A DNA stretch of 64,000 nt from Paracoccaceae bacterium (GTDB lineage Bacteria > Pseudomonadota > Alphaproteobacteria > Rhodobacterales > Rhodobacteraceae): NCBI GenBank assembly GCA_003605175.1, contig QWDA01000008.1, forward strand, positions 62,001 through 126,000. Reading direction: 5' to 3'. This document shows positions 1 to 64,000 of the stretch, piece by piece. The notes below the pieces were generated by a model. It saw only the letters and a list, made by a program, of their open reading frames with translations, searched no databases and was not told the DNA's origin. A program made the translations under genes and the position numbers. How positions within the stretch are numbered: the first letter of the stretch is position 1; each line of letters begins with the position of its first letter.

Positions 1-231
1 AACTGGGTGGAAAGCTACTTCTCGCGTCTCCGCCGGATGGTCGTCGGTCAGCACCATCACGTCTCGCCACAGTACCTCTACCAGTACGCCAACCAAGCCG
101 CTTGGCTGGAAGACAACCGCCGCACCGACAACGGCACGCTGGCGAATATCATGGTCTCGAACGCGATGGGCTCGCCGGTCAGCCGGACGTGGAAGGGCTA
201 CTGGCAGCGGGCGGCCCGCGTAAGTTGTTGA
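1..231 (+). CDS. IS1595-family (ISXO2-like) transposase, C-terminal part
   Basis: The frame is already open at base 1 and encodes 76 residues beginning NWVESYFSRLRRMVVGQHHH, so the gene is cut by the window edge. The N-[WG]-VES-(Y/F)-(7-8)-GxxHHxSPxxLxxYxNxxAW pattern is the C-terminal signature of ISXO2-like transposases of the IS1595 family, which move insertion sequences by DDE-type cleavage. Only the end of the catalytic domain is visible, so it cannot be said whether the element is intact. It abuts an AT-richer accessory segment, which fits a mobile-DNA context. Confidence 0.75.
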   Translation, partial: NWVESYFSRLRRMVVGQHHHVSPQYLYQYANQAAWLEDNRRTDNGTLANIMVSNAMGSPVSRTWKGYWQRAARVSC

Positions 232-266
232 TAACCATATTCTATTTAACTAGTTGAAAAAATTTA

Positions 267-845
267 ATGAATCTATATATCTTAGCTATGCCGAGTTGGT
301 TTAACGAACGTAAGTCCGCTCAAATCACTGCCTTCTTCTGTGACAAGGAGGGCGGTGAGATTGACGTTTTGAAGCTCGTAAAATTGATTTATTTGTCGGA
401 TCGAGAGTCAATGTCTCGACACGGCTTTCCAATCACAACTGACCGCTTGGTTGCAATGCCTCACGGCCCAGCCAACTCTCTAACCCTCAATTACATTTCT
501 AACGACTTTTCGTCTGAGAGTTGGAGCGAACTTGTGGCTGATCGCAAGGGCCACCAGGTGTCGCTAGCTCGTGCATACTCGGAGGATGACACTGACGAAA
601 TGTCGGACGCGGATCTAGATGTACTTGAAGCTATCTGGGATAGGTTTGGTGGGATGGGCAGCTGGGAGCTCCGCGACTGGACTCACAAGTTCCTGCCAGA
701 ATGGACCGATCCGGATGGTAGCTCCCGTGAAATTCAGCACGAATTGGTTTTAAAGATTCTTGGCAACGAGAATGCCGAGGAATATGCCGAAGAGATTGTA
801 GAAATGCGGCGCATCGACTCAGCGTTTGCCAGCCTACGAGAATGA
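267..845 (+). CDS. Panacea (SocA-like, DUF4065) domain protein, probable antitoxin
   Basis: 192 residues. The core, about residues 12-60, reads KSAQITAFFCDKEGG then DVLKLVKLIYLSDRES, with a downstream PHGP; the KLVKLIYLSD helix and the (M/P)xHGP turn are hallmarks of the Panacea/SocA-like fold. Panacea domains are established as antitoxins that neutralise many unrelated toxin folds, and SocA is a ClpXP adaptor in Caulobacter. The domain is followed by an acidic tail. The next gene starts 3 bases after the stop, as expected for a toxin-antitoxin pair. Visibly AT-richer than the neighbouring genes, suggesting transfer. An alternative start is the ATG at 288. Antitoxin role is inferred from family and context. 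Confidence 0.72.
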   Translation: MNLYILAMPSWFNERKSAQITAFFCDKEGGEIDVLKLVKLIYLSDRESMSRHGFPITTDRLVAMPHGPANSLTLNYISNDFSSESWSELVADRKGHQVSLARAYSEDDTDEMSDADLDVLEAIWDRFGGMGSWELRDWTHKFLPEWTDPDGSSREIQHELVLKILGNENAEEYAEEIVEMRRIDSAFASLRE

Positions 846-848
846 CCG

Positions 849-1226
849 TTGCCGGTCGCTCGTGGAGAGACCTTCCTAATACCAACTGGCCCGCGACCCG
901 GTCAAAAGCATCTATTTGTTGTTTGTACGGACCCCTGTGCGGCCGGGAAAGTTGTGCTCGCGAACTTGACTGAGTGGAAAGACGACAAATGCGACGGGAC
1001 CGTTAGGTTGGCGGTCGGCGCGCATCCCTTTGTTACGAAAGACAGTTTCGTTTCCTATCGTAACGCCAGAATTGAATACGTCATTGGAATTGATGCCGGG
1101 GTGAACCGAGGTGTGCTGGTGCCTAGAGCTCCAATGCCTGAACCTATGCTATCGGACATCGAGAATGGCTTGCTGAATTCGCCGCACACGCCAAGAAGGA
1201 TCAAACGGTATCTTGGCGGTGGATAA
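849..1226 (+). CDS. Putative toxin partner of the Panacea protein, unknown family
   Basis: 125 residues, TTG start immediately after the antitoxin stop and in the same reading frame (TGA-CCG-TTG). The N-terminus, RGETFLIPTGPRPGQKHLFVVCTDP, resembles the start of small SH3-like barrel toxins of the PemK/MazF type (GExxL.....KHP.VVV), but I cannot assign a family. No signal peptide or membrane segment. Its last 26 bases overlap the convergent gene at 1201-1569. Tight linkage to a Panacea domain is the main reason to call it a toxin. It could also be an unrelated small cytosolic protein. Confidence 0.5.
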   Translation: MPVARGETFLIPTGPRPGQKHLFVVCTDPCAAGKVVLANLTEWKDDKCDGTVRLAVGAHPFVTKDSFVSYRNARIEYVIGIDAGVNRGVLVPRAPMPEPMLSDIENGLLNSPHTPRRIKRYLGGG

Positions 1227-1569
1227 CCCACACCCGCCCCTCACGCCTCACCAGACCTCTGCGATGCAGCTTGGCCAGCGCGGCATCAGTACGCCAGTAC
1301 AGCCGATCTGCGGGGACCTCAGGCCTCCTAGCCTCAACGTAGGTCACTAGCTCCGGGCGGGCCTTTGGACCGCTCCTGAGAGCCTCCAGAAGCATCAGCG
1401 CCATGGAACCTTTCCGCGCCGTTGTCGGGCACTTCGCCGGATACACGCGGGGCATAGGTATCCCCCTGAGCGTCAACAGCGCCTCGACGTGTTCCAGGCC
1501 CTCGCCGTCTCCCCGAATGATCTGCTTTCGCAGCGCCAGCAACGCATTGTCTATGGACCTGTCCTGCAT
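1201..1569 (-). CDS. Small hypothetical protein, possibly winged-helix
   Basis: 122 residues, basic. The C-terminal half (about residues 55-122: ALMLLEAL, ELVTYVEA, DALYWRTDAALAKLHRRGLVRREGRVW) has the spacing of a winged helix-turn-helix, with an LxKLxxRGLVRRxGR recognition-helix/wing-like ending. The N-terminal helix is LLALRKQIIRGD. No function recognised. It lies on the opposite strand from the toxin-like gene and overlaps it tail-to-tail by 26 bp. Its position between mobile DNA and core genes makes a phage or island origin likely. Confidence 0.5.
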   Translation of the reverse strand: MQDRSIDNALLALRKQIIRGDGEGLEHVEALLTLRGIPMPRVYPAKCPTTARKGSMALMLLEALRSGPKARPELVTYVEARRPEVPADRLYWRTDAALAKLHRRGLVRREGRVWVIHRQDTV

Positions 1570-1622
1570 GGGGATTCCTTACCGGAATCCGGCGTGTTAT
1601 GCTTGGTGCGTTTGATACATAA

Positions 1623-1640
1623 GGCCGCGTATTTGCGGCC
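1623..1640. other. Short perfect inverted repeat
   Basis: GGCCGC (1623-1628) and GCGGCC (1635-1640) separated by six AT-rich bases, in the gap between the two minus-strand genes. It may end transcription of the glycosyltransferase gene, but there is no T-run on the minus strand, so the role is unclear. Confidence 0.35.
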
Positions 1641-1656
1641 AGATGAAGGGGAGCCG

Positions 1657-2361
1657 TCACATGCGACCGGAGCGCCCCCCGCCGTCGTAGATCTCCGCCA
1701 ATTTGGACGGATCCGCGCCCATCAGAAAGCGGACGAGTATCATCAGGTTGCGCGCGCCGCGACGGAACCAGCCTTCGGTCTCGTAACGGCGGGCCGAGGT
1801 GCGGGCGATCGCAGGCATTTCCCGAAGACGCCCGCGCAAGGCGCGCGCCAGCGCCACGTCCTCCATGAGCGGCAGGTCGGGCACCCCACCTGCGGCTTCA
1901 AGAAGTTCGCGGCGAATGAGGAGCCCCTGGTCGCCATAGGGGAGACCGAGAACCCGCGACCGGAGATTCGCCCAGCCGGCCACCAGGCGCGGCGCCGGCC
2001 CCTCGGCACGGAAGGCCAGCCGGAACCACCCGACCTCGTCGGAATGCGCACGGATATGCGCGAGCGCGGCCTCGGACCAGCCCGGCGCTAGCCTCGTGTC
2101 GGCATGGAGCAGCAGCAGCCATGCGCCGGACGCCGCCGCGACCCCGCGGGCGAGTTGGCCGCCCCGCCCGGGTGGCCCGATCACCACCGTGCCGCCCCAG
2201 GCCTCGGCGATTTCGAGCGTCCCGTCGGACGAGCCGCCATCCGACACCACCAGCTCGCGCAACGCCCCCGCCTCGAGCCCTTCGACCAGCGCGGCCAGCG
2301 TGGCCGCCAGCTCTTCGCCGGCTGCGAGCGTGGGAATGACGACGGAGATCGGCGCGGGCAT
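1657..2361 (-). CDS. TIGR04283-type family 2 glycosyltransferase
   Basis: 234 residues. GT-A fold: N-terminal ISVVIPTLAAGEEL, nucleotide-binding VSDGGSSDGT (about 40-50), LLLLHADTRL (about 82-91, DxD-like metal site), PYGDQGLLIRRE and PLMEDVALARAL (the acceptor-side ED). These match the TIGR04283 'rSAM/selenodomain-associated transferase 2' group, often labelled arsenosugar-biosynthesis glycosyltransferase. No membrane anchor is obvious. The usual partner genes (a TIGR04282 transferase and the radical SAM gene) are not seen beside it here, so the substrate is open. Transcribed away from ygfZ. Confidence 0.8.
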   Translation of the reverse strand: MPAPISVVIPTLAAGEELAATLAALVEGLEAGALRELVVSDGGSSDGTLEIAEAWGGTVVIGPPGRGGQLARGVAAASGAWLLLLHADTRLAPGWSEAALAHIRAHSDEVGWFRLAFRAEGPAPRLVAGWANLRSRVLGLPYGDQGLLIRRELLEAAGGVPDLPLMEDVALARALRGRLREMPAIARTSARRYETEGWFRRGARNLMILVRFLMGADPSKLAEIYDGGGRSGRM

Positions 2362-2427
2362 CGGGACCTTGGCGTTCGGGGCCGGCGGGGCCTATATGGC
2401 GATGATCGAACTCGAGAAGGACCGGAA

Positions 2428-3168
2428 ATGCCCGCCGAACGCAAGGTCTTGAGAATCTCCGGAGAGGACCGGTTCGAATTTCTGCAGGGGCTCGTCACCA
2501 ATGCGGTGCCGCAGGAGCCCGGGCGGCTGGTCTATGCCGCGCTTCTCACGCCGCAGGGCAAGTACCTAGCCGATTTCTTCCTCTCCAAGACCGGCGAGGC
2601 GATCCTGCTCGACGCGGCGGCCGGCCAGGCCGAGGCGCTGGCGCGCCGGCTCGCGCTCTACAAGCTCCGCGCGAAGGTGACGCTCGAACCGACCGACCTC
2701 GCCGTGTCCCGGGGCACGGGCCCCGCACCCGACGGCGCACTTTCCGACCCGCGCCATTCCGATCTCGGCTGGCGGCACTACGGCGCTACTTCGGGCGACG
2801 ACGGCACCGACTGGGACGCGATCCGGGTGGCTCATTGCATCCCCGAGGCCGGGATCGAGCTGATTCCCGACGACACCTTCATCCTCGAAGCCGGGTTCGA
2901 GCGGCTGAACGGCGTCGATTTCCGCAAGGGCTGCTATGTCGGCCAGGAAGTGACCGCGCGGATGAAGCACAAGACCGAGCTGCGCAAGGGGTTCGAGACC
3001 GTCGCGGTCGAGGGCGCGGCGCCCGTGGGGACAGAGATTGTCGCGGGCGGGAAACCTGTCGGACGGCTCTTCACCCAGTCGGCGGGGCACGGGATCGCCT
3101 ATCTGCGCTTCGACCGGGCCCAGGGGGCGATGCAGGCGGGCCCGGCCCGCGTCGCGCGGGTGGTGTGA
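2428..3168 (+). CDS. ygfZ: YgfZ/CAF17-like folate-binding Fe-S assembly protein
   Basis: 246 residues. YgfZ (mitochondrial Iba57/CAF17) helps mature certain [4Fe-4S] enzymes and is related to the glycine-cleavage T-protein. Diagnostic KGCYVGQE is at residues 167-174, with the conserved Cys at 169. The N-terminus carries ISGEDRFEFLQGLVTNAV and AALLTPQGKYLADFF, both typical. The ATG at 2428 is chosen because homology begins at MPAERKVLRISG; the open frame upstream is spurious. The stop codon overlaps the GTG of the next gene (GTGA), indicating translational coupling. Confidence 0.9.
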   Translation: MPAERKVLRISGEDRFEFLQGLVTNAVPQEPGRLVYAALLTPQGKYLADFFLSKTGEAILLDAAAGQAEALARRLALYKLRAKVTLEPTDLAVSRGTGPAPDGALSDPRHSDLGWRHYGATSGDDGTDWDAIRVAHCIPEAGIELIPDDTFILEAGFERLNGVDFRKGCYVGQEVTARMKHKTELRKGFETVAVEGAAPVGTEIVAGGKPVGRLFTQSAGHGIAYLRFDRAQGAMQAGPARVARVV

Positions 3169-3971
3169 CCAGCCAAGCCCGGCTCGAAGCGGTCCTTGGC
3201 GCCGCGGTGCTTTCGATGCAACGCCTTTCAGGTGGCCATCTATCGACCATATATGCAGTGACCCTTGCCGACGGGCGCCGGCTCATCGCCAAGATGGCCG
3301 CAAGCGCCCTGGAAGAAGGCGCCATGCTGATGGCGATCCGCGCCGCCGGCTGCCCGGCGCCCGCCGTTGTTACGGCGGAGGGCGGACTCCTCGTCATGGA
3401 GCGGCTGCCAGATGATGGCCTGCCCGGTCCCGGCGCCTGGGAAACCGCCGGCCTGGCGATCCGGCAATTGCATGCCGCGCGGGGGAAGACCTATGGCTGG
3501 CGCCGCGACCACGCGTTCGGAAAGGTCGCGATCCCCAATGCGGCCGCATCCGACTGGCCGGCCTTCTGGGCCGAACGCCGCCTGCTCGCCGGGATCTCGG
3601 AGCTGCCGTGCGAAATCGCCGCGCGGCTGGAGCGGCTTGCCGTCGCCCTGCCCGAACGGCTACCCGCAGCGCCGCCACCTTCGCTGCTCCACGGCGATCT
3701 CTGGGCAGGAAACCTGCTCTTCGGCCCCTCGGGTCTTTCCGGCGTGATCGACCCCGCCGCCTATTACGGCGATGCCGAGGTGGACCTGGCGATGCTCATG
3801 CTGTTCGGCCAACCGCCGGCAGATTTCTTCGAGGGGTACGGCGCGCTCGAGGACGGCTGGGAAGCGCGCCGGCCGCTCTATCAGCTCTGGCCTGCCCTGG
3901 TGCATCTGAGGCTGTTCGGCGCGGGCTACGGCGCGATGGTCGAGAGACTGCTAGGAAGCTCAGGGGTCTAG
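3165..3971 (+). CDS. Fructosamine kinase / aminoglycoside phosphotransferase-like protein
   Basis: 268 residues, GTG start overlapping the ygfZ stop. Protein-kinase-like fold: SGGHLSTIYAVTLADGRRLIAKM supplies the nucleotide loop and lysine, LLVMERLP the hinge, LLHGDLWAGNLLF (HGD at 176-178) the catalytic loop and VIDPAAYYGDAEVDLAML the DFG-equivalent metal site. HGDLW.GN and DPA.YYG..E.D are characteristic of the fructosamine-kinase branch, which phosphorylates glycated protein lysines for deglycation, rather than antibiotic kinases. Substrate is inferred from family only. Coupled to ygfZ. Confidence 0.82.
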   Translation: MTSQARLEAVLGAAVLSMQRLSGGHLSTIYAVTLADGRRLIAKMAASALEEGAMLMAIRAAGCPAPAVVTAEGGLLVMERLPDDGLPGPGAWETAGLAIRQLHAARGKTYGWRRDHAFGKVAIPNAAASDWPAFWAERRLLAGISELPCEIAARLERLAVALPERLPAAPPPSLLHGDLWAGNLLFGPSGLSGVIDPAAYYGDAEVDLAMLMLFGQPPADFFEGYGALEDGWEARRPLYQLWPALVHLRLFGAGYGAMVERLLGSSGV

Positions 3972-3995
3972 CCGAACCGGAAGATGTCACATTCT

Positions 3996-4028
3996 CCGGC
4001 CCAAATTCTCATTGAGAAATTGGCCCGG
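3996..4028. terminator. Convergent intergenic hairpin
   Basis: Two 16-base arms (3996-4011 and 4013-4028) pair at 14 of 16 positions, separated by a single base, exactly between the ends of the kinase-like gene (+) and efp (-). Likely a bidirectional terminator, though neither strand has a good T-run. Confidence 0.5.
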
Positions 4029-4034
4029 CCGGTC

Positions 4035-4598
4035 TCAGGCGCGCTCGGAATACTCCATCGTCTCGGTGTTCACGACGATCGCCTCGCCCTCGCCCACGAA
4101 GGGCGGGATCATCACGCGCACGCCATTGTCGAGCACCGCCGGCTTGAACGAGTTCGCCGCCGTCTGGCCCTTCACCACCGGCTCGGTCTCGGTCACCTTG
4201 CAGGTGACCTTCTGCGGCAGCGTCGCGCTCAGGGCCTCGTTCTCGTGATACTCGATGGTGATCGTCATGCCGTCCTGCAGGAACGGCCGGCGCTCGCCAA
4301 GGATCTCCGCGTCGAGTTCGATCTGCTCATAGGTCTCGCTGTCCATGAACACGAGCTTGCCATCGGACTCGTAGAGGAACTGCTGGTCCTTCTGCTCGAG
4401 CCGCACCCGCTCCACCTTGTCGGCAGACCGAAAGCGTTCGTTCAGCTTGGAACCATTCCTGAGGTTGCGGAGTTCGACCTGAGCAAAGGCTCCGCCCTTG
4501 CCGGGTTTCACATGGTCGACCTTGACGGCGGCCCAGAGCCCGCCGTTGTGTTCCAGGACGTTGCCCGGCCGGATTTCGTTCCCGTTGATTTTCGGCAT
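4035..4598 (-). CDS. efp: Translation elongation factor P
   Basis: 187 residues, close to the 188 of E. coli EF-P. EF-P binds between the P and E sites of the ribosome and relieves stalling at polyproline. Domain I holds the VKPGKGGAF loop with Lys34 at the position that is beta-lysylated in many bacteria. The C-terminal OB domain ends with [27 protein letters not shown]. Start at MPKINGNEI; a longer open frame upstream adds unrelated sequence. Neither the EpmA nor the EpmB lysylation enzyme is visible nearby. Confidence 0.96.
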
Positions 4599-4815
4599 GG
4601 TTCGTATCTGTGACCAAAGATTGAAGGAATGTTGGCGGGACCTATATCTGCGATACATTCCGCTGACAAGGTAGCGGATCTAGTGGCGATTGTTGCGCGA
4701 GTTATGCGCCATGCACATACGAGACATGCAATTCTGTGGTAGCAGAATCATCTGCCACGGGGCATAAGGAACGCCACGCCAGAGAATGCAAGAGCAACAA
4801 TAACAGGACGCAACA

Positions 4816-5139
4816 ATGGTCGATTTCGTTGATGGCACCGCATTCAACAACGAGCAGGGCAACCGCGCGCGCAAGCTCTTCGCCGCCGTCGTGCTTGCTG
4901 CGCTGGACGATGCGATTGCCGACGACAAGAAATACGGGAACGGTCCGGAGCAGATCGCCCGTTGGGCGCGCTCGCGTGACGGACGCGAGGTTCTGACCTG
5001 TGCCGGCATCGACCCGAACGAGCGTGTGGTGAGCGGGCTCATGGAGTTCGTTGCCAAAGGGGTGCGCACCTCCGTTGCACTGTCGCGCGAAGAAAGCGAA
5101 CGCCGTCAGGCTGCAGAACAGGCAAAAGCTGCCGCCTGA
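4816..5139 (+). CDS. Conserved small protein (DUF6280-like)
   Basis: 107 residues, MVDFVDGTAFNNEQGNRARKLFA at the N-terminus, helical and charged, with a Q/E/A-rich tail. I recognise this as a short protein conserved in Rhodobacteraceae, probably the DUF6280 family; no function is known to me. No signal peptide or metal motif. It has a good rho-independent terminator directly downstream, so it is a monocistronic unit. Confidence 0.75.
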   Translation: MVDFVDGTAFNNEQGNRARKLFAAVVLAALDDAIADDKKYGNGPEQIARWARSRDGREVLTCAGIDPNERVVSGLMEFVAKGVRTSVALSREESERRQAAEQAKAAA

Positions 5140-5162
5140 GGCCGCTCCCGCCGGAAAAGAGA

Positions 5163-5193
5163 AAAGCGCGCCCCTCAGAGCGCGCTTTCTTTC
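5163..5193 (+). terminator. Rho-independent terminator of the DUF6280-like gene
   Basis: Perfect 9-bp stem AAAGCGCGC (5163-5171) / GCGCGCTTT (5180-5188), 8-base loop, then a pyrimidine-rich CTTTC tail. Located 24 bp after the stop codon. Confidence 0.8.
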
Positions 5194-5217
5194 GTTCAGG
5201 GCCCCTGTTGGGCGCGA

Positions 5218-5883
5218 TCAGTCCAGGTCGCGGGTCAAGAGCGCCTGATGGATCTCGCGGCGGACAAGCTTGCGCACGTTCCGCGTGATCCGCTCGCCCA
5301 GCGCGCCCTTCAACTCGGCCCGCACCATCTCGGCGACGATCTCGCGCAGGTGCTCCTCGTCAATCTCGGCTCCGTCGAACACCCGGACGCTGTCCACATC
5401 GTTCCGCGTCCCGGCCGCAGGGTCGACCATTTCGCCGCCGGCAGGGATCTCGGGCACACCCAGCATGTCCTCGGCGGCCTCGTCCACCGCGCTGGCCAGG
5501 GGCGTCGGCGCGGGGGAGGCAGCCTCCTCGGCGACGGGATTGTGCCGGAACACCAGGCTGGTCGGCGTCTCGAGATCCACAAGTTCGCTGCCATCGGGCT
5601 CGAACTCATCCTGCCGGCCGCCCACCGCGCGCTCCAGTTCGGCGATCCGGAGCTCAAGTGCCGAGGGCTCGCGCCGGGGGCGCGTGGCGAATTGCCGCGA
5701 AACCGGACGTTTCGGCAGGCTCTCGATCCGGTCGACCCGAAGCGCGGGGGTCAGCAACAGGCGCTCTAGCGTTGCCGCTGCCGCGGGGGCCGCCGTGTCT
5801 GCCTTGTGCAATTCCTGCGACACGATCTGCCGTACCGATATCAGCACATCATCGGCATCGCTCCGGTGTTTGGTCATCGGCAT
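5218..5883 (-). CDS. PopZ-like (DUF2497-type) polar organising protein, tentative
   Basis: 221 residues from ATG 5883, which has AGGAG eight bases upstream (ATG 5877 is an alternative). Low-complexity acidic/proline-rich middle (about 70-175) and a C-terminal pair of amphipathic helices, EEHLREIVAEMVRAELKGAL then RITRNVRKLVRREIHQALL. This layout, disordered acidic linker plus C-terminal (L/V)R-x-M-(L/V)-x-x-x-L helices, is that of PopZ, which forms polar scaffolds in alphaproteobacteria. The order pcm-tolC-this gene matches the usual position of the DUF2497/popZ gene. Assignment rests on synteny and helix pattern, not on close identity. Confidence 0.5.
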   Translation of the reverse strand: MPMTKHRSDADDVLISVRQIVSQELHKADTAAPAAAATLERLLLTPALRVDRIESLPKRPVSRQFATRPRREPSALELRIAELERAVGGRQDEFEPDGSELVDLETPTSLVFRHNPVAEEAASPAPTPLASAVDEAAEDMLGVPEIPAGGEMVDPAAGTRNDVDSVRVFDGAEIDEEHLREIVAEMVRAELKGALGERITRNVRKLVRREIHQALLTRDLD

Positions 5884-5948
5884 CCGACTCACTCCTGGCC
5901 CCACGAGATAGGGTAGAATCTACCCCTACCACATGCTACCGGTCGTGG

Positions 5949-7340
5949 TCACTCCCGGCCGAGGCTCTTCAGCACCCGATCCAACCGTTCGCCTTGGGGA
6001 CTCACGAACACGGTCGGCGCATTCTTGACCGCATTGTAGTAGGCAGCCGGATCGTAGGTGGCAATCCCGAGGTCAAGATGATCGGCCGTCATCAGCCCCA
6101 TGGCGGACAATAGGCTGAACTTGGCGAGAATAAGATCGATCTGGGCAGAAATCAGGTTGGTTTGTGCATCCAGAAGCTCCTGCTCGCGGTCCAGGACATC
6201 GAGCGTGGTGCGGGATCCGACCTCGAGCTCTTCCTGCGCGCCGCGGAGCGCCAGCCGAGCGGCGCGGACCTGCTTTTCCGACGCTTCCGTGGTGGCGCGG
6301 GACACCGCGACATCGGCCCAGGCGTCGCCGACATCCTGTTCGACGCCGATCACGCTGGTGTGGAGCCCGCCGCGCGCCGCGTCACGCCGCGCCTGGGCCT
6401 GCCGGATCACCGAGGCGATCTGGCCGCCCTGATAGATCGGCCCCGAAAGCGAAAGCGTGACCGACTCGGTATCCTCGCCGCTATCGACATCGAGCAGTGC
6501 CCGCGCCGTGGCAGAGAGCGTGGGCCGCAGTGCGGCCTGGGCCGCCGAAACGGCGATCTCGGTCGCCGCGACCTCGTGCTGTGCCTGGCGAATCGACGGA
6601 TGGCGGCTCCGCGCCACGTCGCGGGCGGCTTCGACGCTCGCCGCGGTCGCCGGAGCCGCGGGGGGGGCCGCGAGCCGGCCCGGATAGGCGCCCGTCACCG
6701 CCTTGTATTCCTCGCGCGACTGCGCCAGAGCGCCCTGCGCTGCCGCATGTGCCGATTGCGCCGCCGCCAGCCGCGCCTCGGCGATCGAAACGTCGGTGCG
6801 GGTCACCTCGCCCACCTCGAACCGGTCCCGCGCCGCGCGCAGCTGTTCGGTGATCACGCGCACGTTGTTGTCCTGAAGGCCCACGAAGGCATTCTGCCGG
6901 CGCACGTTCAGATAGGCGGCGACGGCCCGCAGGAGCACCTGCTGCTCGATGCCGCGCAACGCCTCGCGCGTGGCCAGTACCGTCTCCTTCTGCGCCTCGA
7001 TGGACAGCTTCGACGCGCCGAAATCATAAAGCAGGAGGCTCGCGGTCAGCCCGAGCTCGGTGGAGGTCGTGTCGCCCGCGACGGGGGTGTCCGCCCACTG
7101 GGTCTCGGCCACATAGGCCAGCACCGGCCGCAGCTCCGCCACGGCTTGGGCAACATCCTCGTCGGCGGCGCGAAGCACCGCCCGGTTCTGCTCGAGAAGT
7201 CCGCTCGTGCGGTAGGCCGCGATCAGCGTATCCGTTAGGGTCTGCGCCCCGGCCGGCAGTCCGGCAAAACCGATCACCACGGCTGCCGCTATCCGGCGCC
7301 ACGTCCCGTCCATGCGAAGCACCATGCCCCTATACCCCAT
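5949..7340 (-). CDS. tolC: TolC-family outer-membrane channel
   Basis: 463 residues. Type I secretion and efflux outer-membrane protein: a signal peptide (RRIAAAVVIGFAGLPAGAQ) is followed by two repeated OEP halves of long coiled coil. Features include TLTDTLIAAYRTSGLLEQNRA near residue 33, LYDFGASKLSIEAQKE, and the second-half counterpart YQGGQIASVIRQAQARRDAARGG and TLDVLDREQELLDAQTNLI. Nine bases after the methyltransferase gene, so co-transcribed. Start 7340 lies after AGCGAGAAGA; ATG 7325 and 7313 are alternatives and give a shorter N-region. It can serve the HlyD/PrtD exporter encoded upstream. Confidence 0.9.
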   Translation of the reverse strand: MGYRGMVLRMDGTWRRIAAAVVIGFAGLPAGAQTLTDTLIAAYRTSGLLEQNRAVLRAADEDVAQAVAELRPVLAYVAETQWADTPVAGDTTSTELGLTASLLLYDFGASKLSIEAQKETVLATREALRGIEQQVLLRAVAAYLNVRRQNAFVGLQDNNVRVITEQLRAARDRFEVGEVTRTDVSIAEARLAAAQSAHAAAQGALAQSREEYKAVTGAYPGRLAAPPAAPATAASVEAARDVARSRHPSIRQAQHEVAATEIAVSAAQAALRPTLSATARALLDVDSGEDTESVTLSLSGPIYQGGQIASVIRQAQARRDAARGGLHTSVIGVEQDVGDAWADVAVSRATTEASEKQVRAARLALRGAQEELEVGSRTTLDVLDREQELLDAQTNLISAQIDLILAKFSLLSAMGLMTADHLDLGIATYDPAAYYNAVKNAPTVFVSPQGERLDRVLKSLGRE

Positions 7341-7348
7341 TCTTCTCG

Positions 7349-8002
7349 CTAGAGTGCGAAACTCACTTCTTTCTCGAATCCAGCAAGCACCGGTGCGGCG
7401 GCGTTGAAGGCGAAACGCCAGCTCATCCGTCCGTCGATCTTGTAACCGACCTTGCAGGCACCCACAGCCCCATCCATGAAAAGTGCGGCCATGCGGCCGC
7501 CTTCCTTGAGCTGCCCCTCCAGCGCGGCCGGCAGCGTCTCGACCCCGCCCTCGATCACGATCACGTCGTAGGGCCCGTGTTTCGCCGCACCCTCGGCCAA
7601 GCTGCCCTGCACGACCGCCGCGTTGTCTGCCCCGGCCTCGGCCAGCGCCGCCTCGGCGTCCTTCGCGAGATCCGCGTCCTCCTCGAGCGCCACCACGGCC
7701 TCGGCCATGCGCGACAGAAGTGCCGTCGAATAGCCGAGCCCGGTGCCGATATCGAGCGCAACCTCGTCGGGTTGAACGTTCAGCGCGTCGAGCATCTTGG
7801 CGAGCGTGCGCGGCTCCAGCACGACCCGGCCGGGCTTCAAGGGCACGTTCTCGCCGATATAGGCGGCTTCGCGCTGGCCAGCTGGCACGAACATCTCGCG
7901 CGGCACCGACAGCATCGCCTCGATGATCGGAAACTTGGTCACGTCCGACGGCCGGATCTGCGTATCGACCATCAGGGTGCGGCGGCGAGCGAAGTCGGTC
8001 AT
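7349..8002 (-). CDS. Protein-L-isoaspartate O-methyltransferase homologue
   Basis: 217 residues. PCMT fold: N-terminal RRTLMVDTQIRPSDV, then VLEPRTLAKMLDALNV and the SAM-binding LDIGTGLGYSTALLSRMA (about 84-101), acidic VVALEED, and YDVIVIEGG. The alphaproteobacterial tolC-linked group commonly carries the MVDTQIRPSDV start; the canonical PCMT repairs isoaspartyl residues, but whether this linked group keeps that activity is not clear from sequence. Directly upstream of tolC in the same operon. Confidence 0.85.
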   Translation of the reverse strand: MTDFARRRTLMVDTQIRPSDVTKFPIIEAMLSVPREMFVPAGQREAAYIGENVPLKPGRVVLEPRTLAKMLDALNVQPDEVALDIGTGLGYSTALLSRMAEAVVALEEDADLAKDAEAALAEAGADNAAVVQGSLAEGAAKHGPYDVIVIEGGVETLPAALEGQLKEGGRMAALFMDGAVGACKVGYKIDGRMSWRFAFNAAAPVLAGFEKEVSFAL

Positions 8003-8121
8003 GCTACTAAACTCATCGGTTCACCTTTTCATCGTGGCTTGCCACAGATCGCCGCGGCGGGCAACCGCCCGTTACATATCCGGCATCGCCCGGACTCCCC
8101 CGGCGCGGACAGGGGCAGAGG

Positions 8122-9420
8122 TCAGTTCTCCCGGAGCGCCCGGTCGAAATAGACCGTGAGCGGCCGGGTCAGGTAGGAGAGCGGCGTGCGGTCGCTCGTC
8201 TTCATGAATGCCTCGACCGGCATCCCTGGCAGGAGCGTCACGTCGTCGAGCGCCGCCAGCGCGGCATCGTCGGGCAGGACGATGGCTTCGTAGAACGCCG
8301 CGCCCGTCGCTTGATCGGTGTCGACATCCGCCGAAACCCGCATGACACGACCCGAGACCTCCGGAGTGGTCCGCCGGTCGAAGGTGGTGAACATCAGCGC
8401 CACGTCCTGTCCGGGATGGATCTGGTCGATATCGGTCGGGTCGATCCGAACCGCCACCTCAAGGGGCTGGTCCCCCGGCACGATGAACATCAGCGGGTCC
8501 CCGGCCCCCACGACCGACTGCAGCGCGAAGACGCGCGAACCGAACACCGTCCCCGCGACCGGCGCGCGGACATCCAGCCGGTCGAGCCGCTCAAGAAGGC
8601 TGATCCGCCGCTCCTCCAGCTCGATCTCCTGGTATTTCAGGTCCTGAAGCGTGGAGATCGCGTCCTCGCGACGCTTGTCGCCCAGCCGGAGCCGCTCGAT
8701 CTCGAGCGCGGTGATCCGCGTCTCGGCCTCGGCCAACGTGGCCTCCAGCCGGCCGATCTCGCCCAGAAGATTGGCATCCTCGCGCTGGAGCTGGAGCACC
8801 CGCGAGGCCTGCACGAGCCCCTTGTCGAGGAGCGATTGCAGATCGCCCAACTCCTTTGCGATCAGCACCTGCTGCCGCCGCACACCTTCAAGCTGCGAGG
8901 CCAGGCCCTCGATCTGCCTGTCGATCTGGCGTTGCTGCTGGCCGAGCTGGCGGCCCTCCTGCAGGAACGACTCGCGCCGTGCCGCGAAGAGTGCCTTCTG
9001 GCCGGCGATTTGCCCCTCGATCGCGTCCGCTTCGATCGATGCGAAGTCCGGCGCTTCGCCGAATTCGGGCGCCGCGTCCCCGTCGCGCTCGGCCCGGAGC
9101 CGGGCGGCGCGCGCGAAGATCTCGGCGAGCTGCCGTTCGACGATCGCCAGTTCGGAGCGCTGAAAGGTCCCGTCGAGCCGGAGCAGCACGTCGCCGGCGG
9201 CCACGTGATCGCCCTCGCGCGCAATGATTTCGCCCACGACCCCGCCATCGGGGTGCTGCACCACCTGCCGCTCGCTCTCGACCTTCACGCGCCCCTGCGC
9301 GACGACGGCACCGGCAATCTCGGTTCCCACGCTCCAGGCACCGACGCCCCCCAGCAACAGGACGATGGCGGCGCTGCCCAGGAGCACCGGCAGACGGGCA
9401 CTGGTCCGGACCCTGCTCAT
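8122..9420 (-). CDS. HlyD/PrtE-family type I secretion periplasmic adaptor
   Basis: 432 residues. One N-terminal membrane helix (about 8-30, LPVLLGSAAIVLLLGGVGAW), barrel half GRVKVESERQVVQHPDGGVVGEI, long coiled-coil hairpin (about 95-290) and the closing barrel with VRAPVAGTVFG. This links the inner-membrane ABC exporter to TolC. Its ATG overlaps the stop of the ABC gene by 4 bp, so the two are coupled. No RTX-type cargo gene lies adjacent; the exported protein must be encoded elsewhere or is not recognisable. Confidence 0.9.
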   Translation of the reverse strand: MSRVRTSARLPVLLGSAAIVLLLGGVGAWSVGTEIAGAVVAQGRVKVESERQVVQHPDGGVVGEIIAREGDHVAAGDVLLRLDGTFQRSELAIVERQLAEIFARAARLRAERDGDAAPEFGEAPDFASIEADAIEGQIAGQKALFAARRESFLQEGRQLGQQQRQIDRQIEGLASQLEGVRRQQVLIAKELGDLQSLLDKGLVQASRVLQLQREDANLLGEIGRLEATLAEAETRITALEIERLRLGDKRREDAISTLQDLKYQEIELEERRISLLERLDRLDVRAPVAGTVFGSRVFALQSVVGAGDPLMFIVPGDQPLEVAVRIDPTDIDQIHPGQDVALMFTTFDRRTTPEVSGRVMRVSADVDTDQATGAAFYEAIVLPDDAALAALDDVTLLPGMPVEAFMKTSDRTPLSYLTRPLTVYFDRALREN

Positions 9421-11135
9421 GAGGATTTGCCCCCGGCCACGACGCGCTGAATGTCGCCGGCATTCTTCATCATCTTGCGGATGATCTCGTCACGCGGCCC
9501 GAACGCGGCGACGGTGCCGTCCTGCAGGACAAGGAGCTTGTCGCAGGCCGCGATCGCCGTGGGTCGGTGGGTCATGACGAGAACGCCCTTGCCCTCTTGC
9601 TTCATCGCCAGGATCACCGCGTTCAGCGCGTCCGATCCTTCGGCGTCCAGAGCGGAGTTGGGCTCGTCCAGGATCAGGAGCACCGGCGCGCCATAAAGCG
9701 CCCGTGCCAGCGCCAGCCGCTGCCGCTGGCCGCCGGAAAGCAGCGCGTCCGCCGCACCGATCCGCGTGTCATAGCCCTCGGGCAGCTTCAGCACGATGTC
9801 GTGCACCCGCGCCAGTTTCGCCGCCGCGACCACGGCCGTGGCATCGGGCTGCGGATCCATCCGCGCCACGTTCTCGGCGATGGTGCCGTCGAAGAACCGG
9901 ATCTCCTGCGGCAAGTAGCCGACGAAGCGGCCCAGCCGCTCGGGCCCGTATTGGTCGGGCGAGGCGCCCGCCAGGCGCACCTCCCCCGCCGCCGGTGCGA
10001 CCAGCCCCGTGATCACCCGCGCCAGCGTCGTCTTGCCCGAACCGCTGCGCCCGATCACCCCGATCGCCTCGCCCGGCCGAAGCGCCATCGAGACCTGCCG
10101 CAGGATCGGCGGCGCACCCCGGCGCGCCAGCACGGTCACACCGGAGAGGTCGAGCTCCGCGCTCGGCACCGGCAACTCGGTCGGCGGCGCGCGATCCGGC
10201 AGCTCCTCCAGAAGCGCGCGGATCGCCGCCCGGCCGGACCAGGCGCGCTGGACCAGCGTCCATTGCGACACCGCGATCTCGATCGGCTGCAATGCGCGGC
10301 CCAGCATGATCGACGAGGCAATCATCGCCCCGGCCGTCACTTCCTGCTGGAGCACCAGCCAGGCTCCGAGGGCCAGAATCGCCGATTGCAGGAACAGCCG
10401 GAACGCCTTGCTGAACGAGGTGAAGGACCCGCTCCAGTCGGTCGCCGAGATCGCCGCGCCCACCGCCTCGTCCTGCGCCCCGCGCCAGCGCGCCACCAGC
10501 ACCGGCACCATGCCTTGAGCCCAGAGAAAGCCCGCGCCCTCCTCGGCCTGCCGCGCCATCAACTGCGCCTGCCCAGCGCGCCGCGCGCCCTCTGCGGTGC
10601 CGCGCGCCGTCAGCACCTGGTTGAAGACCGCCACGACGATCAGCACCGCGCCTCCCGCTGCGGCCAGCCAGCCGAGCAGCGGATGGAAAAAGAAGATCGC
10701 CGCGAGGAAGAAGGGCGTCCAGGGCATGTCGTAAAGCGCCAGCACCACCGGCGCCGAGAACAGCGCGCGCACAGCCTCCAGATCGGGGAGCCCGCCCCGG
10801 GCGCCCTGCCCGCCGCCTGTCTGCCGCAGCGCCGCCCGCTCGAGCACCGCGCGGAACACCGGCGCCGCGAGACCGGCCTGGATCCGCGCCCCCGCCCGCG
10901 CCATCACCCGGGCGCGGGAGTATTCGATCACCCAGTGAAAGCTATAAAGCAGGGTGACCAGCCCGAACAGCGCCACCAGCGTCTCTTCCGACCGCGAGGC
11001 CAGAACCCGGTCATAGACCTGCAGCATGAACAATGGTCCGGTCAGCATCAGGAGGTTGGTGAACAGGCTGAACACCGCGGTTACGGCGACCAGACTGCCG
11101 ATCCGCACCCTGTCAGGCGAGGTGGATTGCCCCAT
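9417..11135 (-). CDS. PrtD-family type I secretion ABC permease/ATPase
   Basis: 572 residues from ATG 11135, preceded by AGGAG at 8-base spacing; a longer open frame reaches 11246 but has no homology. N-terminal transmembrane domain (about 15-300) without a C39 peptidase, then the nucleotide-binding domain: Walker A GRSGSGKTT (about 359-367), signature LSGGQRQRLALARAL (about 460), Walker B LLILDEPNSALDAE (about 490) and switch histidine in VMTHRPT. PrtD-type exporters secrete C-terminal-signal proteins such as proteases and lipases. Confidence 0.92.
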   Translation of the reverse strand: MGQSTSPDRVRIGSLVAVTAVFSLFTNLLMLTGPLFMLQVYDRVLASRSEETLVALFGLVTLLYSFHWVIEYSRARVMARAGARIQAGLAAPVFRAVLERAALRQTGGGQGARGGLPDLEAVRALFSAPVVLALYDMPWTPFFLAAIFFFHPLLGWLAAAGGAVLIVVAVFNQVLTARGTAEGARRAGQAQLMARQAEEGAGFLWAQGMVPVLVARWRGAQDEAVGAAISATDWSGSFTSFSKAFRLFLQSAILALGAWLVLQQEVTAGAMIASSIMLGRALQPIEIAVSQWTLVQRAWSGRAAIRALLEELPDRAPPTELPVPSAELDLSGVTVLARRGAPPILRQVSMALRPGEAIGVIGRSGSGKTTLARVITGLVAPAAGEVRLAGASPDQYGPERLGRFVGYLPQEIRFFDGTIAENVARMDPQPDATAVVAAAKLARVHDIVLKLPEGYDTRIGAADALLSGGQRQRLALARALYGAPVLLILDEPNSALDAEGSDALNAVILAMKQEGKGVLVMTHRPTAIAACDKLLVLQDGTVAAFGPRDEIIRKMMKNAGDIQRVVAGGKSS

Positions 11136-11412
11136 TGAAAAAGCTCCTGCCGGTCGCGCAGGATTCGCCCCGAACGCAACTATCCCATTCCCCGTCCCCG
11201 CATGAACCAACGTCGCGGGACAGGCGCTCCACGGCCCATTTTGCACATGTCATCCCGATTTGCATCTAATTCGGAATTGCTGAACGAGTCGTAAACGATT
11301 TCCCCCGCGAGTTGCGGGAACCCATCGACCGCGCCGGCCGGACGCCCAAGGACCGCCTACCGCTCGCACCGGATATCGGCTAGGACGGAGGCCCGCGACC
11401 CAACGAGGCCCC

Positions 11413-12243
11413 ATGACCCAGCCCCAGAAGACCGTTTCCGTCGGCCCCGTCACCTTCGGCACGGGCCATCCCTTCGCCCTCATCGCCGGCCCCTGCCAGA
11501 TCGAGACCCTCGACCATGCCCGCATGGTGGCCGAGGGCATCGCCGAGGCTGCCGATGCCGCCGGCGTCTCCTGGATCTACAAGTCGAGCTACGACAAGGC
11601 GAACCGCTCCTCGCTCGGCTCCAAGCGCGGCCTCGGCATGGAGAAGGGGCTCGAGGTGCTGGCCACGATCCGCGAGGAATTCGGCGTCCCGGTCCTGACC
11701 GACGTCCACCTGCCCGACCATTGCGCGCCGGTGGCCGAGGCCTGCGACGTCCTGCAGATCCCCGCTTTCCTCTGCCGCCAAACCGACCTCCTTCTCGCCG
11801 CGGGCGAAACTGGCCGGGCGATCAACGTCAAGAAGGGCCAGTTCCTGGCACCCTGGGACATGGGCAACGTCGCCGCCAAGATCGCCTCCACCGGCAACGA
11901 GAATATCCTGCTTTGCGAGCGCGGCACCTCTTTCGGCTACAACACGCTGGTGAGCGACCTGCGTTCGCTGCCGCAAATGGCCGAGACCGGCTATCCGGTG
12001 GTGTTCGACGCGACCCATTCGGTGCAGCAGCCGGGCGGCAAGGGCGCCACCTCGGGCGGCGACCGCCGCTTCGTGCCGCCACTCGCCCGTGCCGCCGTGG
12101 CCGTGGGCTGCGCGGGCCTCTTCATCGAAACCCATGAAGACCCCGACAACGCGCCCTCCGACGGCCCGAACATGGTGCCCCTCGCCGAGCTTGGCCCGCT
12201 CCTCAAGCGCCTCCGTGCCATCGAGGCGGCGGCGCAGGGCTGA
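11413..12243 (+). CDS. kdsA: 3-deoxy-8-phosphooctulonate (KDO-8-P) synthase
   Basis: 276 residues. Condenses arabinose-5-phosphate with phosphoenolpyruvate to make KDO-8-P for lipopolysaccharide core. Motifs: [11 protein letters not shown] near residue 21, [55 protein letters not shown] and [13 protein letters not shown] with the metal/PEP residues. Full length. The stop TGA shares its final A with the ATG of the following dehydratase gene, an unusual partner for a cell-envelope gene. Confidence 0.95.
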
Positions 12244-13211
12244 TGTACCCGCGGGCCGAACTCGAAGAGGCCGCCGCCCTCGTCCACCGCCACATGGCGC
12301 CCACTCCGCAATATGCCTGGCCGACGCTCTCCGTGCGGCTCGGCTGCGAGGTCTGGGTCAAGCACGAGAACCACGGGCCGACCGGCGCCTTCAAGGTCCG
12401 GGGTGGCATCACCTATATCGACTGGCTCCGCCGCACCCACCCCTCCTGTTCCGGCATCGTCACCGCGACCCGCGGCAATCACGGCCAGAGCCAGGCCCGC
12501 GCGGCAACTTCGGCGGGCCTGCGGGCAATCGTCTACGTGCCGCACGGCAACTCGGCCGAAAAGAACGCAGCGATGCGCGCCTTCGGCGCCGAACTGGTCG
12601 TCTTCGGCGAGGATTTCGACAGCGCGCGCGCCGAGGCCATGCGCGTCGCCGACAGCGAAGGCCTCCACATCGTCCCGCCGTTCCACCTGGAGCTGGTCCG
12701 CGGCGTTGCCACCTACGCGCTCGAATTCTTCACCGCCGCGCCCGATCTCGACACGGTCTATGTGCCCATAGGCTGCGGCTCGGGCATCTGCGGGGTCATC
12801 GCCGCCCGCGACGCGCTAGGGCTCGCCACCAAGATCGTCGGCGTCGTCAGCGAACACGCCCAGACCGCGAAACTCTCGGCCGAGGCCGGGCAGTTGGTCG
12901 AGACCGATTCCGCCGCCACCTTCGCCGACGGCATGGCCGTGCGCGTGCCGGTGCAGGCAGCGCTCGACATCTACGGGCCGGGCGCGGAACGCATCGTCAC
13001 GGTCACCGAAGACCAGATCGCCGAGGCGATCCGCGTCTATTACCGCGACATACACAATCTCGCCGAGGGCGCCGGCGCGGCACCGCTCGCCGCGCTGATG
13101 GCCGAACGCGGCAGGATGGCCGGACGCAAGGTCGGGGTGATCCTCACCGGCGGGAACATCGACACCGGCTGGCTTGTCGAGGTGCTTCAGGGGGGAACTC
13201 CAAAACCATGA
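12243..13211 (+). CDS. Threonine/serine dehydratase-like PLP enzyme
   Basis: 322 residues. Fold-type II PLP protein: GPTGAFKVRGG with the Schiff-base Lys at 51, substrate loop TATRGNHGQS in place of SSGNHAQ, and the phosphate-binding glycine run PIGCGSGICGV at about 177-187. It lacks the C-terminal ACT regulatory domain of biosynthetic IlvA, so it is of the catabolic/short type. Deaminates threonine, serine or a 3-hydroxyamino acid; exact substrate is not determinable. Overlaps kdsA by 1 bp and the methyltransferase by 4 bp. Confidence 0.8.
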   Translation: MYPRAELEEAAALVHRHMAPTPQYAWPTLSVRLGCEVWVKHENHGPTGAFKVRGGITYIDWLRRTHPSCSGIVTATRGNHGQSQARAATSAGLRAIVYVPHGNSAEKNAAMRAFGAELVVFGEDFDSARAEAMRVADSEGLHIVPPFHLELVRGVATYALEFFTAAPDLDTVYVPIGCGSGICGVIAARDALGLATKIVGVVSEHAQTAKLSAEAGQLVETDSAATFADGMAVRVPVQAALDIYGPGAERIVTVTEDQIAEAIRVYYRDIHNLAEGAGAAPLAALMAERGRMAGRKVGVILTGGNIDTGWLVEVLQGGTPKP

Positions 13212-13840
13212 CCAACAACGAAAAACTCGAACGCGCATACGCGCTCGGCTCACTCGACGAGGTCAAGGCCCTCTACCGCGACTGGGCCGCGACATATGAC
13301 CAGGATTTCGCCGCGTCAGGCGGCTTCCGGATGCCCGGTCTCGTCGCCGATGCCTATGTCGCCATGGCGGGCCGCAGCCCGGTGCTCGATGTCGGCTGCG
13401 GCACCGGGCTGGTGGCCGACTGCCTGCCGGGCGGCTTCGACATCCACGGCGTCGACATCTCCGCCGAGATGCTCCGGGTCGCCCGCGCCAAGGAGCGCTA
13501 CATCGCACTGTTCGAGCTCGACCTGACCCAGGGTCTGCCCTTCAAGGACGGCGTCTATAACGGCCTCGTCAGTTCCGGCACCTTCACCCATGGCCATGTC
13601 GGCCCCGAGATCCTGGTCGAACTCTTCCGCTGCCTCGCGCCGGGCGCGTCGTGTGCGATCGGCACGAACGCCACCTACATGGAGGCGACGGGCTTCCGGG
13701 AAGTGCTTGATGTCCACGTTGCGGCGGGCCGGATCGCCGACCTCGCAATGCGTGAGGAACGGATCTACGCCCGGCCCGAGGGCGCGCCAGAGGGCCATGG
13801 CGACGACATGGGCTTCGTCGTCACGTTCCGCCGGGTCTGA
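13208..13840 (+). CDS. Class I SAM-dependent methyltransferase
   Basis: 210 residues. SAM motif I VLDVGCGTGLVADCL (about 59-73), motif II acidic HGVDISAEML, and LVSSGTFTHGHV where motif IV would lie. The N-terminal YRDWAATYDQDF is typical of the methyltransf_25/11 group that includes Williams-Beuren-type small-molecule methylases. Third gene of the kdsA operon, joined by ATGA overlap, and its last 20 bases overlap the convergent thpR. Substrate unknown. Confidence 0.8.
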   Translation: MTNNEKLERAYALGSLDEVKALYRDWAATYDQDFAASGGFRMPGLVADAYVAMAGRSPVLDVGCGTGLVADCLPGGFDIHGVDISAEMLRVARAKERYIALFELDLTQGLPFKDGVYNGLVSSGTFTHGHVGPEILVELFRCLAPGASCAIGTNATYMEATGFREVLDVHVAAGRIADLAMREERIYARPEGAPEGHGDDMGFVVTFRRV

Positions 13841-14372
13841 GCGGGTAATTGGCAAGCTCGTCGTAAACCGCCCCCTTCGGCCTCAGCGTCGAAGCAAGGA
13901 GCGAAAACCGCCTGACCGGAAACGCTGGCAGAGTCAGCCCGGCATGCCCCGACACGAAGCGCGCGAACCCCTCGCCCACCGGCTCCCCCTGCCGGAACCG
14001 CGCCAGCGTCACATGCGGCACGAAGCGCCTGTGTGGCAGGTCGAGCCCCGCCTTCCTCACTGTCCGCGACACCGCTTTCTGCAGCGCGATCAGCCGCGGC
14101 TCGGCCCGAACGCCCAGCCAGAGTGTCCGCGGCTGCTCGCTTCCGAAGGTGCCAAGCCCGGCCAGCGTCAGCTCGAAACCGGCCTCGACGATGCCGGACA
14201 GTTGTTCGTGCACCTCCGCCAGGGCCTCGTCGTCCTGCTCGCCCAGGAACAGCAACGTCAGGTGCAGGTTCTCCTCGTCCACCGGCCGCCCGGACCGAAG
14301 CCCTTCAAGCGTGGTGGCAAGCCCCGCCCGCACGCGCTCCGGCAGGGGAATCGCGACAAAGGCGCGGATCAT
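13821..14372 (-). CDS. thpR: RNA 2',3'-cyclic phosphodiesterase (2H family)
   Basis: 183 residues. Contains the two 2H catalytic motifs, HLTLLFLG (about 41-48) and HVTLARF (about 127-133). Family members open 2',3'-cyclic phosphates and can ligate tRNA halves in vitro. Starts with the classical MIRAFVAIPLPE. Its ATG overlaps the stop of the deacetylase-fold gene (ATGA), so both are one transcript; its 3' end overlaps the methyltransferase gene tail-to-tail. Confidence 0.9.
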   Translation of the reverse strand: MIRAFVAIPLPERVRAGLATTLEGLRSGRPVDEENLHLTLLFLGEQDDEALAEVHEQLSGIVEAGFELTLAGLGTFGSEQPRTLWLGVRAEPRLIALQKAVSRTVRKAGLDLPHRRFVPHVTLARFRQGEPVGEGFARFVSGHAGLTLPAFPVRRFSLLASTLRPKGAVYDELANYPLRPGGT

Positions 14373-15514
14373 GCCCAGACCCGTCCACGTTCGGAGAGCG
14401 TGCGAAGCCGGTCGCGCAGTTCATCGCGCAACGCCCCCTCCCGCGGTGCGTCACGAAGCGTCGTGAACCAGTGCTCGGGCGGCGCCCTGCCCGCCGAATG
14501 CCCCCGCCATTCCAGCCCGCGCAGCACCGCCCGCGCGCCGCGTGGCAGCCGCTCCGGGATCTCCTGCCCCGACAGGACCGCCCAGACCCCGGTCCAGAGC
14601 CGCCCCACAGTCCAGGGATTGTAGCCCCCGCCGCCCAGCACCAGGAACCGGTCGGTCATCGCCTTCAGGGCCGCCACAACCGCCCAATGCGCATTGTTCG
14701 AAAGCGCCAGCCGCGCCAACGGATCCTCCAGGACCGCGTCGGCGCCGCATTGCAGGATCACCGCCTCGGGCCGGAAGGCCGCCACGCGCGGCAGGATCGC
14801 CTCGTCCCGCACCGCCGCCATCTCGGTATCGTTGAAACCGCGCGGCACGGGAATGTTCCAGACCTCCCCCGCGCCCCGCTCTTCCAGCGCCCCAGTGTAG
14901 GGCCAGCGCCCTTCCTCGTGGACCGAGAGGATCAGCACGTCCGGATCGTCGCCGAAGCCATGCACCACACCGTCGGGATGATGCGCGTCGATATCCACAT
15001 AGGCGATCCGCCGCAGCCCGGAGGCGCGCAAGGACAGGATCGCGAAGACCGGATCGTTCAGGTAGCAGAACCCGTTCGCCCGCTCCGGCATCCCGTGATG
15101 GGTGCCACCCGCCGGCGAATGGATGACGCCGGGCACGCGCAGCAGTTCTCCCGCAAGGATCGACGCGCCTGCCGCCGTGGCCGGACGCCGGAACATCTCG
15201 GGGAAGACCGGGTTCGACACTGTGCCCAGCCCGTGCCGTTCGCGGATCTCCGGCGTCACCGAACCGGCCGCCTCCGCCGCCTGCAGCGCGTCGAGATAGT
15301 CTGGCCGGTGCCAGCACGCCAGCGTTTCGGGCCGGGCGCGCGGGCTGTTGATGTAGCTCTCGCGCGGCAGCCAGCCCAGCGCGCGGGCGAGGTCCACTAC
15401 CGTCGAGACCCGCGGGATCCGGAGCGGATGCTTCGGCCCGTAGGTCGAACTCCGGTAGATCTCCGAAGCGATCATCCGGGGCCCGACCGCCACGTCCAAG
15501 ACTGATCCGGTCAT
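14369..15514 (-). CDS. Histone-deacetylase-superfamily amidohydrolase (AcuC-like)
   Basis: 381 residues from ATG 15514; the open frame runs 141 bases further upstream without homology. Class I-type arginase/deacetylase fold: YGPKHPLR near the start, SPAGGTHHGM with the paired histidines, YVDIDAHHPDGVVHGF supplying zinc ligands Asp and His, QCGADAV with the third ligand Asp, and LGGGGYNPWTVGRLW. Bacterial members deacetylate acetyl-lysine (AcuC on acetyl-CoA synthetase) or acetylated small molecules. Coupled to thpR. Confidence 0.85.
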   Translation of the reverse strand: MTGSVLDVAVGPRMIASEIYRSSTYGPKHPLRIPRVSTVVDLARALGWLPRESYINSPRARPETLACWHRPDYLDALQAAEAAGSVTPEIRERHGLGTVSNPVFPEMFRRPATAAGASILAGELLRVPGVIHSPAGGTHHGMPERANGFCYLNDPVFAILSLRASGLRRIAYVDIDAHHPDGVVHGFGDDPDVLILSVHEEGRWPYTGALEERGAGEVWNIPVPRGFNDTEMAAVRDEAILPRVAAFRPEAVILQCGADAVLEDPLARLALSNNAHWAVVAALKAMTDRFLVLGGGGYNPWTVGRLWTGVWAVLSGQEIPERLPRGARAVLRGLEWRGHSAGRAPPEHWFTTLRDAPREGALRDELRDRLRTLSERGRVWA

Positions 15515-15688
15515 CTCGTCAGGCCCGTCCCCCGGGCTTGATATGGAGCGGTTCGCGACACCGGCAACTACGGGCGCACCGCTCAGGCTTGCGGCAGAAT
15601 TGACGCGGCCGTGCCGCAGCGCAGCATCAAACGCAAGTGTTAATTGATTTTCCACTAAGAAATCTTAAATCTCCCCCTGGAGGCTTGC

Positions 15689-16114
15689 ATGATACGTTAC
15701 GCGCTTACGTGCGGTGAAGGTCACGAGTTCGAAAGCTGGTTCCAGTCGGCGGACCGTTTCGACGCGCTGTCGCGCGCCGGACACCTGTCCTGCCCCGACT
15801 GCGGCGACAGCGCGGTCTCGAAATCCCTGATGGCCCCGGGCGTCCAGGCTTCCCGCCACTCCCGGGAAGCCCAGGCGCTCACCGCGCCGAGGAACGAGAA
15901 GGAGACCGCGCTTGCCCGGCTCCGGCAGGAGGTCGAGGCGAATTCCGACTATGTCGGCCTCAAGTTCGCCGACGAGGCGCGGGCGATGCATGACGGGCGC
16001 ATCCCGCATCGCGCGATCTATGGCGAGGCGAAGATCGAGGAGGCGAAGCAGCTCCTCGAAGACGGCGTGCCGGTTGCGCCCCTGCCCTTCACGCCGCGGT
16101 CGCGCGCGAACTAG
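15689..16114 (+). CDS. DUF1178 family protein
   Basis: 141 residues, MIRYALTCGEGHEFESWFQSADRFD then CPDCGDSAVSKSLMAPGVQ. The C-(x3)-H and CxxC spacing suggests a small zinc ribbon. Conserved in alphaproteobacteria; function unknown to me. Preceded by CTGGAGG, a good ribosome site. Confidence 0.88.
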   Translation: MIRYALTCGEGHEFESWFQSADRFDALSRAGHLSCPDCGDSAVSKSLMAPGVQASRHSREAQALTAPRNEKETALARLRQEVEANSDYVGLKFADEARAMHDGRIPHRAIYGEAKIEEAKQLLEDGVPVAPLPFTPRSRAN

Positions 16115-16316
16115 GGTCACCCCCTCTTCAGGCCCGCGCCGGAGGCGGTTCGGCGTGTCTTCGTTCTTCATCGACACGATGCCTTGTCGCGGGAACTCTG
16201 AAAGGAGGGCTTCTGCCCCGCCATCCGCATGTCGGTCAATCAGATACGGTCGCTCAAGTCACCGCTCCATTCCCGGAGCCGTGAACCACGACGAGCGACC
16301 GAAATCAAAGCACCCC
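16115..16316 (-). pseudogene. IS5-family transposase remnant (5' end of an insertion sequence)
   Basis: Read on the minus strand, the segment begins with an IS end at 16316 and then encodes a decayed start equivalent to (M/L)SDRI-stop-LTDMRMAGQKPSFQSSRDK, followed after a frame change by RVDEERR. This matches the N-terminus of IS5-type transposases (MSDxxWLTDAQM...PFFPxSRGKPRVDDRR). It has an internal stop, a frameshift and no remainder of the gene. Its first 42 bases are repeated at 19909-19950. The IS end lies five bases beyond the stop codon of the surface-protein gene. Confidence 0.7.
16275..16316 (+). repeat. 42-bp direct repeat, copy 1 (IS end)
   Basis: Starts GGAGCCGTGAACCACGACGA and is about 85% identical to 19909-19950 in the same orientation. 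It is the terminal sequence upstream of the transposase start in both IS remnants. Confidence 0.75.
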
Positions 16317-16320
16317 ACCC

Positions 16321-19074
16321 CTAGAAGTTCACCTCGTACCTGCCACCAAGCTTGTACGAATTCTGCGAGTCCATTGTTGCATCGGCACTCAGGGATCCGG
16401 CGCCGATCGGCCTGGACAGGCTGGCGCGGAGCGAGCCACTTGAATAGCTGCTGCCGCGTTCTCCCGTGACCTCGACGGAATACTGGAATGCGCCCGAATT
16501 CTCGGCCGAGCCCAGCTCAAACGACGCACCGAAACCGCAGTCGCCGTCAAGGCCGCCCAACTCTTCGTAGCAAGCCATGCGCGGCGTCAGGGCCAGGGTC
16601 ATTCGATCACCATCAAAAGGCCGTTCCGCGCGAATCTCCGCGAAGACCCTGCCGCCGCTGACGGCATCCAGCTCCAGCGTTCCGGTCTCGGAAACGCCCG
16701 AAAGCGCAGCTTCGACATCGACACTGCCGCCAGGCGAATAGGCGTAGTCGAAGCCCACGCGCGGCGACAGCGCATAGGCCCGGTAGTCGAACTCGCTGGA
16801 CAGTGCCGCGCCCGCGAAGCCGGCGAAATACTGGTAGTTGCCGGTCGCCGTGATCGTTCCAAGCGCGTCGTCGAAGGCCAGATCATACTCGTGAATTCCG
16901 GTGGCTCCGCCCAGGTGATAATCTAGGAAGAGATTGTCGCGCAGACGCTCGGCCCCATAGATTCCGGCATTGAGTCCGACGCCGTCGATCGTTCCGGATG
17001 CCGTCGTGTCGATGTCGCTATGGCTGCCATAGGCCCCGATGAAATAGCCCCGAACGCTATCTCCATCGACAAACCGCTCACGCCGGAAAGCGAGGCTCAG
17101 CGCGCCCTGGGTCAAGCCGCGATCGGTTTCGGTGTAGTGCAGGGAGCCTTCGACAATCGTCCAGCGATCCGCATGGCAATCGTAGCTTTCGCTATCGAGA
17201 TTGCCGGTCGCGGACACCCCGGAATCATCCGCGTTCAGGGTGAAGCCGGGCAAGGATCCGCCGCTCTCCGAGCATTGGCGATCAAGGTCATCCGCCTGGT
17301 CTCCGATCAAGTTGAAGTCGACACGGCGGTTCAGAGCCTTGCCCGCCGCGCTGCCGTTGGTCGCAACCGGGCGGGATTCGCCATAGCCCCGTGCCTCGAA
17401 CCCGGTCGTATCGACGCCACGCTGCATCAGCGCGTGCAAGACCGCCTCCACCCGGCGCTGGCTCAGGCCGACATTATAGGCATCGGAAGCGTCGCTGTCG
17501 GTGTGCCCGGCGATCTCGAAGGCGCTTCCCCGGCAGCTTGCGAGAATCGAGGCGATCTCATCCAGAACTTCGTCGCTCTCGGGCTTGATGATCGACTTGT
17601 CCGTGTCGAAACGGATCGCCCGGGCTTCAAGGCTCGCGGCGGCGGCGCATTCCCGACCGGTCCGCGACTTCAGCCGTTCCAGCGCGCCCGCCGCATATCC
17701 TTCCATGACTTCGCTCTGCATGCCCATCGTGGCAGCGAGATCATCCTCCAGGATGGTCAGAAGCTCCTGTTCGATGCGCGGGATGAATGACGAACCGATG
17801 CCCACCACCACTGTCGCCGTCGCGCTGTCGCAATTGGTCGGGTTAATTTGGTCGCAAAGCTGATAGGTGATGTCATAGCTCCCGGCAGGGGTGCCGGCGG
17901 GCACGGTCACCGTGCCATCGTCGGCGATCGTGACGCCGGTCATGCCATCATCATCGGTGACGGTGATCGTGGTCTCCGACCCATCCGTCGCCACGGCGCT
18001 GCCGCCCAGCGTATCATTGTCCAGAACCGAACCGGCGGTGCCACCCGAAAGCCCGTCAACGGGGCTGCCCGAATAATCGTCATCGACGGCATCGATGGTG
18101 GGCGTTTCAACGACGATTGTGGCGGTTGCGGAATCGCAATTGGTGCCATCGTCTTCGTCGCAGAGATCATAGACGATATCATAGGTCCCGGCAGGCGTGC
18201 TGGCGGGGATATTGATCGTGCCGTCATCATCAATCGTGACGCCGGTCATCCCGTCATCGTCGCTTACAGCGATCGTTGTGTCCGAACCGTCCGATGCCGC
18301 GGCGACGCTGTTGACCGTATCATTGTCAAGGACCGAACCCACGGTATCGCCATTCAAACCGTCGACGGGTGTGCCGGAATAATCGTCATCCACTGCGTCG
18401 ATAACATCGGGGCAGGACGAGGGAACGAAGGTCAGCGAGGCTTCGTCAAAGTTCACGTTATTGCCCATGCTGACCACATAGGAATAGGTCTGACCCTGGG
18501 TGAGGGCCACGGACGCCGAAGTGAAATGCCAGCTGTCCGGACGGCCGGAGATGGCCGGCATGGTGGCGGTGGCTGTCGATCCTGTGACAACCGCGCCGGC
18601 CAGGCCCGTGCCTTCGCGCAACAGGATCGTACCCGTTTCGGGACCGCCGCCCGTGGCGGCCGTGCGAAGCGAGAAATAGCCGGAAAGCGTGTAATCCACG
18701 TCGGAGGGGTTGGTCCCACAGGCCGGGACGGTGAAGGATTGATAGAAATCGTTCGAACCGTTGGCCACGTCGAGATAGTGCTGAAACACCCCGTCACCCG
18801 CGCCGGTTCCGCCATTCTGTGCATCGAAATCGGGGCCGTAGGTAATGCCGCTGAGATCGGGCGCAGGCGCGCCGTTGACGCGGACGACATTGGGATCGTT
18901 GCCGACACCGATGGTCCAGGGCGAAATCGAGTGTCCGACATTGTTGCCGTAACTCGAGGGAGGGCTGTCTTCGAAGCCAGGATTGAGGATCAGGTTCTGG
19001 GCGTCAGCGTCAGTGACCGTGAAGGACCAGCCAAGCAGAGCGGCCAGGGCCGTCCGAACCGCAGCTTTCCGCAT
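16321..19074 (-). CDS. Large surface protein: Ig-like repeats, OmpA domain, C-terminal beta-barrel
   Basis: 917 residues from ATG 19074, which gives a clean signal peptide (MRKAAVRTALAALLGWSF...DADA-Q); an upstream ATG at 19149 with an AAGAAAG site would add 25 residues. Order: N-terminal DUF642/lectin-like region (about 26-220, LILNPGFEDSPP); two near-identical 100-residue domains (about 223-426, each opening IDAVDDDYSG); helical linker; OmpA peptidoglycan-binding domain (about 480-590, RFDTDKSIIKPESDEVLDEIA, GHTDSDASDAYNVGLSQRR, NRRVDFNL); Cys-containing spacer; then about 260 residues of alternating strands ending YEVNF, like an autotransporter barrel. Probably an outer-membrane surface or adhesion protein. 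Flanked on both sides by IS5 remnants. Confidence 0.85.
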   Translation of the reverse strand: MRKAAVRTALAALLGWSFTVTDADAQNLILNPGFEDSPPSSYGNNVGHSISPWTIGVGNDPNVVRVNGAPAPDLSGITYGPDFDAQNGGTGAGDGVFQHYLDVANGSNDFYQSFTVPACGTNPSDVDYTLSGYFSLRTAATGGGPETGTILLREGTGLAGAVVTGSTATATMPAISGRPDSWHFTSASVALTQGQTYSYVVSMGNNVNFDEASLTFVPSSCPDVIDAVDDDYSGTPVDGLNGDTVGSVLDNDTVNSVAAASDGSDTTIAVSDDDGMTGVTIDDDGTINIPASTPAGTYDIVYDLCDEDDGTNCDSATATIVVETPTIDAVDDDYSGSPVDGLSGGTAGSVLDNDTLGGSAVATDGSETTITVTDDDGMTGVTIADDGTVTVPAGTPAGSYDITYQLCDQINPTNCDSATATVVVGIGSSFIPRIEQELLTILEDDLAATMGMQSEVMEGYAAGALERLKSRTGRECAAAASLEARAIRFDTDKSIIKPESDEVLDEIASILASCRGSAFEIAGHTDSDASDAYNVGLSQRRVEAVLHALMQRGVDTTGFEARGYGESRPVATNGSAAGKALNRRVDFNLIGDQADDLDRQCSESGGSLPGFTLNADDSGVSATGNLDSESYDCHADRWTIVEGSLHYTETDRGLTQGALSLAFRRERFVDGDSVRGYFIGAYGSHSDIDTTASGTIDGVGLNAGIYGAERLRDNLFLDYHLGGATGIHEYDLAFDDALGTITATGNYQYFAGFAGAALSSEFDYRAYALSPRVGFDYAYSPGGSVDVEAALSGVSETGTLELDAVSGGRVFAEIRAERPFDGDRMTLALTPRMACYEELGGLDGDCGFGASFELGSAENSGAFQYSVEVTGERGSSYSSGSLRASLSRPIGAGSLSADATMDSQNSYKLGGRYEVNF
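17795..18405 (-). repeat. Tandem duplication inside the surface-protein gene
   Basis: Two consecutive units of about 305 bp (about 18102-18405 and 17795-18101) encode IDAVDDDYSG(T/S)PVDGL...GSVLDNDT...DDDGMTGVTI.DDGT..(V/I)PA.TPAG(T/S)YDI.Y.LCD...TNCDSATAT(I/V)VV. High similarity at protein and DNA level suggests recent internal duplication. Confidence 0.85.
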
Positions 19075-19261
19075 TGAAGTCGCTGGGATTACGCCGTTTT
19101 TCCAGAAATAGCCCCGAACTCCGCACACGGATTGGCAAACTGCTCGCATGGTCACTTTCTTCTGCTTCGGGCCCGACAGGCCTGCCGATGGTCGTGCTCC
19201 GTGTCCGCTTGCATTCTGGCAGGAAGATGCCCGGATTCGGTATGATTTTTGACGAATTTTA

Positions 19262-19896
19262 GGTAATCTGGCGTTAACCAGTGCAAAAGGGAACAGGCTG
19301 ACGTTGGGACATCTGTCCTACCGGATCGCCATCTGGCGCCAGTCCTCTATGCGGCAGTTCTCGATCCTGTGCGGGTCACGGTAGCGGGTCGCGTTGTAGC
19401 CCCGATACGCCAGCGTGTATCTTGCGTGCGGCGGAACCTCCCGCAGCGCCGGCGCGCCGATTTGGTCGCTGCGCTGGCCTGCTGTCAGGAACATCCGCAA
19501 CCGGCGGCCAAAGACATCGGCGACGGCATGCGGCTACGAGTTCAGTCCACCCCTGGTGCGCCCGATCAGGCCTCCGCGCGCTTCTTTTTCGGCTCCAGAC
19601 CGGAGGCGGTGCTGCGGGTCTTCAGGTGGGTCATGTCGATCATGAGCATGTCTGTTTCGCCGCGCCCTTCGGCCATTCCGGAAGCATCCGGGCGATGACT
19701 TCCTCATCCCGCGTTTCCAGCGGTTGTACAGAGTCTCCGGCGGACCATGGCCGGCGGGTGCGTCCCGCCGCATCAAGCCACTTCGGTTGATGAAGTATTC
19801 CACTCGCCACAGGCGGCCGCCGCCTCACGGCTTGCCGCGGGACTTGGGAAAGAAGGGCTCAGGTTGCGCGTCAGTCAGAATGGAAAGATCGCTCAT
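19262..19896 (-). pseudogene. IS5-family transposase, decayed
   Basis: Minus-strand pieces in several frames assemble into an IS5-type transposase: MSDLSILTDAQPEPFFPKSRGKP then stop; FINRSGLMRRDAPAGHGPPE and TLYNRWKR; HDRHDPPEDPQH; EKEARGGLIGRTRGGLNS; RMFLTAGQRSDQIGAPALRE; HRIENCRIEDWRQMAIR, where a stop replaces the Tyr of the usual (R)YDRC ending. Multiple frameshifts, stops and internal losses mean it is inactive. It is in the same orientation as the fragment at 16115-16316. Confidence 0.85.
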
Positions 19897-19908
19897 GCCT
19901 CCGTCTTT

Positions 19909-19950
19909 GGAGCCGTGAACCAGGACCAGCGACCGAGATCATTGCATCCC
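19909..19950 (+). repeat. 42-bp direct repeat, copy 2 (IS end)
   Basis: Counterpart of 16275-16316, beginning GGAGCCGTGAACCAGGACCA. It lies just upstream of the decayed transposase start at 19896. The following bases to 20046 hold no gene. Confidence 0.75.
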
Positions 19951-20046
19951 GGCCGCAAGGCCTTTGGATGGCTATTGAAGCACCCCGAAGGGCTTTGGCT
20001 GCGCAAGTCGGAACCGGAGAAGCCCATCGGCCTCTCCTCGGCGGCG

Positions 20047-20952
20047 TCAGCCGCAGACATCCAGGCTGTCGGCCATCTCCCGCAAGAGCGCCGGATAGAA
20101 CCCCGGCCCGGGCGCGATATCCCGTCCGATCGGGTCGAGCGTGACGGCCTCGGCCCCGGTCCCCTCGAGCAGCGCCGCCGAAAGCCCCGCGTTCGCGTCG
20201 GGTTCAATCAGGAGACAGGCCACGCCTTCCTCCGCGATCCGCGCCCGGAGCGCCGCCATCGTTGCCGGCCCCGGCGCCGCTCCGTCGCCCGGCGAAAGCG
20301 CCCCCAGCGAAGTCAGCCCGAACCGGGCTTCGAAATACTGGGTCGCATCGTGAAAGAGAGCTACTGGCCGCCCCCGCATCGGCGCCAGTTCGTCACCGAT
20401 CGCCACTGCCTGCGCCGCGATCTCTGCCGCGCCAGCCTCGGCATTGGCTCGGTATGCGGCGGCATGTTCCGGATCGGCCGCAGCCAGCGCCTCGGCAATC
20501 GCCCCAAGCCAGGCGCGCCCGTTCTCCGGGTCGAGCCAGGCATGGGGGTCCATTCCGCCATGATGGTCGTGCTCGTGTTCTTCCGCGCCGCCTGAAAACG
20601 GCGCTCCCTCGCGGAACGGCAACAGCACCGTCCCAGGGGTCTCCAGAAGCTCGACCCGGCGCGCATCTCCCGCCAGGGTCTCCAACGGATGCGCCAGCCA
20701 GGGCGTCAGTTCGGGCCCGACCCAGAACACCAGATCCGCCCCCTCCAGCGCCTCCGCTTCGGAGGGCCGCATGGCGTGGTGATGCGGCGAAGCGCCGGGC
20801 GGGAGCACCAGATCGGGCGTTCCCACTCCCGCCATGACCCGCGACACAAGGCCGTGGACCGGCAGGATATCGGTCGCGACCCGCGGCACCTCGGCCCAGA
20901 CAGCCGGGGCGACAAGGAGAAGGAGGGCGCTGGAAAGGGAACGGGAGATCAT
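20047..20952 (-). CDS. znuA: Zinc ABC transporter periplasmic binding protein
   Basis: 301 residues from ATG 20952 (MISRSLSSALLLLVAPAVWAE signal peptide). Cluster A-I metal-binding fold: VATDILPVHGLVSRVM, PGASPHHHAM with the first zinc His, a short His-rich loop EEHEHDHHGGMDPHAWLDPEN carrying the second, ALFHDATQYFEARFG the third, and LLIEPDANAG the acidic end. Divergent from zur, sharing a Zur-type operator. Delivers zinc to ZnuBC encoded on the other strand. Confidence 0.93.
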   Translation of the reverse strand: MISRSLSSALLLLVAPAVWAEVPRVATDILPVHGLVSRVMAGVGTPDLVLPPGASPHHHAMRPSEAEALEGADLVFWVGPELTPWLAHPLETLAGDARRVELLETPGTVLLPFREGAPFSGGAEEHEHDHHGGMDPHAWLDPENGRAWLGAIAEALAAADPEHAAAYRANAEAGAAEIAAQAVAIGDELAPMRGRPVALFHDATQYFEARFGLTSLGALSPGDGAAPGPATMAALRARIAEEGVACLLIEPDANAGLSAALLEGTGAEAVTLDPIGRDIAPGPGFYPALLREMADSLDVCG

Positions 20953-20963
20953 GAGACAGCTCT

Positions 20964-21014
20964 TGTATAGTATAACATTACATGCACTTGTTAGACCGGA
21001 TAACATAACATATC
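20964..21014. promoter_or_regulatory. Zur operator region between znuA and zur
   Basis: Two dyads. Site 1, 20964-20982, reads on the minus strand TGTAATGTTATACTATACA, very close to the bacterial Zur box (AATGTTATANTATAAC). Site 2, 20999-21014, is GATAACATAACATATC, a weaker AT-rich palindrome. Placed in the 88-bp divergent gap, this would let zinc-loaded Zur repress both znuA and its own operon. Confidence 0.7.
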
Positions 21015-21040
21015 AATCCCGAAACAGCCGGGCACGCCCC

Positions 21041-21523
21041 ATGGACACCATCGGATTCGACCGCCACGATCACGCCGCCTGCATCGCCGAGGGCCTCTCG
21101 GCGGCCGAGGCGCGTTGCCGAGAAGCGGGGCTCCAGCTTACACCCGTCCGCCGTCGGGTGCTCGAGATCCTGCTCGAGCGCCACCGCGCGCTCGGCGCCT
21201 ACGAGATCCTCGATATCCTGCGCGAAGAGGGGCTCGGCTCACAGCCGCCCGTCGCCTATCGTGCGCTCGACTTCCTGCAGACCCAGGGCTTTGCCCATAG
21301 GATCGAAAAGCTGAACGCCTTCATCGCCTGCGCCTCCCCGGGCGAGGCGCATGACCCGGCCTTCCTGATCTGCCGCGCCTGTTCGGCCGTCGCCGAGGCC
21401 CAGCAGGAACCTTCCAACAGCGTCCTCGGCCGCAAGGCGCGCGGGGCGGGCTTCCTGATCGAGAATACGGTGCTCGAGGCCGAGGGAATCTGCCCGAACT
21501 GCCGCGCGGGCGCCCGGCCATGA
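21041..21523 (+). CDS. zur: Zinc uptake regulator, Fur family
   Basis: 160 residues. Winged helix LTPVRRRVLEILLERHRALGAYEILDIL and VAYRALDFLQTQGFAHRIE, then the structural zinc site CRAC...CPNC and FIACASPGEAHDPAFLICRACSAVAEA. Starts at MDTIGFDRHDHAACI; the open frame upstream runs through the operator and is not coding. Represses zinc uptake genes when zinc is plentiful. Followed by znuC with ATGA overlap. Confidence 0.92.
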   Translation: MDTIGFDRHDHAACIAEGLSAAEARCREAGLQLTPVRRRVLEILLERHRALGAYEILDILREEGLGSQPPVAYRALDFLQTQGFAHRIEKLNAFIACASPGEAHDPAFLICRACSAVAEAQQEPSNSVLGRKARGAGFLIENTVLEAEGICPNCRAGARP

Positions 21524-22278
21524 GCCTCGTCGAGATCCGCGACCTCACGGTCCAGCTCGGCGGCCGAACCATCCTCTCGGGCATCACCATCTCGGTCGAA
21601 AAAGGCGAGATCGTCACCATCGTCGGCCCGAACGGCTCAGGCAAGTCGACGCTCCTGAAGACGATCATCGGCGCGCATCGCCCCACTGCCGGACGGATCG
21701 CCCGCAAGAAGGGCCTCCGCCTCGGCTACGTCCCGCAGAAGCTCCATCTCGACCCGACCTTCCCCGTCACCGTCCGCCGCCTCCTCGATCTGCCCCGCCG
21801 CGTCCCCGACACCGAGGCCCGGTCCGCCCTCGCCCGCGCCGGCGCGGAGGCTCTGGCCCCGCGGCAGCTCGCGGAGCTTTCCGGCGGCCAGATGCAGCGC
21901 GTCCTCCTCGCCCGGGCGCTCCTTTCCGACCCCGAGCTCCTGATCCTCGACGAGCCCACCCAGGGCCTCGACCAGCCCGGCTCGGCAGCCTTCTACGAAC
22001 TCATCGCCATGCTTCGGCGCAACCTGGGCTGCGCCGTCCTGATGGTCAGCCACGAACTCCATGTCGTGATGGCCGCTTCCGACCGGGTGATCTGCCTCAA
22101 CGGCCATGTCTGCTGCGAAGGCGCGCCCGCGCACGTTGCCTCGGCACCCGAATACCGCGCGCTGTTCGGCTCGGGCACCCATGGCGCGTTGGCGCTCTAC
22201 CGGCACGACCATGACCATGCCCACGACCACGACCACGACCACGACCACGCGAATCACCATGACGAGCCCGCCCAATGA
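21520..22278 (+). CDS. znuC: Zinc ABC transporter ATP-binding protein
   Basis: 252 residues. Walker A GPNGSGKST (about 37-45), signature LSGGQMQRVLLARALL, Walker B LLILDEPTQGLDQPG, switch His in MVSHELHVV. Unusual C-terminal tail (about 225-252) made almost only of His and Asp, encoded by tandem CAC-GAC codons, which probably binds zinc. Overlaps zur and znuB by 4 bp each. Confidence 0.94.
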   Translation: MSLVEIRDLTVQLGGRTILSGITISVEKGEIVTIVGPNGSGKSTLLKTIIGAHRPTAGRIARKKGLRLGYVPQKLHLDPTFPVTVRRLLDLPRRVPDTEARSALARAGAEALAPRQLAELSGGQMQRVLLARALLSDPELLILDEPTQGLDQPGSAAFYELIAMLRRNLGCAVLMVSHELHVVMAASDRVICLNGHVCCEGAPAHVASAPEYRALFGSGTHGALALYRHDHDHAHDHDHDHDHANHHDEPAQ

Positions 22279-23078
22279 GCCTGTTCGACAGCTTCCTCAC
22301 CCGCGCCGCCTTCGCCGGGCTCGGCGTGGCGCTCGCCGCCGGTCCGCTCGGCTGTTTCGTGGTCTGGCGGCGCATGGCCTATTTCGGCGACGCCACCGCC
22401 CATGCCGCCATCCTCGGCGTCGCGCTGGCCCTCGCGCTGCAGATCCCGGTCTTCGCCGGCGCGCTGATCCTCGCCCTTGTGATGGGTGTGGCTGTCGTCG
22501 GGCTCGCCGGACGCGGCCATGCCGCCGACACGCTGCTCGGCGTCCTCGCCCATTCGGCGCTGGCGCTTGGCCTCGTCGCGGTGGCCTTCCTGCCCGGTGT
22601 GCGGATAGATCTCATGGCCTATCTCTTCGGCGACATCCTCGCGGTCGGCCGCTTCGATCTCGCGGTGATCTGGGGCGGCGCGGCGCTGGTGCTGGCACTC
22701 CTCGCCTGGCGCTGGCAGGCGCTCCTCACCGCCACGCTCGACCGTGACCTCGCGGCCGCCGCCGGTATCGACGCCCGCCGCGAGGAACTGGTCCTCACCG
22801 TGGCGCTCGCACTTGTCGTCGCCGTGGCAATCAAGGTCGTGGGCGTCCTCCTGATCGCCGCACTCCTCATCATCCCCGCCGCCGCGGCCCGCCCGTTCGC
22901 AACCACACCCGAACGCATGGCGGCCCTCGCCGCTGCCCTCGGCGGCGTTTCGGCACTCGGCGGCCTCGCCCTCGCCTTCCATTTCGACACGCCCACCGGC
23001 CCAACCATCGTCACCCTCGCCGCCGCGCTTTTTGGTGCCGCGAACGCGGCTGGCCGCCTGACATTCGGGTCACGCTAG
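22275..23078 (+). CDS. znuB: Zinc ABC transporter permease
   Basis: 267 residues, about eight membrane segments, ABC-3 family. Recognisable GPLGCFVVWRRMAYFGDATAHAAILGVAL near the N-terminus and VGVLLIAALLIIPAAAARPFATTPERMA. Last gene of zur-znuC-znuB. The 266 bp between it and the next gene contain no recognised feature. Confidence 0.94.
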   Translation: MSLFDSFLTRAAFAGLGVALAAGPLGCFVVWRRMAYFGDATAHAAILGVALALALQIPVFAGALILALVMGVAVVGLAGRGHAADTLLGVLAHSALALGLVAVAFLPGVRIDLMAYLFGDILAVGRFDLAVIWGGAALVLALLAWRWQALLTATLDRDLAAAAGIDARREELVLTVALALVVAVAIKVVGVLLIAALLIIPAAAARPFATTPERMAALAAALGGVSALGGLALAFHFDTPTGPTIVTLAAALFGAANAAGRLTFGSR

Positions 23079-23344
23079 CAGGACAGGACCGGCATCGTTT
23101 GACGATCCGTCTCGGCGGGCACTTCCGGCAAGCGCGCAAGGAACCCGGCTTGGGGGCGCCAGGCCGGCTCTGCAGCAAGCGGGCCCGCGGCATGGAAGGC
23201 CGGGCGCAACGAATATCGCCTGATTGCCCAATCCTTTGGCCCCTCTGAGGGTTGAGCGCGAGGGCAGATGTCTTTTCGGACAATGCCCCGTGCGCGCAAT
23301 GCCCGTCTTCGAAGCGGAAGGTCCGGCGCGGCTGGCCCGGTTCG

Positions 23345-24313
23345 TCAGCGCCTCTGGGGCTCACTTCGTCGGGGGTTGGAACGCGTGCCCGGCGTGGCCC
23401 CGCTGCCCAGAGCCGAGATGGCGGCCACGATCCTTCGGAAGCTGACTCGCGCCCGCTCCACGCTGTGCCGCGCCCGGAGATAGCCGTGCACGAGGCCCGG
23501 TTCCGAGCGCCATTGCGCTGCGCCACCCGCGTTCGCGATTGCTGTTGCATAAGTGCGGCCATCCCCCGCCACCGGATCGCACTCGACCGAGATCACGATG
23601 CTCGGCGGAAGCCCGGCAAAGCTCTCGGCCCGGAGCGGCATGCAGCGCGGGTCGTCCAGAAGGCTCGCATCGCCGCCGACGCGGATCTTGCGGTAGTAGA
23701 GGCACTCTGCCCGGGTCAGCATCGGCGCCTCGGCGTGCAGCTCCATGCTCGTGCTCTCGGGCGATAGGCCCAGGGCGGGATAGACCAGCACCTGCCCCGA
23801 GGGGCGCCGTGCCGCGCCCCGGAGCGCGTGGGAGAGCCCCGCGCAAAGGGTTCCACCCGCGCTGTCGCCCACGAGCACGATCGGACCAGACACCCGTGCC
23901 CCGAGATCCTCCCAGGCCGCCATCGCGTCGTCGAAGTCCGCCGGGAACACATGCTCCGGCGCCAGCCGGTAATCGACCGCCGTCAGGTCGAACCCGGTTC
24001 CCGCGCACAGCTCGGCGCAGATATCGTCATGGCTGTCGAGCCCTCCCACCACGAAGCCCCCGCCATGGAAGAAGAGGATATGGGCCGCACCGCCCCCCAG
24101 GCTGTAGTCCCGCACCGGCACTCTGCCCGCCATCCGGTCGCACGCGGTCACGCCGGGCGGATGCGGCACGTGAAACGCCCGGCACATTGCATTGTAGAAA
24201 TCCCGCTGCTCGGCAACGCTGCGGGTCGCGGTATCGGGCGGGTAACAGGCCTCACTCCGGGCAATGAATGCCCAGGTCTCACCGTCGATGATCTGTCGGT
24301 AGTCAGGGGTCAC
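23345..24313 (-). CDS. Alpha/beta hydrolase, hormone-sensitive-lipase type
   Basis: 322 residues from GTG 24313 (VTPDYRQIIDGETWAF); the open frame upstream lacks homology. HSL-family esterase: oxyanion motif FFHGGGFVVGG (about 83-92), nucleophile GDSAGG (about 138-143), acid in SVECDPVAGDG and His in LVHGYLR. The catalytic triad is complete. Divergent from the CocE-type hydrolase across 206 bp, so a shared promoter region is likely. Substrate unknown, probably short-chain esters. Confidence 0.85.
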   Translation of the reverse strand: MTPDYRQIIDGETWAFIARSEACYPPDTATRSVAEQRDFYNAMCRAFHVPHPPGVTACDRMAGRVPVRDYSLGGGAAHILFFHGGGFVVGGLDSHDDICAELCAGTGFDLTAVDYRLAPEHVFPADFDDAMAAWEDLGARVSGPIVLVGDSAGGTLCAGLSHALRGAARRPSGQVLVYPALGLSPESTSMELHAEAPMLTRAECLYYRKIRVGGDASLLDDPRCMPLRAESFAGLPPSIVISVECDPVAGDGRTYATAIANAGGAAQWRSEPGLVHGYLRARHSVERARVSFRRIVAAISALGSGATPGTRSNPRRSEPQRR

Positions 24314-24519
24314 GGCGCCCTCGGGGTTGCTTCGACCGAGAGCCTGTTCCCGACAGCCATGGCGGGAACAGGCTTCCGGCCTCTCGCAGATGAAGCTGCG
24401 CACGATCGGGCTGATCTGGCAATGGCCCCAGCCGCGCAACCTCGTGCAATGGTGAAGAAGGGCGAACCGGTCCATACTCCAACCGAGTTGAGATTCGTCG
24501 GGACGGGACTGACTGTAGC

Positions 24520-26514
24520 GTGCGGGTAACCGAGAACTTCATGATCCCTGTGCGCGACGGCTGCCGCCTCGCCGCGCGGATTTGGCGCCCCGACTCGCCG
24601 GGCCCGTCCCCGGCCATCCTCGAGATGCTCCCTTACCGCAAGCGCGACCGTACCGCCGCGCGCGACGCGACCACCCATCCGGCTTTCGCAGACGCGGGCT
24701 ATGCGTGCCTTCGGGTCGACCTCCGCGGCTGCGGGGAATCTGAGGGCCTGTTCGACGACGAATATTCCGAGCAGGAGCTCTCCGACATCGAAGACGTGAT
24801 CGCCTGGATCGCGGCACAGGACTGGTGCACGGGCGCCGTCGGAATCATGGGCATTTCCTGGGGCGGTTTCAACGGGCTCCAGGTCGCCGCACGCCGCCCG
24901 CCGGCGCTCAAGGCGGTGATCTCGCTCTGTTCGACGACCGACCGGTTCGCCGACGACATCCACTACAAGGGCGGCTGCCAGCTCACCAAGAATATCGGCT
25001 GGGCGGCCACGGTGATGTCTTGGTTCTCGATGCCGCCCGACCCGGCGATTCTGGGCGAAAGTTGGCGCAATGTCTGGCTGGAGCGCCTTGAAAAGACGCC
25101 ATTCCTCGCCAGCACCTGGATCCGTCACGCGACCCGCGACGCGTACTGGAAGCACGGCTCGGTCTGCGAGGATTTCTCCGACATCGAGGCCGCAGTGCTC
25201 TCCATAGGCGGCTGGCACGACGGCTACCGCAACACGCCCGCGAAACTGCTCGAAGGCGGGATCACGGGCCCGATCAAGGCCATCGTCGGCCCCTGGAACC
25301 ACAAGTACCCCCATATCGCCGCGCCCGAGCCGCGCGCCGATTTCGTGGCCATCGCGCTGCGCTGGTGGGACCGCTGGCTCAAGGAGGTGCCGAACGGCGC
25401 CGAGGCCGACCCCGACTATCGCGTCTACGTGATGGACGGCATTGCCCCGGCGACGAGCTACCGCGAACGCCCGGGCCGCTGGGTCGGACTCCGGCGCTGG
25501 CCTGCAGGTGGGCTTGCGCGCGTTACGCTCGCCCTTGGCGACGGCACCCTCGGCGGCGCACCGATGACCCGGGCCGCACGGATCGCCTCCAACCCCGCCT
25601 GCGGCCAGGCTACCGGCGAGTATTTCCCCGTCGGCTTCGGCCCGGGCGAACTCCCCGGCGACCAGCAATCCGACGACGCCCTCTCGCTTTGCTTCGACGG
25701 CAATCCGCTCTCGACCGACCTGACCCTGCTCGGCGCCCCCTCCCTCCGGCTCACGCTGGCGAGCGACCGCCCCTTCGGCCAACTCGCCGCCCGGCTCTGC
25801 GACCTTGCCCCCGACGGAAGTTCGACCCTGATCTGCCATGGCTTTCTCGACCTCGCCTTCCGCGACGGCTTCGAAACCGCCGCGCCGCCCCGACCCGGGC
25901 AGCCCTTCCAGATCGCCCTCGACCTCGACCACACGGCCTACCGCGTCCCCGCCGGCCACCGCCTGCGCCTCGCGCTATCGCCTGGCTACTGGCCTTTCCT
26001 CTGGCCCGCCCCTGGCGCGGTCACCTTGACGGTCTCCGGGGGGACACTCGACCTCGCTATCCTGCCGGTGGGTGCCGGCGAGCCTGTCTCCTTGCCCGCC
26101 GCCCCGACCACACTCCCTTCGGTCACCCGCCTTCTCCGCATGGGCACCGAAAGCAAGACCGCGACCCGCGCCGACGGAAGGTTCGGCGTCGTCATCCAGG
26201 CCGACCATGGCGAGACGCTCCTCACCGAGCACGGCCTCACGATGGGCAGCGCATTACGCGAAGACTGGTCGATCGCAGAGGACGACATCGCCGATGCACG
26301 CGCCGAGATCCTCTGGAAACGGAGCCTCTCCCGCGACGGCTGGAAGGTATCGAGCCGGGTCGAAACCCGGATGCAATCCGACGCGGGGCACTTCTACGTC
26401 ACCATGAAACTTGCGGCTTACGAAGGTGAAGCCCTCGTCTTCGAACGCGAATTCCACGATACTATCCCACGCAATGGCGACACAGAGCGCCACGATCCCA
26501 AGGAGAGGAACTGA
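24520..26514 (+). CDS. CocE/NonD family hydrolase (peptidase S15-like)
   Basis: 664 residues, GTG start (the ATG at 24541 is possible). N-terminal alpha/beta-hydrolase domain: PVRDGCRLAARIWRP, VDLRGCGESEGLFDDEYSEQE, nucleophile elbow GIMGISWGGFNG (about 110-120), then IGGWHDGYRN and GPWNHKYPH carrying the catalytic acid and histidine; the C-terminal jelly-roll (about 330-560) is typical of X-Pro dipeptidyl-peptidases and cocaine esterase. About 100 additional C-terminal residues follow. Two bases before an ABC peptide-binding protein, suggesting co-transcription and a peptide- or amide-related job. Confidence 0.85.
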   Translation: MRVTENFMIPVRDGCRLAARIWRPDSPGPSPAILEMLPYRKRDRTAARDATTHPAFADAGYACLRVDLRGCGESEGLFDDEYSEQELSDIEDVIAWIAAQDWCTGAVGIMGISWGGFNGLQVAARRPPALKAVISLCSTTDRFADDIHYKGGCQLTKNIGWAATVMSWFSMPPDPAILGESWRNVWLERLEKTPFLASTWIRHATRDAYWKHGSVCEDFSDIEAAVLSIGGWHDGYRNTPAKLLEGGITGPIKAIVGPWNHKYPHIAAPEPRADFVAIALRWWDRWLKEVPNGAEADPDYRVYVMDGIAPATSYRERPGRWVGLRRWPAGGLARVTLALGDGTLGGAPMTRAARIASNPACGQATGEYFPVGFGPGELPGDQQSDDALSLCFDGNPLSTDLTLLGAPSLRLTLASDRPFGQLAARLCDLAPDGSSTLICHGFLDLAFRDGFETAAPPRPGQPFQIALDLDHTAYRVPAGHRLRLALSPGYWPFLWPAPGAVTLTVSGGTLDLAILPVGAGEPVSLPAAPTTLPSVTRLLRMGTESKTATRADGRFGVVIQADHGETLLTEHGLTMGSALREDWSIAEDDIADARAEILWKRSLSRDGWKVSSRVETRMQSDAGHFYVTMKLAAYEGEALVFEREFHDTIPRNGDTERHDPKERN

Positions 26515-26516
26515 CC

Positions 26517-28103
26517 ATGTCCGATGAATTCCGCCACCTCGCAAGAATGGCTGCCCAGGGCCGGATGGACCGCCGCAAATTCCTGGGCCGCGCCGGCGCG
26601 CTGGGGGTCTCCGCCGCCACCGCGCATCTCGCGCTCTCGAGCGCGGTGCAGGCCGCGGGCCCCGTCAAGGGCGGCGTCATGCGCGTCGGCATCCAAGGCG
26701 GATCCACCTCCGACAGTCTCGACCCGGCGCTCGCCACGAACGCCACCGCGACCCAGGTGCAGCGCCTCTGGGGCGATCCACTGGTGGAATTGAACGCCGA
26801 AGGCGGGCTCGACGGCCGCCTCGCCGAGGAATACTCGGCAAACGAGGACGGCTCGGTCTGGACCTTCAAGATCCGCCAGGGCGTAAGCTTCTCGAACGGC
26901 CAACCGATGACGCCCGACGACGTGCTCGCCACCATCGAGCGCCACGCGGGCGAGGGTTCGGAATCCGGCGCCTTCGGCCTCCTGCGCGACATCGATGCGC
27001 TCAGCGTGGAGGGCGACAAGTTCATCGTCTCGCTCAAGGGCCCCAACGCCGACCTGCCCTATCTGCTCAGCGACTATCACCTGATGATCCAGCCGAATGG
27101 CGGCAAGGATGCGCCCGACGCCGCGATCGGCACCGGCCCCTACGTCCTGAAGGACCACCAGACCGGCGTCAGCTATGCCTATGACAAGAACCCCGACTAC
27201 TGGGATTCCGAGATCGGCCACGCTGCGACGGTCGAACTCGTGGTTGTCAACGACGACACCGCCCGCATCGCCGCTCTGCAATCGGGCCAGGTCGACATGG
27301 TCAACCGGGTGCCGCCCAAGGTTGTGCAACTCGTCCAGCGGCTGCCCGGCATCGCCCTCCATTCGGAGCCCAGCGCCGGCCACTACGTGTTCATCATGCA
27401 TTGCGACACGGGCCCGTTCGACAATAACGACCTGCGGCTTGCGCTGAAATACGCGATGAACCGCGAAGAGATGGTGGAGAAGATCCTGTTCGGCAACGGC
27501 ACCGTCGGCAACGACACGCCGATCAACTCGAGCTATCCGCTGTTCTCCGACGATATCGAGCAGCGCGTCTACGACCCCGAGAAAGCGGCGGCGCATTACA
27601 AGGCGTCCGGGCATTCCGGGTCGATCCTGCTTCGCACCTCGGACAATTCCTTCCCCGGCGCGCCCGACGCGGCCCAACTGTTCCAACAAACCGCAAAGGC
27701 GGCGGGAATCGATCTCGAGATCAAGCGCGAGCCGAATGACGGCTACTGGTCGGATGTCTGGAACAAGCAGCCATTCTGCACCAGCTACTGGGGCGGCCGC
27801 GCGACCCAGGACGCGATGTTCTCCACCGCCTATCTCTCGTCGGCGGACTGGAACGACACGCGCTTCTTCAACGAGCGGTTCGACCAGCTCCTGATCGCGG
27901 CGCGCGGGGAGCTCGACGAGGCCAAGCGCAAGGCGATGTACCGCGACATGAGCGTGATCGTTCGCGACGAGGGCGGCCTGATCTGCCCGATGTACAACAA
28001 CTTCATCGACGCAACCTCCGAGCGTATCGCCGGCTGGGGGCCGTCGAAGGGCTTCGACCTGATGAACTTCTACGCGCCCATGAAGATGTGGGTGGTCGGC
28101 TAA
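26517..28103 (+). CDS. Tat-exported peptide ABC transporter substrate-binding protein
   Basis: 528 residues. SBP_bac_5 (DppA/OppA) family. N-terminus MDRRKFLGRAGALGVSAATAHLAL is a twin-arginine signal, unusual because most family members use Sec. Later motifs: FKIRQGVSFSNGQPMTPDDV, IGTGPYVLKDHQTGVSYAYDKNPDYW, DDTARIAALQSGQVDM and LRLALKYAMNREEMVEKIL. No permease or ATPase genes follow, so it is an orphan that must borrow a transporter or act with the CocE-type hydrolase upstream. Confidence 0.9.
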   Translation: MSDEFRHLARMAAQGRMDRRKFLGRAGALGVSAATAHLALSSAVQAAGPVKGGVMRVGIQGGSTSDSLDPALATNATATQVQRLWGDPLVELNAEGGLDGRLAEEYSANEDGSVWTFKIRQGVSFSNGQPMTPDDVLATIERHAGEGSESGAFGLLRDIDALSVEGDKFIVSLKGPNADLPYLLSDYHLMIQPNGGKDAPDAAIGTGPYVLKDHQTGVSYAYDKNPDYWDSEIGHAATVELVVVNDDTARIAALQSGQVDMVNRVPPKVVQLVQRLPGIALHSEPSAGHYVFIMHCDTGPFDNNDLRLALKYAMNREEMVEKILFGNGTVGNDTPINSSYPLFSDDIEQRVYDPEKAAAHYKASGHSGSILLRTSDNSFPGAPDAAQLFQQTAKAAGIDLEIKREPNDGYWSDVWNKQPFCTSYWGGRATQDAMFSTAYLSSADWNDTRFFNERFDQLLIAARGELDEAKRKAMYRDMSVIVRDEGGLICPMYNNFIDATSERIAGWGPSKGFDLMNFYAPMKMWVVG

Positions 28104-28128
28104 CCGCGAACGGAAGGTTGGTAATACA

Positions 28129-28188
28129 GGCCGCGCCTAGCGGGCGCGGCCAACCGGGCAGGCGGCGGAAGGCGTGCCGCCTGCCCGG
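28129..28188 (+). terminator. Two consecutive GC-rich hairpins after the binding-protein gene
   Basis: First: 9-bp stem 28129-28137 / 28143-28151. Second: perfect 13-bp stem CCGGGCAGGCGGC (28154-28166) / GCCGCCTGCCCGG (28176-28188). No T-run follows on either strand. Their place just after the gene suggests transcript stabilisation or factor-assisted termination. Confidence 0.55.
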
Positions 28189-28391
28189 CGCCGCTCTCCG
28201 GGAGGCGGAGAGTTTCGCGAGGCTGACCGGATGGCGAGGCTGGCCTTTGGCGCCCTGCCACCTTCAGGTTGATCCGCGCCCAGCCGTTCCCGGCCCACCG
28301 GCACGCCTGCCCGACGCGATGCCCGCTTCTCGCCAGCTCCACGCATTGCCGCTATAAGGTCTACGACACGCAAGCCCCGGAGACGCACAGA

Positions 28392-29315
28392 ATGTGGACC
28401 CCAGCCGAAAGCTATCCCGATCCGTGCGTCGAGATCCTCGATCCGCGCGCCGAGCCACTTCTCGTCCGAAACGCCGCGATCGAACGGCTGCACACGGGCA
28501 TGCGTTGGGCGGAGGGGCCGGTCTGGTTCGGCGATCACCGGGCGCTGATCTGGAGCGACATCCCAAACAATCGGATGCTGCGCTTCGACGAGGAAACCGG
28601 GATGGTCACCGAGTTCCGCCGCGGCACAAACACCAACGGCAACACGCGCGACAGACAGGGCCGGCTGGTGAGCTGCGAGCACCGCTGGCGCCGGGTGACA
28701 CGCACCGAATTCGATGGCCAGATCACCGTGCTCACGGACAGCTTCGACGGAAAGCGGCTGAATTCGCCCAACGACGTTGTGGTGAAATCGGACGGCGCGG
28801 TCTGGTTCACCGATCCGGCCTTTGGCATCCGCAACTATTACGAGGGGCTTCAGGCCGAGCCTGAGCTGCCGCTCGATGTCTACCGGATCGACCCGGATAC
28901 CGGAGAAGTGGAAAAGGTCATCGAAGGCATTCCGCATCCGAACGGCCTTTGCTTTTCCCCGGACGAGAGCCTTCTGTATCTCGTGGAGACCGGCGGCGGC
29001 CTGCATGTGTTCGACGTCACGGAAGATGGCAAGGGCGTGCGAAATTGCCGCCTCTTCGTCGATGCGAAGGGCGGGACGCCGGATGGCATCCGATGCGACG
29101 TCTTGGGCAATGTCTGGGCAGGATGGGGTGGCGGGGAGAGGCTCCATGGCGTGCGGATCTTCGCACCGGACGGCACCGCGATTGGCCATATCCATTTGCC
29201 TGAGCGCTGCGCCAACCTCTGCTTCGGCGGGCCGCACCGGACGCGCCTGTTCATGGCCGCGAGCCAGTCTCTCTACGCGCTCCACGTTGCAGTTCAAGGC
29301 GTTCCCTACATGTAG
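28392..29315 (+). CDS. SMP-30/gluconolactonase-family sugar lactonase
   Basis: 307 residues from ATG 28392. Six-bladed propeller: MRWAEGPVWFGDHRALIWSDIPNNRMLRF, NGNTRDRQGRLVSCEH, LNSPNDVVVKSDGAVWFTDPAFG, HPNGLCFSPDESLLYLVET, GTPDGIRCDVLGNVWAGW. The metal residues Glu (AEGP), Asn (SPND) and Asp (PDG) are all present. Likely opens a sugar-acid lactone ahead of the acid-sugar pathway; D-apionolactone is a reasonable candidate by context, but the known ApnL is a different family. It sits 48 bp before the GntR gene. Confidence 0.88.
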   Translation: MWTPAESYPDPCVEILDPRAEPLLVRNAAIERLHTGMRWAEGPVWFGDHRALIWSDIPNNRMLRFDEETGMVTEFRRGTNTNGNTRDRQGRLVSCEHRWRRVTRTEFDGQITVLTDSFDGKRLNSPNDVVVKSDGAVWFTDPAFGIRNYYEGLQAEPELPLDVYRIDPDTGEVEKVIEGIPHPNGLCFSPDESLLYLVETGGGLHVFDVTEDGKGVRNCRLFVDAKGGTPDGIRCDVLGNVWAGWGGGERLHGVRIFAPDGTAIGHIHLPERCANLCFGGPHRTRLFMAASQSLYALHVAVQGVPYM

Positions 29316-29356
29316 AACCACGGCCGGCTCTGGCGCTTTTCCTCGAACCATGGCAA

Positions 29357-29373
29357 AACTGGTATGATGAGTA
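29357..29373. promoter_or_regulatory. Putative GntR operator overlapping the regulator start
   Basis: AACTGGTATGATGAGTA. The same 17-mer, with one mismatch and inverted, lies 33 bp upstream of the apnO-like gene at 56196-56212. Here it covers both possible ATG codons (29364, 29367) of the GntR gene, which fits autoregulation. Confidence 0.6.
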
Positions 29374-30080
29374 GTCCAGAAGCGATTCCACGCCCGAAAC
29401 TGTCCGATCAGGTTCAGGACCGTCTGGTGGAGATGATCAGCGGCGGCGATCTCGCGCCCGGCGACATTCTCCCGTCAGAGCGCGAACTCATGGCCCGCTA
29501 CCAGGTCGGACGGCCGGCGATCCGCGAGGCGATGCAAAGGCTCCAACACATGGGTCTCGTGGAGATCCGCCACGGCGAGCGCCCGCGCGTGGCCAGCCCG
29601 TCCATCGGCGCGCTTGTCGATCAAGTCGGCATGTCGATGCGCCACCTGCTTTCGCATTCCGGAACGTCTCTGGAACAGTTGAAGGAAGCGCGGACGGTGC
29701 TGGAGGCCCGCATGGCGGAGATCGCGGCGGAGCGCCGGACCGAACCTGACGTCGCGCGTCTGAAAGGGATCGTGGAGGAGCAGGCCATCGCCCTGCCCGA
29801 CACCGAACGCTTTCTGGATTTCGATGCCGCCTTCCACAGGGAGATTGCTGCGATTTCCCGCAACCCGATCTTCGAGGCGCTGACGAAGGGCGTGTTCGAC
29901 TGGATGCGCGTATTTCACGCAAGCTCCGTCCGCAGCCCGGGTCTCGAGGCCCTGACGCTGGAAGAGCATCGCGGCATCATCGCGGCGATCGCGAAGGGCG
30001 ACGGCCCCGCTGCCTCGGCGGCGATGACGGCGCACCTGGAGCGCGCCAATGCGCTCTATTCCAAGGAGAAGACGGCGTGA
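29364..30080 (+). CDS. GntR/FadR-family transcriptional regulator
   Basis: 238 residues. N-terminal winged helix (about 10-78): LSDQVQDRLVEMISGG, LPSERELMARYQVGRPAIREAMQRLQHMGLVEIRHG. C-terminal all-helical FCD ligand domain (about 95-225) with FDAAFHREIAAISRNP and EEHRGIIAAI carrying the metal-binding Asp and His residues. Similar proteins are often named NanR-like, but no sialate genes are present. Overlaps the RuBisCO-like gene by 4 bp, so it controls its own operon and probably senses an acid-sugar intermediate. Confidence 0.9.
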   Translation: MMSSPEAIPRPKLSDQVQDRLVEMISGGDLAPGDILPSERELMARYQVGRPAIREAMQRLQHMGLVEIRHGERPRVASPSIGALVDQVGMSMRHLLSHSGTSLEQLKEARTVLEARMAEIAAERRTEPDVARLKGIVEEQAIALPDTERFLDFDAAFHREIAAISRNPIFEALTKGVFDWMRVFHASSVRSPGLEALTLEEHRGIIAAIAKGDGPAASAAMTAHLERANALYSKEKTA

Positions 30081-31327
30081 CCGCACGGATCGAGGCCGAC
30101 TACCTGATCGAAACGCCCGGCGACCCCGAACGCGCGGCGATGGCGATGGCGGGCGAGCAATCCTCGGGCACTTTCGTGACCGTGCCGGGCGAGACACCGG
30201 AGCTCCGCGCGCGCTCCGCGGCGCAGGTGGAACGACTTTCGGTAATTGGCACGGCAGAAGCCCCCTCCCTTCCCGGTTCGGCACACAGGGACGGTCCGGT
30301 GTCGCGCGCCGAACTCACGCTGTCCTGGCCCATGGGAAATGTCGGTCCCGACATCGTGAATCTCCTCCCGACGGTTGCCGGCAATCTGTTCGAGCTGAAA
30401 CAGTTCTCCGGACTGCGGCTTCTCGACATCCGCCTGCCGAAGGCCTTCGCCGAGCGCTACACGGGACCGAAATTCGGGATCGACGGGACGCGCTGGCTCG
30501 CGGGTGTCGAGCACGGGCCGCTGATCGGCACAATCGTGAAGCCAAGTGTCGGGCTCGGAGCCGGGCAGACGGCCGATCTCGCAGGACAACTCGCGGCGGC
30601 CGGCATCGACTTCATCAAGGATGACGAGCTCCAGGCAAACGGCCCGTCCTGCCCCTTCGACGACAGGGCGCGCGCCGTGATGGACCGGCTCGATCGCTCG
30701 GCTGACAAGTACGGCAAGAAGGTGATGTACGCCTTCAACGTGACCGGCGAAGTCGACGAGATGCGCCGTCGGCACGACCTCGTCCGCGATCTGGGTGGCA
30801 CCTGCATCATGGTGAGCCTGAACGCCATCGGGCTCACGGGCCTTCTCGCACTCAGCCGCCACAGCGAACTTCCGATCCACGCGCATCGGAACGGCTGGGG
30901 CTACCTCTCGCGGCATCCGATGCTGGGCTGGAGCTACCCCGCATGGTCGAAATTCTGGCGCCTTGCGGGTGCCGACCACATGCATGTGAACGGCCTCAAG
31001 AACAAGTTCAGCGAAAGCGACGACAGCGTGATCGCGTCGGCGAGATCGCTCTTCGAGCCGATGTTCGACGACCATCCCTGCGTCCCGATGCCTGTCTTCT
31101 CCTCCGGGCAATCGGCAGTGCAGCCCGACGAGACATTCGCTCGGCTCGGCCGCGCCGATCTGATCTACGCGGCGGGAGGCGGGATCATGGCGCATCCCGA
31201 CGGGCCGGCGGCAGGCGTCGATAGCCTGCGCGATGCCTGGACGGCCGCAATGCGCCGGATCCCGCCGCACGAATATGCCAGGACCCACCCTGCTCTGTCC
31301 CGGGCGCTCGATACCTACGCGTCATGA
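30077..31327 (+). CDS. RuBisCO-like protein, probable 3-oxo-isoapionate-4-phosphate enzyme
   Basis: 416 residues. RuBisCO large-subunit fold: IGTIVKPSVGLG with Lys155, FIKDDE with carbamylation Lys181 and metal ligands Asp183 and Glu184, HAHRNGWG with His268/His270, and loop-6 equivalent HVNGLKNKFSES. Not a CO2-fixing enzyme: KPSVG replaces KPKLG and there is no small-subunit gene. Partnered with a DUF1537 kinase by ATGA overlap, which is the arrangement of the D-apionate pathway, where RLPs act as decarboxylase (OiaX) or transcarboxylase/hydrolase (OiaT). Sequence reading alone cannot choose between them. Confidence 0.8.
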   Translation: MTARIEADYLIETPGDPERAAMAMAGEQSSGTFVTVPGETPELRARSAAQVERLSVIGTAEAPSLPGSAHRDGPVSRAELTLSWPMGNVGPDIVNLLPTVAGNLFELKQFSGLRLLDIRLPKAFAERYTGPKFGIDGTRWLAGVEHGPLIGTIVKPSVGLGAGQTADLAGQLAAAGIDFIKDDELQANGPSCPFDDRARAVMDRLDRSADKYGKKVMYAFNVTGEVDEMRRRHDLVRDLGGTCIMVSLNAIGLTGLLALSRHSELPIHAHRNGWGYLSRHPMLGWSYPAWSKFWRLAGADHMHVNGLKNKFSESDDSVIASARSLFEPMFDDHPCVPMPVFSSGQSAVQPDETFARLGRADLIYAAGGGIMAHPDGPAAGVDSLRDAWTAAMRRIPPHEYARTHPALSRALDTYAS

Positions 31328-32685
31328 GCGCGGCACTTCCGGAGGGCGTGCTCGTCGCCTGGTTCGGCGACGACTTCACCGGCTCGGCCGCGACGATGGA
31401 GGCACTGGAGTTCGCCGGCATTCCGTCGGTGCTCTTCAACGACATACCGACGCAGGAGCAGCTTGCGCGCTTTCCCGACGCACGCGCCATCGGGATCGCG
31501 AGCACGGCGCGTTCGCACGGGCCGGAGTGGATGGATAGGCAAATCCCCCTCGCCTTCGCATTTCTCGCCGGCACCGGTGCGCCCGTTCTCCACTACAAGA
31601 CCTGCTCGACGCTCGATTCCGCACCGCATGTCGGATCGATCGGCCGGGCGCTGGAACTGGCATCCGGCGTCGCACATGAACGGGCGATCCCCTTCCTCCT
31701 CGCCGCACCGGCGATGCGGCGGTACCAGGCCTTCGGGCATCTCTTCGCCTCGGCGCCCGAGGGCGTGTTCAGGATCGACCGCCATCCGGTCATGTCCCGC
31801 CATCCGGTGACGCCCATGGACGAAAGCGACGTACGGCGTCACCTTTCCCGCCAGACCGACATGAAGATGGGGCTCATTTCTCTCGAAGACCTCAGGGCCG
31901 ATGCATCCGGCGCGTTCGACCGGGAGCTGAAGGCCGGAGCGCGGATCATCTCCCTCGATACGATTAGCGCGGACGATCTCGCCACCTGCGGCGCGTTGAT
32001 CTGGGAGCGTCGCGGGGATGGATTGCTCGCCGGCGGTTCGCAGGGCGTCGAATACGCACTCGTCGAGCACTGGCGCCGCACGGGTGCCCTGCCCTGTCGG
32101 AATCAGACCGAAGGCGCCGGCGCAATCGACCGGATGGTCGCGGTCTCGGGCTCCGTTTCTCCCACAACCGCGGCACAGATCGACTGGGCCGAGCAGAACG
32201 GCTTCCGGGTCATCCCGCTCGATGCTTCGGCAGTCGCGCGTGGCGAGGCGTCTGTCGAAGAAACGGCAACTGCCACCGCGCTCAACGCGATCGCCACCGG
32301 AGAAGATCCGCTCGTCTGCTCGGCGCGTGGTCCGAACGATCCCGCGGTCGCATCGCTGAGGGAGACAGTCTCGCGCGGCGGCCTGTCCGAAGAAGAGACG
32401 AGCAGTGCCATCGGGGCGGCACTTGGCCGGATCCTTCGGCGCCTGCTGCAAGAAACGGGCATCCGGCGCGCCGTGATCTCCGGAGGCGACACCTCGGGCC
32501 ACGCCTTGCGTCAGCTCGACATCTTCGCCTTCACCGCTCTTGCGCCGACGATTCCCGGCGCGGCGCTTCTCACGGCGCATTCCGAACGGTCCGTCTTCGA
32601 CGGGCTGCAGATCGCGCTGAAGGGCGGGCAGATGGGCAGTGCGGACTATTTCGGCTGGATCAAGCGCGGCGGTGGCGAGGGCTGA
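31324..32685 (+). CDS. oiaK: DUF1537 four-carbon acid sugar kinase, probable 3-oxo-isoapionate kinase
   Basis: 453 residues. N-terminal substrate domain begins VAWFGDDFTGSAATMEALEFAG (about 10-31) with HYKTCSTLDSAPHVGSIG; C-terminal nucleotide-binding domain shows VAVSGSVSPTT and the ATP loop ISGGDTSGHALRQL, ending ALKGGQMGSADYF. DUF1537 proteins are established kinases of oxo-tetronates and 3-oxo-isoapionate. Its companion RuBisCO-like gene and the apnO-like gene under a shared operator favour the latter. A second, different DUF1537 kinase lies at 53121-54389. Its 3' end is separated from the convergent GntR gene by fewer than it overlaps (about 40 bp overlap). Confidence 0.72.
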   Translation: MSAALPEGVLVAWFGDDFTGSAATMEALEFAGIPSVLFNDIPTQEQLARFPDARAIGIASTARSHGPEWMDRQIPLAFAFLAGTGAPVLHYKTCSTLDSAPHVGSIGRALELASGVAHERAIPFLLAAPAMRRYQAFGHLFASAPEGVFRIDRHPVMSRHPVTPMDESDVRRHLSRQTDMKMGLISLEDLRADASGAFDRELKAGARIISLDTISADDLATCGALIWERRGDGLLAGGSQGVEYALVEHWRRTGALPCRNQTEGAGAIDRMVAVSGSVSPTTAAQIDWAEQNGFRVIPLDASAVARGEASVEETATATALNAIATGEDPLVCSARGPNDPAVASLRETVSRGGLSEEETSSAIGAALGRILRRLLQETGIRRAVISGGDTSGHALRQLDIFAFTALAPTIPGAALLTAHSERSVFDGLQIALKGGQMGSADYFGWIKRGGGEG

Positions 32686-33383
32686 CCAGCGCCACGCGCC
32701 TGCTTTTCCTTCGCGAGGTCGCTTTCCAGCGTGCGCGTGGCTTCCTCGGCCTCGACCGCCTTCCGGATGTCTTCCGCAAGATTGCCGAGATGCAGATCGA
32801 TGGCATCGCGGATCGCCTTCAGGTCGCGGTCTTTCAGCGCGCCGAGGATCTTGCCGTGCTGGTTCACCACCCGGTCCCGGTTGCGCCGCTGGACCGCAGC
32901 GAGATAGCGCGCGCGCCAGAGCCGCTCGAGGAAGGTCCTGTGCGTCCGTGCCAGCACCTCGTTATGTGACGCGCGGACGAGCGCAGAGTGGAACGACATG
33001 TCGATCTCGAACATGTCGAGCGGATCGGTCTTGTCGAAGTCCCGCTCCATCACGGCCATGATCGCCTCGAGCTTCCTGATATCTTCGGGCTTGGCATTCT
33101 GACAGGCCTTCTCCGCCGAGAGCCGCTCGAGCGCCAGCAGCACCTCGACCTGATCCTCGATTTCCCGGATCGACGGATTGGCGACGATCGGGCTCCTGGC
33201 GGGCCTGAGAACAACCAGCCCCTCGTCAGCCAGCATGCGAATCGCCTCCCGCATCGGGGTCCGGCTGACACCCATTTCGGCGGCATTGTCGCGCTCCTTG
33301 ACCGATGAGCCGGGCGGCAACCGCCCTCGCAGAATATCCCGCCTCAGACGTGCGGCGATCTGGTTGGCGAGATTTCTGTTCAT
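32646..33383 (-). CDS. GntR/FadR-family transcriptional regulator
   Basis: 245 residues. N-terminal winged helix (about 5-68) ANQIAARLRRDILRGRLPPGSSVKERDNAAEMGVSRTPMREAIRMLADEGLV, then FCD ligand domain with DMFEIDMSFHSALVRASHN and a charged C-terminal tail. Divergent from the TRAP operon, with two TGGTATACCA-core palindromes in the 179-bp gap; the same core recurs before two other operons of the cluster. Best candidate for the factor that binds these sites. Its 3' end overlaps the kinase gene tail-to-tail by about 40 bp. Confidence 0.9.
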   Translation of the reverse strand: MNRNLANQIAARLRRDILRGRLPPGSSVKERDNAAEMGVSRTPMREAIRMLADEGLVVLRPARSPIVANPSIREIEDQVEVLLALERLSAEKACQNAKPEDIRKLEAIMAVMERDFDKTDPLDMFEIDMSFHSALVRASHNEVLARTHRTFLERLWRARYLAAVQRRNRDRVVNQHGKILGALKDRDLKAIRDAIDLHLGNLAEDIRKAVEAEEATRTLESDLAKEKQARGAGQPSPPPRLIQPK

Positions 33384-33420
33384 GATCAGGATTTAACGGA
33401 AACGCTGGGCATTTCCAGAT

Positions 33421-33432
33421 TTGGTATACCAA
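33421..33432. promoter_or_regulatory. GntR operator palindrome 1
   Basis: Perfect palindrome TTGGTATACCAA, 38 bp upstream of the GntR start at 33383 and 131 bp upstream of the TRAP operon. Same TGGTATACCA core as three other sites in this window. Confidence 0.75.
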
Positions 33433-33468
33433 AAATCATTGATTGTCGACCGCATGATCGGTAGCTTG

Positions 33469-33498
33469 CCTCCTCAGATGGTATACCATCTGAGGAGG
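33469..33498. promoter_or_regulatory. GntR operator palindrome 2, a perfect 30-bp inverted repeat
   Basis: Left arm CCTCCTCAGATGGTA (33469-33483) is mirrored exactly by 33484-33498, with the ATGGTATACCAT core at its centre. Located 65 bp upstream of the TRAP binding-protein gene. As RNA it could form a 13-14 bp hairpin whose right arm contains GAGGAGG. Confidence 0.8.
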
Positions 33499-33562
33499 AG
33501 GGGATCTCCAAAGGTCCAAACAAGTCGGAGGCGGCCCAGGGAGGCCGCAAGGGAGGAATCGC

Positions 33563-34582
33563 ATGAAACTACCCATCGTTCTGGGCACGGTGGCTCTGAC
33601 GGCGATCGCTGCCGTTCAGGCCGCTGCGGAGCCCGTCACGCTTCGCGTGCAGACGCACTATGCCACCGAGCACCCGACCGGCCAGGCTCTGGCCCGCTGG
33701 ATCGACGACGTCCAGACCATGTCGAATGGCGACATCACCATCGAGATGTTCTACTCCTCGTCGGTTGTCGCTTCGACCGAGACCTTCGACGCCGCAATCA
33801 ATGGCATCATCGACTGCGACGCCACCGGAGGCGCCTACCAGACCGGCAAGAACCCGGCCTTCCAGTTCGTCGGCGACATCATGGGCGGCTATGACACGCC
33901 CTGGCAGCAATACAGCTGGCTCTACTACGGCGGCGGCTACGATGCCGCGCAGAAACTCTACAACGCGCAGGGCATGCAGTTGATCGGCTGGTCGATCTAT
34001 GGCCAGGAATCGCTGTCGTCCTCGAAGCCGATCACCGGATTCGAAGACCTCAAGGGCTGGAAGTTCCGCTCGCCGCCGGGAATGGAAACCGAGATCTTCG
34101 AGAAGCTCGGCGCCTCGCCGATCGTGATGGACTTCACCGAGATCTTCACCGCGCTCGAAACCGGCATCATCGACGGCGCCGACGCCTCGGGTCTCGCCAA
34201 CAATGTCGGCCTCGGCCTCTACGACATCGTGAAGCACGCCACCTACCCCGGCTTCCACTCGATGCCGTCGGATCACCTGGCCTGCAACCAGGAGGTCTGG
34301 GAAGGCCTGACCGAAACGCAGCGCAGGATCATCGACACCGCCTGGCAGAAGCTGTCGTTCCACATCGCGCTCTACAACGAAAAGGCAAATGCGGAAGCCG
34401 CAGCGAAGCTTCAGGCCGAGGGCGTGACGCTTCACGCCTGGTCGGATGAGGACCGCAAGGAATTCCGCAAGGCCGCGCAGGCTGCCTGGGAAGACTGGGG
34501 CACCCGCAGCCCGGAGGCCGCCGCGCTCCTTGCGAGCCACAAGGCCTACCTCACGGATCTGGGCCTGATCAGCGGGAACTGA
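33563..34582 (+). CDS. TRAP transporter substrate-binding protein (DctP family)
   Basis: 339 residues. Sec signal peptide MKLPIVLGTVALTAIAAVQAAA, then VTLRVQTHYATEHPTGQALARWIDDV and the DctP ligand-binding core FEDLKGWKFRSPPGMETEIFEKLGASPIVM with the conserved Arg that salt-bridges carboxylates, followed by YPGFHSMPSDHLACN. Preceded by GGGAGGAATCGC. TRAP systems use a sodium gradient to import organic acids; context predicts a sugar acid ligand. First gene of a seven-gene operon to 40715. Confidence 0.92.
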   Translation: MKLPIVLGTVALTAIAAVQAAAEPVTLRVQTHYATEHPTGQALARWIDDVQTMSNGDITIEMFYSSSVVASTETFDAAINGIIDCDATGGAYQTGKNPAFQFVGDIMGGYDTPWQQYSWLYYGGGYDAAQKLYNAQGMQLIGWSIYGQESLSSSKPITGFEDLKGWKFRSPPGMETEIFEKLGASPIVMDFTEIFTALETGIIDGADASGLANNVGLGLYDIVKHATYPGFHSMPSDHLACNQEVWEGLTETQRRIIDTAWQKLSFHIALYNEKANAEAAAKLQAEGVTLHAWSDEDRKEFRKAAQAAWEDWGTRSPEAAALLASHKAYLTDLGLISGN

Positions 34583-34617
34583 TGCGCGCTTCAATCGGCC
34601 CGATGCAAGGCTGAACC

Positions 34618-34642
34618 GGCGGGCTCCGGAACGGGGCCCGCC
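34618..34642 (+). other. Intercistronic hairpin after the TRAP binding-protein gene
   Basis: Stem GGCGGGC (34618-34624) / GCCCGCC (34636-34642) followed by CTTTC, in the 105-bp gap before the small permease. Such a hairpin commonly makes binding-protein mRNA more abundant than permease mRNA. Confidence 0.6.
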
Positions 34643-34687
34643 CTTTCGACCCGATGGTCGCCTCTTCGTCACACAAGGATTCCGCCC

Positions 34688-35488
34688 ATGATGAAGGATC
34701 GCGTCTGGCTCGGATCTCTGCGCGGCCCGGTCCGCATCGCCATGATTGCCTCGATTGCCGCCGCCCTGCTGATCTTCTTCTATTTCATCGTGATGCAGTT
34801 CGTTTCCGGTGACGCCTACGGCATGTACGAGATGATCCGGCCACGAGGCAAACCTGTCGTCTGGGCCATGCTTTTCGCGCTGACGGCGGCTCTTATCTTC
34901 GCCTCGCTGTTTCTTTCCGACGAGATCGGTTCGATCGAGTCCGATCCGCACGGCTTCTTCGACGTTCTCTCGCTGGTCCTGTCGCGGCTCGCAATGATCG
35001 GCACCGTCTTCATCGTCCTCGTCATGTTCTACGAGGTCGTCTCGCGCTATGTCTTCTCGCGGCCCACGCTTTGGGCGAACGAATTGTCGCTCTGGATCGC
35101 CGCCTTCGTCTTCCTGCTCGCCGGGCAATACGCGATGCAGCAGCGCAGCCATATCCGCATCTACGTCATCTACGACCTGATGCCGCGCTGGCTGCGCAAG
35201 ACGGCCGATTGCCTCTCGGTCTTCCTGATCTGGGCCTTCGCCTTCTCGCTCGTCTGGGGCGGCTACGCCGATGCGAAGACCCGGCTCCTCCGCATGGAGA
35301 CCTTCGGCACTGCCTGGGATCCGCCGATCCCCGCGATCATCAAGCCCGCGATCCTGATCACGATCGTCCTCGTCGCCCTGCAGGCGCTCTCCAACCTGAT
35401 CGCCGACTGGCACAAGGAAGCGGAGCACCACGTCGACGAGATCGACAAGGAAGAGATCGAGAACATCCGCCGCACGCTGGAAAACTGA
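34688..35488 (+). CDS. TRAP transporter small permease (DctQ family), enlarged
   Basis: 266 residues against about 160-200 for typical DctQ. Two additional membrane helices at the N-terminus (about 18-40, IAMIASIAAALLIFFYFIVM, and about 58-80, VVWAMLFALTAALIFASLFL), then the four-helix DctQ core with FYEVVSRYVFSRPTLWANELSLWIAAFVFLLAGQYA and IRIYVIYDLMP. Acidic C-terminal tail. One base separates it from the large permease gene. Confidence 0.9.
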   Translation: MMKDRVWLGSLRGPVRIAMIASIAAALLIFFYFIVMQFVSGDAYGMYEMIRPRGKPVVWAMLFALTAALIFASLFLSDEIGSIESDPHGFFDVLSLVLSRLAMIGTVFIVLVMFYEVVSRYVFSRPTLWANELSLWIAAFVFLLAGQYAMQQRSHIRIYVIYDLMPRWLRKTADCLSVFLIWAFAFSLVWGGYADAKTRLLRMETFGTAWDPPIPAIIKPAILITIVLVALQALSNLIADWHKEAEHHVDEIDKEEIENIRRTLEN

Positions 35489-35489
35489 C

Positions 35490-37118
35490 ATGGAATTCCT
35501 CGAATATTTCGCGTGGATGAAGGTCGCCGATCTCGGCACCCTCTCGATCATCCTGCTTGTCGCCATGCTCGTCCTGCTCGCGATAGGCATGCCGCTCGGA
35601 TTTGCCTCGGCCTTCCTCGCGGTGATGACGCTGGTGATGAAGTTCGGCCCGGAACTCCTGTTCTCGAATTTCGGCAAGGGGCCGCTCTCGGTTCTCGGCC
35701 AGGCCGTGTACCGGCAGATGACAAACTACGTCCTGATCTCGATTCCGCTCTTCATCTTCATGGCGGCTTTGCTGGAGAGGTCCGGCATCGCGCGGGACAT
35801 GTACACCTCGCTCAACCAGTGGCTTTCGCGAACCCGCGGTGGTGTCGCCATCGTGACCTCGGTCATGGCGGTCATCATGGCAGCGATGTCGGGGATCATC
35901 GGCGGCGAGGTCGTGCTCCTCGGCCTTATCGCGCTGCCCCAGATGCTCCGGCTCGGCTACAGCCAGAACCTCGCAATCGGCACGATCTGCGCTTCCGGTT
36001 CGCTCGGGACAATGATCCCGCCCTCGATCGTGCTGATCTTCTACGGGCTCGTGACCGAGACCTCGATCAAGGCGCTCTTCACCGCGTCTTTCCTGCCCGG
36101 CTTCATGCTGGCCTCGTTCATCATTCTCTACATCATCGTCCGGACGCAGATGAACCCGGAATTGGCGCCCTTGCCGCCGGACAATCCGGATGATCCGAAG
36201 GGTGCAGAAAAAGGTCTGATGTTCCTCGGCTTTGCGTCGCGCTTTGCGCTCTGGGTGACCAGTGTGCTGTTCCTCCGGGCCCTGTTCCTCACGGTGACAG
36301 GCGACAACGTTCTCCAGCCCGGCGAAGATCCGATCACCCTCGGCATGGTGTCCGACATCCCGTGGATCGCCGGATTCTTCCTCCTTGCGCTCGCGCTGAT
36401 CTTCTTCGTCGTGGGCCGGGAGCGCGCTGCGCGCGGCTGGGAGATGGGCAAGGGCCTCGTGCCGCCGCTGATCGTCATCGGCGTGGTGCTTGGCTCGATC
36501 TACGGCGGCATCACCGGAATCACGGAGGCGGCCGGCATGGGCGTCGTCGCGGTGTTCCTGATCAGCGTCGCACGACGGGAAATGACTTTCGAGATCGTCT
36601 GGGACAGCCTTCTCCGCACGCTGAAATCGACCGGCACCATCATCTGGGTCACCATCGGCGCAGCGGCGCTTGCCGCAGCATACACGCTCGCCGGCGGGCC
36701 GACCTATGTCGCCAACATCATCGTCGGCTCCGACCTGCCGACCATGGGCGTGATCCTCTTTATGATGCTCATTTTCCTCATCATGGGGATGTTCATGGAC
36801 TGGGTCGGCATCGTGCTGCTGATCATGCCGGTGTTCCTGCCGATCGTGCTGAAACTGCCGCCGGAGGAACTCGGCATTCTCGGCAACCTAGAGCCGAAAT
36901 ACGTGGCGATCTGGTTCGGCGTGGTGTTCTGCATGAACATGCAGGTGAGTTTCCTGTCGCCGCCCTTCGGACCCGCGGCCTTCTACCTGAAATCGGTCGC
37001 GCCGGCGCACATCACGCTTCCGGCGATCTTCAAGGGCTTCCTGCCGTTCATCGTGCTCCAGCTTCTGGCGCTGTCGGTGCTGTTGATCTGGCCGCCGATC
37101 GTGACGCTGTTCCTCTAG
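35490..37118 (+). CDS. TRAP transporter large permease (DctM family), enlarged
   Basis: 542 residues against about 425 for typical DctM. N-terminal core GMPLGFASAFLAVMTL, IPLFIFMAALLERSGIARDMY, SAMSGIIGGEVVLLGLIALPQMLRLGYS, GSLGTMIPPSIVLIFYGL. A region of about 110 residues after residue 215 (NPELAPLPPDNPDDPKGAE... to WEMGKGLVPP) adds two membrane segments. Core resumes with GGITGITEAAG and MGMFMDWVGIVLLIMPVFLPI. Works with the DctP and DctQ proteins upstream. Confidence 0.92.
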   Translation: MEFLEYFAWMKVADLGTLSIILLVAMLVLLAIGMPLGFASAFLAVMTLVMKFGPELLFSNFGKGPLSVLGQAVYRQMTNYVLISIPLFIFMAALLERSGIARDMYTSLNQWLSRTRGGVAIVTSVMAVIMAAMSGIIGGEVVLLGLIALPQMLRLGYSQNLAIGTICASGSLGTMIPPSIVLIFYGLVTETSIKALFTASFLPGFMLASFIILYIIVRTQMNPELAPLPPDNPDDPKGAEKGLMFLGFASRFALWVTSVLFLRALFLTVTGDNVLQPGEDPITLGMVSDIPWIAGFFLLALALIFFVVGRERAARGWEMGKGLVPPLIVIGVVLGSIYGGITGITEAAGMGVVAVFLISVARREMTFEIVWDSLLRTLKSTGTIIWVTIGAAALAAAYTLAGGPTYVANIIVGSDLPTMGVILFMMLIFLIMGMFMDWVGIVLLIMPVFLPIVLKLPPEELGILGNLEPKYVAIWFGVVFCMNMQVSFLSPPFGPAAFYLKSVAPAHITLPAIFKGFLPFIVLQLLALSVLLIWPPIVTLFL

Positions 37119-37183
37119 GAGCCGAATTGCTACCCGGGGCGATCCTCGCCCCGATCCCGTACCAGAGCTCAAGGACCTGACCC

Positions 37184-38131
37184 ATGTCGGTGTTGACGCA
37201 GGAACAGATCGATCGCTTCGAGACCGAAGGCGTTCTCGTCGTCGAGGATGTGCTCGATCCGGAGATCCTCGGCCGCGTCCGTTCCGAATACGAGGCGCTT
37301 CTTGACGGTCTCTATCACGGTTGGCGGGCAGAAGGTCTCGTCCCGCCGGCGGACGAGGCAGACTTCTTTGAAAAGCTTCTCCTGAGCTACCACGCCGGCT
37401 GCGACTGGTTCCAGCCAATGGACATCTCGCTCCCCGGCGACGAGATCCGGCCCGACACACCGTTCCACTTCGGCCCCGCCGTCTTCGACATGATCCGCGC
37501 GCCGCGTCTGCTCGATCTCGTCGAGCAGCTCATCGGCCCCGAACTCACCTCCAACCCGATCCAGCATGTCCGGATGAAACCGCCCGCGACGAACCTCCGC
37601 GACAGCGAGCGGCGCGCTCACATCATGGCGACCGACTGGCATCAGGACCGCGCCGTGGCCCTTGCCGAGGGCGACCGCACGCGGATGGTCACCGTCTGGC
37701 TCGCGATCACGGACGCGACGGTCGAGAACGGCTGCCTGCAGGTGGTGCCCGGCAAACCGCGGATGTATCCGCATTGCCCGAAGCGGCAGACGGCCATCGC
37801 CGACGGCTTCCTCGACGAAACGAAAGCGCGGCCCCTGCCCGTCAGGGCCGGCGGCGCGGTGATCTTTCACCCGCTGACGCCGCATTCCTCGCTCGACAAC
37901 CTCTCCGACCGCTTCCGCTGGTCCTTCGACATCCGCTACAACGTCACCGGACAGCCGACCGGGCGGGCACATTTTCCGGAGTTCGTCGCCCGCAGCCGCG
38001 CAGCCCCGGAAACCGAGCTCCAGGACTGGAGGGTCTGGCGCGAAATGTGGCGGGACGCCCGTGCGAGACTGTCCGGTCAGCCGCATATCCCGATCCATCG
38101 CTGGCAGGCCGACAGCCCTGTCTGCGCCTGA
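37184..38131 (+). CDS. Phytanoyl-CoA dioxygenase (PhyH) family protein
   Basis: 315 residues. Fe(II)/2-oxoglutarate-dependent oxygenase: LTQEQIDRFETEGVLVVEDVLDPE at the N-terminus, iron-binding HxD in DWHQDRAV (about 150), second His in FHPLTPHSSLDNLSDRFRWSFDIRY with the Arg for 2-oxoglutarate (about 230-250), and VWLAITDATVENGCLQVVPG. Within the TRAP operon, so it probably hydroxylates or oxidatively cleaves the imported compound, for example removing an O-alkyl group. No substrate can be assigned. Confidence 0.87.
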   Translation: MSVLTQEQIDRFETEGVLVVEDVLDPEILGRVRSEYEALLDGLYHGWRAEGLVPPADEADFFEKLLLSYHAGCDWFQPMDISLPGDEIRPDTPFHFGPAVFDMIRAPRLLDLVEQLIGPELTSNPIQHVRMKPPATNLRDSERRAHIMATDWHQDRAVALAEGDRTRMVTVWLAITDATVENGCLQVVPGKPRMYPHCPKRQTAIADGFLDETKARPLPVRAGGAVIFHPLTPHSSLDNLSDRFRWSFDIRYNVTGQPTGRAHFPEFVARSRAAPETELQDWRVWREMWRDARARLSGQPHIPIHRWQADSPVCA

Positions 38132-38179
38132 CACCCGCCCTAGGGCGTGCCGGGACATCAAAACGAGGAGACAGAAACG

Positions 38180-39064
38180 ATGTGCGATCAGACCATCGGC
38201 TTCGTCGGCCTCGGCCTCATGGGCCGGGCCATGGTGGAATGCCTCCAGAAGAACGGGTACGATGTGGTCGTGCTCGGCAATCGCGACCGTAGTGGCATCG
38301 AGGAAGCGCTCGGGCGCGGCGGCCGTGAGGCAGCCAGCGCGAAAGAGATCGCGGAAAGATCCGACATCGTCATGTTCTGCATGGGCAGATCGGACCAGGT
38401 TGAGGCGCGCGTGTTCGGCGAAGACGGTGTTCTCGCGGGTGCGAAGGGCGGGCAGATCGTCATCGACTTCGGCACTTCGCTCCCCGCCTCCACCAGGAAG
38501 ATCGGCGCCGCGCTCGCGGAAAAGGGCGCGATCTATCTCGACGCCCCGCTCGGCCGTACGCCCGCGCAGGCGAAGGACGGCCTCCTGAACATCATGTGCG
38601 CGGGCGACGAGGCCGCGTACCAGAGGGTAAAGCCGGTGCTCGACACGCTGGGAGAGAACGTGTTCCACCTCGGTCCGCTCGGCACCGGGCACACCATCAA
38701 GCTCATCAACAACTTCTTCGCCCTGACCACTGCATGCGCGATGTCCGAGGCTTTCGGTATCGCCAGGGCCGCGGGTATTCCTGCCGAGAAGCTCTACGGC
38801 GTGATGTCGGCCGGGCCTCTCAAGTCGGGCATGATGGATTTCATCCGCAACTACGCCATCGACGGGCAGATCGACCTCGCCTTCTCCGTCGAGAATGCGG
38901 CGAAGGACGTGGGCTATTACAGGACGATGGCCTCCGATCTTGGCACCGACTCCCCGATGTCGGGCGCGGCCGACGGCGTGCTGCAGGAAGCGCTCCGGAA
39001 CGATTTCGGCGCGCATATGGTGCCGGAACTCGTCGATTACCTTACCGACCACCTCAAGGACTGA
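38180..39064 (+). CDS. NAD(P)-dependent beta-hydroxyacid dehydrogenase family protein
   Basis: 294 residues from ATG 38180 with GAGGAG upstream. Rossmann start TIGFVGLGLMGRAMVECLQ, substrate loop YLDAPLGRTPAQAKDG (variant of the usual GGxxGAxxG), and catalytic Lys in LGTGHTIKLINNFFAL. Family includes 3-hydroxyisobutyrate, tartronate semialdehyde and L-threonate dehydrogenases. Resembles the paralogue at 43494-44414, sharing the APLGRTP loop. Probably oxidises a sugar-acid hydroxyl. Confidence 0.88.
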   Translation: MCDQTIGFVGLGLMGRAMVECLQKNGYDVVVLGNRDRSGIEEALGRGGREAASAKEIAERSDIVMFCMGRSDQVEARVFGEDGVLAGAKGGQIVIDFGTSLPASTRKIGAALAEKGAIYLDAPLGRTPAQAKDGLLNIMCAGDEAAYQRVKPVLDTLGENVFHLGPLGTGHTIKLINNFFALTTACAMSEAFGIARAAGIPAEKLYGVMSAGPLKSGMMDFIRNYAIDGQIDLAFSVENAAKDVGYYRTMASDLGTDSPMSGAADGVLQEALRNDFGAHMVPELVDYLTDHLKD

Positions 39065-39067
39065 CAG

Positions 39068-39793
39068 ATGAGACTGAACGGCAAGCGCGCCTTCGTCACC
39101 GCCGCGGGACAGGGCATCGGCCGCGCCATTGCGGAGGGTTTCGCGCGCGAAGGCGCGGCGGTGACGGCAACTGACATCCGGGGCGAGCTTCTGGAGGGGC
39201 TCGCAGTCGAGACGACGCGCGCGCTCGACGTGACCGACAAGGCGGCGCTGACCGCCGCGATCGAGGAGGCCGCGCCGGATGTGCTGGCAAACTGCGCGGG
39301 GTACGTCCACGGCGGCACCGTGCTCGACGTGACAGACGACGCGTTCGACTTCGCCTTCAACCTGAACGTTCGCGCACAACTCCACGCGATTCAGGCGGCC
39401 ATCCCCGGCATGATCGCGCGCGGCGGCGGCTCGATCATCAACGTCTCCTCGGTCGCTTCCTCGATCCTCGGCGCACCGAACCGCTGCATCTATGGCACCT
39501 CGAAGGCCGCCGTTCTCGGCCTCACCAGGTCGGTCGCCGTCGATTTCGTCACCAAGGGCATCCGCGTGAACGCGATCTGCCCGGGCACCGTCGACAGCCC
39601 GTCGCTACACGACCGGCTCCGCGCCACCGGCGACTACGAAGGCGCAATGGCCGCCTTCATCGCCCGCCAGCCGATGGGCCGGATCGGCACGCCCGACGAG
39701 ATCGCGGCCCTTGCCATCTACCTCGCCTCGGATGAAAGCAGGTTCACCACCGGTCAGGCCCACATCATTGACGGAGGCTGGGCCGCAGCCTGA
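39068..39793 (+). CDS. SDR family oxidoreductase, 2-keto-3-deoxy sugar-acid dehydrogenase-like
   Basis: 241 residues. Classical SDR: TAAGQGIGRAIAEGFAREGA (about 12-30), NCAG at about 80, Ser and YGTSK (Tyr-x-x-x-Lys, about 144-148), GGWAAA end. The MRLNGKRAFVTAAGQGIG and ATDI features are those of the BDH2/2-keto-3-deoxy-L-fuconate dehydrogenase group. Three bases after the preceding dehydrogenase gene. Confidence 0.85.
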   Translation: MRLNGKRAFVTAAGQGIGRAIAEGFAREGAAVTATDIRGELLEGLAVETTRALDVTDKAALTAAIEEAAPDVLANCAGYVHGGTVLDVTDDAFDFAFNLNVRAQLHAIQAAIPGMIARGGGSIINVSSVASSILGAPNRCIYGTSKAAVLGLTRSVAVDFVTKGIRVNAICPGTVDSPSLHDRLRATGDYEGAMAAFIARQPMGRIGTPDEIAALAIYLASDESRFTTGQAHIIDGGWAAA

Positions 39794-39800
39794 GGCGAGT

Positions 39801-40715
39801 ATGCGACATGTGAAGGAACGCGAGCCCCGGACCCGCGCCGGGCTGATCACCATGCTCGTTGCGGTGATCTTCTTCACCTGCATCGACACTTCGGCGAAGT
39901 GGTTGATCCTCGCGGGCATCCCGGCCCTGCAGGTCGTCTTTGTCCGCTATTTCGGGCACTTGCTGCTCGCGCTCGCCCTGTATCTGCCGCAGGAGGGGCT
40001 CGACCTCGTGAAGTCCACCGACTGGAAGCGGCAGCTCCTGCGCTCGTTCTTCCTCCTCGGCAGCACGATCCTGAATTTCTCGGCACTGAAATACCTGCCG
40101 ATCACGCTCACCACATCGATCATGTTCGCCGGACCCATCGTGGTGACGCTGCTGGCCATCCCGGTTCTTGGCGAGGTGGTGGGCATCCGCCGGATCATCG
40201 CGGTCTGCGTCGGATTCGCCGGCGTTCTGGTGGTGATCCAACCCTGGGGCGCGTCGTTCCACCCCGCCGCGTTCTTCAGCCTTGGCGCACTGGTCTCGGC
40301 CTCGCTCTACTTCGTGATGACGCGCCTGACGGCAGGCACCGAGGCCAATTCGACGCAGCAGGTCTGGGCGAGCGGCGTCGCGACACTGGCACTCCTGCCC
40401 TGGGTGCTCGAGGGCTGGATCTGGCCCGACAGCCTGTCGACATGGATCCCATTCGTCCTGATCGGCGGCTTCGGTGGGGCGGGTCACATCGCGGCGACCA
40501 CCGCGCACCGCTGGGCAGACGCCTCGATCCTCGCTCCGGTGGTATACGTGCAGATCTTCGCCGTGACCTTCGCCAGCGTTGTCGTCTTCGGAACCTGGCC
40601 AACGGTCTGGACGCTGGTCGGCGGCCTCATCATCATCGGCTCCGGCCTCTACATCTGGCAGCGGGAACGAAGCCTCTCACGGCGCACGTCGTTGCAGTCG
40701 CGGAACCTTCGCTGA
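39801..40715 (+). CDS. EamA-family (DMT) transporter
   Basis: 304 residues, ten predicted membrane helices in two EamA repeats. TRAGLITMLVAVIFFTCIDTSAKWLI begins the first, with ALKYLPITLTTSIMFAGPIVVTLLAIPVLGE typical of its end. ATG 39801, seven bases after the SDR stop. Probably an exporter relieving an intermediate, or an additional uptake route; direction is unknown. Confidence 0.88.
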   Translation: MRHVKEREPRTRAGLITMLVAVIFFTCIDTSAKWLILAGIPALQVVFVRYFGHLLLALALYLPQEGLDLVKSTDWKRQLLRSFFLLGSTILNFSALKYLPITLTTSIMFAGPIVVTLLAIPVLGEVVGIRRIIAVCVGFAGVLVVIQPWGASFHPAAFFSLGALVSASLYFVMTRLTAGTEANSTQQVWASGVATLALLPWVLEGWIWPDSLSTWIPFVLIGGFGGAGHIAATTAHRWADASILAPVVYVQIFAVTFASVVVFGTWPTVWTLVGGLIIIGSGLYIWQRERSLSRRTSLQSRNLR

Positions 40716-40786
40716 TCACCCGAGAGACGGGGCTCCGCCCGTTCTCGCCTCGAGAACTCCGTGGGACGCTTCGCCCCGACCGGCGC

Positions 40787-41524
40787 TCACCCGCGCCCGA
40801 TATAGGGCATGTTCGTCGCCATCACCGTCATGAACTGCACGTTCGCGTCGAGCGGCAGCGCGGCCATGTGGAGGACCGAGCTCGCCACGTGGGCGGCATC
40901 CATCACCGGCTCCACGGCGATGGATCCGTCCGCCTGCGGCACGCCTTTCGTCATCTTCGCCGCCATGTCGGTAAGCGCGTTGCCGATGTCGATCTGGCCG
41001 CACGCGATGTTGTAGGGCCGCCCGTCGAGCGAGATCGAGCGCGTCAGCCCGGTGATCGCGTGTTTCGAGGCGGTGTAGGGCGTCGAGCCCCAGCGCGGCA
41101 CGTAGGCCGAGACCGAACCGTTGTTGATGATCCGCCCGCCCTGCGGATCCTGCCGGCGCATGTGGCGGAAGGCAGCGCGGGCACAGATGAAACTGCCGGT
41201 GAGGTTGATCTCGATGAGGTTGCGCCAGTCATCGACCGCGATTTCGTCGATCGGCGCGCCACCGAGCGACACGCCGGCATTGTTGAAGAGCGCGTCGATC
41301 CGGCCCCAGGCCCGCGCCGCCTCGTCGAAGGCCGCGTCGACCTCCGCTTCCTTCGTCACGTCGCAGGGCATCAGCAACGCGCCGTCATGCCCGCCCGCCG
41401 CCTCCTCCAGCGCCGCGCGGCGGCGGCCGACGAACCCGACCTTCCAGCCCGCCTCGAGAAAAGCGCCCGCGCAGTCGCGGCCGATGCCCCCGCCCGCGCC
41501 GGTGATGATGATGGTCTTCGACAC
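40787..41524 (-). CDS. SDR family oxidoreductase
   Basis: 245 residues, GTG start at 41524 with GGGAG seven bases upstream. TIIITGAGGGIGRDCAGAFLEAG for NAD(P), NNAG, Ser in NNGSVSAYVP and YTASK active site. Unusual for the family in ending without the common GG tail (ATNMPYIGRG). Last gene of the minus-strand operon running from 45188, 11 bp after the IlvD-type gene. Likely oxidises or reduces a sugar-acid intermediate. Confidence 0.86.
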   Translation of the reverse strand: MSKTIIITGAGGGIGRDCAGAFLEAGWKVGFVGRRRAALEEAAGGHDGALLMPCDVTKEAEVDAAFDEAARAWGRIDALFNNAGVSLGGAPIDEIAVDDWRNLIEINLTGSFICARAAFRHMRRQDPQGGRIINNGSVSAYVPRWGSTPYTASKHAITGLTRSISLDGRPYNIACGQIDIGNALTDMAAKMTKGVPQADGSIAVEPVMDAAHVASSVLHMAALPLDANVQFMTVMATNMPYIGRG

Positions 41525-41535
41525 GTCTTCTCTCC

Positions 41536-43317
41536 CTAGTGATTGTCGCGCGGCAGGGTCTCGGCCACGCGCTGGTAGGCGGTCGCCAGTTCGAGGCAGC
41601 CGCCGTCCGCCAGTTGCCCGGCATGGGTGCGGTAGATCTCCTGCCATGGCGTCTGGCTGACGATCTCGGGCGGGGACCACGCCGCCTTGCGCTTTTCCCA
41701 CTCCGTGTCATCGACAACGGCATCCATCGTGGAAGCGTTGAGATCGAGAAGCACAGTGTCGCCGGTTTGCAGATAGGCGAGCCCACCGCCCACCACCGCT
41801 TCCGGAGAGGCGTTCAGGATCGACGGGCTCTCGGAAGTGCCCGACTGCCGCCCGTCGCCCACCGTGGGCAGGTGGTTGATGCCCTCTTTCAGAAGCGCGT
41901 CGGGCGGCTGCATGTTCACCACCTCCGCCGAGCCGGGGTAACCGATGCAGCCGACGTTGCGGATGAAGAGGATGCAGGTCTCGTCGATCTTCAGCGCGGC
42001 GTCGTTGATCCGGTCGTGGTAATCCTCCGGCCCCTCGAAGACCACGGCACGCGCTTCGTGGATGCCCTCCTTGCCGGCCTTCGACAGGAAACGGCGGTGA
42101 AAATCCTCGGAGATCACCGAGGTCTTCATCAGCGCGGAGTCGAAGAGGTTGCCCGAGAGCACCTTGAATCCCGCCTTCTCCCGCATCGGCGCGGCACAGG
42201 TGTGGATCACTGCCGTATCGCGGCTCTCCCAGCCTTCGAGGTTCTCGCCCATCGTCCTGCCCGTGGCGGTCGTCGCGCCGTTGTGGATCAGCCCCGCCTT
42301 CCGCAGCTCCCCCATCACCGCCGGAACCCCGCCCGCGCGGAAAAAGCTTTCGCCCAGATACTCACCGGCGGGCTGCATGTTCAGGAGAAGCGGCACGTCA
42401 TAGCCGACCGTCTCCCAGTCCTTCACGTTGAGCGTCACCCCGGCATGGCGAGCAATCGCCTGCAGGTGCGGCGGCGCGTTGGTGGAGCCGCCGATGGCGG
42501 AGTTCACCACGATGGCGTTCTCGAAAGCTTCGCGGGTCAGGATCGCCGATGGCTTCAGGTCATCGAGCACCATTTGCACGATCCGCTTGCCCGTTTCGTA
42601 GGCCATCGCCATCCGTTCGCGGAAGGGCGCGGGAATCGCCGAATTTCCTGTGAGCGACATGCCCAGCGCCTCGGCCATGGCGTTCATGGTCGAGGCCGTG
42701 CCCATGGTGTTGCAATGGCCGAGCGAGGGCGCAGAAGCGCAGACCCGGCTCATGAATTCCTCGTAATCGATCTTGCCCTCGGAGAGCAGCCGCCGGCTTT
42801 CCCAGACGACGGTGCCGGAGCCGGCCCGCCTGCCCTTCCACCAGCCGTCGAGCATCGGCCCGCCGTTGAGCGCGATCGCGGGGATGTCGACCGTCGCCGC
42901 GCCCATCAACATCGCGGGCGTGGTCTTGTCGCAGCCGGTGGTCAGCACCACCCCGTCGATCGGGTAGCCGTGCAGCACCTCGACGAGGCTCAGATAGGCG
43001 AGGTTCCGGTCGAGCGCCGCCGTGGGCCGCTTGCCGGTTTCCTGGACCGGATGGACCGGGAATTCCATCGGCACCCCGCCCGCCTCGCGGATTCCTGCCT
43101 TGATCCGATCCATCAGGAAGACATGAATCTTGTTACAGGGGGCGAGGTCGGAGCCGGTATTGGCGATGCCGATGATCGGACGCTCGCCCTGCAACTCGTC
43201 GCGGGTGTACGCTTGGTTCTGATAGCGCTCCACGTAAAGCGCGGTCATGCCCGGGTTGTTCGGGTTGTCGAACCACTCCTGGGAGCGGAACCGCTTGTTT
43301 GCCCGGGTATCGCTCAT
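41536..43317 (-). CDS. IlvD/Edd-family sugar-acid dehydratase
   Basis: 593 residues. Fe-S dehydratase: TGSDLAPCN, VLTTGCDKTTPAMLMGAATVDIPAI with the cluster Cys, SLGHCNTMGTASTMNAMAEALGMSLTG with the second Cys, VNSAIGGSTNAPPHL, and IRNVGCIGYPGSAEVVNM. Closest in style to pentonate/hexonate dehydratases (arabinonate, xylonate, fuconate) rather than branched-chain amino acid IlvD. Converts an aldonate to a 2-keto-3-deoxy acid. Its ATG overlaps the stop of a 55-codon upstream frame. Confidence 0.9.
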   Translation of the reverse strand: MSDTRANKRFRSQEWFDNPNNPGMTALYVERYQNQAYTRDELQGERPIIGIANTGSDLAPCNKIHVFLMDRIKAGIREAGGVPMEFPVHPVQETGKRPTAALDRNLAYLSLVEVLHGYPIDGVVLTTGCDKTTPAMLMGAATVDIPAIALNGGPMLDGWWKGRRAGSGTVVWESRRLLSEGKIDYEEFMSRVCASAPSLGHCNTMGTASTMNAMAEALGMSLTGNSAIPAPFRERMAMAYETGKRIVQMVLDDLKPSAILTREAFENAIVVNSAIGGSTNAPPHLQAIARHAGVTLNVKDWETVGYDVPLLLNMQPAGEYLGESFFRAGGVPAVMGELRKAGLIHNGATTATGRTMGENLEGWESRDTAVIHTCAAPMREKAGFKVLSGNLFDSALMKTSVISEDFHRRFLSKAGKEGIHEARAVVFEGPEDYHDRINDAALKIDETCILFIRNVGCIGYPGSAEVVNMQPPDALLKEGINHLPTVGDGRQSGTSESPSILNASPEAVVGGGLAYLQTGDTVLLDLNASTMDAVVDDTEWEKRKAAWSPPEIVSQTPWQEIYRTHAGQLADGGCLELATAYQRVAETLPRDNH

Positions 43318-43481
43318 CTCTTCCTCCTCTCCGGGACCTGCGCGTTCCCGCGTCTTTGGCCGCCTACTCCATCGTTGGTCCGCATCTCGCGCATCCGCGC
43401 GAATTCCTCCGGCGTCGCCACGTCCTCGACGAGAAGATAGCCGTTCTCGTCACAAGGCCGTTTCTGGGCGTCCGTCAGCAT
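43314..43481 (-). pseudogene. Truncated PhyH-like N-terminus upstream of the dehydratase gene
   Basis: 55 codons: MLTDAQKRPCDENGYLLVEDVATPEEFARMRE followed by an unrelated Arg-rich tail. The first 32 residues match the beginning of PhyH proteins, including the intact one at 37184 (LTQEQIDRFETEGVLVVEDV). It keeps a GAGGAAG ribosome site and its TGA overlaps the ATG of the IlvD-type gene, so it may survive as a coupling leader. The catalytic domain is entirely missing. Confidence 0.7.
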
Positions 43482-43493
43482 TGCGTCGCTTCC

Positions 43494-44414
43494 TCAGCGG
43501 CCCTTCTTCGCCTCGTCGTCCATGTCGACCCCGTTCAGCCGGCCGACATAGTCTCCGATCATCGGAACGAAATCACCGCCGCCCCCGGTGGCGTTCGCAT
43601 GGGTGAAATACTGCCTCGCGGCGTTGCCCATGACGTTCACGACCCCCGCCTCGGTCGCCATGGCATCGATGTAGTTCAGGTCCTTCGTGGCGTTGGCGAT
43701 GGTGAAGAGATGCGCATTCCGGTCGCGGTCGACGGTGTATTTCATGAAGGTCTCGAAGAAGCCGTTGTTCATCCGGCTCGCGCCGATCACGCTGCGCACC
43801 ATCGCCGGCGGCACCCCGACCTTGGCGCCGAGCGTCACCGCTTCGGCATAGAGCGAGGCCATGCCCATGGAGATGAAGTTCATGATGAGCTTCATCTTGT
43901 GGCCGCTGCCCACCGGCCCAATCCGCTGGATCGCCGCGCCCCAGCACCGGATCACCGGCAGCACTGTCTCGTAGAGCGCCTCGTCGCAACCGACCATGAC
44001 GTCGAGCGTACCCGCCTCCGCCTCCTTCGGCGTGCGGCCAAGCGGCGCGTCCACCATATGTGCGCCCTTCCCGGCCAGGTCGGCGGCCAGCGCGAGCGTT
44101 GAGTTCGGATCGGCGGTCGAGGTCTCGATCACGATCAGACCATCGCGCGCACCGGCGAGGATGCCGTCCTCGCCACGGAACACCGCCTCGACCTGTGGCG
44201 AATTCGACAGGCAGATGTGGATGATGTCGCAGACCTCTGCCATCTCGCGGGCCGTCTTGCATTCCGTCGCCCCCATGCCGACGAGGCTTTCCACCGGCGC
44301 CCGGTTGCGGTTGCCCTTCACATGCAGCCTGTAGCCGTTCTGCAGGATGTTCTTCGCCATCCCGTGACCCATGAAGCCGAGCCCGATGAAACCGATGACG
44401 GGTTTGTCGCTCAT
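43494..44414 (-). CDS. NAD(P)-dependent beta-hydroxyacid dehydrogenase family protein
   Basis: 306 residues. VIGFIGLGFMGHGMAKNILQNGY NAD(P)-binding start, MVDAPLGRTPKEAEAG loop and catalytic Lys in VGSGHKMKLIMNFISMGMA. Paralogue of the 38180 gene. C-terminal extension with Gly-rich ATGGGGDF. Lies between an SDR gene and the PhyH stub in one minus-strand operon. Confidence 0.88.
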   Translation of the reverse strand: MSDKPVIGFIGLGFMGHGMAKNILQNGYRLHVKGNRNRAPVESLVGMGATECKTAREMAEVCDIIHICLSNSPQVEAVFRGEDGILAGARDGLIVIETSTADPNSTLALAADLAGKGAHMVDAPLGRTPKEAEAGTLDVMVGCDEALYETVLPVIRCWGAAIQRIGPVGSGHKMKLIMNFISMGMASLYAEAVTLGAKVGVPPAMVRSVIGASRMNNGFFETFMKYTVDRDRNAHLFTIANATKDLNYIDAMATEAGVVNVMGNAARQYFTHANATGGGGDFVPMIGDYVGRLNGVDMDDEAKKGR

Positions 44415-44426
44415 GGTTCTTTTCCC

Positions 44427-45188
44427 TCAGAGGCTCGCCGTGATGCCGCCGTCGACATACAGCGTGTGTCCATTCACGAAACTCGCTGCATGCGAAGACA
44501 GGAACACGCAGGCGCCGACCAGTTCCTCGACCTTGCCCCAGCGGCCCGCGGGCGTGCGTTTCTCCAGCCAGGCCGAAAAGTCCGGGTCGCTCACCAGCGC
44601 GGCGTTGAGCGGCGTGTCGAAATAGCCGGGTGCGATGGCATTGCAGTTGAGCCCGTATTTCGCCCAGTCGGTCGCCATGCCCTTGGTCAGGTTCGCGACC
44701 GCGCCCTTTGTCGTCGTGTAGGGTGCGATGCCGGGTCGGGCGAGCATGCTCTGCACGCTGGCGATATTGATGATCTTGCCTTCGTTGCGCGCGATCATGT
44801 GCCTCGCCACGGCCTGCCCCACGTAGAAGGCCGAACTGACATTCGTCCGCATCAGGCGCTCGAACGCCTCAACCGGAAACTCCTCGAGCGGCGCTCGGTG
44901 CTGCATCCCGGCGTTGTTGACGAGGATGTCGATGGCGCCTTCGCCCGCCTCGAACCCATCGACAGCCTCCCGCACCGCCGCCGAGTCGGTCACGTCGAAC
45001 GGCAGAGCCGCGACGTCCGCACCTTCGGACCGAAGCGTCTCGGCGGCTTCGTGCAGACGCTCGGCATTGCGGGCGTTGAGCACGATCCGGGCACCCGCCG
45101 CGGCCAGTCCCCGTGCCAGCGCGAAGCCGATTCCCATCGAGGAGCCGGTCACGAGCGCCCGGCGTCCGCTCAGATCAAAAAGCGACAT
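44427..45188 (-). CDS. SDR family oxidoreductase, gluconate 5-dehydrogenase-like
   Basis: 253 residues from ATG 45188 (GGGAGG four bases upstream; a much longer open frame upstream is antisense to the divergent gene). FDLSGRRALVTGSSMGIGFALARGLA, NNAG, IASVQSMLARPGIAPYTTTKGA and YVDGGITASL. MSLFDLSGRRALVTG and APYTTTKG are typical of IdnO/gluconate 5-dehydrogenases, and the divergent gene is idonate-dehydrogenase-like, matching the IdnD-IdnO pairing. First gene of its operon, facing a TGGTATACCA operator. Confidence 0.87.
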   Translation of the reverse strand: MSLFDLSGRRALVTGSSMGIGFALARGLAAAGARIVLNARNAERLHEAAETLRSEGADVAALPFDVTDSAAVREAVDGFEAGEGAIDILVNNAGMQHRAPLEEFPVEAFERLMRTNVSSAFYVGQAVARHMIARNEGKIINIASVQSMLARPGIAPYTTTKGAVANLTKGMATDWAKYGLNCNAIAPGYFDTPLNAALVSDPDFSAWLEKRTPAGRWGKVEELVGACVFLSSHAASFVNGHTLYVDGGITASL

Positions 45189-45249
45189 GCATCCTCCCTG
45201 CGCGCCGCCCTCCGATTGGTTGACAAGGAAAGCGTATCGCGACGATAAA

Positions 45250-45263
45250 AATGGTATACCATT
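45250..45263. promoter_or_regulatory. GntR operator palindrome 3
   Basis: Perfect palindrome AATGGTATACCATT in the 120-bp gap between the divergent SDR (start 45188) and alcohol dehydrogenase (start 45309) operons. Core identical to sites at 33421, 33469 and 56105. Confidence 0.78.
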
Positions 45264-45308
45264 CTGCGGTCGGCGCAAGACTCGCCCGCAGTGGGAGGAC
45301 TGGTCCGG

Positions 45309-46334
45309 ATGAAATCCCTCTACGCCCACGGCCCGCGCGACCTGCGCCTGCACGAGGACGCGCGCCCCGACCCGGCGCCTGGCGAAGTACTCGTCGAGGT
45401 TCTGCGCGGCGGGATCTGCGGATCGGATCTGCACTACTACAACCACGGCGGCTTTGGCAGCGTCCGCCTGCGCGAGCCGATGATTCTCGGCCACGAGATT
45501 TCCGGCCGCGTGATCGACCCCGGCCATAGCAGCCTCTCCGTGGGCGACCTCGTCGCCGTCTCCCCGTCGCGACCCTGCGGCGCCTGCGTGCAATGCCAGA
45601 AGGGCCTGCAGAACCACTGCCTCAACATGCGTTTCTACGGATCGGCGATGCCGTTTCCGCATATCCAGGGCGCGTTCCGCGAGGTGATCAGCGCGCTGCC
45701 TGCCCAATGCATTCCCGCCGCCGGGCTCACTCCGGAAGAGGCGACGATGGCCGAGCCTCTCTCCGTAGTGCTCCACGCCGTACGGCAGGCGGAGAACCTC
45801 GTCGGCAAGCGCGTGCTGGTCTCCGGCTGCGGCCCGATCGGTCTCCTCGCGATCCTCGCCGCCCGCCGCGCCGGCGCGGGCGAAATCATCGCGACGGACA
45901 TCACCGAGCGGACCCTCGCGCTTGCCGGGCAGGTCGGCGCCGATATTCCGCTCAACGTCGCGAAGAACCGCGACGCGCTTGCGCCCTGGACTGCGGACAA
46001 GGGACAAATCGACGTGCTCTTCGAATGCTCCGGCGCAGAGGTGGCGCTGGCGGACGCGATCCGGGCGCTCAGGCCACGAAGCGACATCGTCCAGATCGGG
46101 CTCTCGGGGGACATGACCCTGCCAATGATGCAGATCACCGCCAAGGAAATCGGCCTTCGCGGCTCGTTCCGCTTTCACGAGGAGTTCGCCGCCGCGGTCG
46201 GCCTCATGCAGAAACGGCTGATCGACGTTCGCCCGCTCCTGTCGCACAGCTTCCCGCTCGCGGAGTTCCGGGAAGCCTTCGACACCGCGTCCGACAAGTC
46301 GCGCGCGGTCAAGGTCCAGATCGTCTTCGCCTGA
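45309..46334 (+). CDS. Zinc-dependent alcohol dehydrogenase, L-idonate 5-dehydrogenase-like
   Basis: 341 residues. Medium-chain dehydrogenase: GGICGSDLHYYNHGGFGSVRLREPMILGHE with catalytic zinc ligands, structural zinc CGACVQCQKGLQNHC, and coenzyme motif VLVSGCGPIGLLAILAARRAGA. C-GSDLHYY and FGSVRLREPMILGHE are characteristic of L-idonate 5-dehydrogenase. ATG 45309 preferred; a GTG at 45291 is possible. First gene of the plus-strand operon to 50767. Confidence 0.88.
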   Translation: MKSLYAHGPRDLRLHEDARPDPAPGEVLVEVLRGGICGSDLHYYNHGGFGSVRLREPMILGHEISGRVIDPGHSSLSVGDLVAVSPSRPCGACVQCQKGLQNHCLNMRFYGSAMPFPHIQGAFREVISALPAQCIPAAGLTPEEATMAEPLSVVLHAVRQAENLVGKRVLVSGCGPIGLLAILAARRAGAGEIIATDITERTLALAGQVGADIPLNVAKNRDALAPWTADKGQIDVLFECSGAEVALADAIRALRPRSDIVQIGLSGDMTLPMMQITAKEIGLRGSFRFHEEFAAAVGLMQKRLIDVRPLLSHSFPLAEFREAFDTASDKSRAVKVQIVFA

Positions 46335-46924
46335 TGCTCACCTTCGTCGCGGCCGTCTTCTTCCTGATCGTCACGCCCGGCCCCGGCGTGCTTTCGACCG
46401 CGGGCCTCGGCGCGGCCTACGGCTTCCAGCCGGGCCTCCGCTATGTGCTCGGGCTCTTCATCGGCACGAACCTCGTCTCCCTCGCCGTAATCAGCGGCAT
46501 GGCGGCGGTCGTGCTCGCCGTGCCCGCGATCCGCTATGTCCTGATGGCCGCCTCGATCGCCTATCTCTGCTACCTCGCCGTCCTCATCGCCACGGCCGGG
46601 TCGAAGCTCGCATTCATCGAGGCCCGGAAGCCGCCCGCCGTGGTCGCAGGCGTCCTGCTTCAGGCGATCAACCCGAAGGCCTACGCGGTCAACACCACGC
46701 TCTTCGCGAACTTTCCCTACGCGCCCGACAACCTCTGGTTCGAGACAATCTCCAAGCTCCTGATCCTGAATATGATCTGGATTCCGATCCACCTCGCCTG
46801 GCTCTGGGCCGGGGCGAGCCTGCACCGCCTGAACCTGAGCGAGACCGCGCAGCGGCGGATCAACTACCTGATGGCGGGGTCGATGCTGGCCGTCGTGGCG
46901 CTCGCGATCCGGTCGAACCGCTGA
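46334..46924 (+). CDS. LysE-family exporter
   Basis: 196 residues, about six membrane helices, beginning MLTFVAAVFFLIVTPGPGVLSTAGLGAAYG (the TPGP motif is diagnostic) and later LLQAINPKAY. ATG overlaps the stop of the dehydrogenase gene by one base. Family members export amino acids or small metabolites; here it may vent a sugar-acid intermediate. Confidence 0.87.
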   Translation: MLTFVAAVFFLIVTPGPGVLSTAGLGAAYGFQPGLRYVLGLFIGTNLVSLAVISGMAAVVLAVPAIRYVLMAASIAYLCYLAVLIATAGSKLAFIEARKPPAVVAGVLLQAINPKAYAVNTTLFANFPYAPDNLWFETISKLLILNMIWIPIHLAWLWAGASLHRLNLSETAQRRINYLMAGSMLAVVALAIRSNR

Positions 46925-46970
46925 GGAAGATCATGACGACATTCGCCCACCGCACCCGAGGACACGCCTG

Positions 46971-48125
46971 ATGCTTCCCTTCGACAATCCCGATCCGAAA
47001 GCCCGCCTCGTCGGCCGCATCTGGCGACCCGGCATCGGTCCCGCCCTCGTGGCGCTCCGCGGCGGAGAGGTGGTCGACATCACGTCACCCGCCGCGCCGA
47101 CGATGCGCGATTTCCTCGAACAGGACGACCCAGCGGGCGCCTTCGACTCCGCGCAAGGCGAGACAGTTTGCACGCTGGCAGAGCTCACCGCCGCCTCGAC
47201 CGAGGCAGCGAACGGCGATGATCTGCGGCTTCTCGCCCCTTGCGACCTGCAGGCGATCAAGGCTTCCGGCGTGACCTTCGCCGAGAGCATGGTCGAGCGC
47301 GTGATCGAGGAGCAGGCAGAGGGCGACGCGGACAAGGCCCAGGACATCCGCCGCAAGGTGCAGGCGGTGATCGGCGACAGTCTCTTGGGCATCGAACCGG
47401 GCTCCGAGAAGGCAATGGAAGTGAAGCGCGTTCTGCAGGCCGAGAAGCTCTGGTCCGCCTATCTCGAGGTCGGCATCGGCCCGGATGCGGAGGTCTTCAC
47501 CAAGTCGCAGCCGATGTCGTCGGTCGGCTGGGGCGCGGCGATCGGGCTGCATCCGATCTCGACCTGGAACAACCCGGAGCCGGAGATCGTGCTGGTCGTG
47601 ACGAGCGCCGGAAGCATCGTCGGCGCCACGCTCGGCAACGACGTGAACCTGCGCGATGTGGAGGGGCGCTCCTCGCTCCTTCTCGGCAAGGCCAAGGACA
47701 ACAACGCCTCCTGCTCGATCGGCCCTTTCATCCGGCTCTTCGACGCCGGCTACGGCATGGATCAGGTGCTCGCCGCCGAACTCAAGCTCCGGGTCGAGGG
47801 CGAGGACGGATTCGTGCTCGACGGTCATTCCTCGATGTCGCAGATCAGCCGGCGGCCGCAGGACATCGTTTCCCAGACCATCGGGCGGCATCACCAGTAT
47901 CCCGACGGCTTCGTGCTGTTCCTCGGCACGCTCTTCGCCCCGATCCAGGACCGCGAAGCACCGGGCCAGGGATTCACGCACAAGACCGGCGACGTGGTGA
48001 CGATCACCGAAGACGCGCTCGGCGAGCTTCGCAACACCGTTCGCCTCTCCACGGAATGCCCGGAATGGTCCTTCGGGATTGCGGCGCTGATGCGCAACCT
48101 GGCCCGGCGGGGGTTTCTGGCGTGA
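46971..48125 (+). CDS. Fumarylacetoacetate-hydrolase-fold enzyme, probable 2-keto-3-deoxy acid dehydratase or hydrolase
   Basis: 384 residues, longer than the 280-residue FAH-domain proteins because of an N-terminal domain. The FAH core starts near VTFAESMVER, with metal and substrate residues in YLEVGIGPDAEVFTKSQ, NNPEPEIVLVV, GNDVNLRDVEGRSSLLLGKAKDNN and DGHSSMSQISR. In IlvD-containing gene clusters such enzymes dehydrate 2-keto-3-deoxy-pentonates or cleave diketo acids. Coupled to the sugar kinase by GTGA overlap. Confidence 0.83.
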   Translation: MLPFDNPDPKARLVGRIWRPGIGPALVALRGGEVVDITSPAAPTMRDFLEQDDPAGAFDSAQGETVCTLAELTAASTEAANGDDLRLLAPCDLQAIKASGVTFAESMVERVIEEQAEGDADKAQDIRRKVQAVIGDSLLGIEPGSEKAMEVKRVLQAEKLWSAYLEVGIGPDAEVFTKSQPMSSVGWGAAIGLHPISTWNNPEPEIVLVVTSAGSIVGATLGNDVNLRDVEGRSSLLLGKAKDNNASCSIGPFIRLFDAGYGMDQVLAAELKLRVEGEDGFVLDGHSSMSQISRRPQDIVSQTIGRHHQYPDGFVLFLGTLFAPIQDREAPGQGFTHKTGDVVTITEDALGELRNTVRLSTECPEWSFGIAALMRNLARRGFLA

Positions 48126-49057
48126 CGCGTAACACCTTCCTTGCGATCGGCGAATGCATGGTCGAGGTCGCGCCGGCGCGGGACGGCCTCTACCGAATCG
48201 GCTTCGCCGGCGACACGTTCAACACCAGCTGGTACGCCCGCCGCTTGCTGCCGGGGGACTGGGATGTCGGCTACCTGAGCGCCGTCGGCGCCGATTCCGT
48301 CTCGCAGGAAATGATCGACTTCATGGATGGCGAAGGCATCGCGACCACCGCCATGAAGCGGCTTCCGGACCGGACCGTGGGGCTCTACATGATCTCGCTG
48401 AAGGACGGCGAACGCAGCTTCTCCTACTGGCGTGGCGAGTCTGCCGCGAAGGCACTGGCGGATGACGAAGCGTGGCTCGAGGAGGCGCTGCGCGACCGGC
48501 GGGTGATCCATTTCTCCGGCATCACGCTCGCGATCCTGTCGCGCGAAGCCCGGATGCGGCTCTGCCGGGCGCTGGCGAAGGCGCGCGGCGCGGGGGCCCT
48601 CGTCTCGTTTGACACCAACCTTCGACCGCGGCTCTGGGAGAGTGCGGCCGCAATGAAGGAAGGGCTTCTGCTCGGCGCTTCGGTGGCCGACGTGGTCCTG
48701 CCCTCCTTCGACGAGGAGGAGGGGCTCTTCGGAGATGCCTCCCCGGACGAAACCATCTCCCGATACCGCGGCGCGGGCGCGAAAATCATCGCCGTGAAGA
48801 ACGGGCCGGAGCCGGGACGGCTCTGGTCGGAGGATGGGGGCGACGCCACATTCGCCCCGCCGAAGGTCGAGAAGGTGGTCGACAGCACGGCGGCAGGCGA
48901 CAGCTTCGGCGCGGGTTTTCTCGCCGCCATCGCCACCGGGGCAACCGTGAGCGATGCCGCGGACTGCGCCGCGTCGCTGGCGGCGAAAGTCATCGGCGAG
49001 CGCGGTGCCCTCGCCCCGCAACTCTTCGAACAGAGAGGCGCGACATGGACGTACTGA
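48122..49057 (+). CDS. PfkB-family sugar kinase, 2-keto-3-deoxygluconate kinase-like
   Basis: 311 residues, GTG start. AIGECMVEVAPARDGLYRIGFAGDTFNTSWYARRL, SAVGADSVSQEM, SFDTNLRPRLW and anion-hole STAAGDSFGAGFLAA with the catalytic Asp. GECM.E and GFAGDTFNT are typical of KDG kinase. Phosphorylates a 2-keto-3-deoxy sugar acid, possibly the product of the IlvD-type dehydratase; no KDPG aldolase lies in the window. Overlaps the next gene by 13 bp. Confidence 0.85.
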   Translation: MTRNTFLAIGECMVEVAPARDGLYRIGFAGDTFNTSWYARRLLPGDWDVGYLSAVGADSVSQEMIDFMDGEGIATTAMKRLPDRTVGLYMISLKDGERSFSYWRGESAAKALADDEAWLEEALRDRRVIHFSGITLAILSREARMRLCRALAKARGAGALVSFDTNLRPRLWESAAAMKEGLLLGASVADVVLPSFDEEEGLFGDASPDETISRYRGAGAKIIAVKNGPEPGRLWSEDGGDATFAPPKVEKVVDSTAAGDSFGAGFLAAIATGATVSDAADCAASLAAKVIGERGALAPQLFEQRGATWTY

Positions 49058-50010
49058 TCATCGGCGGCGGCGGGCTCGTCGGCCAGAAACTTGCGCGGAA
49101 ACTGGTGGAACGTGGCGAACTGCGCGGCAAACCCATCGACAGCCTGGTGCTCGCCGACGTGTTCAATCCGCCCGCGGTCAGCGCCGATTTCCCCGTCGAA
49201 TCCACCACCTGCGACATCACCGACGCGGCCTCGGTGGCGAACGCGATCACCGAGAAGACAAGCGTGATCTACCTCCTCGCCGCCATCGTCTCCGGCCAGG
49301 CCGAGGCGGAACTGGAACTCGGCTACTCCATCAACATGATGGGCGCATGGAACGTGCTGGAACGGGTCCGGGAACTCGGCACGAGGCCCATCCTCGTCTT
49401 CACTTCCTCGATCGCCGTCTATGGCGGCGAGGTGCCGGACCCGATCCACGACCATAGTTTCCTCAACCCGCAAACCTCCTACGGTGCGCAGAAGGCGATC
49501 GGGGAACTCCTGCTCAACGACTACTCGCGCAAGGGTTTCGTCGACGGCCGCGGCTTCCGCCTGCCGACGATCTCGGTCCGGCCCGGCAAGCCCAACGCCG
49601 CGGCTTCGGGCTTCATGTCCTCGATCTTCCGCGAGCCGCTCAACGGTCAGGAAGCGATCTGCCCTGTCGACCGGGACTTCCCGCATTTCTACCTCTCGCC
49701 GCGCAAATGCATCGAGAACCTCGTGAAGGGAGCCGAACTCGACGCCGCCGATCTGGGCCAGAACCGCTGCATGATGATGCCGGGCCGGATGTGGACCATC
49801 GGCCAGATGATCGACGCCATGAACAAGGTCGCCGGGCCGGAACCCGCGAAACTGATCCGCTTCGAGGACCAGCCGGAGATCCAGGCCATCGTGAAGGGCT
49901 GGCGGTTCGACCTGCGCCCCGAGAAAGCGGTGAAGCTGGGGCTTGAGGCCGACGAGAGCTTCGAGGACAACATCCGCTACTACCTCGAAGACGACAGACC
50001 GGGTGCCTGA
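49045..50010 (+). CDS. denD: D-erythronate dehydrogenase-like NAD-dependent epimerase-family protein
   Basis: 321 residues. Extended SDR: MDVLIIGGGGLVGQKLARKLVERG, VIYLLAAIVSGQAEAELELGYSINMMGAWNVLE, FTSSIAVYGG and active-site SYGAQKAIGELLLNDYSRKGFVDGRGFRLPTISVRPG. The LAAIVSGQAE.....GY..N..G and S.GA.KAIGELL motifs are those of the DenD group, which oxidises D-erythronate to 2-oxo-tetronate for the OtnI/OtnK/OtnC route encoded at 51719-54389. Confidence 0.78.
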   Translation: MDVLIIGGGGLVGQKLARKLVERGELRGKPIDSLVLADVFNPPAVSADFPVESTTCDITDAASVANAITEKTSVIYLLAAIVSGQAEAELELGYSINMMGAWNVLERVRELGTRPILVFTSSIAVYGGEVPDPIHDHSFLNPQTSYGAQKAIGELLLNDYSRKGFVDGRGFRLPTISVRPGKPNAAASGFMSSIFREPLNGQEAICPVDRDFPHFYLSPRKCIENLVKGAELDAADLGQNRCMMMPGRMWTIGQMIDAMNKVAGPEPAKLIRFEDQPEIQAIVKGWRFDLRPEKAVKLGLEADESFEDNIRYYLEDDRPGA

Positions 50011-50011
50011 G

Positions 50012-50767
50012 ATGTCCGACTTCGCGAACTATCCGAGCCTCAAGGGCAAGTCCGTTATCGTCACCGGCGGAGGGTCCGGAATCGGCGCGGAGATCGTCAG
50101 GGCCTTCGCTGCTCAGGGATCGAAGGTCGGCTTCGTCGATTTCGACAAGCAGGCCTCGAAAGCGCTCGTCGCGGAAACCGTAGGAGCCGTGACCTTCGCG
50201 CCCTGCGACTTGCGGGACATCGACGCGCTGCGCGCTGCTTTTGCGACGCTCGCCGAAGCGAACGGCCCCGCCACCGTGCTCGTCAACAACGCTGCCCGCG
50301 ACGACCGGCATGACTGGCGCGAGGTGACACCGGAATACTGGGACGAGCGGATGGCCACCAACCTCCGGCACATGTTCTTTGCGATCCAGGCGGCTGCTCC
50401 GGGAATGATCGAAGCCGGCGGCGGATCGATCATCAACATGGGCTCGAATTCCTGGTGGGAGGCCGTGGGCAACATGCCGGCCTACACCACAGCGAAAGCC
50501 GCGGTGCACGGGCTGACCCGTACAATGGCACGCGACCTCGGCCAACACCGCATCCGGGTGAACGCGGTGGTCCCGGGCTGGGTGATGACCGAGCGTCAGA
50601 AGGACCTCTGGGTCACCGAGGAGGCGCTCGCCGCGCATCTGAAGAACCAGTGCCTGCCGGATCCGATCGAGCCGGTCTACCTCGCCCGGATGGTGCTGTT
50701 CCTCGCATCGGACGACGCGGCGATGTGCACCGCCGGCAACTTCTTCGTCGAGGGCGGCTCGGTCTAG
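50012..50767 (+). CDS. SDR family oxidoreductase, aldose 1-dehydrogenase-like
   Basis: 251 residues from ATG 50012. SLKGKSVIVTGGGSGIGAEIVRAFAAQG, NNAARDDRHDWREVTPEYWDERMATNLRHMFFAIQA, Ser in MGSNSWWEAVG, YTTAK, VVPGWVMTERQ and FFVEGGSV. The ARDDRH and PGWVMTERQ elements occur in SDRs that oxidise D-galactose, L-arabinose or L-fucose at C1. End of the plus-strand operon; its stop overlaps the convergent gene by 4 bp. Confidence 0.84.
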   Translation: MSDFANYPSLKGKSVIVTGGGSGIGAEIVRAFAAQGSKVGFVDFDKQASKALVAETVGAVTFAPCDLRDIDALRAAFATLAEANGPATVLVNNAARDDRHDWREVTPEYWDERMATNLRHMFFAIQAAAPGMIEAGGGSIINMGSNSWWEAVGNMPAYTTAKAAVHGLTRTMARDLGQHRIRVNAVVPGWVMTERQKDLWVTEEALAAHLKNQCLPDPIEPVYLARMVLFLASDDAAMCTAGNFFVEGGSV

Positions 50768-51708
50768 TTCACCGGCGTGGCGAGCGGGCGGCCTTCCAGG
50801 AAGTTTCGGACGTTCTCGAGCTGCAGTTCGGCCATGGCGCGACGCGTCTCCACCGTGCCCGAGCCCTGGTGCGGCTGGAGAACCACGTTCTCCAGCTCGA
50901 GAAAGCGCGGGTCGATATTGGGCTCGTTCAGGAACACGTCGAGCGCCGCCCCGGCGATGGCGCCGCTTTCCAGCGCATCGAGCAGCGCGCCCTCGTCGAT
51001 GGTCGTCCCGCGCGAAATGTTGACGATGACGCCACGGTCGCCCAGCGCGGCGATCACTTCGCGAGAGACGTAGTTCCTCGTCTGATCGCCGCCCACGAGC
51101 GCGACGACGAGGACATCCACGGCGCGTGCCAGACCGACCGGGTCGGCATGAAAGGTCCAGCCCGGCGTCTCCTTTTCCGACCGCGCGTGATAATGCAGCT
51201 CACATTTGAAGGCCGCGAAACGGTCCGCGATCTCGCGCCCGATCCGTCCGAGCCCCATGATGCCGACCTTCGAGCCGGACAGCTTGCGATTGAGCGGCAT
51301 CTCCCCCTTTGTCGGCCATTGGCCGGAAGCCACCCAGTCGGCCCCGACGACCATGCGGCGGAAGAAGGTGAGCGCGAGTCCCACGGCGAGATCGGCCACA
51401 TCGTCGTTCAGCACGTCGGGCGTGTTCGTCACCTTCACCCCGCGCTCGGACGCCGCGCTGACATCGATCGCGTCGTACCCCACACCGAAATTCGCGATCA
51501 CGCCGAGATTCGGCAAAAGGTCCATCACCGCGCCACCGAACCGGTTGTGCCCCTTGAAGGCGACCGCACGAATTCCCCCGCGCGCCGCTTCGGAAAGCCC
51601 TCCAACCGCATCGAGAGTCGCCACCCTGACGCTCGGACAGGCGTTCTTCAGGCGCTCTTCCTCCTCGCCCGTGAAGGGACCACTGATCAGGAGCGGTGTG
51701 TCGGTCAT
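50764..51708 (-). CDS. D-isomer 2-hydroxyacid dehydrogenase
   Basis: 314 residues from ATG 51708 (GAGGACGAGA upstream). VIANFGVGYDAIDVSAASERGVKVTNTPDVLNDDVADLAVGLAL, NAD motif VGIMGLGRIGREIADRF, catalytic Arg in NISRGTTIDEGALL, Glu in LNEPNIDP and His in LQPHQGSGT. Similar to glyoxylate/hydroxypyruvate reductases. May reduce a two- or three-carbon 2-oxo acid formed in the pathway. Last gene of the minus-strand tetronate operon. Confidence 0.88.
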   Translation of the reverse strand: MTDTPLLISGPFTGEEEERLKNACPSVRVATLDAVGGLSEAARGGIRAVAFKGHNRFGGAVMDLLPNLGVIANFGVGYDAIDVSAASERGVKVTNTPDVLNDDVADLAVGLALTFFRRMVVGADWVASGQWPTKGEMPLNRKLSGSKVGIMGLGRIGREIADRFAAFKCELHYHARSEKETPGWTFHADPVGLARAVDVLVVALVGGDQTRNYVSREVIAALGDRGVIVNISRGTTIDEGALLDALESGAIAGAALDVFLNEPNIDPRFLELENVVLQPHQGSGTVETRRAMAELQLENVRNFLEGRPLATPVN

Positions 51709-51718
51709 TCTCTCGTCC

Positions 51719-52477
51719 TCAACGATAAATCTCGAGCCAACCGAGACTGTCGTCGGTCGGACCCTTGGGTTTGTACTCCGCACCCAGCGGCAAATCCCAG
51801 CCAAGAGCGCGGATGGTGCGAAAAACATGCCCGTAGGCGACCTCCCCTTCGTCGGGAGGGCCGCGGTCGGGCACGCTGGCGAACTGGATGTGGCCGATGA
51901 AAGGCAGGCAGGCTTCGAACCGCCGCGTCAGATCGCCCTCCATGATCTGGACATGGTAGCAATCGAACATGAGCTTCACGTTCGACAACCCGAGCTCTTC
52001 GATGAGACTCGCAGCCTGCCGCGTGGTGCTCAGGAAGTATCCCGGCACGTCGTAGGTGTTGAGCGGCTCGATCAGCACGATGCGCTCGGGGCCCGCGCGC
52101 TCGGACGCATAGGCGAGGTTCGCCAGAAACGCCTGCCGCGCCTCCTCCCCTTCCGCCTTTCCCGCCATCACGTGAACGGCCCCTGCCCCCACCTGCGCCG
52201 CATATGAGAACGCCTCGTCGATCGCCGCGCGCGCCTCGGCCTCGCGCCCAGGCAGCGCCGAAAGGCCCATCTCGCCCGCGCCGACATCGCCGCGGCGCGT
52301 GTTCAGCCCGAGAAGCGGCAGCCCGGTCTCCGCGAGCGCGGCGGCAAGCTCGGAGGGCGGCGTGTCATAGGGCCAGTGCACCTCCACCGCGTCGAACCCT
52401 GCCGCCTTCGCCACGCGAACCGCGTCGGGCAACAGCCTGTCGTTCCAAAGAAAACCCAGGTTGGCGGAAAACCTCAT
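51719..52477 (-). CDS. otnI: 2-oxo-tetronate isomerase (hydroxypyruvate isomerase family)
   Basis: 252 residues. TIM-barrel: FSANLGFLWNDRLLPDAVRVAKAAGFDAVEVHWPYDTP, metal ligands in LIEPLNTYDVPGYFL, LMFDCYHVQIMEGDL, GHIQFASVPDRGPPDEGE and GAEYKP. Hyi-like proteins beside DUF1537 kinases and class II aldolases are OtnI, which interconverts 2-oxo- and 3-oxo-tetronate. Stop/start overlap of 4 bp with otnC. Confidence 0.85.
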   Translation of the reverse strand: MRFSANLGFLWNDRLLPDAVRVAKAAGFDAVEVHWPYDTPPSELAAALAETGLPLLGLNTRRGDVGAGEMGLSALPGREAEARAAIDEAFSYAAQVGAGAVHVMAGKAEGEEARQAFLANLAYASERAGPERIVLIEPLNTYDVPGYFLSTTRQAASLIEELGLSNVKLMFDCYHVQIMEGDLTRRFEACLPFIGHIQFASVPDRGPPDEGEVAYGHVFRTIRALGWDLPLGAEYKPKGPTDDSLGWLEIYR

Positions 52478-53124
52478 GCGTCCCAGTCCACGTCGAATTT
52501 CGTCACCACGGCACCGATCTGCTCCGGGGTCATCATGCGGGCGTCATAGCCCCGCATGATGATCGCGAGCCGCGCGGTCTCTTCCAGTTCCTCGATGGCG
52601 TTGCAGGCGGCTTCGACGTCCACCCCCGCTACAACCGGCCCGTGATTGGCGAGCATCACCGCTGTCCGCTTCCCCGCCAGCCCGCGCACCGCTTCGCCCA
52701 TCGCCGGGTCGCCTGGGACGAAGAAGGGGAGCAGCTTCACCTTCCCGAGCTTCATGATCGCGTAAGGCGTGAGCGGCGGCAGGAAGTTGTCCTCGTCCAC
52801 CTCCGGCATCAGCGACCAGGCGACCGAATGGCAGGAGTGGAGATGCACCACCGCCCCGGTTTTCGCGCGCGTGTCGTAGAAGGCGGCGTGAAGCGGCATC
52901 TCCTTCGTCGGCTCGTCGCCCTCGATCAACACACCGCGCGCATCGAACCGGCTGAGGCGGCCCGGATCAAGCCTCCCGAAGCTGGTGCCCGTCGGCGAGA
53001 CGAGAAGCCCGCCATCGGGCGTGCGTGCCGAAATGTTGCCTGTGGAGCCGCCGGTGAGGCCGCGGTCGAACATGGACTTCGCCAGAAGGCAGATCTGTTC
53101 GCGGAGACGGGTTTCCTCGCTCAT
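52474..53124 (-). CDS. otnC: 3-oxo-tetronate 4-phosphate decarboxylase (class II aldolase family)
   Basis: 216 residues. GLTGGSTGNISARTPDGGLLVSPTGTSFGRLDP, zinc-binding HLHSCHSVAWS, ANHGPVVAG with the third His. Decarboxylates 3-oxo-tetronate 4-phosphate to dihydroxyacetone phosphate and CO2. ATG at 53124 overlaps the otnK stop by 4 bp; the longer open frame upstream is not coding. Confidence 0.88.
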   Translation of the reverse strand: MSEETRLREQICLLAKSMFDRGLTGGSTGNISARTPDGGLLVSPTGTSFGRLDPGRLSRFDARGVLIEGDEPTKEMPLHAAFYDTRAKTGAVVHLHSCHSVAWSLMPEVDEDNFLPPLTPYAIMKLGKVKLLPFFVPGDPAMGEAVRGLAGKRTAVMLANHGPVVAGVDVEAACNAIEELEETARLAIIMRGYDARMMTPEQIGAVVTKFDVDWDA

Positions 53125-54389
53125 GCCGCCCCCAGCGTTGCAAGCGCGTCGGCAAGGAATGTCTCCCGCCCGAAATTTCCCGACTTCAGCGCGAGCGCGA
53201 TCGGATGTCCGCCGCTTTCGCAGAAGGTCCACGGGACGCCGGGTGCGATCTCCTGTCCGATATCGAGCCGGGTCACACCGAGCGCCTGGGTAACGGCACC
53301 AGAAGTCTCCCCTCCCGCCACCACGAATCGGCGGGTCCCCCGGTCGCGCGCGGCGACGGCGAGTTCTGCCAGGGCCGCCTCGACGACGGCGCCCGCCATG
53401 CCAACCCCGAGCTTGTCCTGCGCAGCCTTCACCGCCTCTGGTTCGGCGGTCGCATAGATCAGAGGCGCAGCATCGAGCGCTTGCTGGGAAAGCCAATCCA
53501 AAGCCTCCCCGGCCCCGTTCTCCCCCAGCGCGACCGGGTCGAGGCGATAGCTCGGCGCTGTCGCCGCATAGGCCGCGACCTGCGCCCGGGTCATCGCGGA
53601 GCAACTGCCCGAAAGGACAATCGCTGGCGCACCGATATCATCCCGCTCTGCCACCTCGGCGCGCGCACCCAGCTTGCCCGACGCCCGGAGGAGCTCCGGC
53701 AACGGCATGGCGACTGCGCTGCCGCCGGTGATCACCCTCATGTCCCGGCAGGCTACCGCGATCACCCGGAGATCCTCATCGGCCACCGCATCGGCGATCA
53801 CATGCGCCACGCCCTTCCCGGCCAGATCGTCGAGCGCGGCCCGGACCGCCCTTGCCCCACGCGCGACCGTGAAGCGATCCACCAACCCGACTTCGCCTTG
53901 CACCTGCGGCGCGAGAAGACGGAGGAGTGAGCTGTCCCGCATCGGCGTCAGAGGATGGTCCTTCATCGGGCTTTCGTCGAGCGGCTGCCGGTCGACGAAG
54001 AGATGCCCCATGAAGATCGTGCGGCCGTTCTCCGGGAAGGCGGGGCAATAGATCGTCTGCCTGGCCCCGACCGCCTCCATGATCGCCTCCGCGACCGGCC
54101 CGATATTGCCCACGGGCCGGCTGTCGAAGGTGGAACAGTACTTCCAGAAGAACTGCTCCGCCCCGGCCTCCCGCAACCAGTCGAGCGCCTGTCGAGCTTC
54201 ATCCACCGCTTCGGCAACCGGCGCGGTGCGGATCTTCAGCGCGATCACCTCGAAAGGCGCCGTGTCCTTGGGCGGACCATCCGGCACACCGATCCTGAGG
54301 CGCACCGGGAAACCGCTGCGCGCCAGCAAGCCCGCAAGATCCGTCGCTCCGGTGAAATCATCCGCGATGCAGCCGAGGACGGTCGTCAC
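53121..54389 (-). CDS. otnK: 3-oxo-tetronate kinase (DUF1537)
   Basis: 422 residues, GTG start at 54389. GCIADDFTGATDLAGLLARSG, KIRTAPVAEAVDEARQAL, FWKYCSTFDSRPVGNIGPVAEAI, CPAFPENGRTIFMGHLFV, and ATP site VVAGGETSGAVTQALGV with ALKSGNFGRETFL. All standard for OtnK, which phosphorylates 3-oxo-tetronate. Clearly different from the second DUF1537 protein at 31324, which shows (GDDFTGS, GGDTSG). Overlaps ltnD and otnC by 4 bp each. Confidence 0.92.
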   Translation of the reverse strand: MTTVLGCIADDFTGATDLAGLLARSGFPVRLRIGVPDGPPKDTAPFEVIALKIRTAPVAEAVDEARQALDWLREAGAEQFFWKYCSTFDSRPVGNIGPVAEAIMEAVGARQTIYCPAFPENGRTIFMGHLFVDRQPLDESPMKDHPLTPMRDSSLLRLLAPQVQGEVGLVDRFTVARGARAVRAALDDLAGKGVAHVIADAVADEDLRVIAVACRDMRVITGGSAVAMPLPELLRASGKLGARAEVAERDDIGAPAIVLSGSCSAMTRAQVAAYAATAPSYRLDPVALGENGAGEALDWLSQQALDAAPLIYATAEPEAVKAAQDKLGVGMAGAVVEAALAELAVAARDRGTRRFVVAGGETSGAVTQALGVTRLDIGQEIAPGVPWTFCESGGHPIALALKSGNFGRETFLADALATLGAA

Positions 54390-55291
54390 CCCTGCCCCTC
54401 CCCCGGCAGCGTCAGCCCGGCGTTCCGGGCATAAAGCTTGGCCACCGCCGCGTCGTCCTCCTGTCCGAGGCCCATGCCGGAGGCTGCGAGGAACTGCTGG
54501 AGCGCCGCGTTCACCATCGGCGCGCTGAACTTCGCGCTGCGCGCGATGTCGGAGACGATGCCGAGATCCTTCGGCCAGATGTCGGCCACGCTGAGCGGAG
54601 CGTAGTCGCCCGCCACGATGTGGGGGCCGCGGTCCTCGATCACCCAGCTTGTGCCGGCACTGACCGGAATGATCTCCATGAATTTCTCCGGACTGATCCC
54701 TTGCGTCATGCCGAAGGTCATCGCCTCCGCAAGCGTCGCGATATGAACCCCCACGAGGAGCTGGTTGACCGCCTTCATCGCGGAGCCCGGCCCGGCCGCA
54801 TCGCCCAGTTCGAACACATTCCGCGCCATCGCGTCGAAGACCGGCCGGATCGCGGCGAACGCCTCCGGCGCGCCCGAGGCCATGATCGAAAGCTCCCCGG
54901 AGGCCGCACGAACCGTGCCGCCTGAAATCGGCGCATCGAGATAATGCACGCCGGCTTCGTTGCAACGCGCCTCCATGTCCCGCGCGAAATCCGGGGCGAC
55001 GGTAGCGCAGCTTGCGACGACCGCGCCCCTGTGCAGCCCGCCGACGATACCGCCTTCGCCGAACAGCACCGCCTCGGTCTGGGCCGCGTTGACGACCACG
55101 GTCACGACGGCGTCGAGATCGCCCGCAACCTCTGCCAATGCGCCCGGCGATCCGCCATCGCTGCGGAAATCCTCCATCCGCTTCGCGTCGATATCGACAC
55201 CCCAGATCGCATGGCCGGCCTTCAGGATCGATCGCGCAATCCCGAGCCCCATCGAACCGAGCCCGATCACCGCGACCTTTTTCTTCGCCAT
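54386..55291 (-). CDS. ltnD: L-threonate dehydrogenase
   Basis: 301 residues from ATG 55291 (GGGAGG eight bases upstream). KKVAVIGLGSMGLGIARSILKAGH, YLDAPISGGTVRAASGELSIMASG, catalytic Lys in GPGSAMKAVNQLLVGVHI, and C-terminal SVADIWPKDLGIVSDIAR. These match LtnD, which oxidises L-threonate to 2-oxo-tetronate. With otnK, otnC and otnI it forms the complete L-threonate route to DHAP. Confidence 0.9.
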   Translation of the reverse strand: MAKKKVAVIGLGSMGLGIARSILKAGHAIWGVDIDAKRMEDFRSDGGSPGALAEVAGDLDAVVTVVVNAAQTEAVLFGEGGIVGGLHRGAVVASCATVAPDFARDMEARCNEAGVHYLDAPISGGTVRAASGELSIMASGAPEAFAAIRPVFDAMARNVFELGDAAGPGSAMKAVNQLLVGVHIATLAEAMTFGMTQGISPEKFMEIIPVSAGTSWVIEDRGPHIVAGDYAPLSVADIWPKDLGIVSDIARSAKFSAPMVNAALQQFLAASGMGLGQEDDAAVAKLYARNAGLTLPGEGQG

Positions 55292-55305
55292 GTTCGCAGC
55301 CTCCC

Positions 55306-56049
55306 TCAATAGGTCGTCCGTCCACCGCTCAGGTCGAACGTCGCTGCTGTCGTGAACGAGTTCTCTTCGGACAGGAGCCAGGCAACCATTGCCGCGATTT
55401 CCTCAACCTGAACAAACCGTTCTCGAGGAATCCTCACCCGCATGTACTCGATGAACTCCGGTGTCAGCCCCTGCAGGATCGGCGTGTCGGCGGTGGTCGG
55501 CGTGATCGCGTTCACGGCGATGCCGGTGGTCGCGAGTTCCTTGCCGAGCGATTTGGTCAGCCCAAGAATCCCCGCCTTCGCAGCACTGTAGGCGGCGAGG
55601 TTCGGATTGCCTTCCTTGCCCGCCACCGATGAGACGTTGACGATCCGGCCGTAGTTCCGCTCCTTCATCACCGGCACCACGAGACGGCAGCAGTTGAAAG
55701 TGCCGGTGAGATTGACGCGGACCACCGCTTCCCATTCGTCGGGCCCGTACTCGGTCACCGGCTTCACCGGCCCGGTGATGCCGGCCGCGTTTACCAGACC
55801 GTCGATCCGGCCATGCGCCACAACTGCCGCATCGACGGCTGCGCGCACCGTGGCCTCGTCCACCACATCGACAGCCGACCAGTTCGCGCGGCCCAGCGTC
55901 GCGGCGCTCTCTTCCGCAACATCACTCTTGATGTCCCAGAGCACAGCCGTGCCGCCCGAAGCCACAACGCGCTCTGCGATGGCGTAGCCGATGCCTTGCG
56001 CGCCGCCGGTGACGATCACCACTCGGGCCCCGAAATCGTAGCTGTTCAA
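55306..56049 (-). CDS. SDR family oxidoreductase
   Basis: 247 residues, TTG start at 56049 with GGAGG about seven bases upstream; no ATG gives a sensible start. VVIVTGGAQGIGYAIAERVVASGGTAVLWDI, NAAGITGP, VSSVAGKEGNPNLAAYSAAKAG and FDLSGGRTTY. Related to 3-oxoacyl-reductase-like sugar dehydrogenases. First gene of the tetronate operon and divergent from apnO, with a TGGTATACCA operator in between. Confidence 0.85.
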   Translation of the reverse strand: MNSYDFGARVVIVTGGAQGIGYAIAERVVASGGTAVLWDIKSDVAEESAATLGRANWSAVDVVDEATVRAAVDAAVVAHGRIDGLVNAAGITGPVKPVTEYGPDEWEAVVRVNLTGTFNCCRLVVPVMKERNYGRIVNVSSVAGKEGNPNLAAYSAAKAGILGLTKSLGKELATTGIAVNAITPTTADTPILQGLTPEFIEYMRVRIPRERFVQVEEIAAMVAWLLSEENSFTTAATFDLSGGRTTY

Positions 56050-56104
56050 AGCGGCCCTCCCCGGTCCTCCGAACCCGTCGGGCAGCTTTCCAGCTGCCGA
56101 CTCA

Positions 56105-56120
56105 AATGGTATACCATTTC
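56105..56120. promoter_or_regulatory. GntR operator palindrome 4
   Basis: Perfect palindrome AAATGGTATACCATTT in the 195-bp divergent region, 56 bp upstream of the SDR start and 125 bp upstream of apnO. Confidence 0.78.
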
Positions 56121-56195
56121 TCGCGAACCGCCACCCGCAACCGCGGGCACAACCAGGACCGGCCGAGCGGAAATCCGCATTGCGGGCAACATATA

Positions 56196-56212
56196 TACTC
56201 ATTATACCAGTT
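56196..56212. promoter_or_regulatory. Second operator type upstream of apnO
   Basis: TACTCATTATACCAGTT, the inverted 16-of-17 match to 29357-29373 at the start of the GntR/RuBisCO-like operon. Lies 33 bp upstream of the apnO start in an AT-rich promoter-like stretch. Confidence 0.6.
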
Positions 56213-56244
56213 AGCTAGCGACACATGGATGCAAGGAGACCGGC

Positions 56245-57072
56245 ATGGAAACCGTGGCACTGTTCGGCGCGGGCGGGAAAATGGGTACCCGGCTTGGGAA
56301 AAACCTCGCCAGGACCGATTTCAGGGTGCGCCATGTCGAGGTTTCGGACGCCGGCATTGCCCGCCTCAAATCCGAGATCGGCGTCGATAGCGTGGATCCC
56401 GACATGGCCATCGCCGGGGCTCAGGTGGTTATCCTCGCCCTGCCCGATACCGTGATCGGCAAGGTCGCCGCGGGACTGGTTCCGAAACTCGATCCCGGAA
56501 CGATCGTGGTGGTCCTAGACGCCGCATCGCCACATGCCGGCCACCTGCCGGAGCGCGCGGACATCACCTATTTCGTGACCCATCCCTGCCACCCGCCGAT
56601 CTTCAACAACGAAACCACGGAAGCCGGCCGCAAGGATCACTTCGGTGGCGTGGCAGCGCACCAGGGCGTGGTGAACGCGCTGATGCAGGGCCCGGAGGAG
56701 CACTACGACATTGGCGACAGGGTGGCCCGTGCGATCTTCGCGCCGGTCTCGCGGACCTATCGCGTCACCGTGGACCAGATCGCGCTTCTTGAACCGGGCC
56801 TGTCAGAAACCGTCTGCGCCTCGCTTCTCACGGTGATGCGCGAGGCGATGGATGAGGTTGTTGCCCGCGGTGTGCCGAAGGAATGCGCGCGGGACTTTCT
56901 CCTCGGCCATATGAACATCCTCGGCGCGGTGATCTTCGAGGAGGTCGACGGGGTGTTCTCGGACGCCTGCAACAAGGCGATCGAATACGGCGTGCCGGCC
57001 CTGATGAAGGACGACTGGAAGCGGGTCTTCGAACCGCAGGAAATACTGGAAAGCGTCAGGCGGATCACCTGA
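56245..57072 (+). CDS. apnO: D-apionate oxidoisomerase-like protein
   Basis: 275 residues. Rossmann start TVALFGAGGKMGTRLGKNL, then DVILALPDTVIGKVA-like VVILALPDTVIGK, YFVTHPCHPPIFNNET, VSRTYRVTVDQIALLEPGLSETVCASLLTVMREAMDEVVARGVP, DFLLGHMNILGAVIFEE and DDWKRVFEP. This 'phosphogluconate dehydrogenase C-terminal-like' group with THPCHPP and LGHMNI contains ApnO, which oxidises D-apionate and migrates a hydroxymethyl group to give 3-oxo-isoapionate, the substrate of OiaK. Preceded by AAGGAGACC. Monocistronic, under two operators. Confidence 0.75.
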   Translation: METVALFGAGGKMGTRLGKNLARTDFRVRHVEVSDAGIARLKSEIGVDSVDPDMAIAGAQVVILALPDTVIGKVAAGLVPKLDPGTIVVVLDAASPHAGHLPERADITYFVTHPCHPPIFNNETTEAGRKDHFGGVAAHQGVVNALMQGPEEHYDIGDRVARAIFAPVSRTYRVTVDQIALLEPGLSETVCASLLTVMREAMDEVVARGVPKECARDFLLGHMNILGAVIFEEVDGVFSDACNKAIEYGVPALMKDDWKRVFEPQEILESVRRIT

Positions 57073-57240
57073 AGTCGGGCGCAATGTTGCGACTGCCCGC
57101 AGGCCCATGGAACCGCTTCAAGGAGAGGGTGGCGAAACTGCCGAGGCAAAACCGAAGCGTTGTCGCAGGCTGTCTGCCGCGTTCATCGGAAAGCTTGGCC
57201 GGGGCGTCGCGGTCGCGCGAGGGCCTCGCCCAGGACGCCC

Positions 57241-57260
57241 GGAGTGATCGGCGTCACTCC
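57241..57260. other. Perfect 7-bp inverted repeat downstream of apnO
   Basis: GGAGTGA (57241-57247) / TCACTCC (57254-57260), six-base loop, no T-run. Could be a processing or termination structure for either apnO or the tRNA. The rest of 57073-57301 shows nothing I recognise. Confidence 0.35.
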
Positions 57261-57277
57261 TCGCGGGTAACGATCTG

Positions 57278-57297
57278 AAAAATCAGAACTACCTGAT
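57278..57297 (-). terminator. Possible terminator of tRNA-Leu
   Basis: On the minus strand ATCAG (57293-57297), six-base loop, CTGAT (57282-57286), then five T residues. Directly follows the tRNA, but the stem is only 5 bp. Confidence 0.4.
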
Positions 57298-57301
57298 AGA
57301 A

Positions 57302-57388
57302 TGGTGCGGTCGAGAAGACTCGAACTTCCACGGGAGTTACCCCACAGCGACCTCAACGCTGCGCGTCTACCAATTCCGCCACGACCGC
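57302..57388 (-). tRNA. tRNA-Leu (anticodon GAG)
   Basis: Minus strand begins GCGGTCGTGGCGGAATTGG, with matching acceptor end CGACCGC plus A and an encoded CCA (57302-57304). D-loop GGTAGACGCGC, anticodon arm GCGTTGAGGTCGC (loop TTGAGGT, anticodon GAG), long class II variable arm, and T-arm GTTCGAGTC. All leucine-tRNA features are present. It borders the acid-sugar gene block on its right side. Confidence 0.95.
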
Positions 57389-57512
57389 ACTGATCCGTAA
57401 CGTGAGCGCCCTGATACACGCGCGGTTTGGCGATGTGAAGAGGGGAGAGCGAGGTTTTTTCGTGCCCTGGAAGGCCCGGGCGCGAACCGGTTCGGCCGCG
57501 CCCGGAAAGGGG

Positions 57513-58895
57513 TTACTGTGCGACCTTGAAGGTCGGAATCGCCGAGGCGGTCTCGGCCGGCTGGCTCGCGTCCAGGGGCACAGCAGCGGTATCGCGCTGC
57601 TTGAGCGTGGCCTCGCGCAGGAGCATCGGACGGCCCGCCTGCCCCGGCTGGAACACCGGCTGGGCGCCGTTCTCGAGCGCGGTCAGGGTGGAATCGTACC
57701 ACTGCATCGCAAGGTCGGGACGCGCCGAAACACCGAATCCCTCGCGCAGGTGATGCCCGACCAACTCGCCATAGGCAGGCTCGCCCAAAGCCGTGAGCAG
57801 GACGGCCGAGCCCAGCGCTTCTTCCATGTCGTCGCCGCTATAGCCGCTCGACAGGCAGACCCGCGAAGTCGCCACGAGATCCGCCGTCGCGCTGCCGGAT
57901 CCGGCGGCGAAACGCTGCGCCTCGCTCAGCACATCCTTCATCGGCGATGCGCCCGCCGCGGTCACCAGCGGCCGCAGTTGCGCACCGAAGGCCTTGCAGG
58001 TCTGCGCGATCTGCGGCGCCGTGGCGCCCGGGATCTGCTGCATCAGCGTCTCGCCGGCCTGGATCGAATGGCTCCGCGCCAGGCAGAACTGCTCGCTCAG
58101 CGCAAAATCCGGATCGGTCATGGTGGCCAGGGTGACATAGCCGCCATTGTTCGAGTTCTGCAGCATCACCGCGTTGCAATGGTTGGCGAGCGACGGCGCC
58201 GGGGCCCCGCCCGCGAAGAGCGTCGTCAGGCCGCCCTCGGTCGTGGGTGCCGCCGGGGCCGCCGGCTCGGGCGCGCTCAGGACCGGAAGCGCCGGCGCGG
58301 CGGCCGCCGGCTCGGAGCCGATCGGCGCGATCTGCGGCGCGGCCGCCGGGGCGGAGGCATAGCTCTCTCCTGGGGCCACTGGCGCCGCGCCGGCAGGCGC
58401 ATTGGCGTAGAGCGTGCCGGTCTGCACCTTCTGGCGATAGGCCATCAGGAGCGGCTGACCGGCAAGCTGCGTCTGCGCCTGCCCGCCATTCTGTGCCCAG
58501 TAATAGGCCTGCATCAGGAAATCGAACTGGTAGGGCTGGAAGTCGCGGCCATTGACCGGATAGCCCATCGACGCTTGGTAGGCCTCGATCGCGCGGCGGG
58601 TGCCGCCGCCGATCTGGCCGTCGACCACGCCCGCGTTGTAGCCGAAGTAATTCAGCGCCGTCTGGGTCTGCGCGCCCTGCGAAGTGGACGGGATGCCCGG
58701 ATTGTAGGTCCTCTTAGTGGCCGCCGCCTGCTGCTGCTTCTGCTTCTCGGCGTTCTTGCCCGCGGCATAGCCGATCGCACCGCCGATGATCGCGCCGCCA
58801 AGAACCTTGCCGGCATCTCCGGCCCGTGCCTCGCCCACCGGCGCCAGGGCCACCGCTCCAACGAGCCCAAGTGTTGTCAAACCGCGCATAATCAT
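57513..58895 (-). CDS. Exported protein with glycine zipper and peptidoglycan-binding-like domain
   Basis: 460 residues from ATG 58895, with GGAGG upstream. Signal peptide [25 protein letters not shown], glycine zipper [23 protein letters not shown], then a PG_binding_1-like unit (about 75-130, [40 protein letters not shown]), Ala/Pro linker (about 170-245), and a Cys-containing helical C-terminal domain. Likely periplasmic and cell-wall-associated; specific function unknown. Divergent from lipB. Confidence 0.82.
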
Positions 58896-58995
58896 GACAT
58901 TCCTCCGAAATGAACAGCTGTCGTCGGCAAGTTTATCACAGCGCCGCGACATGTCGCCCCCAATCGCCGGCAAGGCGGGGAGATCCGCGCAAATC

Positions 58996-59640
58996 ATGGT
59001 GACCTGGCTGAAATCCGACGCCCCGGTGGATTATCCGGCGGCCGTTGCCGAGATGGGGGCCAGGGCGGCCCGAATCGCGGAAGGGAGTGCGGGCGAAGCG
59101 ATCTGGTTCCTCGAGCACCCCGCGCTCTACACCGCCGGCACCTCCGCACGCGAGGCGGATCTGCTCGCCCCCGGCCGCTTTCCCGTCTACCGGACCGGCC
59201 GCGGCGGGCAGTACACCTATCACGGGCCCGGCCAGCGGGTGGTCTATGTCATGCTCGACCTCTCTCGCCGCGAACGGGACGTGCGCGCCTTCGTGGCCCG
59301 GCTGGAAGCATGGGTGATCGCCACGCTCGGCGAATTCAACATCACCGGCGAGATCCGCGATGGCCGTGTCGGCGTCTGGGTCGCGCGGCCCGACAAGCCG
59401 CCCCTGCCCGACGGCAGCCCGCGCGAGGACAAGATCGCCGCCATCGGCATCCGGCTCCGGAAATGGGTCAGCTTCCACGGCATCTCGATCAATGTCGAAC
59501 CCGACCTGACGCATTTCGACGGGATCGTGCCATGCGGCATCACCGGCCACGGCGTGACCAGTCTCGTGGATCTGGGTCTGCCGGTGACGATGGGCGACCT
59601 CGACACGGCCCTGAAAACCACCTTCTCCCGGTTCTTCTGA
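58996..59640 (+). CDS. lipB: Octanoyl-(acyl carrier protein)-protein N-octanoyltransferase
   Basis: 214 residues from ATG 58996 (ATG 58951 would add 15). Transfers octanoate from ACP to lipoyl domains. [44 protein letters not shown], catalytic Lys in [23 protein letters not shown] and Cys in [15 protein letters not shown]. All key residues present. Confidence 0.95.
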
Positions 59641-59791
59641 CGGGCCTTCCCGCGAAGCTTCACGGCTTGGGTTGACCCGGACGGGCACCCCTCCTCTATT
59701 GGTCCCAGCGGGGAATTCCGTGGCGGAAAGTCAGGTTCGGAACTTTCTGCAACAAGATCAACATTCTGCAACAATCAGCGAGGGGACAATA

Positions 59792-60229
59792 ATGACTTTC
59801 AGGATCGTCGTCGGACTCGACGGCAGCGGTGCGGACGGACAAGCCGTGCGCTTTGCCAGGGAGCTTTCGCAATCTGTTGGAGAATGCGAATTGCTTCTGG
59901 TCTACGTAATCGAGTGGTCGCCGTTCACCTTCCAGACCCCGGAAGAGAACGCCGAGCGCCACAAGCGCCGCGAAGAAGAGATCGCGACGGCTAAGGAGCG
60001 CGTCGTCGATCCGGCCGTGGCGGCGCTTTCCTCCGATGGTATCGCGGCGCAGGGCCTCGTGCGGCACGGCAACGTCGCCGACACGCTCGATGCGGTCGCC
60101 AGGGAATGCGGCGCCAGGCAGATCGTGGTCGGCCGCTCCGACGCGAAAAGCCTGAGCACGCGGATCTTCGGTTCGTCCACCGCCAATCTCGTGATGCACT
60201 CCAGCGTGCCCGTCACCGTCGTTTCATGA
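59792..60229 (+). CDS. Universal stress protein (UspA family)
   Basis: 145 residues from ATG 59792 after GAGGGGAC. IVVGLDGSGADGQAVRFARELS at the N-terminus and ATP-loop-like IVVGRSDAKSLSTRIFGSSTANLVMHSSVPVTVVS at the end (GxxxxG-(9)-GS). A nucleotide-binding USP domain. Its stop lies 11 bp before the symporter gene, so it probably acts with that transporter, a pairing common for USP genes. Confidence 0.9.
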   Translation: MTFRIVVGLDGSGADGQAVRFARELSQSVGECELLLVYVIEWSPFTFQTPEENAERHKRREEEIATAKERVVDPAVAALSSDGIAAQGLVRHGNVADTLDAVARECGARQIVVGRSDAKSLSTRIFGSSTANLVMHSSVPVTVVS

Positions 60230-60240
60230 GGTATAGCAAT

Positions 60241-61779
60241 ATGTTGAAATCCATTCTTGCAGCTACCGCAACACTCGCCATGGCGGCACCCGCTGTCGCC
60301 CAGGAAGCCGGGATCGACGCGAAAGTGAACGAGATCTTCGCCAAGTTCACCGGCCCCTTCGTCAGCCTGATCTTCGCCCCCCTGCCGGGCACGAACTTCC
60401 CCTGGATCGTGCTCTGGCTGGTGGTCGGCGCCTCGGTCTTCTCGATCTATTTCGGCTTCATCCAGTTCCGCGGCTTTGGGCATGCCATCGCGCTGGTGAA
60501 AGGCGATTACTCCGATCCGAACGATGCCGGCGAGGTCAGCCACTTCCAGGCACTCGCCACCGCCCTTTCGGGCACGGTGGGCCTCGGCAATATCGCGGGC
60601 GTGGCCGTGGCCGTCGGCATCGGCGGGCCCGGCGCGACGTTCTGGATGATTCTCGCCGGTCTTCTCGGCATGGCGTCGAAATTCACCGAATGCACGCTCG
60701 GCGTGAACTACCGCAACGAGTACGAAGACGGCACCGTCTCCGGCGGCCCGATGTACTATATGTCCAAGGGCTTTGCCGAGCGCGGCCTTCCGGGTGGCAA
60801 ATTCCTCGCCGTCCTGTTCGCGATCTTCTGCATCTTCGGCTCGTTCGGCGGCGGCAACATGTTCCAGGCCAACCAGGCCCATGCGCAGCTGGCAAACATC
60901 TTCGGCGACTATCCCGGCTGGATCACCGGGATCGTCTTCGCGGGGGTGGTCTTCGCGGTCATCATCGGCGGCATCAAGTCGATCGCGCGCGTCACCGAAA
61001 AGGTCGTTCCCTTCATGGGCATCCTCTATGTCGGCACCGCTCTGATCATCCTCGCGGTCAATGCCGACAAGCTCGGCTGGGCCTTCGGTCAGATCTTCGC
61101 AGGCGCCTTTACCGGACTCGGCGTCGCGGGCGGTCTCACCGGGGCGCTGATCCAGGGCTTCAAGCGGGCGGCGTTCTCCAATGAAGCAGGCGTCGGTTCG
61201 GCCGCCATCGCCCACTCGGCCGTGCGGACCAAGGAGCCGGTCACCGAAGGCTATGTCTCACTTCTGGAACCCTTCATCGACACGGTGGTGATCTGCACCA
61301 TGACGGCGCTCGTCATCACCATTTCTGGACAGTTCATCACCGACCCCGAAACCGGCCTGTTCCTCCTGACCGACAACGGGATGATCCAGACCATCGACGG
61401 GAACTCGGGCGTGGCGCTGACCTCTGCCGCCTTCGCGACGGGCTTCTCTTGGTTCCCTTACGTGCTCGGCATCGCGGTGATCCTCTTCGCCTTCTCGACG
61501 ATGATCTCCTGGTCCTACTACGGCCTGAAGGCCTGGACCTACCTTTTCGGCGAGGGCAAGACGACCGAGCTCGTGTTCAAGCTGCTGTTCTGCGTCTTCG
61601 TGGTGATCGGGGCGGCCGCGAGCCTCGGCCCGGTGATCGACTTCTCCGACGCAGCGATCTTTGCGATGGCCGTGGTGAACATCATCTCGCTCTATTTCCT
61701 GATGCCGAAGGTCAAGGAAATCCTCACGAGCTACAACGCACGTCTCCGCTCTGGCGAGATCCGCAAGTTCGCCCATTGA
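60241..61779 (+). CDS. Alanine/glycine:cation symporter (AGCS family)
   Basis: 512 residues, about 11 membrane segments. Signal-like start MLKSILAATATLAMAAPAVAQEAG, then FRGFGHAIALVKGDY, GEVSHFQALATALSGTVGLGNIAGVAVAVGIGGPGATFWMILAG (the family signature), GGPMYYMSKGF, FKRAAFSNEAGVGSAAIAHSAVRT. Sodium-coupled uptake of alanine or glycine. GAGG nine bases before ATG 60241; an ATG at 60226 overlaps the uspA stop. Confidence 0.93.
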   Translation: MLKSILAATATLAMAAPAVAQEAGIDAKVNEIFAKFTGPFVSLIFAPLPGTNFPWIVLWLVVGASVFSIYFGFIQFRGFGHAIALVKGDYSDPNDAGEVSHFQALATALSGTVGLGNIAGVAVAVGIGGPGATFWMILAGLLGMASKFTECTLGVNYRNEYEDGTVSGGPMYYMSKGFAERGLPGGKFLAVLFAIFCIFGSFGGGNMFQANQAHAQLANIFGDYPGWITGIVFAGVVFAVIIGGIKSIARVTEKVVPFMGILYVGTALIILAVNADKLGWAFGQIFAGAFTGLGVAGGLTGALIQGFKRAAFSNEAGVGSAAIAHSAVRTKEPVTEGYVSLLEPFIDTVVICTMTALVITISGQFITDPETGLFLLTDNGMIQTIDGNSGVALTSAAFATGFSWFPYVLGIAVILFAFSTMISWSYYGLKAWTYLFGEGKTTELVFKLLFCVFVVIGAAASLGPVIDFSDAAIFAMAVVNIISLYFLMPKVKEILTSYNARLRSGEIRKFAH

Positions 61780-61797
61780 GGCGCCAGAAACCCGACG

Positions 61798-61830
61798 AAG
61801 GCCCCGCTCCGCCGGGGCCTTCTCCTTTCG
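61798..61830 (+). terminator. Rho-independent terminator of the symporter gene
   Basis: Perfect 9-bp stem AAGGCCCCG (61798-61806) / CGGGGCCTT (61813-61821), six-base loop, then CTCCTTTC. Confidence 0.8.
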
Positions 61831-61846
61831 GAAGCGCCGCGCGCCG

Positions 61847-62017
61847 CTAGAGATACTGCCCGTACTTGTCGGACTTGTACCGGTCACGATTGCGAACGAC
61901 CCGCCGGATCGTGTGTTCGATGTCTTCCGCCTGCTGCGGCACCCGGTCGGGCGTCCCCTTCCCCGGCTTTGCGGCAGTCTTCTTCTCTCCCCCGGCCTTC
62001 GTGGCCTTCGTCTTCAT
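61847..62017 (-). CDS. Small basic hypothetical protein
   Basis: 56 residues from ATG 62017 (a TTG at 62029 would add four). Lys/Ala-rich N-terminus MKTKATKAGGEKKTAAKPGKG then a more ordered QQAEDIEHTIRRVVRNRDRYKSDKYGQYL. Not recognised; the C-terminal helix looks conserved rather than random, and codon use is normal. Lies between the symporter terminator and the rpoC terminator. Confidence 0.5.
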   Translation of the reverse strand: MKTKATKAGGEKKTAAKPGKGTPDRVPQQAEDIEHTIRRVVRNRDRYKSDKYGQYL

Positions 62018-62161
62018 TGTCTTGCCCAAGCGCTTTCGCTCCCGTCTGTGCGGTGGCGAACCGATACGGATCCGTCGCCCGCAGGTTGGACGCAGCTACA
62101 ACTATAGCGGAAGCCGGTGCGGATACCAAAGCGTTCAAGCGGGTCGGCAGGTCGGCCTGCA

Positions 62162-62192
62162 TAGAAAAAGGCCCCGCCGAAGCGGGGCCCCT
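62162..62192 (-). terminator. Rho-independent terminator of the rpoBC operon
   Basis: Minus strand: GGCCCCGC, TTCG tetraloop, GCGGGGCC (62189-62170), then TTTTT. A strong canonical terminator 30 bp after the rpoC stop. Confidence 0.92.
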
Positions 62193-62218
62193 CAATCTCT
62201 CGGAAACCGACCGAGGCT

Positions 62219-64000
62219 CTAGTCGCGGCTCTCCGGCAGATCCACGAGACCCGAGTCGAGAAGCTCGCCCTCGTCCTCGTAATCCGCGACCGGCGCCGCC
62301 AGTTGGGCGGCGGCTTCCGCTTCGGCCCGGGCCTGCTCGATCACCGTCAGGTCGCGCTCGGCCGCGATCCGCCGGATCCGCTGCGTGGCGCCGCCCGTCC
62401 CGGCCGGGATCAGGCGGCCGACGATCACGTTCTCCTTCAGGCCAACAAGCTTGTCGCGCTTGCCCTGCACCGAGGCTTCGGTAAGGACCCGCGTGGTCTC
62501 CTGGAACGAGGCCGCCGAGATGAACGACCTTGTCTGCAACGAGGCCTTGGTGATCCCGAGGAGGATCGGCTCGCCCGACGCCGGACGCCCGCCCTTCGAT
62601 TCCGCCTTCTCGTTGGCGGCCTCGAGTTCGGCCTTGTCCACATGCTCGCCCTTCAGAAGCGTCGTGTCCCCGCTGTCGAGGATCTCCCACTTCTGCAGCA
62701 TCTGCCGGACGATGACCTCGATATGCTTGTCGTTGATCTTCACGCCCTGGAGGCGATAGACGTCCTGCACCTCGTCGATCATGTAATCCGCCAGCGCCTC
62801 GACACCCATGATCGACAGGATGTCGTGGGGGGCCGGGTTGCCGTCCATGATGTAGTCGCCCTTCTGGACGAAGTCGCCCTCGGCGACGGGGATGTGTTTC
62901 CCCTTCGGCACCATGTATTCGACGGGCTCCTGCGTGTCATCGGCGGGTTCGATGGAGATCCGGCGCTTGTTCTTGTAGTCGCGCCCGAACTTCACGTAGC
63001 CGTCGATCTCGGCGATGATCGCGTGGTCCTTCGGACGCCGCGCCTCGAAGAGTTCGGCCACCCGCGGCAGACCGCCGGTGATGTCCTTCGTCTTCGCGCC
63101 TTCGCGCGGGATCCGCGCGACGACATCGCCGGCCTTCACCTCGTTGCCGTCCTCGACCGAGAGGATCGCGTCGACCGACATCGGGTAAGTGACCGGGTTG
63201 CCCTGGTCGTTCCTCACCGGCTCGCCATCCTCGCCGACAAGGATGATCTCGGGCTTGAGCTCGTTGCCACGCGGCGCCGACCGCCAATCCGTCACGATCT
63301 TCTGGGTCATGCCGGTGGCATCGTCGGTCTCGTCGCGGACCGAGATCCCCGTGATGAGATCCACGAACTTCGCCGTCGCCGATTTCTCGGCGATGATCGG
63401 CAGCGTGTACGGATCCCACTCGAAGAGCTTGTCGCCACGCGCGACCGTCGCACCATCCTTGACGTGCAGCTTGGTGCCGTAGCCGAGCTTGTGGCTCGCC
63501 CGTTCGGCCCCGTTCTCGTCGATCACCGCGAGCGACATGTTGCGGCCCATCACGATGGTGTCGCCCGCCTCGTTCTCGAGCACGTTGGTGTTGCGGTACT
63601 CGATGGTGCCCGCGACCGACGCTTCGAGGAACGACTGCTGGCCACCCTGCGCGATGCCCCCGATATGGAAGGTCCGCATGGTGAGCTGCGTGCCCGGCTC
63701 GCCGATCGACTGCGCCGCGATGATGCCCACGGCTTCGCCGGTGTTCACCATCGTGCCGCGCGCCAGGTCGCGCCCATAGCACATCGCGCAGACGCCTTCA
63801 TCGGCCTCGCAGGTAAGCGGCGAGCGGATCCGGACGGTGGCGAGACCGGCGGCCTCGATCATGTCCGCCTTGCGCTCGTCGATCAACTCGTCCTTCGAGA
63901 CCAGCACCTCGTCGGTGCCGGGCTTCAGCACGTCCTCGGCCGCGACACGGCCCAGGATGCGCTCGCCGAGCGATGCGACGATCTCGCCGTCATTCACAGC
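62219..64000 (-). CDS. rpoC: DNA-directed RNA polymerase subunit beta', C-terminal part
   Basis: The frame is open through base 64000, so the gene continues beyond the window; 593 residues are visible. Zinc-site cysteines [17 protein letters not shown], bridge-helix/trigger-loop region [50 protein letters not shown], and C-terminal [27 protein letters not shown]. Ends with a short acidic tail. Downstream is a terminator, not the rpsL-rpsG-fusA genes that often follow rpoC. Confidence 0.97.

Follow-up and report, generated by a model that had tools for sequence, protein, structure and literature searches.

A sugar-acid gene block with a conserved candidate operator in a Paracoccaceae bacterium

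Known sugar-acid pathways and the genes of the block

Each of the acid-sugar modules considered here is already known singly. The L-threonate/D-erythronate pathway, from work on DUF1537 proteins, comprises LtnD or DenD, OtnI, OtnK and OtnC; the Weimberg D-xylose pathway of Caulobacter comprises XylB, XylC, XylD and XylX; and the L-idonate pathway of Escherichia coli comprises IdnD and IdnO. The D-apionate pathway, according to Carter et al. 2018 as cited in PMC6302742, proceeds through ApnO, OiaK and RuBisCO-like proteins (RLPs) that decarboxylate or transcarboxylate/hydrolyse 3-oxo-isoapionate-4-phosphate.

We analysed a 64-kb window (the whole stretch of DNA examined, from contig QWDA01000008.1 of a marine-type bacterium), in which 29 genes lie across positions 28392–57072. 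Gene calling and Pfam/NCBIfam scans reproduced the claim of a first-pass annotation that nearly all of these genes serve acid-sugar uptake or catabolism, together with its inventory of two DUF1537 kinases, an RLP, an ApnO relative, LtnD, DenD, OtnC, OtnK, an IlvD dehydratase, an FAH-fold enzyme, a KDG-kinase-like PfkB protein, three beta-hydroxyacid dehydrogenases, an MDR dehydrogenase, TRAP DctPQM and five SDRs. Of the claimed OtnI/OtnC pair, OtnC exceeds its NCBIfam cut-off, but OtnI, for which the OtnI model is the best match, does not. Genes beyond that inventory encode a PhyH-type Fe/2OG dioxygenase, EamA and LysE transporters, two GntR regulators and a D-2-hydroxyacid dehydrogenase. The main block (32646–55309) holds GntR2, TRAP DctPQM, PhyH, SDRs, beta-hydroxyacid dehydrogenases, IlvD, MDR, FAH, KdgK, DenD, 2HDH, OtnI/C/K and LtnD. 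In the open-licence literature searched, we found no match to a four-branch supercluster with one TRAP importer, one conserved operator, an RLP and a 2-oxoglutarate dioxygenase. The tetronate genes and their neighbour are as follows, with paired values giving score and model cut-off.

49045..50010, plus strand: DenD, D-erythronate dehydrogenase (NF043036, 396/325 bits)
51719..52477, minus strand: OtnI, 2-oxo-tetronate isomerase-like (NF043033, 262/325 bits, best model)
52474..53124, minus strand: OtnC, 3-oxo-tetronate 4-phosphate decarboxylase (NF043034, 285/250 bits)
53121..54389, minus strand: OtnK, 3-oxo-tetronate kinase, DUF1537 (NF043035, 537/350 bits)
54386..55309, minus strand: LtnD, L-threonate dehydrogenase (NF043037, 403/350 bits)
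55306..56049, minus strand: SDR4 (PF13561)

Like the described tetronate pathway, the block has dehydrogenases (LtnD, DenD), a kinase (OtnK) and a decarboxylase (OtnC) that all pass their equivalog cut-offs, with the OtnI-like gene adjoining. It differs in that these genes are embedded in an apparently larger regulon and that DenD lies in the FAH–KdgK operon, not the Otn operon. OtnK was found in no more than 5 of the 16 relative stretches, a set in which contig or fetch ends cut some stretches short. The pentonate- and hexonate-type genes are these:

40787..41524, minus strand: SDR2 (PF00106)
41536..43317, minus strand: IlvD/Edd sugar-acid dehydratase (NF009560, 987/684 bits; PDB 5oyn, 849 bits)
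43494..44414, minus strand: beta-hydroxyacid dehydrogenase bHAD2 (PF03446)
44427..45188, minus strand: SDR5, gluconate 5-dehydrogenase-like (NF005711, 477/413 bits; NF005983, 312/408 bits)
45309..46334, plus strand: MDR, L-idonate 5-dehydrogenase-like (NF007375, 360/469 bits)
46971..48125, plus strand: FAH-fold enzyme, 2-keto-3-deoxy-pentonate dehydratase-like (PDB 9kkt, 405 bits)
48122..49057, plus strand: PfkB sugar-acid kinase, KdgK-like (NF052444, 243/400 bits)
50012..50767, plus strand: SDR3, D-xylose 1-dehydrogenase-like (NF053674, 326/400 bits)

Resemblance to the Weimberg pathway lies in an IlvD dehydratase close to 5oyn, which we take to be a xylonate dehydratase, an FAH-fold enzyme, an SMP-30 lactonase and a XylB-like SDR. 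The XylD and XylX labels rest on PDB similarity, with the 5oyn and 9kkt entries listed by family names only, and the FAH-fold enzyme scores 70 bits against 2q18, a 2-keto-3-deoxy-D-arabinonate dehydratase. Unlike the Weimberg pathway, the block revealed no semialdehyde dehydrogenase among its 29 genes scanned, its genes are spread over several operons, and SDR3 misses the D-xylose 1-dehydrogenase (XylB) cut-off; SDR3 is also the best-matching query at 45% identity or more for no gene in 16 relative stretches. Like the E. coli L-idonate pathway, the block has L-idonate 5-dehydrogenase-like and gluconate 5-dehydrogenase-like genes, which are divergent; unlike it, MDR and SDR5 fall below the IdnD and IdnO equivalog cut-offs (360/469 and 312/408 bits), and neither a gluconate kinase nor an Idn-type permease was recognised in the block. 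The IdnD, IdnO, XylB and KdgK labels are all below equivalog cut-offs. SDR5 was absent from the gene caller output and was found by reading the gap at 44415–45308, followed by a profile scan. Other genes of the main block are as follows:

37184..38131, plus strand: PhyH-type Fe(II)/2-oxoglutarate dioxygenase (PF05721)
38147..39064, plus strand: beta-hydroxyacid dehydrogenase bHAD1 (PF03446, PF14833; gene caller favours start 38180)
39068..39793, plus strand: SDR1 (PF13561)
39810..40715, plus strand: EamA transporter (PF00892)
46334..46924, plus strand: LysE-type exporter (PF01810)
50764..51708, minus strand: D-2-hydroxyacid dehydrogenase (2HDH), glyoxylate reductase-like (PF02826)

PhyH residues H153, D155, H229 and H234 are invariant in all 10 aligned sequences; an AlphaFold model built from 10 sequences had a mean pLDDT of 37.7, too poor for a fold search.

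The candidate operator and conservation in relatives

A GntR/FCD regulator gene, GntR2, diverges from the TRAP operon, and predicted operator sites lie in the intervening DNA and at two further promoter regions:

32646..33383, minus strand: GntR2, GntR/FCD regulator (PF07729, PF00392)
33422..33431: operator TGGTATACCA, predicted site 1
33479..33488: operator TGGTATACCA, predicted site 2, centre of a perfect 24-bp palindrome (33472–33495)
45252..45261: operator TGGTATACCA, predicted site 3, between SDR5 and MDR
56107..56116: operator TGGTATACCA, predicted site 4, between the SDR4–LtnD–Otn operon and ApnO
33563..34582, plus strand: TRAP solute-binding protein DctP (PF03480; best PDB match 4pe3)
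34688..35488, plus strand: TRAP DctQ (PF04290)
35490..37118, plus strand: TRAP DctM (PF06808)

The 10-bp sequence is itself a palindrome, and these four copies are the only ones in the 64 kb, even when one mismatch is allowed; shuffled sequences contained 0.26 copies on average and at most 2, and none of 100 shuffles reached 4. Genome-wide, six exact 10-mers occur, four of them in the block. Of the two outside copies, one is flanked by an FCD-GntR gene and a molybdopterin oxidoreductase in an unrelated-looking locus (C11:611915) and the other lies near open reading frames without Pfam matches (C29:357874); a scan of neighbouring genes tied neither to sugar acids.

Across 22 stretches from relatives (741 kb), chosen for carrying block genes, there are 75 exact operator sites, where base composition would predict 0.33, and no site falls within a matched gene. 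Leaving aside genes less than 350 bp from a stretch end, a site lies at most 350 bp upstream of DctP in 16 of 16 cases, MDR in 12 of 13, IlvD in 10 of 11 and LtnD in 6 of 7, and upstream of FAH (0/16), KdgK (0/14), OtnC (0/9) and PhyH (0/12) in none. The conserved operators sit at the first genes of operons. A candidate operator separates GntR2 from DctP in all 16 relative loci in which both genes are adjacent and each exceeds 45% identity. DctP is 68–87% identical in 14 relative stretches; its closest PDB entry, 4pe3, is listed without a named ligand.

Conservation extends to gene order. In 10 of 295 family genomes, counting this one, a single contig carries PhyH and FAH no more than 30 kb apart, and of 21 core genes G087 and G116 hold 21, G041 20, G305 19 and G003 18. 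Here and elsewhere, the counts across genomes treat related genomes as independent. Other genera keep the core in synteny, and the operator positions with it. Since the larger part of the stretch keeps its gene order in other genera and is apparently switched on through one common control sequence, the block resembles a coordinated unit for sugar-acid scavenging; the earlier claim of one integrated block with shared operators is supported.

The RuBisCO-like module and ApnO

Next to GntR2, at lower coordinates, lies an operon encoding a lactonase, a second regulator, an RLP and a kinase, and at the far end of the block an ApnO relative adjoins a tRNA gene:

28392..29315, plus strand: SMP-30/gluconolactonase-type lactonase (PF08450, 179.6 bits)
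29364..30080, plus strand: GntR1, GntR/FCD regulator, NanR subfamily (NF003011, 269.2 bits, cut-off 260; gene caller favours start 29427)
30077..31327, plus strand: RLP, OiaX-related by profile, PDB match and tree (NF042437 OiaX, 437/700 bits; PDB 3nwr, 404 bits)
31324..32685, plus strand: DUF1537 kinase, OiaK-like (NF042436 OiaK, 490/700 bits)
56245..57072, plus strand: ApnO-type D-apionate oxidoisomerase relative (PF16896; PDB 5t57, 419 bits; 3c24, 258 bits)
57302..57388, minus strand: tRNA-Leu(gag) bordering the block

Shared operators, as claimed earlier, are present at the three promoter regions but not at this operon. No match to TGGTATACCA with two or fewer mismatches lies upstream of the lactonase or GntR1 (28104–28391, 29316–29426), and therefore operator sharing stops short of the lactonase–GntR1–RLP–kinase operon in this genome. 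RLP operons of G087, G114 (stretch L077) and L195 likewise lack an operator in the DNA examined. The RLP operon itself has an upstream operator in G213, G044/L170, L175 and L186; in G305, L180 and L183, the RLP run follows LtnD–OtnK–OtnC–OtnI in the same direction, behind the operator at LtnD; and in G062 the GntR2–TRAP set is followed by ApnO–kinase–RLP.

The finding named beforehand as one that would refute the earlier claim, modules scattered over separate loci in related genomes, does not apply to the core, which is syntenic, but applies in part to the RLP module, which is separable. RLPs of at least 69% identity occur in nine other family genomes, within 31 kb of FAH in four (G087, G213, G305, G044) and on a different contig in G114, G168, G041 and G206, whose 5.9-kb RLP contig is too short to judge linkage; FAH was not found in G120. 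Across 295 genomes, RLP (35) and FAH (87) co-occur in 27 (hypergeometric p 6e-10). Lactonase relatives 46% and 51% identical lie near RLP in L095 and L221.

Alignment with Rubisco 2cwx and RLP 3nwr indicates that RuBisCO-type catalytic motifs are kept, the roles of the aligned residues being assumed: the first Lys of KPK, KDDE, HAHR, a later His and Lys, a Ser, and GGG..HPDGP; the second Lys of KPK is replaced by Ser in this RLP and by Asn in 3nwr. The OiaX model, the only model separating one RLP subgroup, is passed by 2 of 10 relative RLPs scanned (L044, 757 bits; L007, 753 bits). In the RLP tree, built from non-identical sequences of at least 370 residues with one match for each locus, the clade goes mostly with a different ApnO-like enzyme, and the window's ApnO lies 25 kb from its RLP. 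By sequence, the window's ApnO is a strong ApnO relative: it matches 5t57, which we take to be ApnO, over 274 residues and shares 77.9% identity with a gene of an apiose-type cluster on a Martelella plasmid. Like the D-apionate pathway, the block has ApnO, a DUF1537 kinase, an RLP and a NanR-type GntR regulator; unlike it, the RLP and kinase fall below the OiaX and OiaK cut-offs, and the genome lacks an ApnL match or a close ApdG.

Possible substrates and alternative explanations

We propose, with a probability of roughly 0.6, that the block works as a regulon for scavenging acid sugars, with one regulator and one TRAP importer, in which tetronate, pentonate, idonate/gluconate and apionate-type branches run in parallel. 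GntR2, rather than GntR1, would act as a repressor that binds TGGTATACCA at its own promoter region and at two others, and an acid-sugar ligand would release it, so that the importer and several catabolic branches are made together. LtnD/DenD, OtnI, OtnK and OtnC would form the tetronate branch; IlvD and then FAH could provide a Weimberg-like pentonate branch; MDR and SDR5, acting as IdnD/IdnO-like enzymes, could feed hexonates to IlvD and KdgK; and ApnO, followed by the DUF1537 kinase and RLP, may handle apionate-type branched acids, the RLP operon presumably working with ApnO 25 kb away. Each of these substrate assignments is putative, and the scheme gives no role to PhyH, EamA or LysE. In nature, the substrate is probably not apiose itself but free sugar acids in mixture.

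Breakdown of D-apiose from an apiose-bearing plant or seagrass polysaccharide, as the first-pass annotation had suggested, seems very unlikely. Apiose-entry genes (hits with >60% coverage and E ≤1e-30) accompany 40 of 82 other loci of the same RLP type, and this, with the strong ApnO relative, makes it plausible that RLP and kinase act in apionate catabolism; moreover, growth on D-apiose is reported for a Rhodobacteraceae isolate that carries an apiose cluster (PMC11747546), and G041 and G003 carry ApnL elsewhere in genomes with the core block. However, none of 11 supercluster-type RLP loci has such genes, where supercluster-type means FAH at ≥60%, DctP at ≥65% or LtnD/OtnK at ≥55% identity in the DNA examined (G114 by its Otn genes alone; G041 and G169, with block and RLP on different contigs, among the others; duplicate loci L076, L178, L079 and L233 and RLPs under 59% identity left out). 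The D-apionate lactonase ApnL has no match in this genome, in a search positive for G059 and G204, nor in four relatives with a linked RLP module (G087, G213, G305, G044), and no close D-apiose dehydrogenase ApdG was found in the genome, the best relatives being 31–32% identical. The queries were Martelella ApnL- and ApdG-type proteins, the first labelled by NF049900 at 624/750 bits and the second by position beside ApnL. The absence of ApnL and the 0/11 versus 40/82 contrast leave the polysaccharide reading unsupported; in addition, the block has a TRAP importer, unlike two apiose-type clusters examined, which have an ABC importer, and apiose would leave the tetronate, pentonate and idonate genes unexplained.

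An unlikely variant is that the mixture derives from vitamin C. PMC11066805 and PMC6225978 report L-threonate, L-idonate/5-ketogluconate, L-xylonate, L-lyxonate and branched 2-carboxy-L-pentonates with their lactones as ascorbate products, which would correspond, one branch each, to the LtnD–Otn, IdnD/IdnO-like, IlvD–FAH and lactonase/RLP modules. Against this, no ascorbate-oxidation gene was recognised in a search of the block, DenD and the D-xylose dehydrogenase-like SDR point to D-acids, and action of RLP or ApnO on 2-carboxypentonates is hypothetical. The known bacterial ascorbate pathway of Stack et al. 2020, which PMC11066805 cites, reportedly uses mostly other enzyme families. Somewhat more doubtful is a regulon dedicated to spontaneous vitamin C breakdown products, with RLP and the DUF1537 kinase acting on a branched acid that is not apionate. 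One unrecognised branched or modified acid sugar, degraded by PhyH, dehydratases and RLP in a single long series, is equally as improbable as the vitamin C mixture: PhyH is kept in the block at 69–77% identity, and relatives carry a second PhyH and GD_AH, MR_MLE, RraA and FAD-oxidase genes, but the RLP and Otn modules are missing from, or outside, the examined block DNA in several relatives, which argues against a linear pathway, as it would not tolerate such loss. Least probable of all is that separate operons without functional unity were gathered by chance or repeated insertion at one site. The block does adjoin tRNA-Leu(gag), same-genus G001 has this tRNA beside PGbind and LplA without the block, and the RLP module varies in position; yet gene order and operators are conserved across genera, and the block's GC content (65.5%) does not differ from that of its flanks (66.7% and 65.6%). 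No exact 14-mer from 57251–57388 recurs elsewhere in the window, and the flank proteins scanned, which represent part of the flank genes, included no recognisable integrase.

The regulon we favour is directly testable through its conserved operator, and its ligand would reveal which sugar-acid mixture roseobacter-type bacteria scavenge. More broadly, the block offers a way into the function of RLP and PhyH family members left unnamed by current family models.

Gene content of the block and its conservation in relatives

The window lies at C34:62001-126000 of a 4.09-Mb host genome (G000) in 35 contigs. Gene calling combined with Pfam and NCBIfam scans reproduced the acid-sugar gene list of the first-pass annotation, and the block contains 29 genes when SDR5 is counted. 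The following features are referred to below.

30077-31327, RuBisCO-like protein (RLP)
31324-32685, OiaK-like DUF1537 kinase
32646-55309, core ‘supercluster’ from GntR2 to LtnD
56245-57072, relative of D-apionate oxidoisomerase (ApnO)
57302-57388, tRNA-Leu(gag)

PhyH, EamA, LysE, two GntR regulators and a D-2-hydroxyacid dehydrogenase (2HDH) in the block extend the original list. In NCBIfam/Pfam scans, curated cut-offs were passed by LtnD, DenD, OtnK, OtnC, the NanR-type GntR1, and the IlvD and SDR5 subfamilies; OtnI, KdgK, L-idonate 5-dehydrogenase, gluconate 5-dehydrogenase, D-xylose dehydrogenase, OiaX and OiaK are best or good NCBIfam matches that score below the cut-offs. The DNA to the left of the block encodes a histone-deacetylase-fold protein (14369-15514) and a protein of 917 residues that contains a single OmpA domain (16321-19074). 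A third DUF1537 gene (G000:C29:104461-104814; stretches L003, L268), near a GntR gene, an SDR and an IlvD relative, marks a second acid-sugar locus in this genome.

Among 295 family genomes, RLP (E up to 1e-80) matched in 35, and ApnO-like, FAH and PhyH proteins (each E up to 1e-60) in 30, 87 and 50, respectively. PhyH and FAH are both present in 25 genomes and lie on one contig less than 30 kb apart (spacing 9.8 to 29.8 kb) in 10/25, or 10/295 overall (G000, G003, G041, G042, G087, G116, G169, G184, G213, G253); in the remaining 15 they are on separate contigs or farther apart, many contigs being short. The neighbourhoods examined share a common order: GntR2; DctPQM-PhyH-..-bHAD1-SDR1-EamA; SDR2-IlvD-..-bHAD2-SDR; MDR-LysE-..-FAH-KdgK-DenD; 2HDH-OtnI-OtnC-OtnK-LtnD. 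Exceptions are G213, which is rearranged, and several relatives in which the Otn part is absent from the stretches examined. When 21 core genes were scored across 16 relative stretches, G087 and G116 had all 21, G041 20, G305 19, G003 18, G169, G213 and G253 17, G042 16, and G184 and G204 14. Counts of 4 to 8 came from the remaining five stretches, which are contig fragments or the partial variant G062. In the relatives, the gaps contain additional acid-sugar genes, whose products are RraA, a second PhyH, a GlcD-like FAD oxidase, a dehydratase of the galactarate/altronate type, another of the enolase superfamily and a Gfo/Idh oxidoreductase.

The tRNA-Leu(gag) lies near LplA in 5/5 relatives inspected. 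In the same-genus genome G001, the flank reads tRNA-Leu(gag)-PGbind-LplA without the block; RLP, ApnO and FAH gave no match there at E 1e-80, 1e-60 and 1e-60, and a PhyH relative (65%) is present at C1:598266. Block-like genes also adjoin this tRNA in G062, which suggests a favoured insertion site; neither repeat nor integrase was seen at it.

A putative shared operator and its likely regulator

The palindrome TGGTATACCA occurs four times in the 64-kb window, twice between GntR2 and DctP and once each between SDR5 and MDR and between SDR4 and ApnO; allowing one mismatch adds no site there, and 100 shuffled windows averaged 0.26 sites, none reaching four. Genome-wide, four of six exact 10-mers fall in the block, and a 12-mer with up to two mismatches gives 25 sites vs 13 for a backward control. 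Of the two exact 10-mers outside the block, one (G000:C11:611915; L267:9917) has an FCD-GntR gene on one side and a molybdopterin/formate-dehydrogenase-like gene on the other.

In 22 relative stretches (741 kb) there are 75 exact sites, against 0.33 expected from base composition, and none of the 75 is inside a matched gene. Within 350 bp upstream of the gene, exact sites were found for DctP (16/16), MDR (12/13), IlvD (10/11) and LtnD (6/7), less often for 2HDH (5/12), RLP (2/10), DenD (1/15) and bHAD2 (1/13), and never, over the same distance, for FAH (0/16), KdgK (0/14), EamA (0/13), OtnC (0/9), OtnK (0/8), OtnI (0/9), DctM (0/15), PhyH (0/12), bHAD1 (0/11), SDR1 (0/12), SDR2 (0/12) or OiaK (0/10). 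GntR2 appears a likelier binder than GntR1, because sites adjoin GntR2 also in G116 and G253, where no GntR1 matched in the stretches examined. The operator lies directly upstream of the RLP operon in G213, G044/L170 and L175; in L186 it precedes an SDR that ends 3 bp before RLP, and in G305, L180 and L183 the RLP operon follows the Otn genes in the same direction, behind the operator at LtnD. No operator was found by the RLP operon in the window (lactonase-GntR1-RLP-kinase), G087, L077 (G114) or L195.

The RuBisCO-like protein and its ApnO partner

Aligned to Pyrococcus Rubisco and 3nwr, the window RLP keeps the main motifs, the second Lys of KPK excepted. It scores 437 of 700 bits on the OiaX model, below the cut-off, which only L044 and L007 passed among ten relatives scanned. 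A tree of 113 RLPs, in which some inner nodes are weakly supported, places it among 21 tips that form a clade, most of them Rhodobacterales; 13 other tips of the tree are flagged supercluster, and 10 of these belong to the clade. A divergent ApnO-like partner, ApnO', accompanies every tip of this clade except L183, L196 and the window. Across 80 loci of named genomes, 37 have ApnO', 17 ApnO and 26 neither within the stretches examined. The window ApnO shares 77.9% identity with a gene from an apiose-type cluster on a Martelella plasmid, and a search of the host genome at E up to 1e-60 found no second ApnO-like gene. The RLP and the ApnO of the window, separated by 25 kb, thus come from different lineages. 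We infer that the two work together; in favour of this, G121 and G009 each have an RLP (59-65% identity) adjoining an ApnO (64-67%).

Other arrangements exist. In Microvirga, Methylobacterium, Prosthecomicrobium and Bradyrhizobium loci (L199, L203, L205, L206, L210, L239, L244), SDRs lie next to the RLP-kinase pair and neither ApnO nor ApnO' is present within the stretches examined, hinting at another feeding reaction. A different function is possible for a deep RLP subgroup (L103-L107, L111) that is 44-48% identical to the window RLP, has a kinase of just 30-33% similarity and lacks an ApnO in its vicinity. Haloarchaeal plasmids (H24, H34, H36-H40) carry RLPs 53-55% identical to that of the window, and the relative in L005 (G015:C60) has a single in-frame TAG, reflecting a pseudogene or an assembly error.

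Source of the acids and proposed working

The first-pass annotation had named apiose-bearing plant or seagrass polysaccharide as one possible source, and the distribution of D-apionate lactonase (ApnL) and D-apiose dehydrogenase (ApdG) argues against it. Among 93 RLP loci with RLP identity of at least 59%, either gene occurs, within the stretches examined, in 0/11 supercluster-type loci (FAH at least 60%, DctP at least 65%, or LtnD/OtnK at least 55% in the stretch) vs 40/82 others (Fisher p 0.002), a comparison limited by the non-independence of related sequences and by unequal locus lengths; for loci of 15 kb or more, the counts are 0/9 vs 37/70 (p 0.003). Genome-wide searches found ApnL in 4/16 genomes, namely the controls G059 and G204 plus G041 and G003, two genomes that possess the core block but carry RLP on a separate contig; there was no match in G000, G087, G213, G305 or G044. 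Moreover, the block encodes a TRAP importer, whereas two apiose-type clusters (Martelella and Salipiger, where ApnL is labelled from NF049900 at 624 of 750 bits and ApdG by position) encode ABC importers.

Vitamin C would cover all branches at once (PMC6225978, PMC11066805), and we regard it as an improbable source. No paper uniting these modules was found in the open-licence literature. The most likely working of the block is de-repression: an imported sugar acid would lift repression by GntR2, and parallel branches would then degrade C4, C5, C6 and branched acids.
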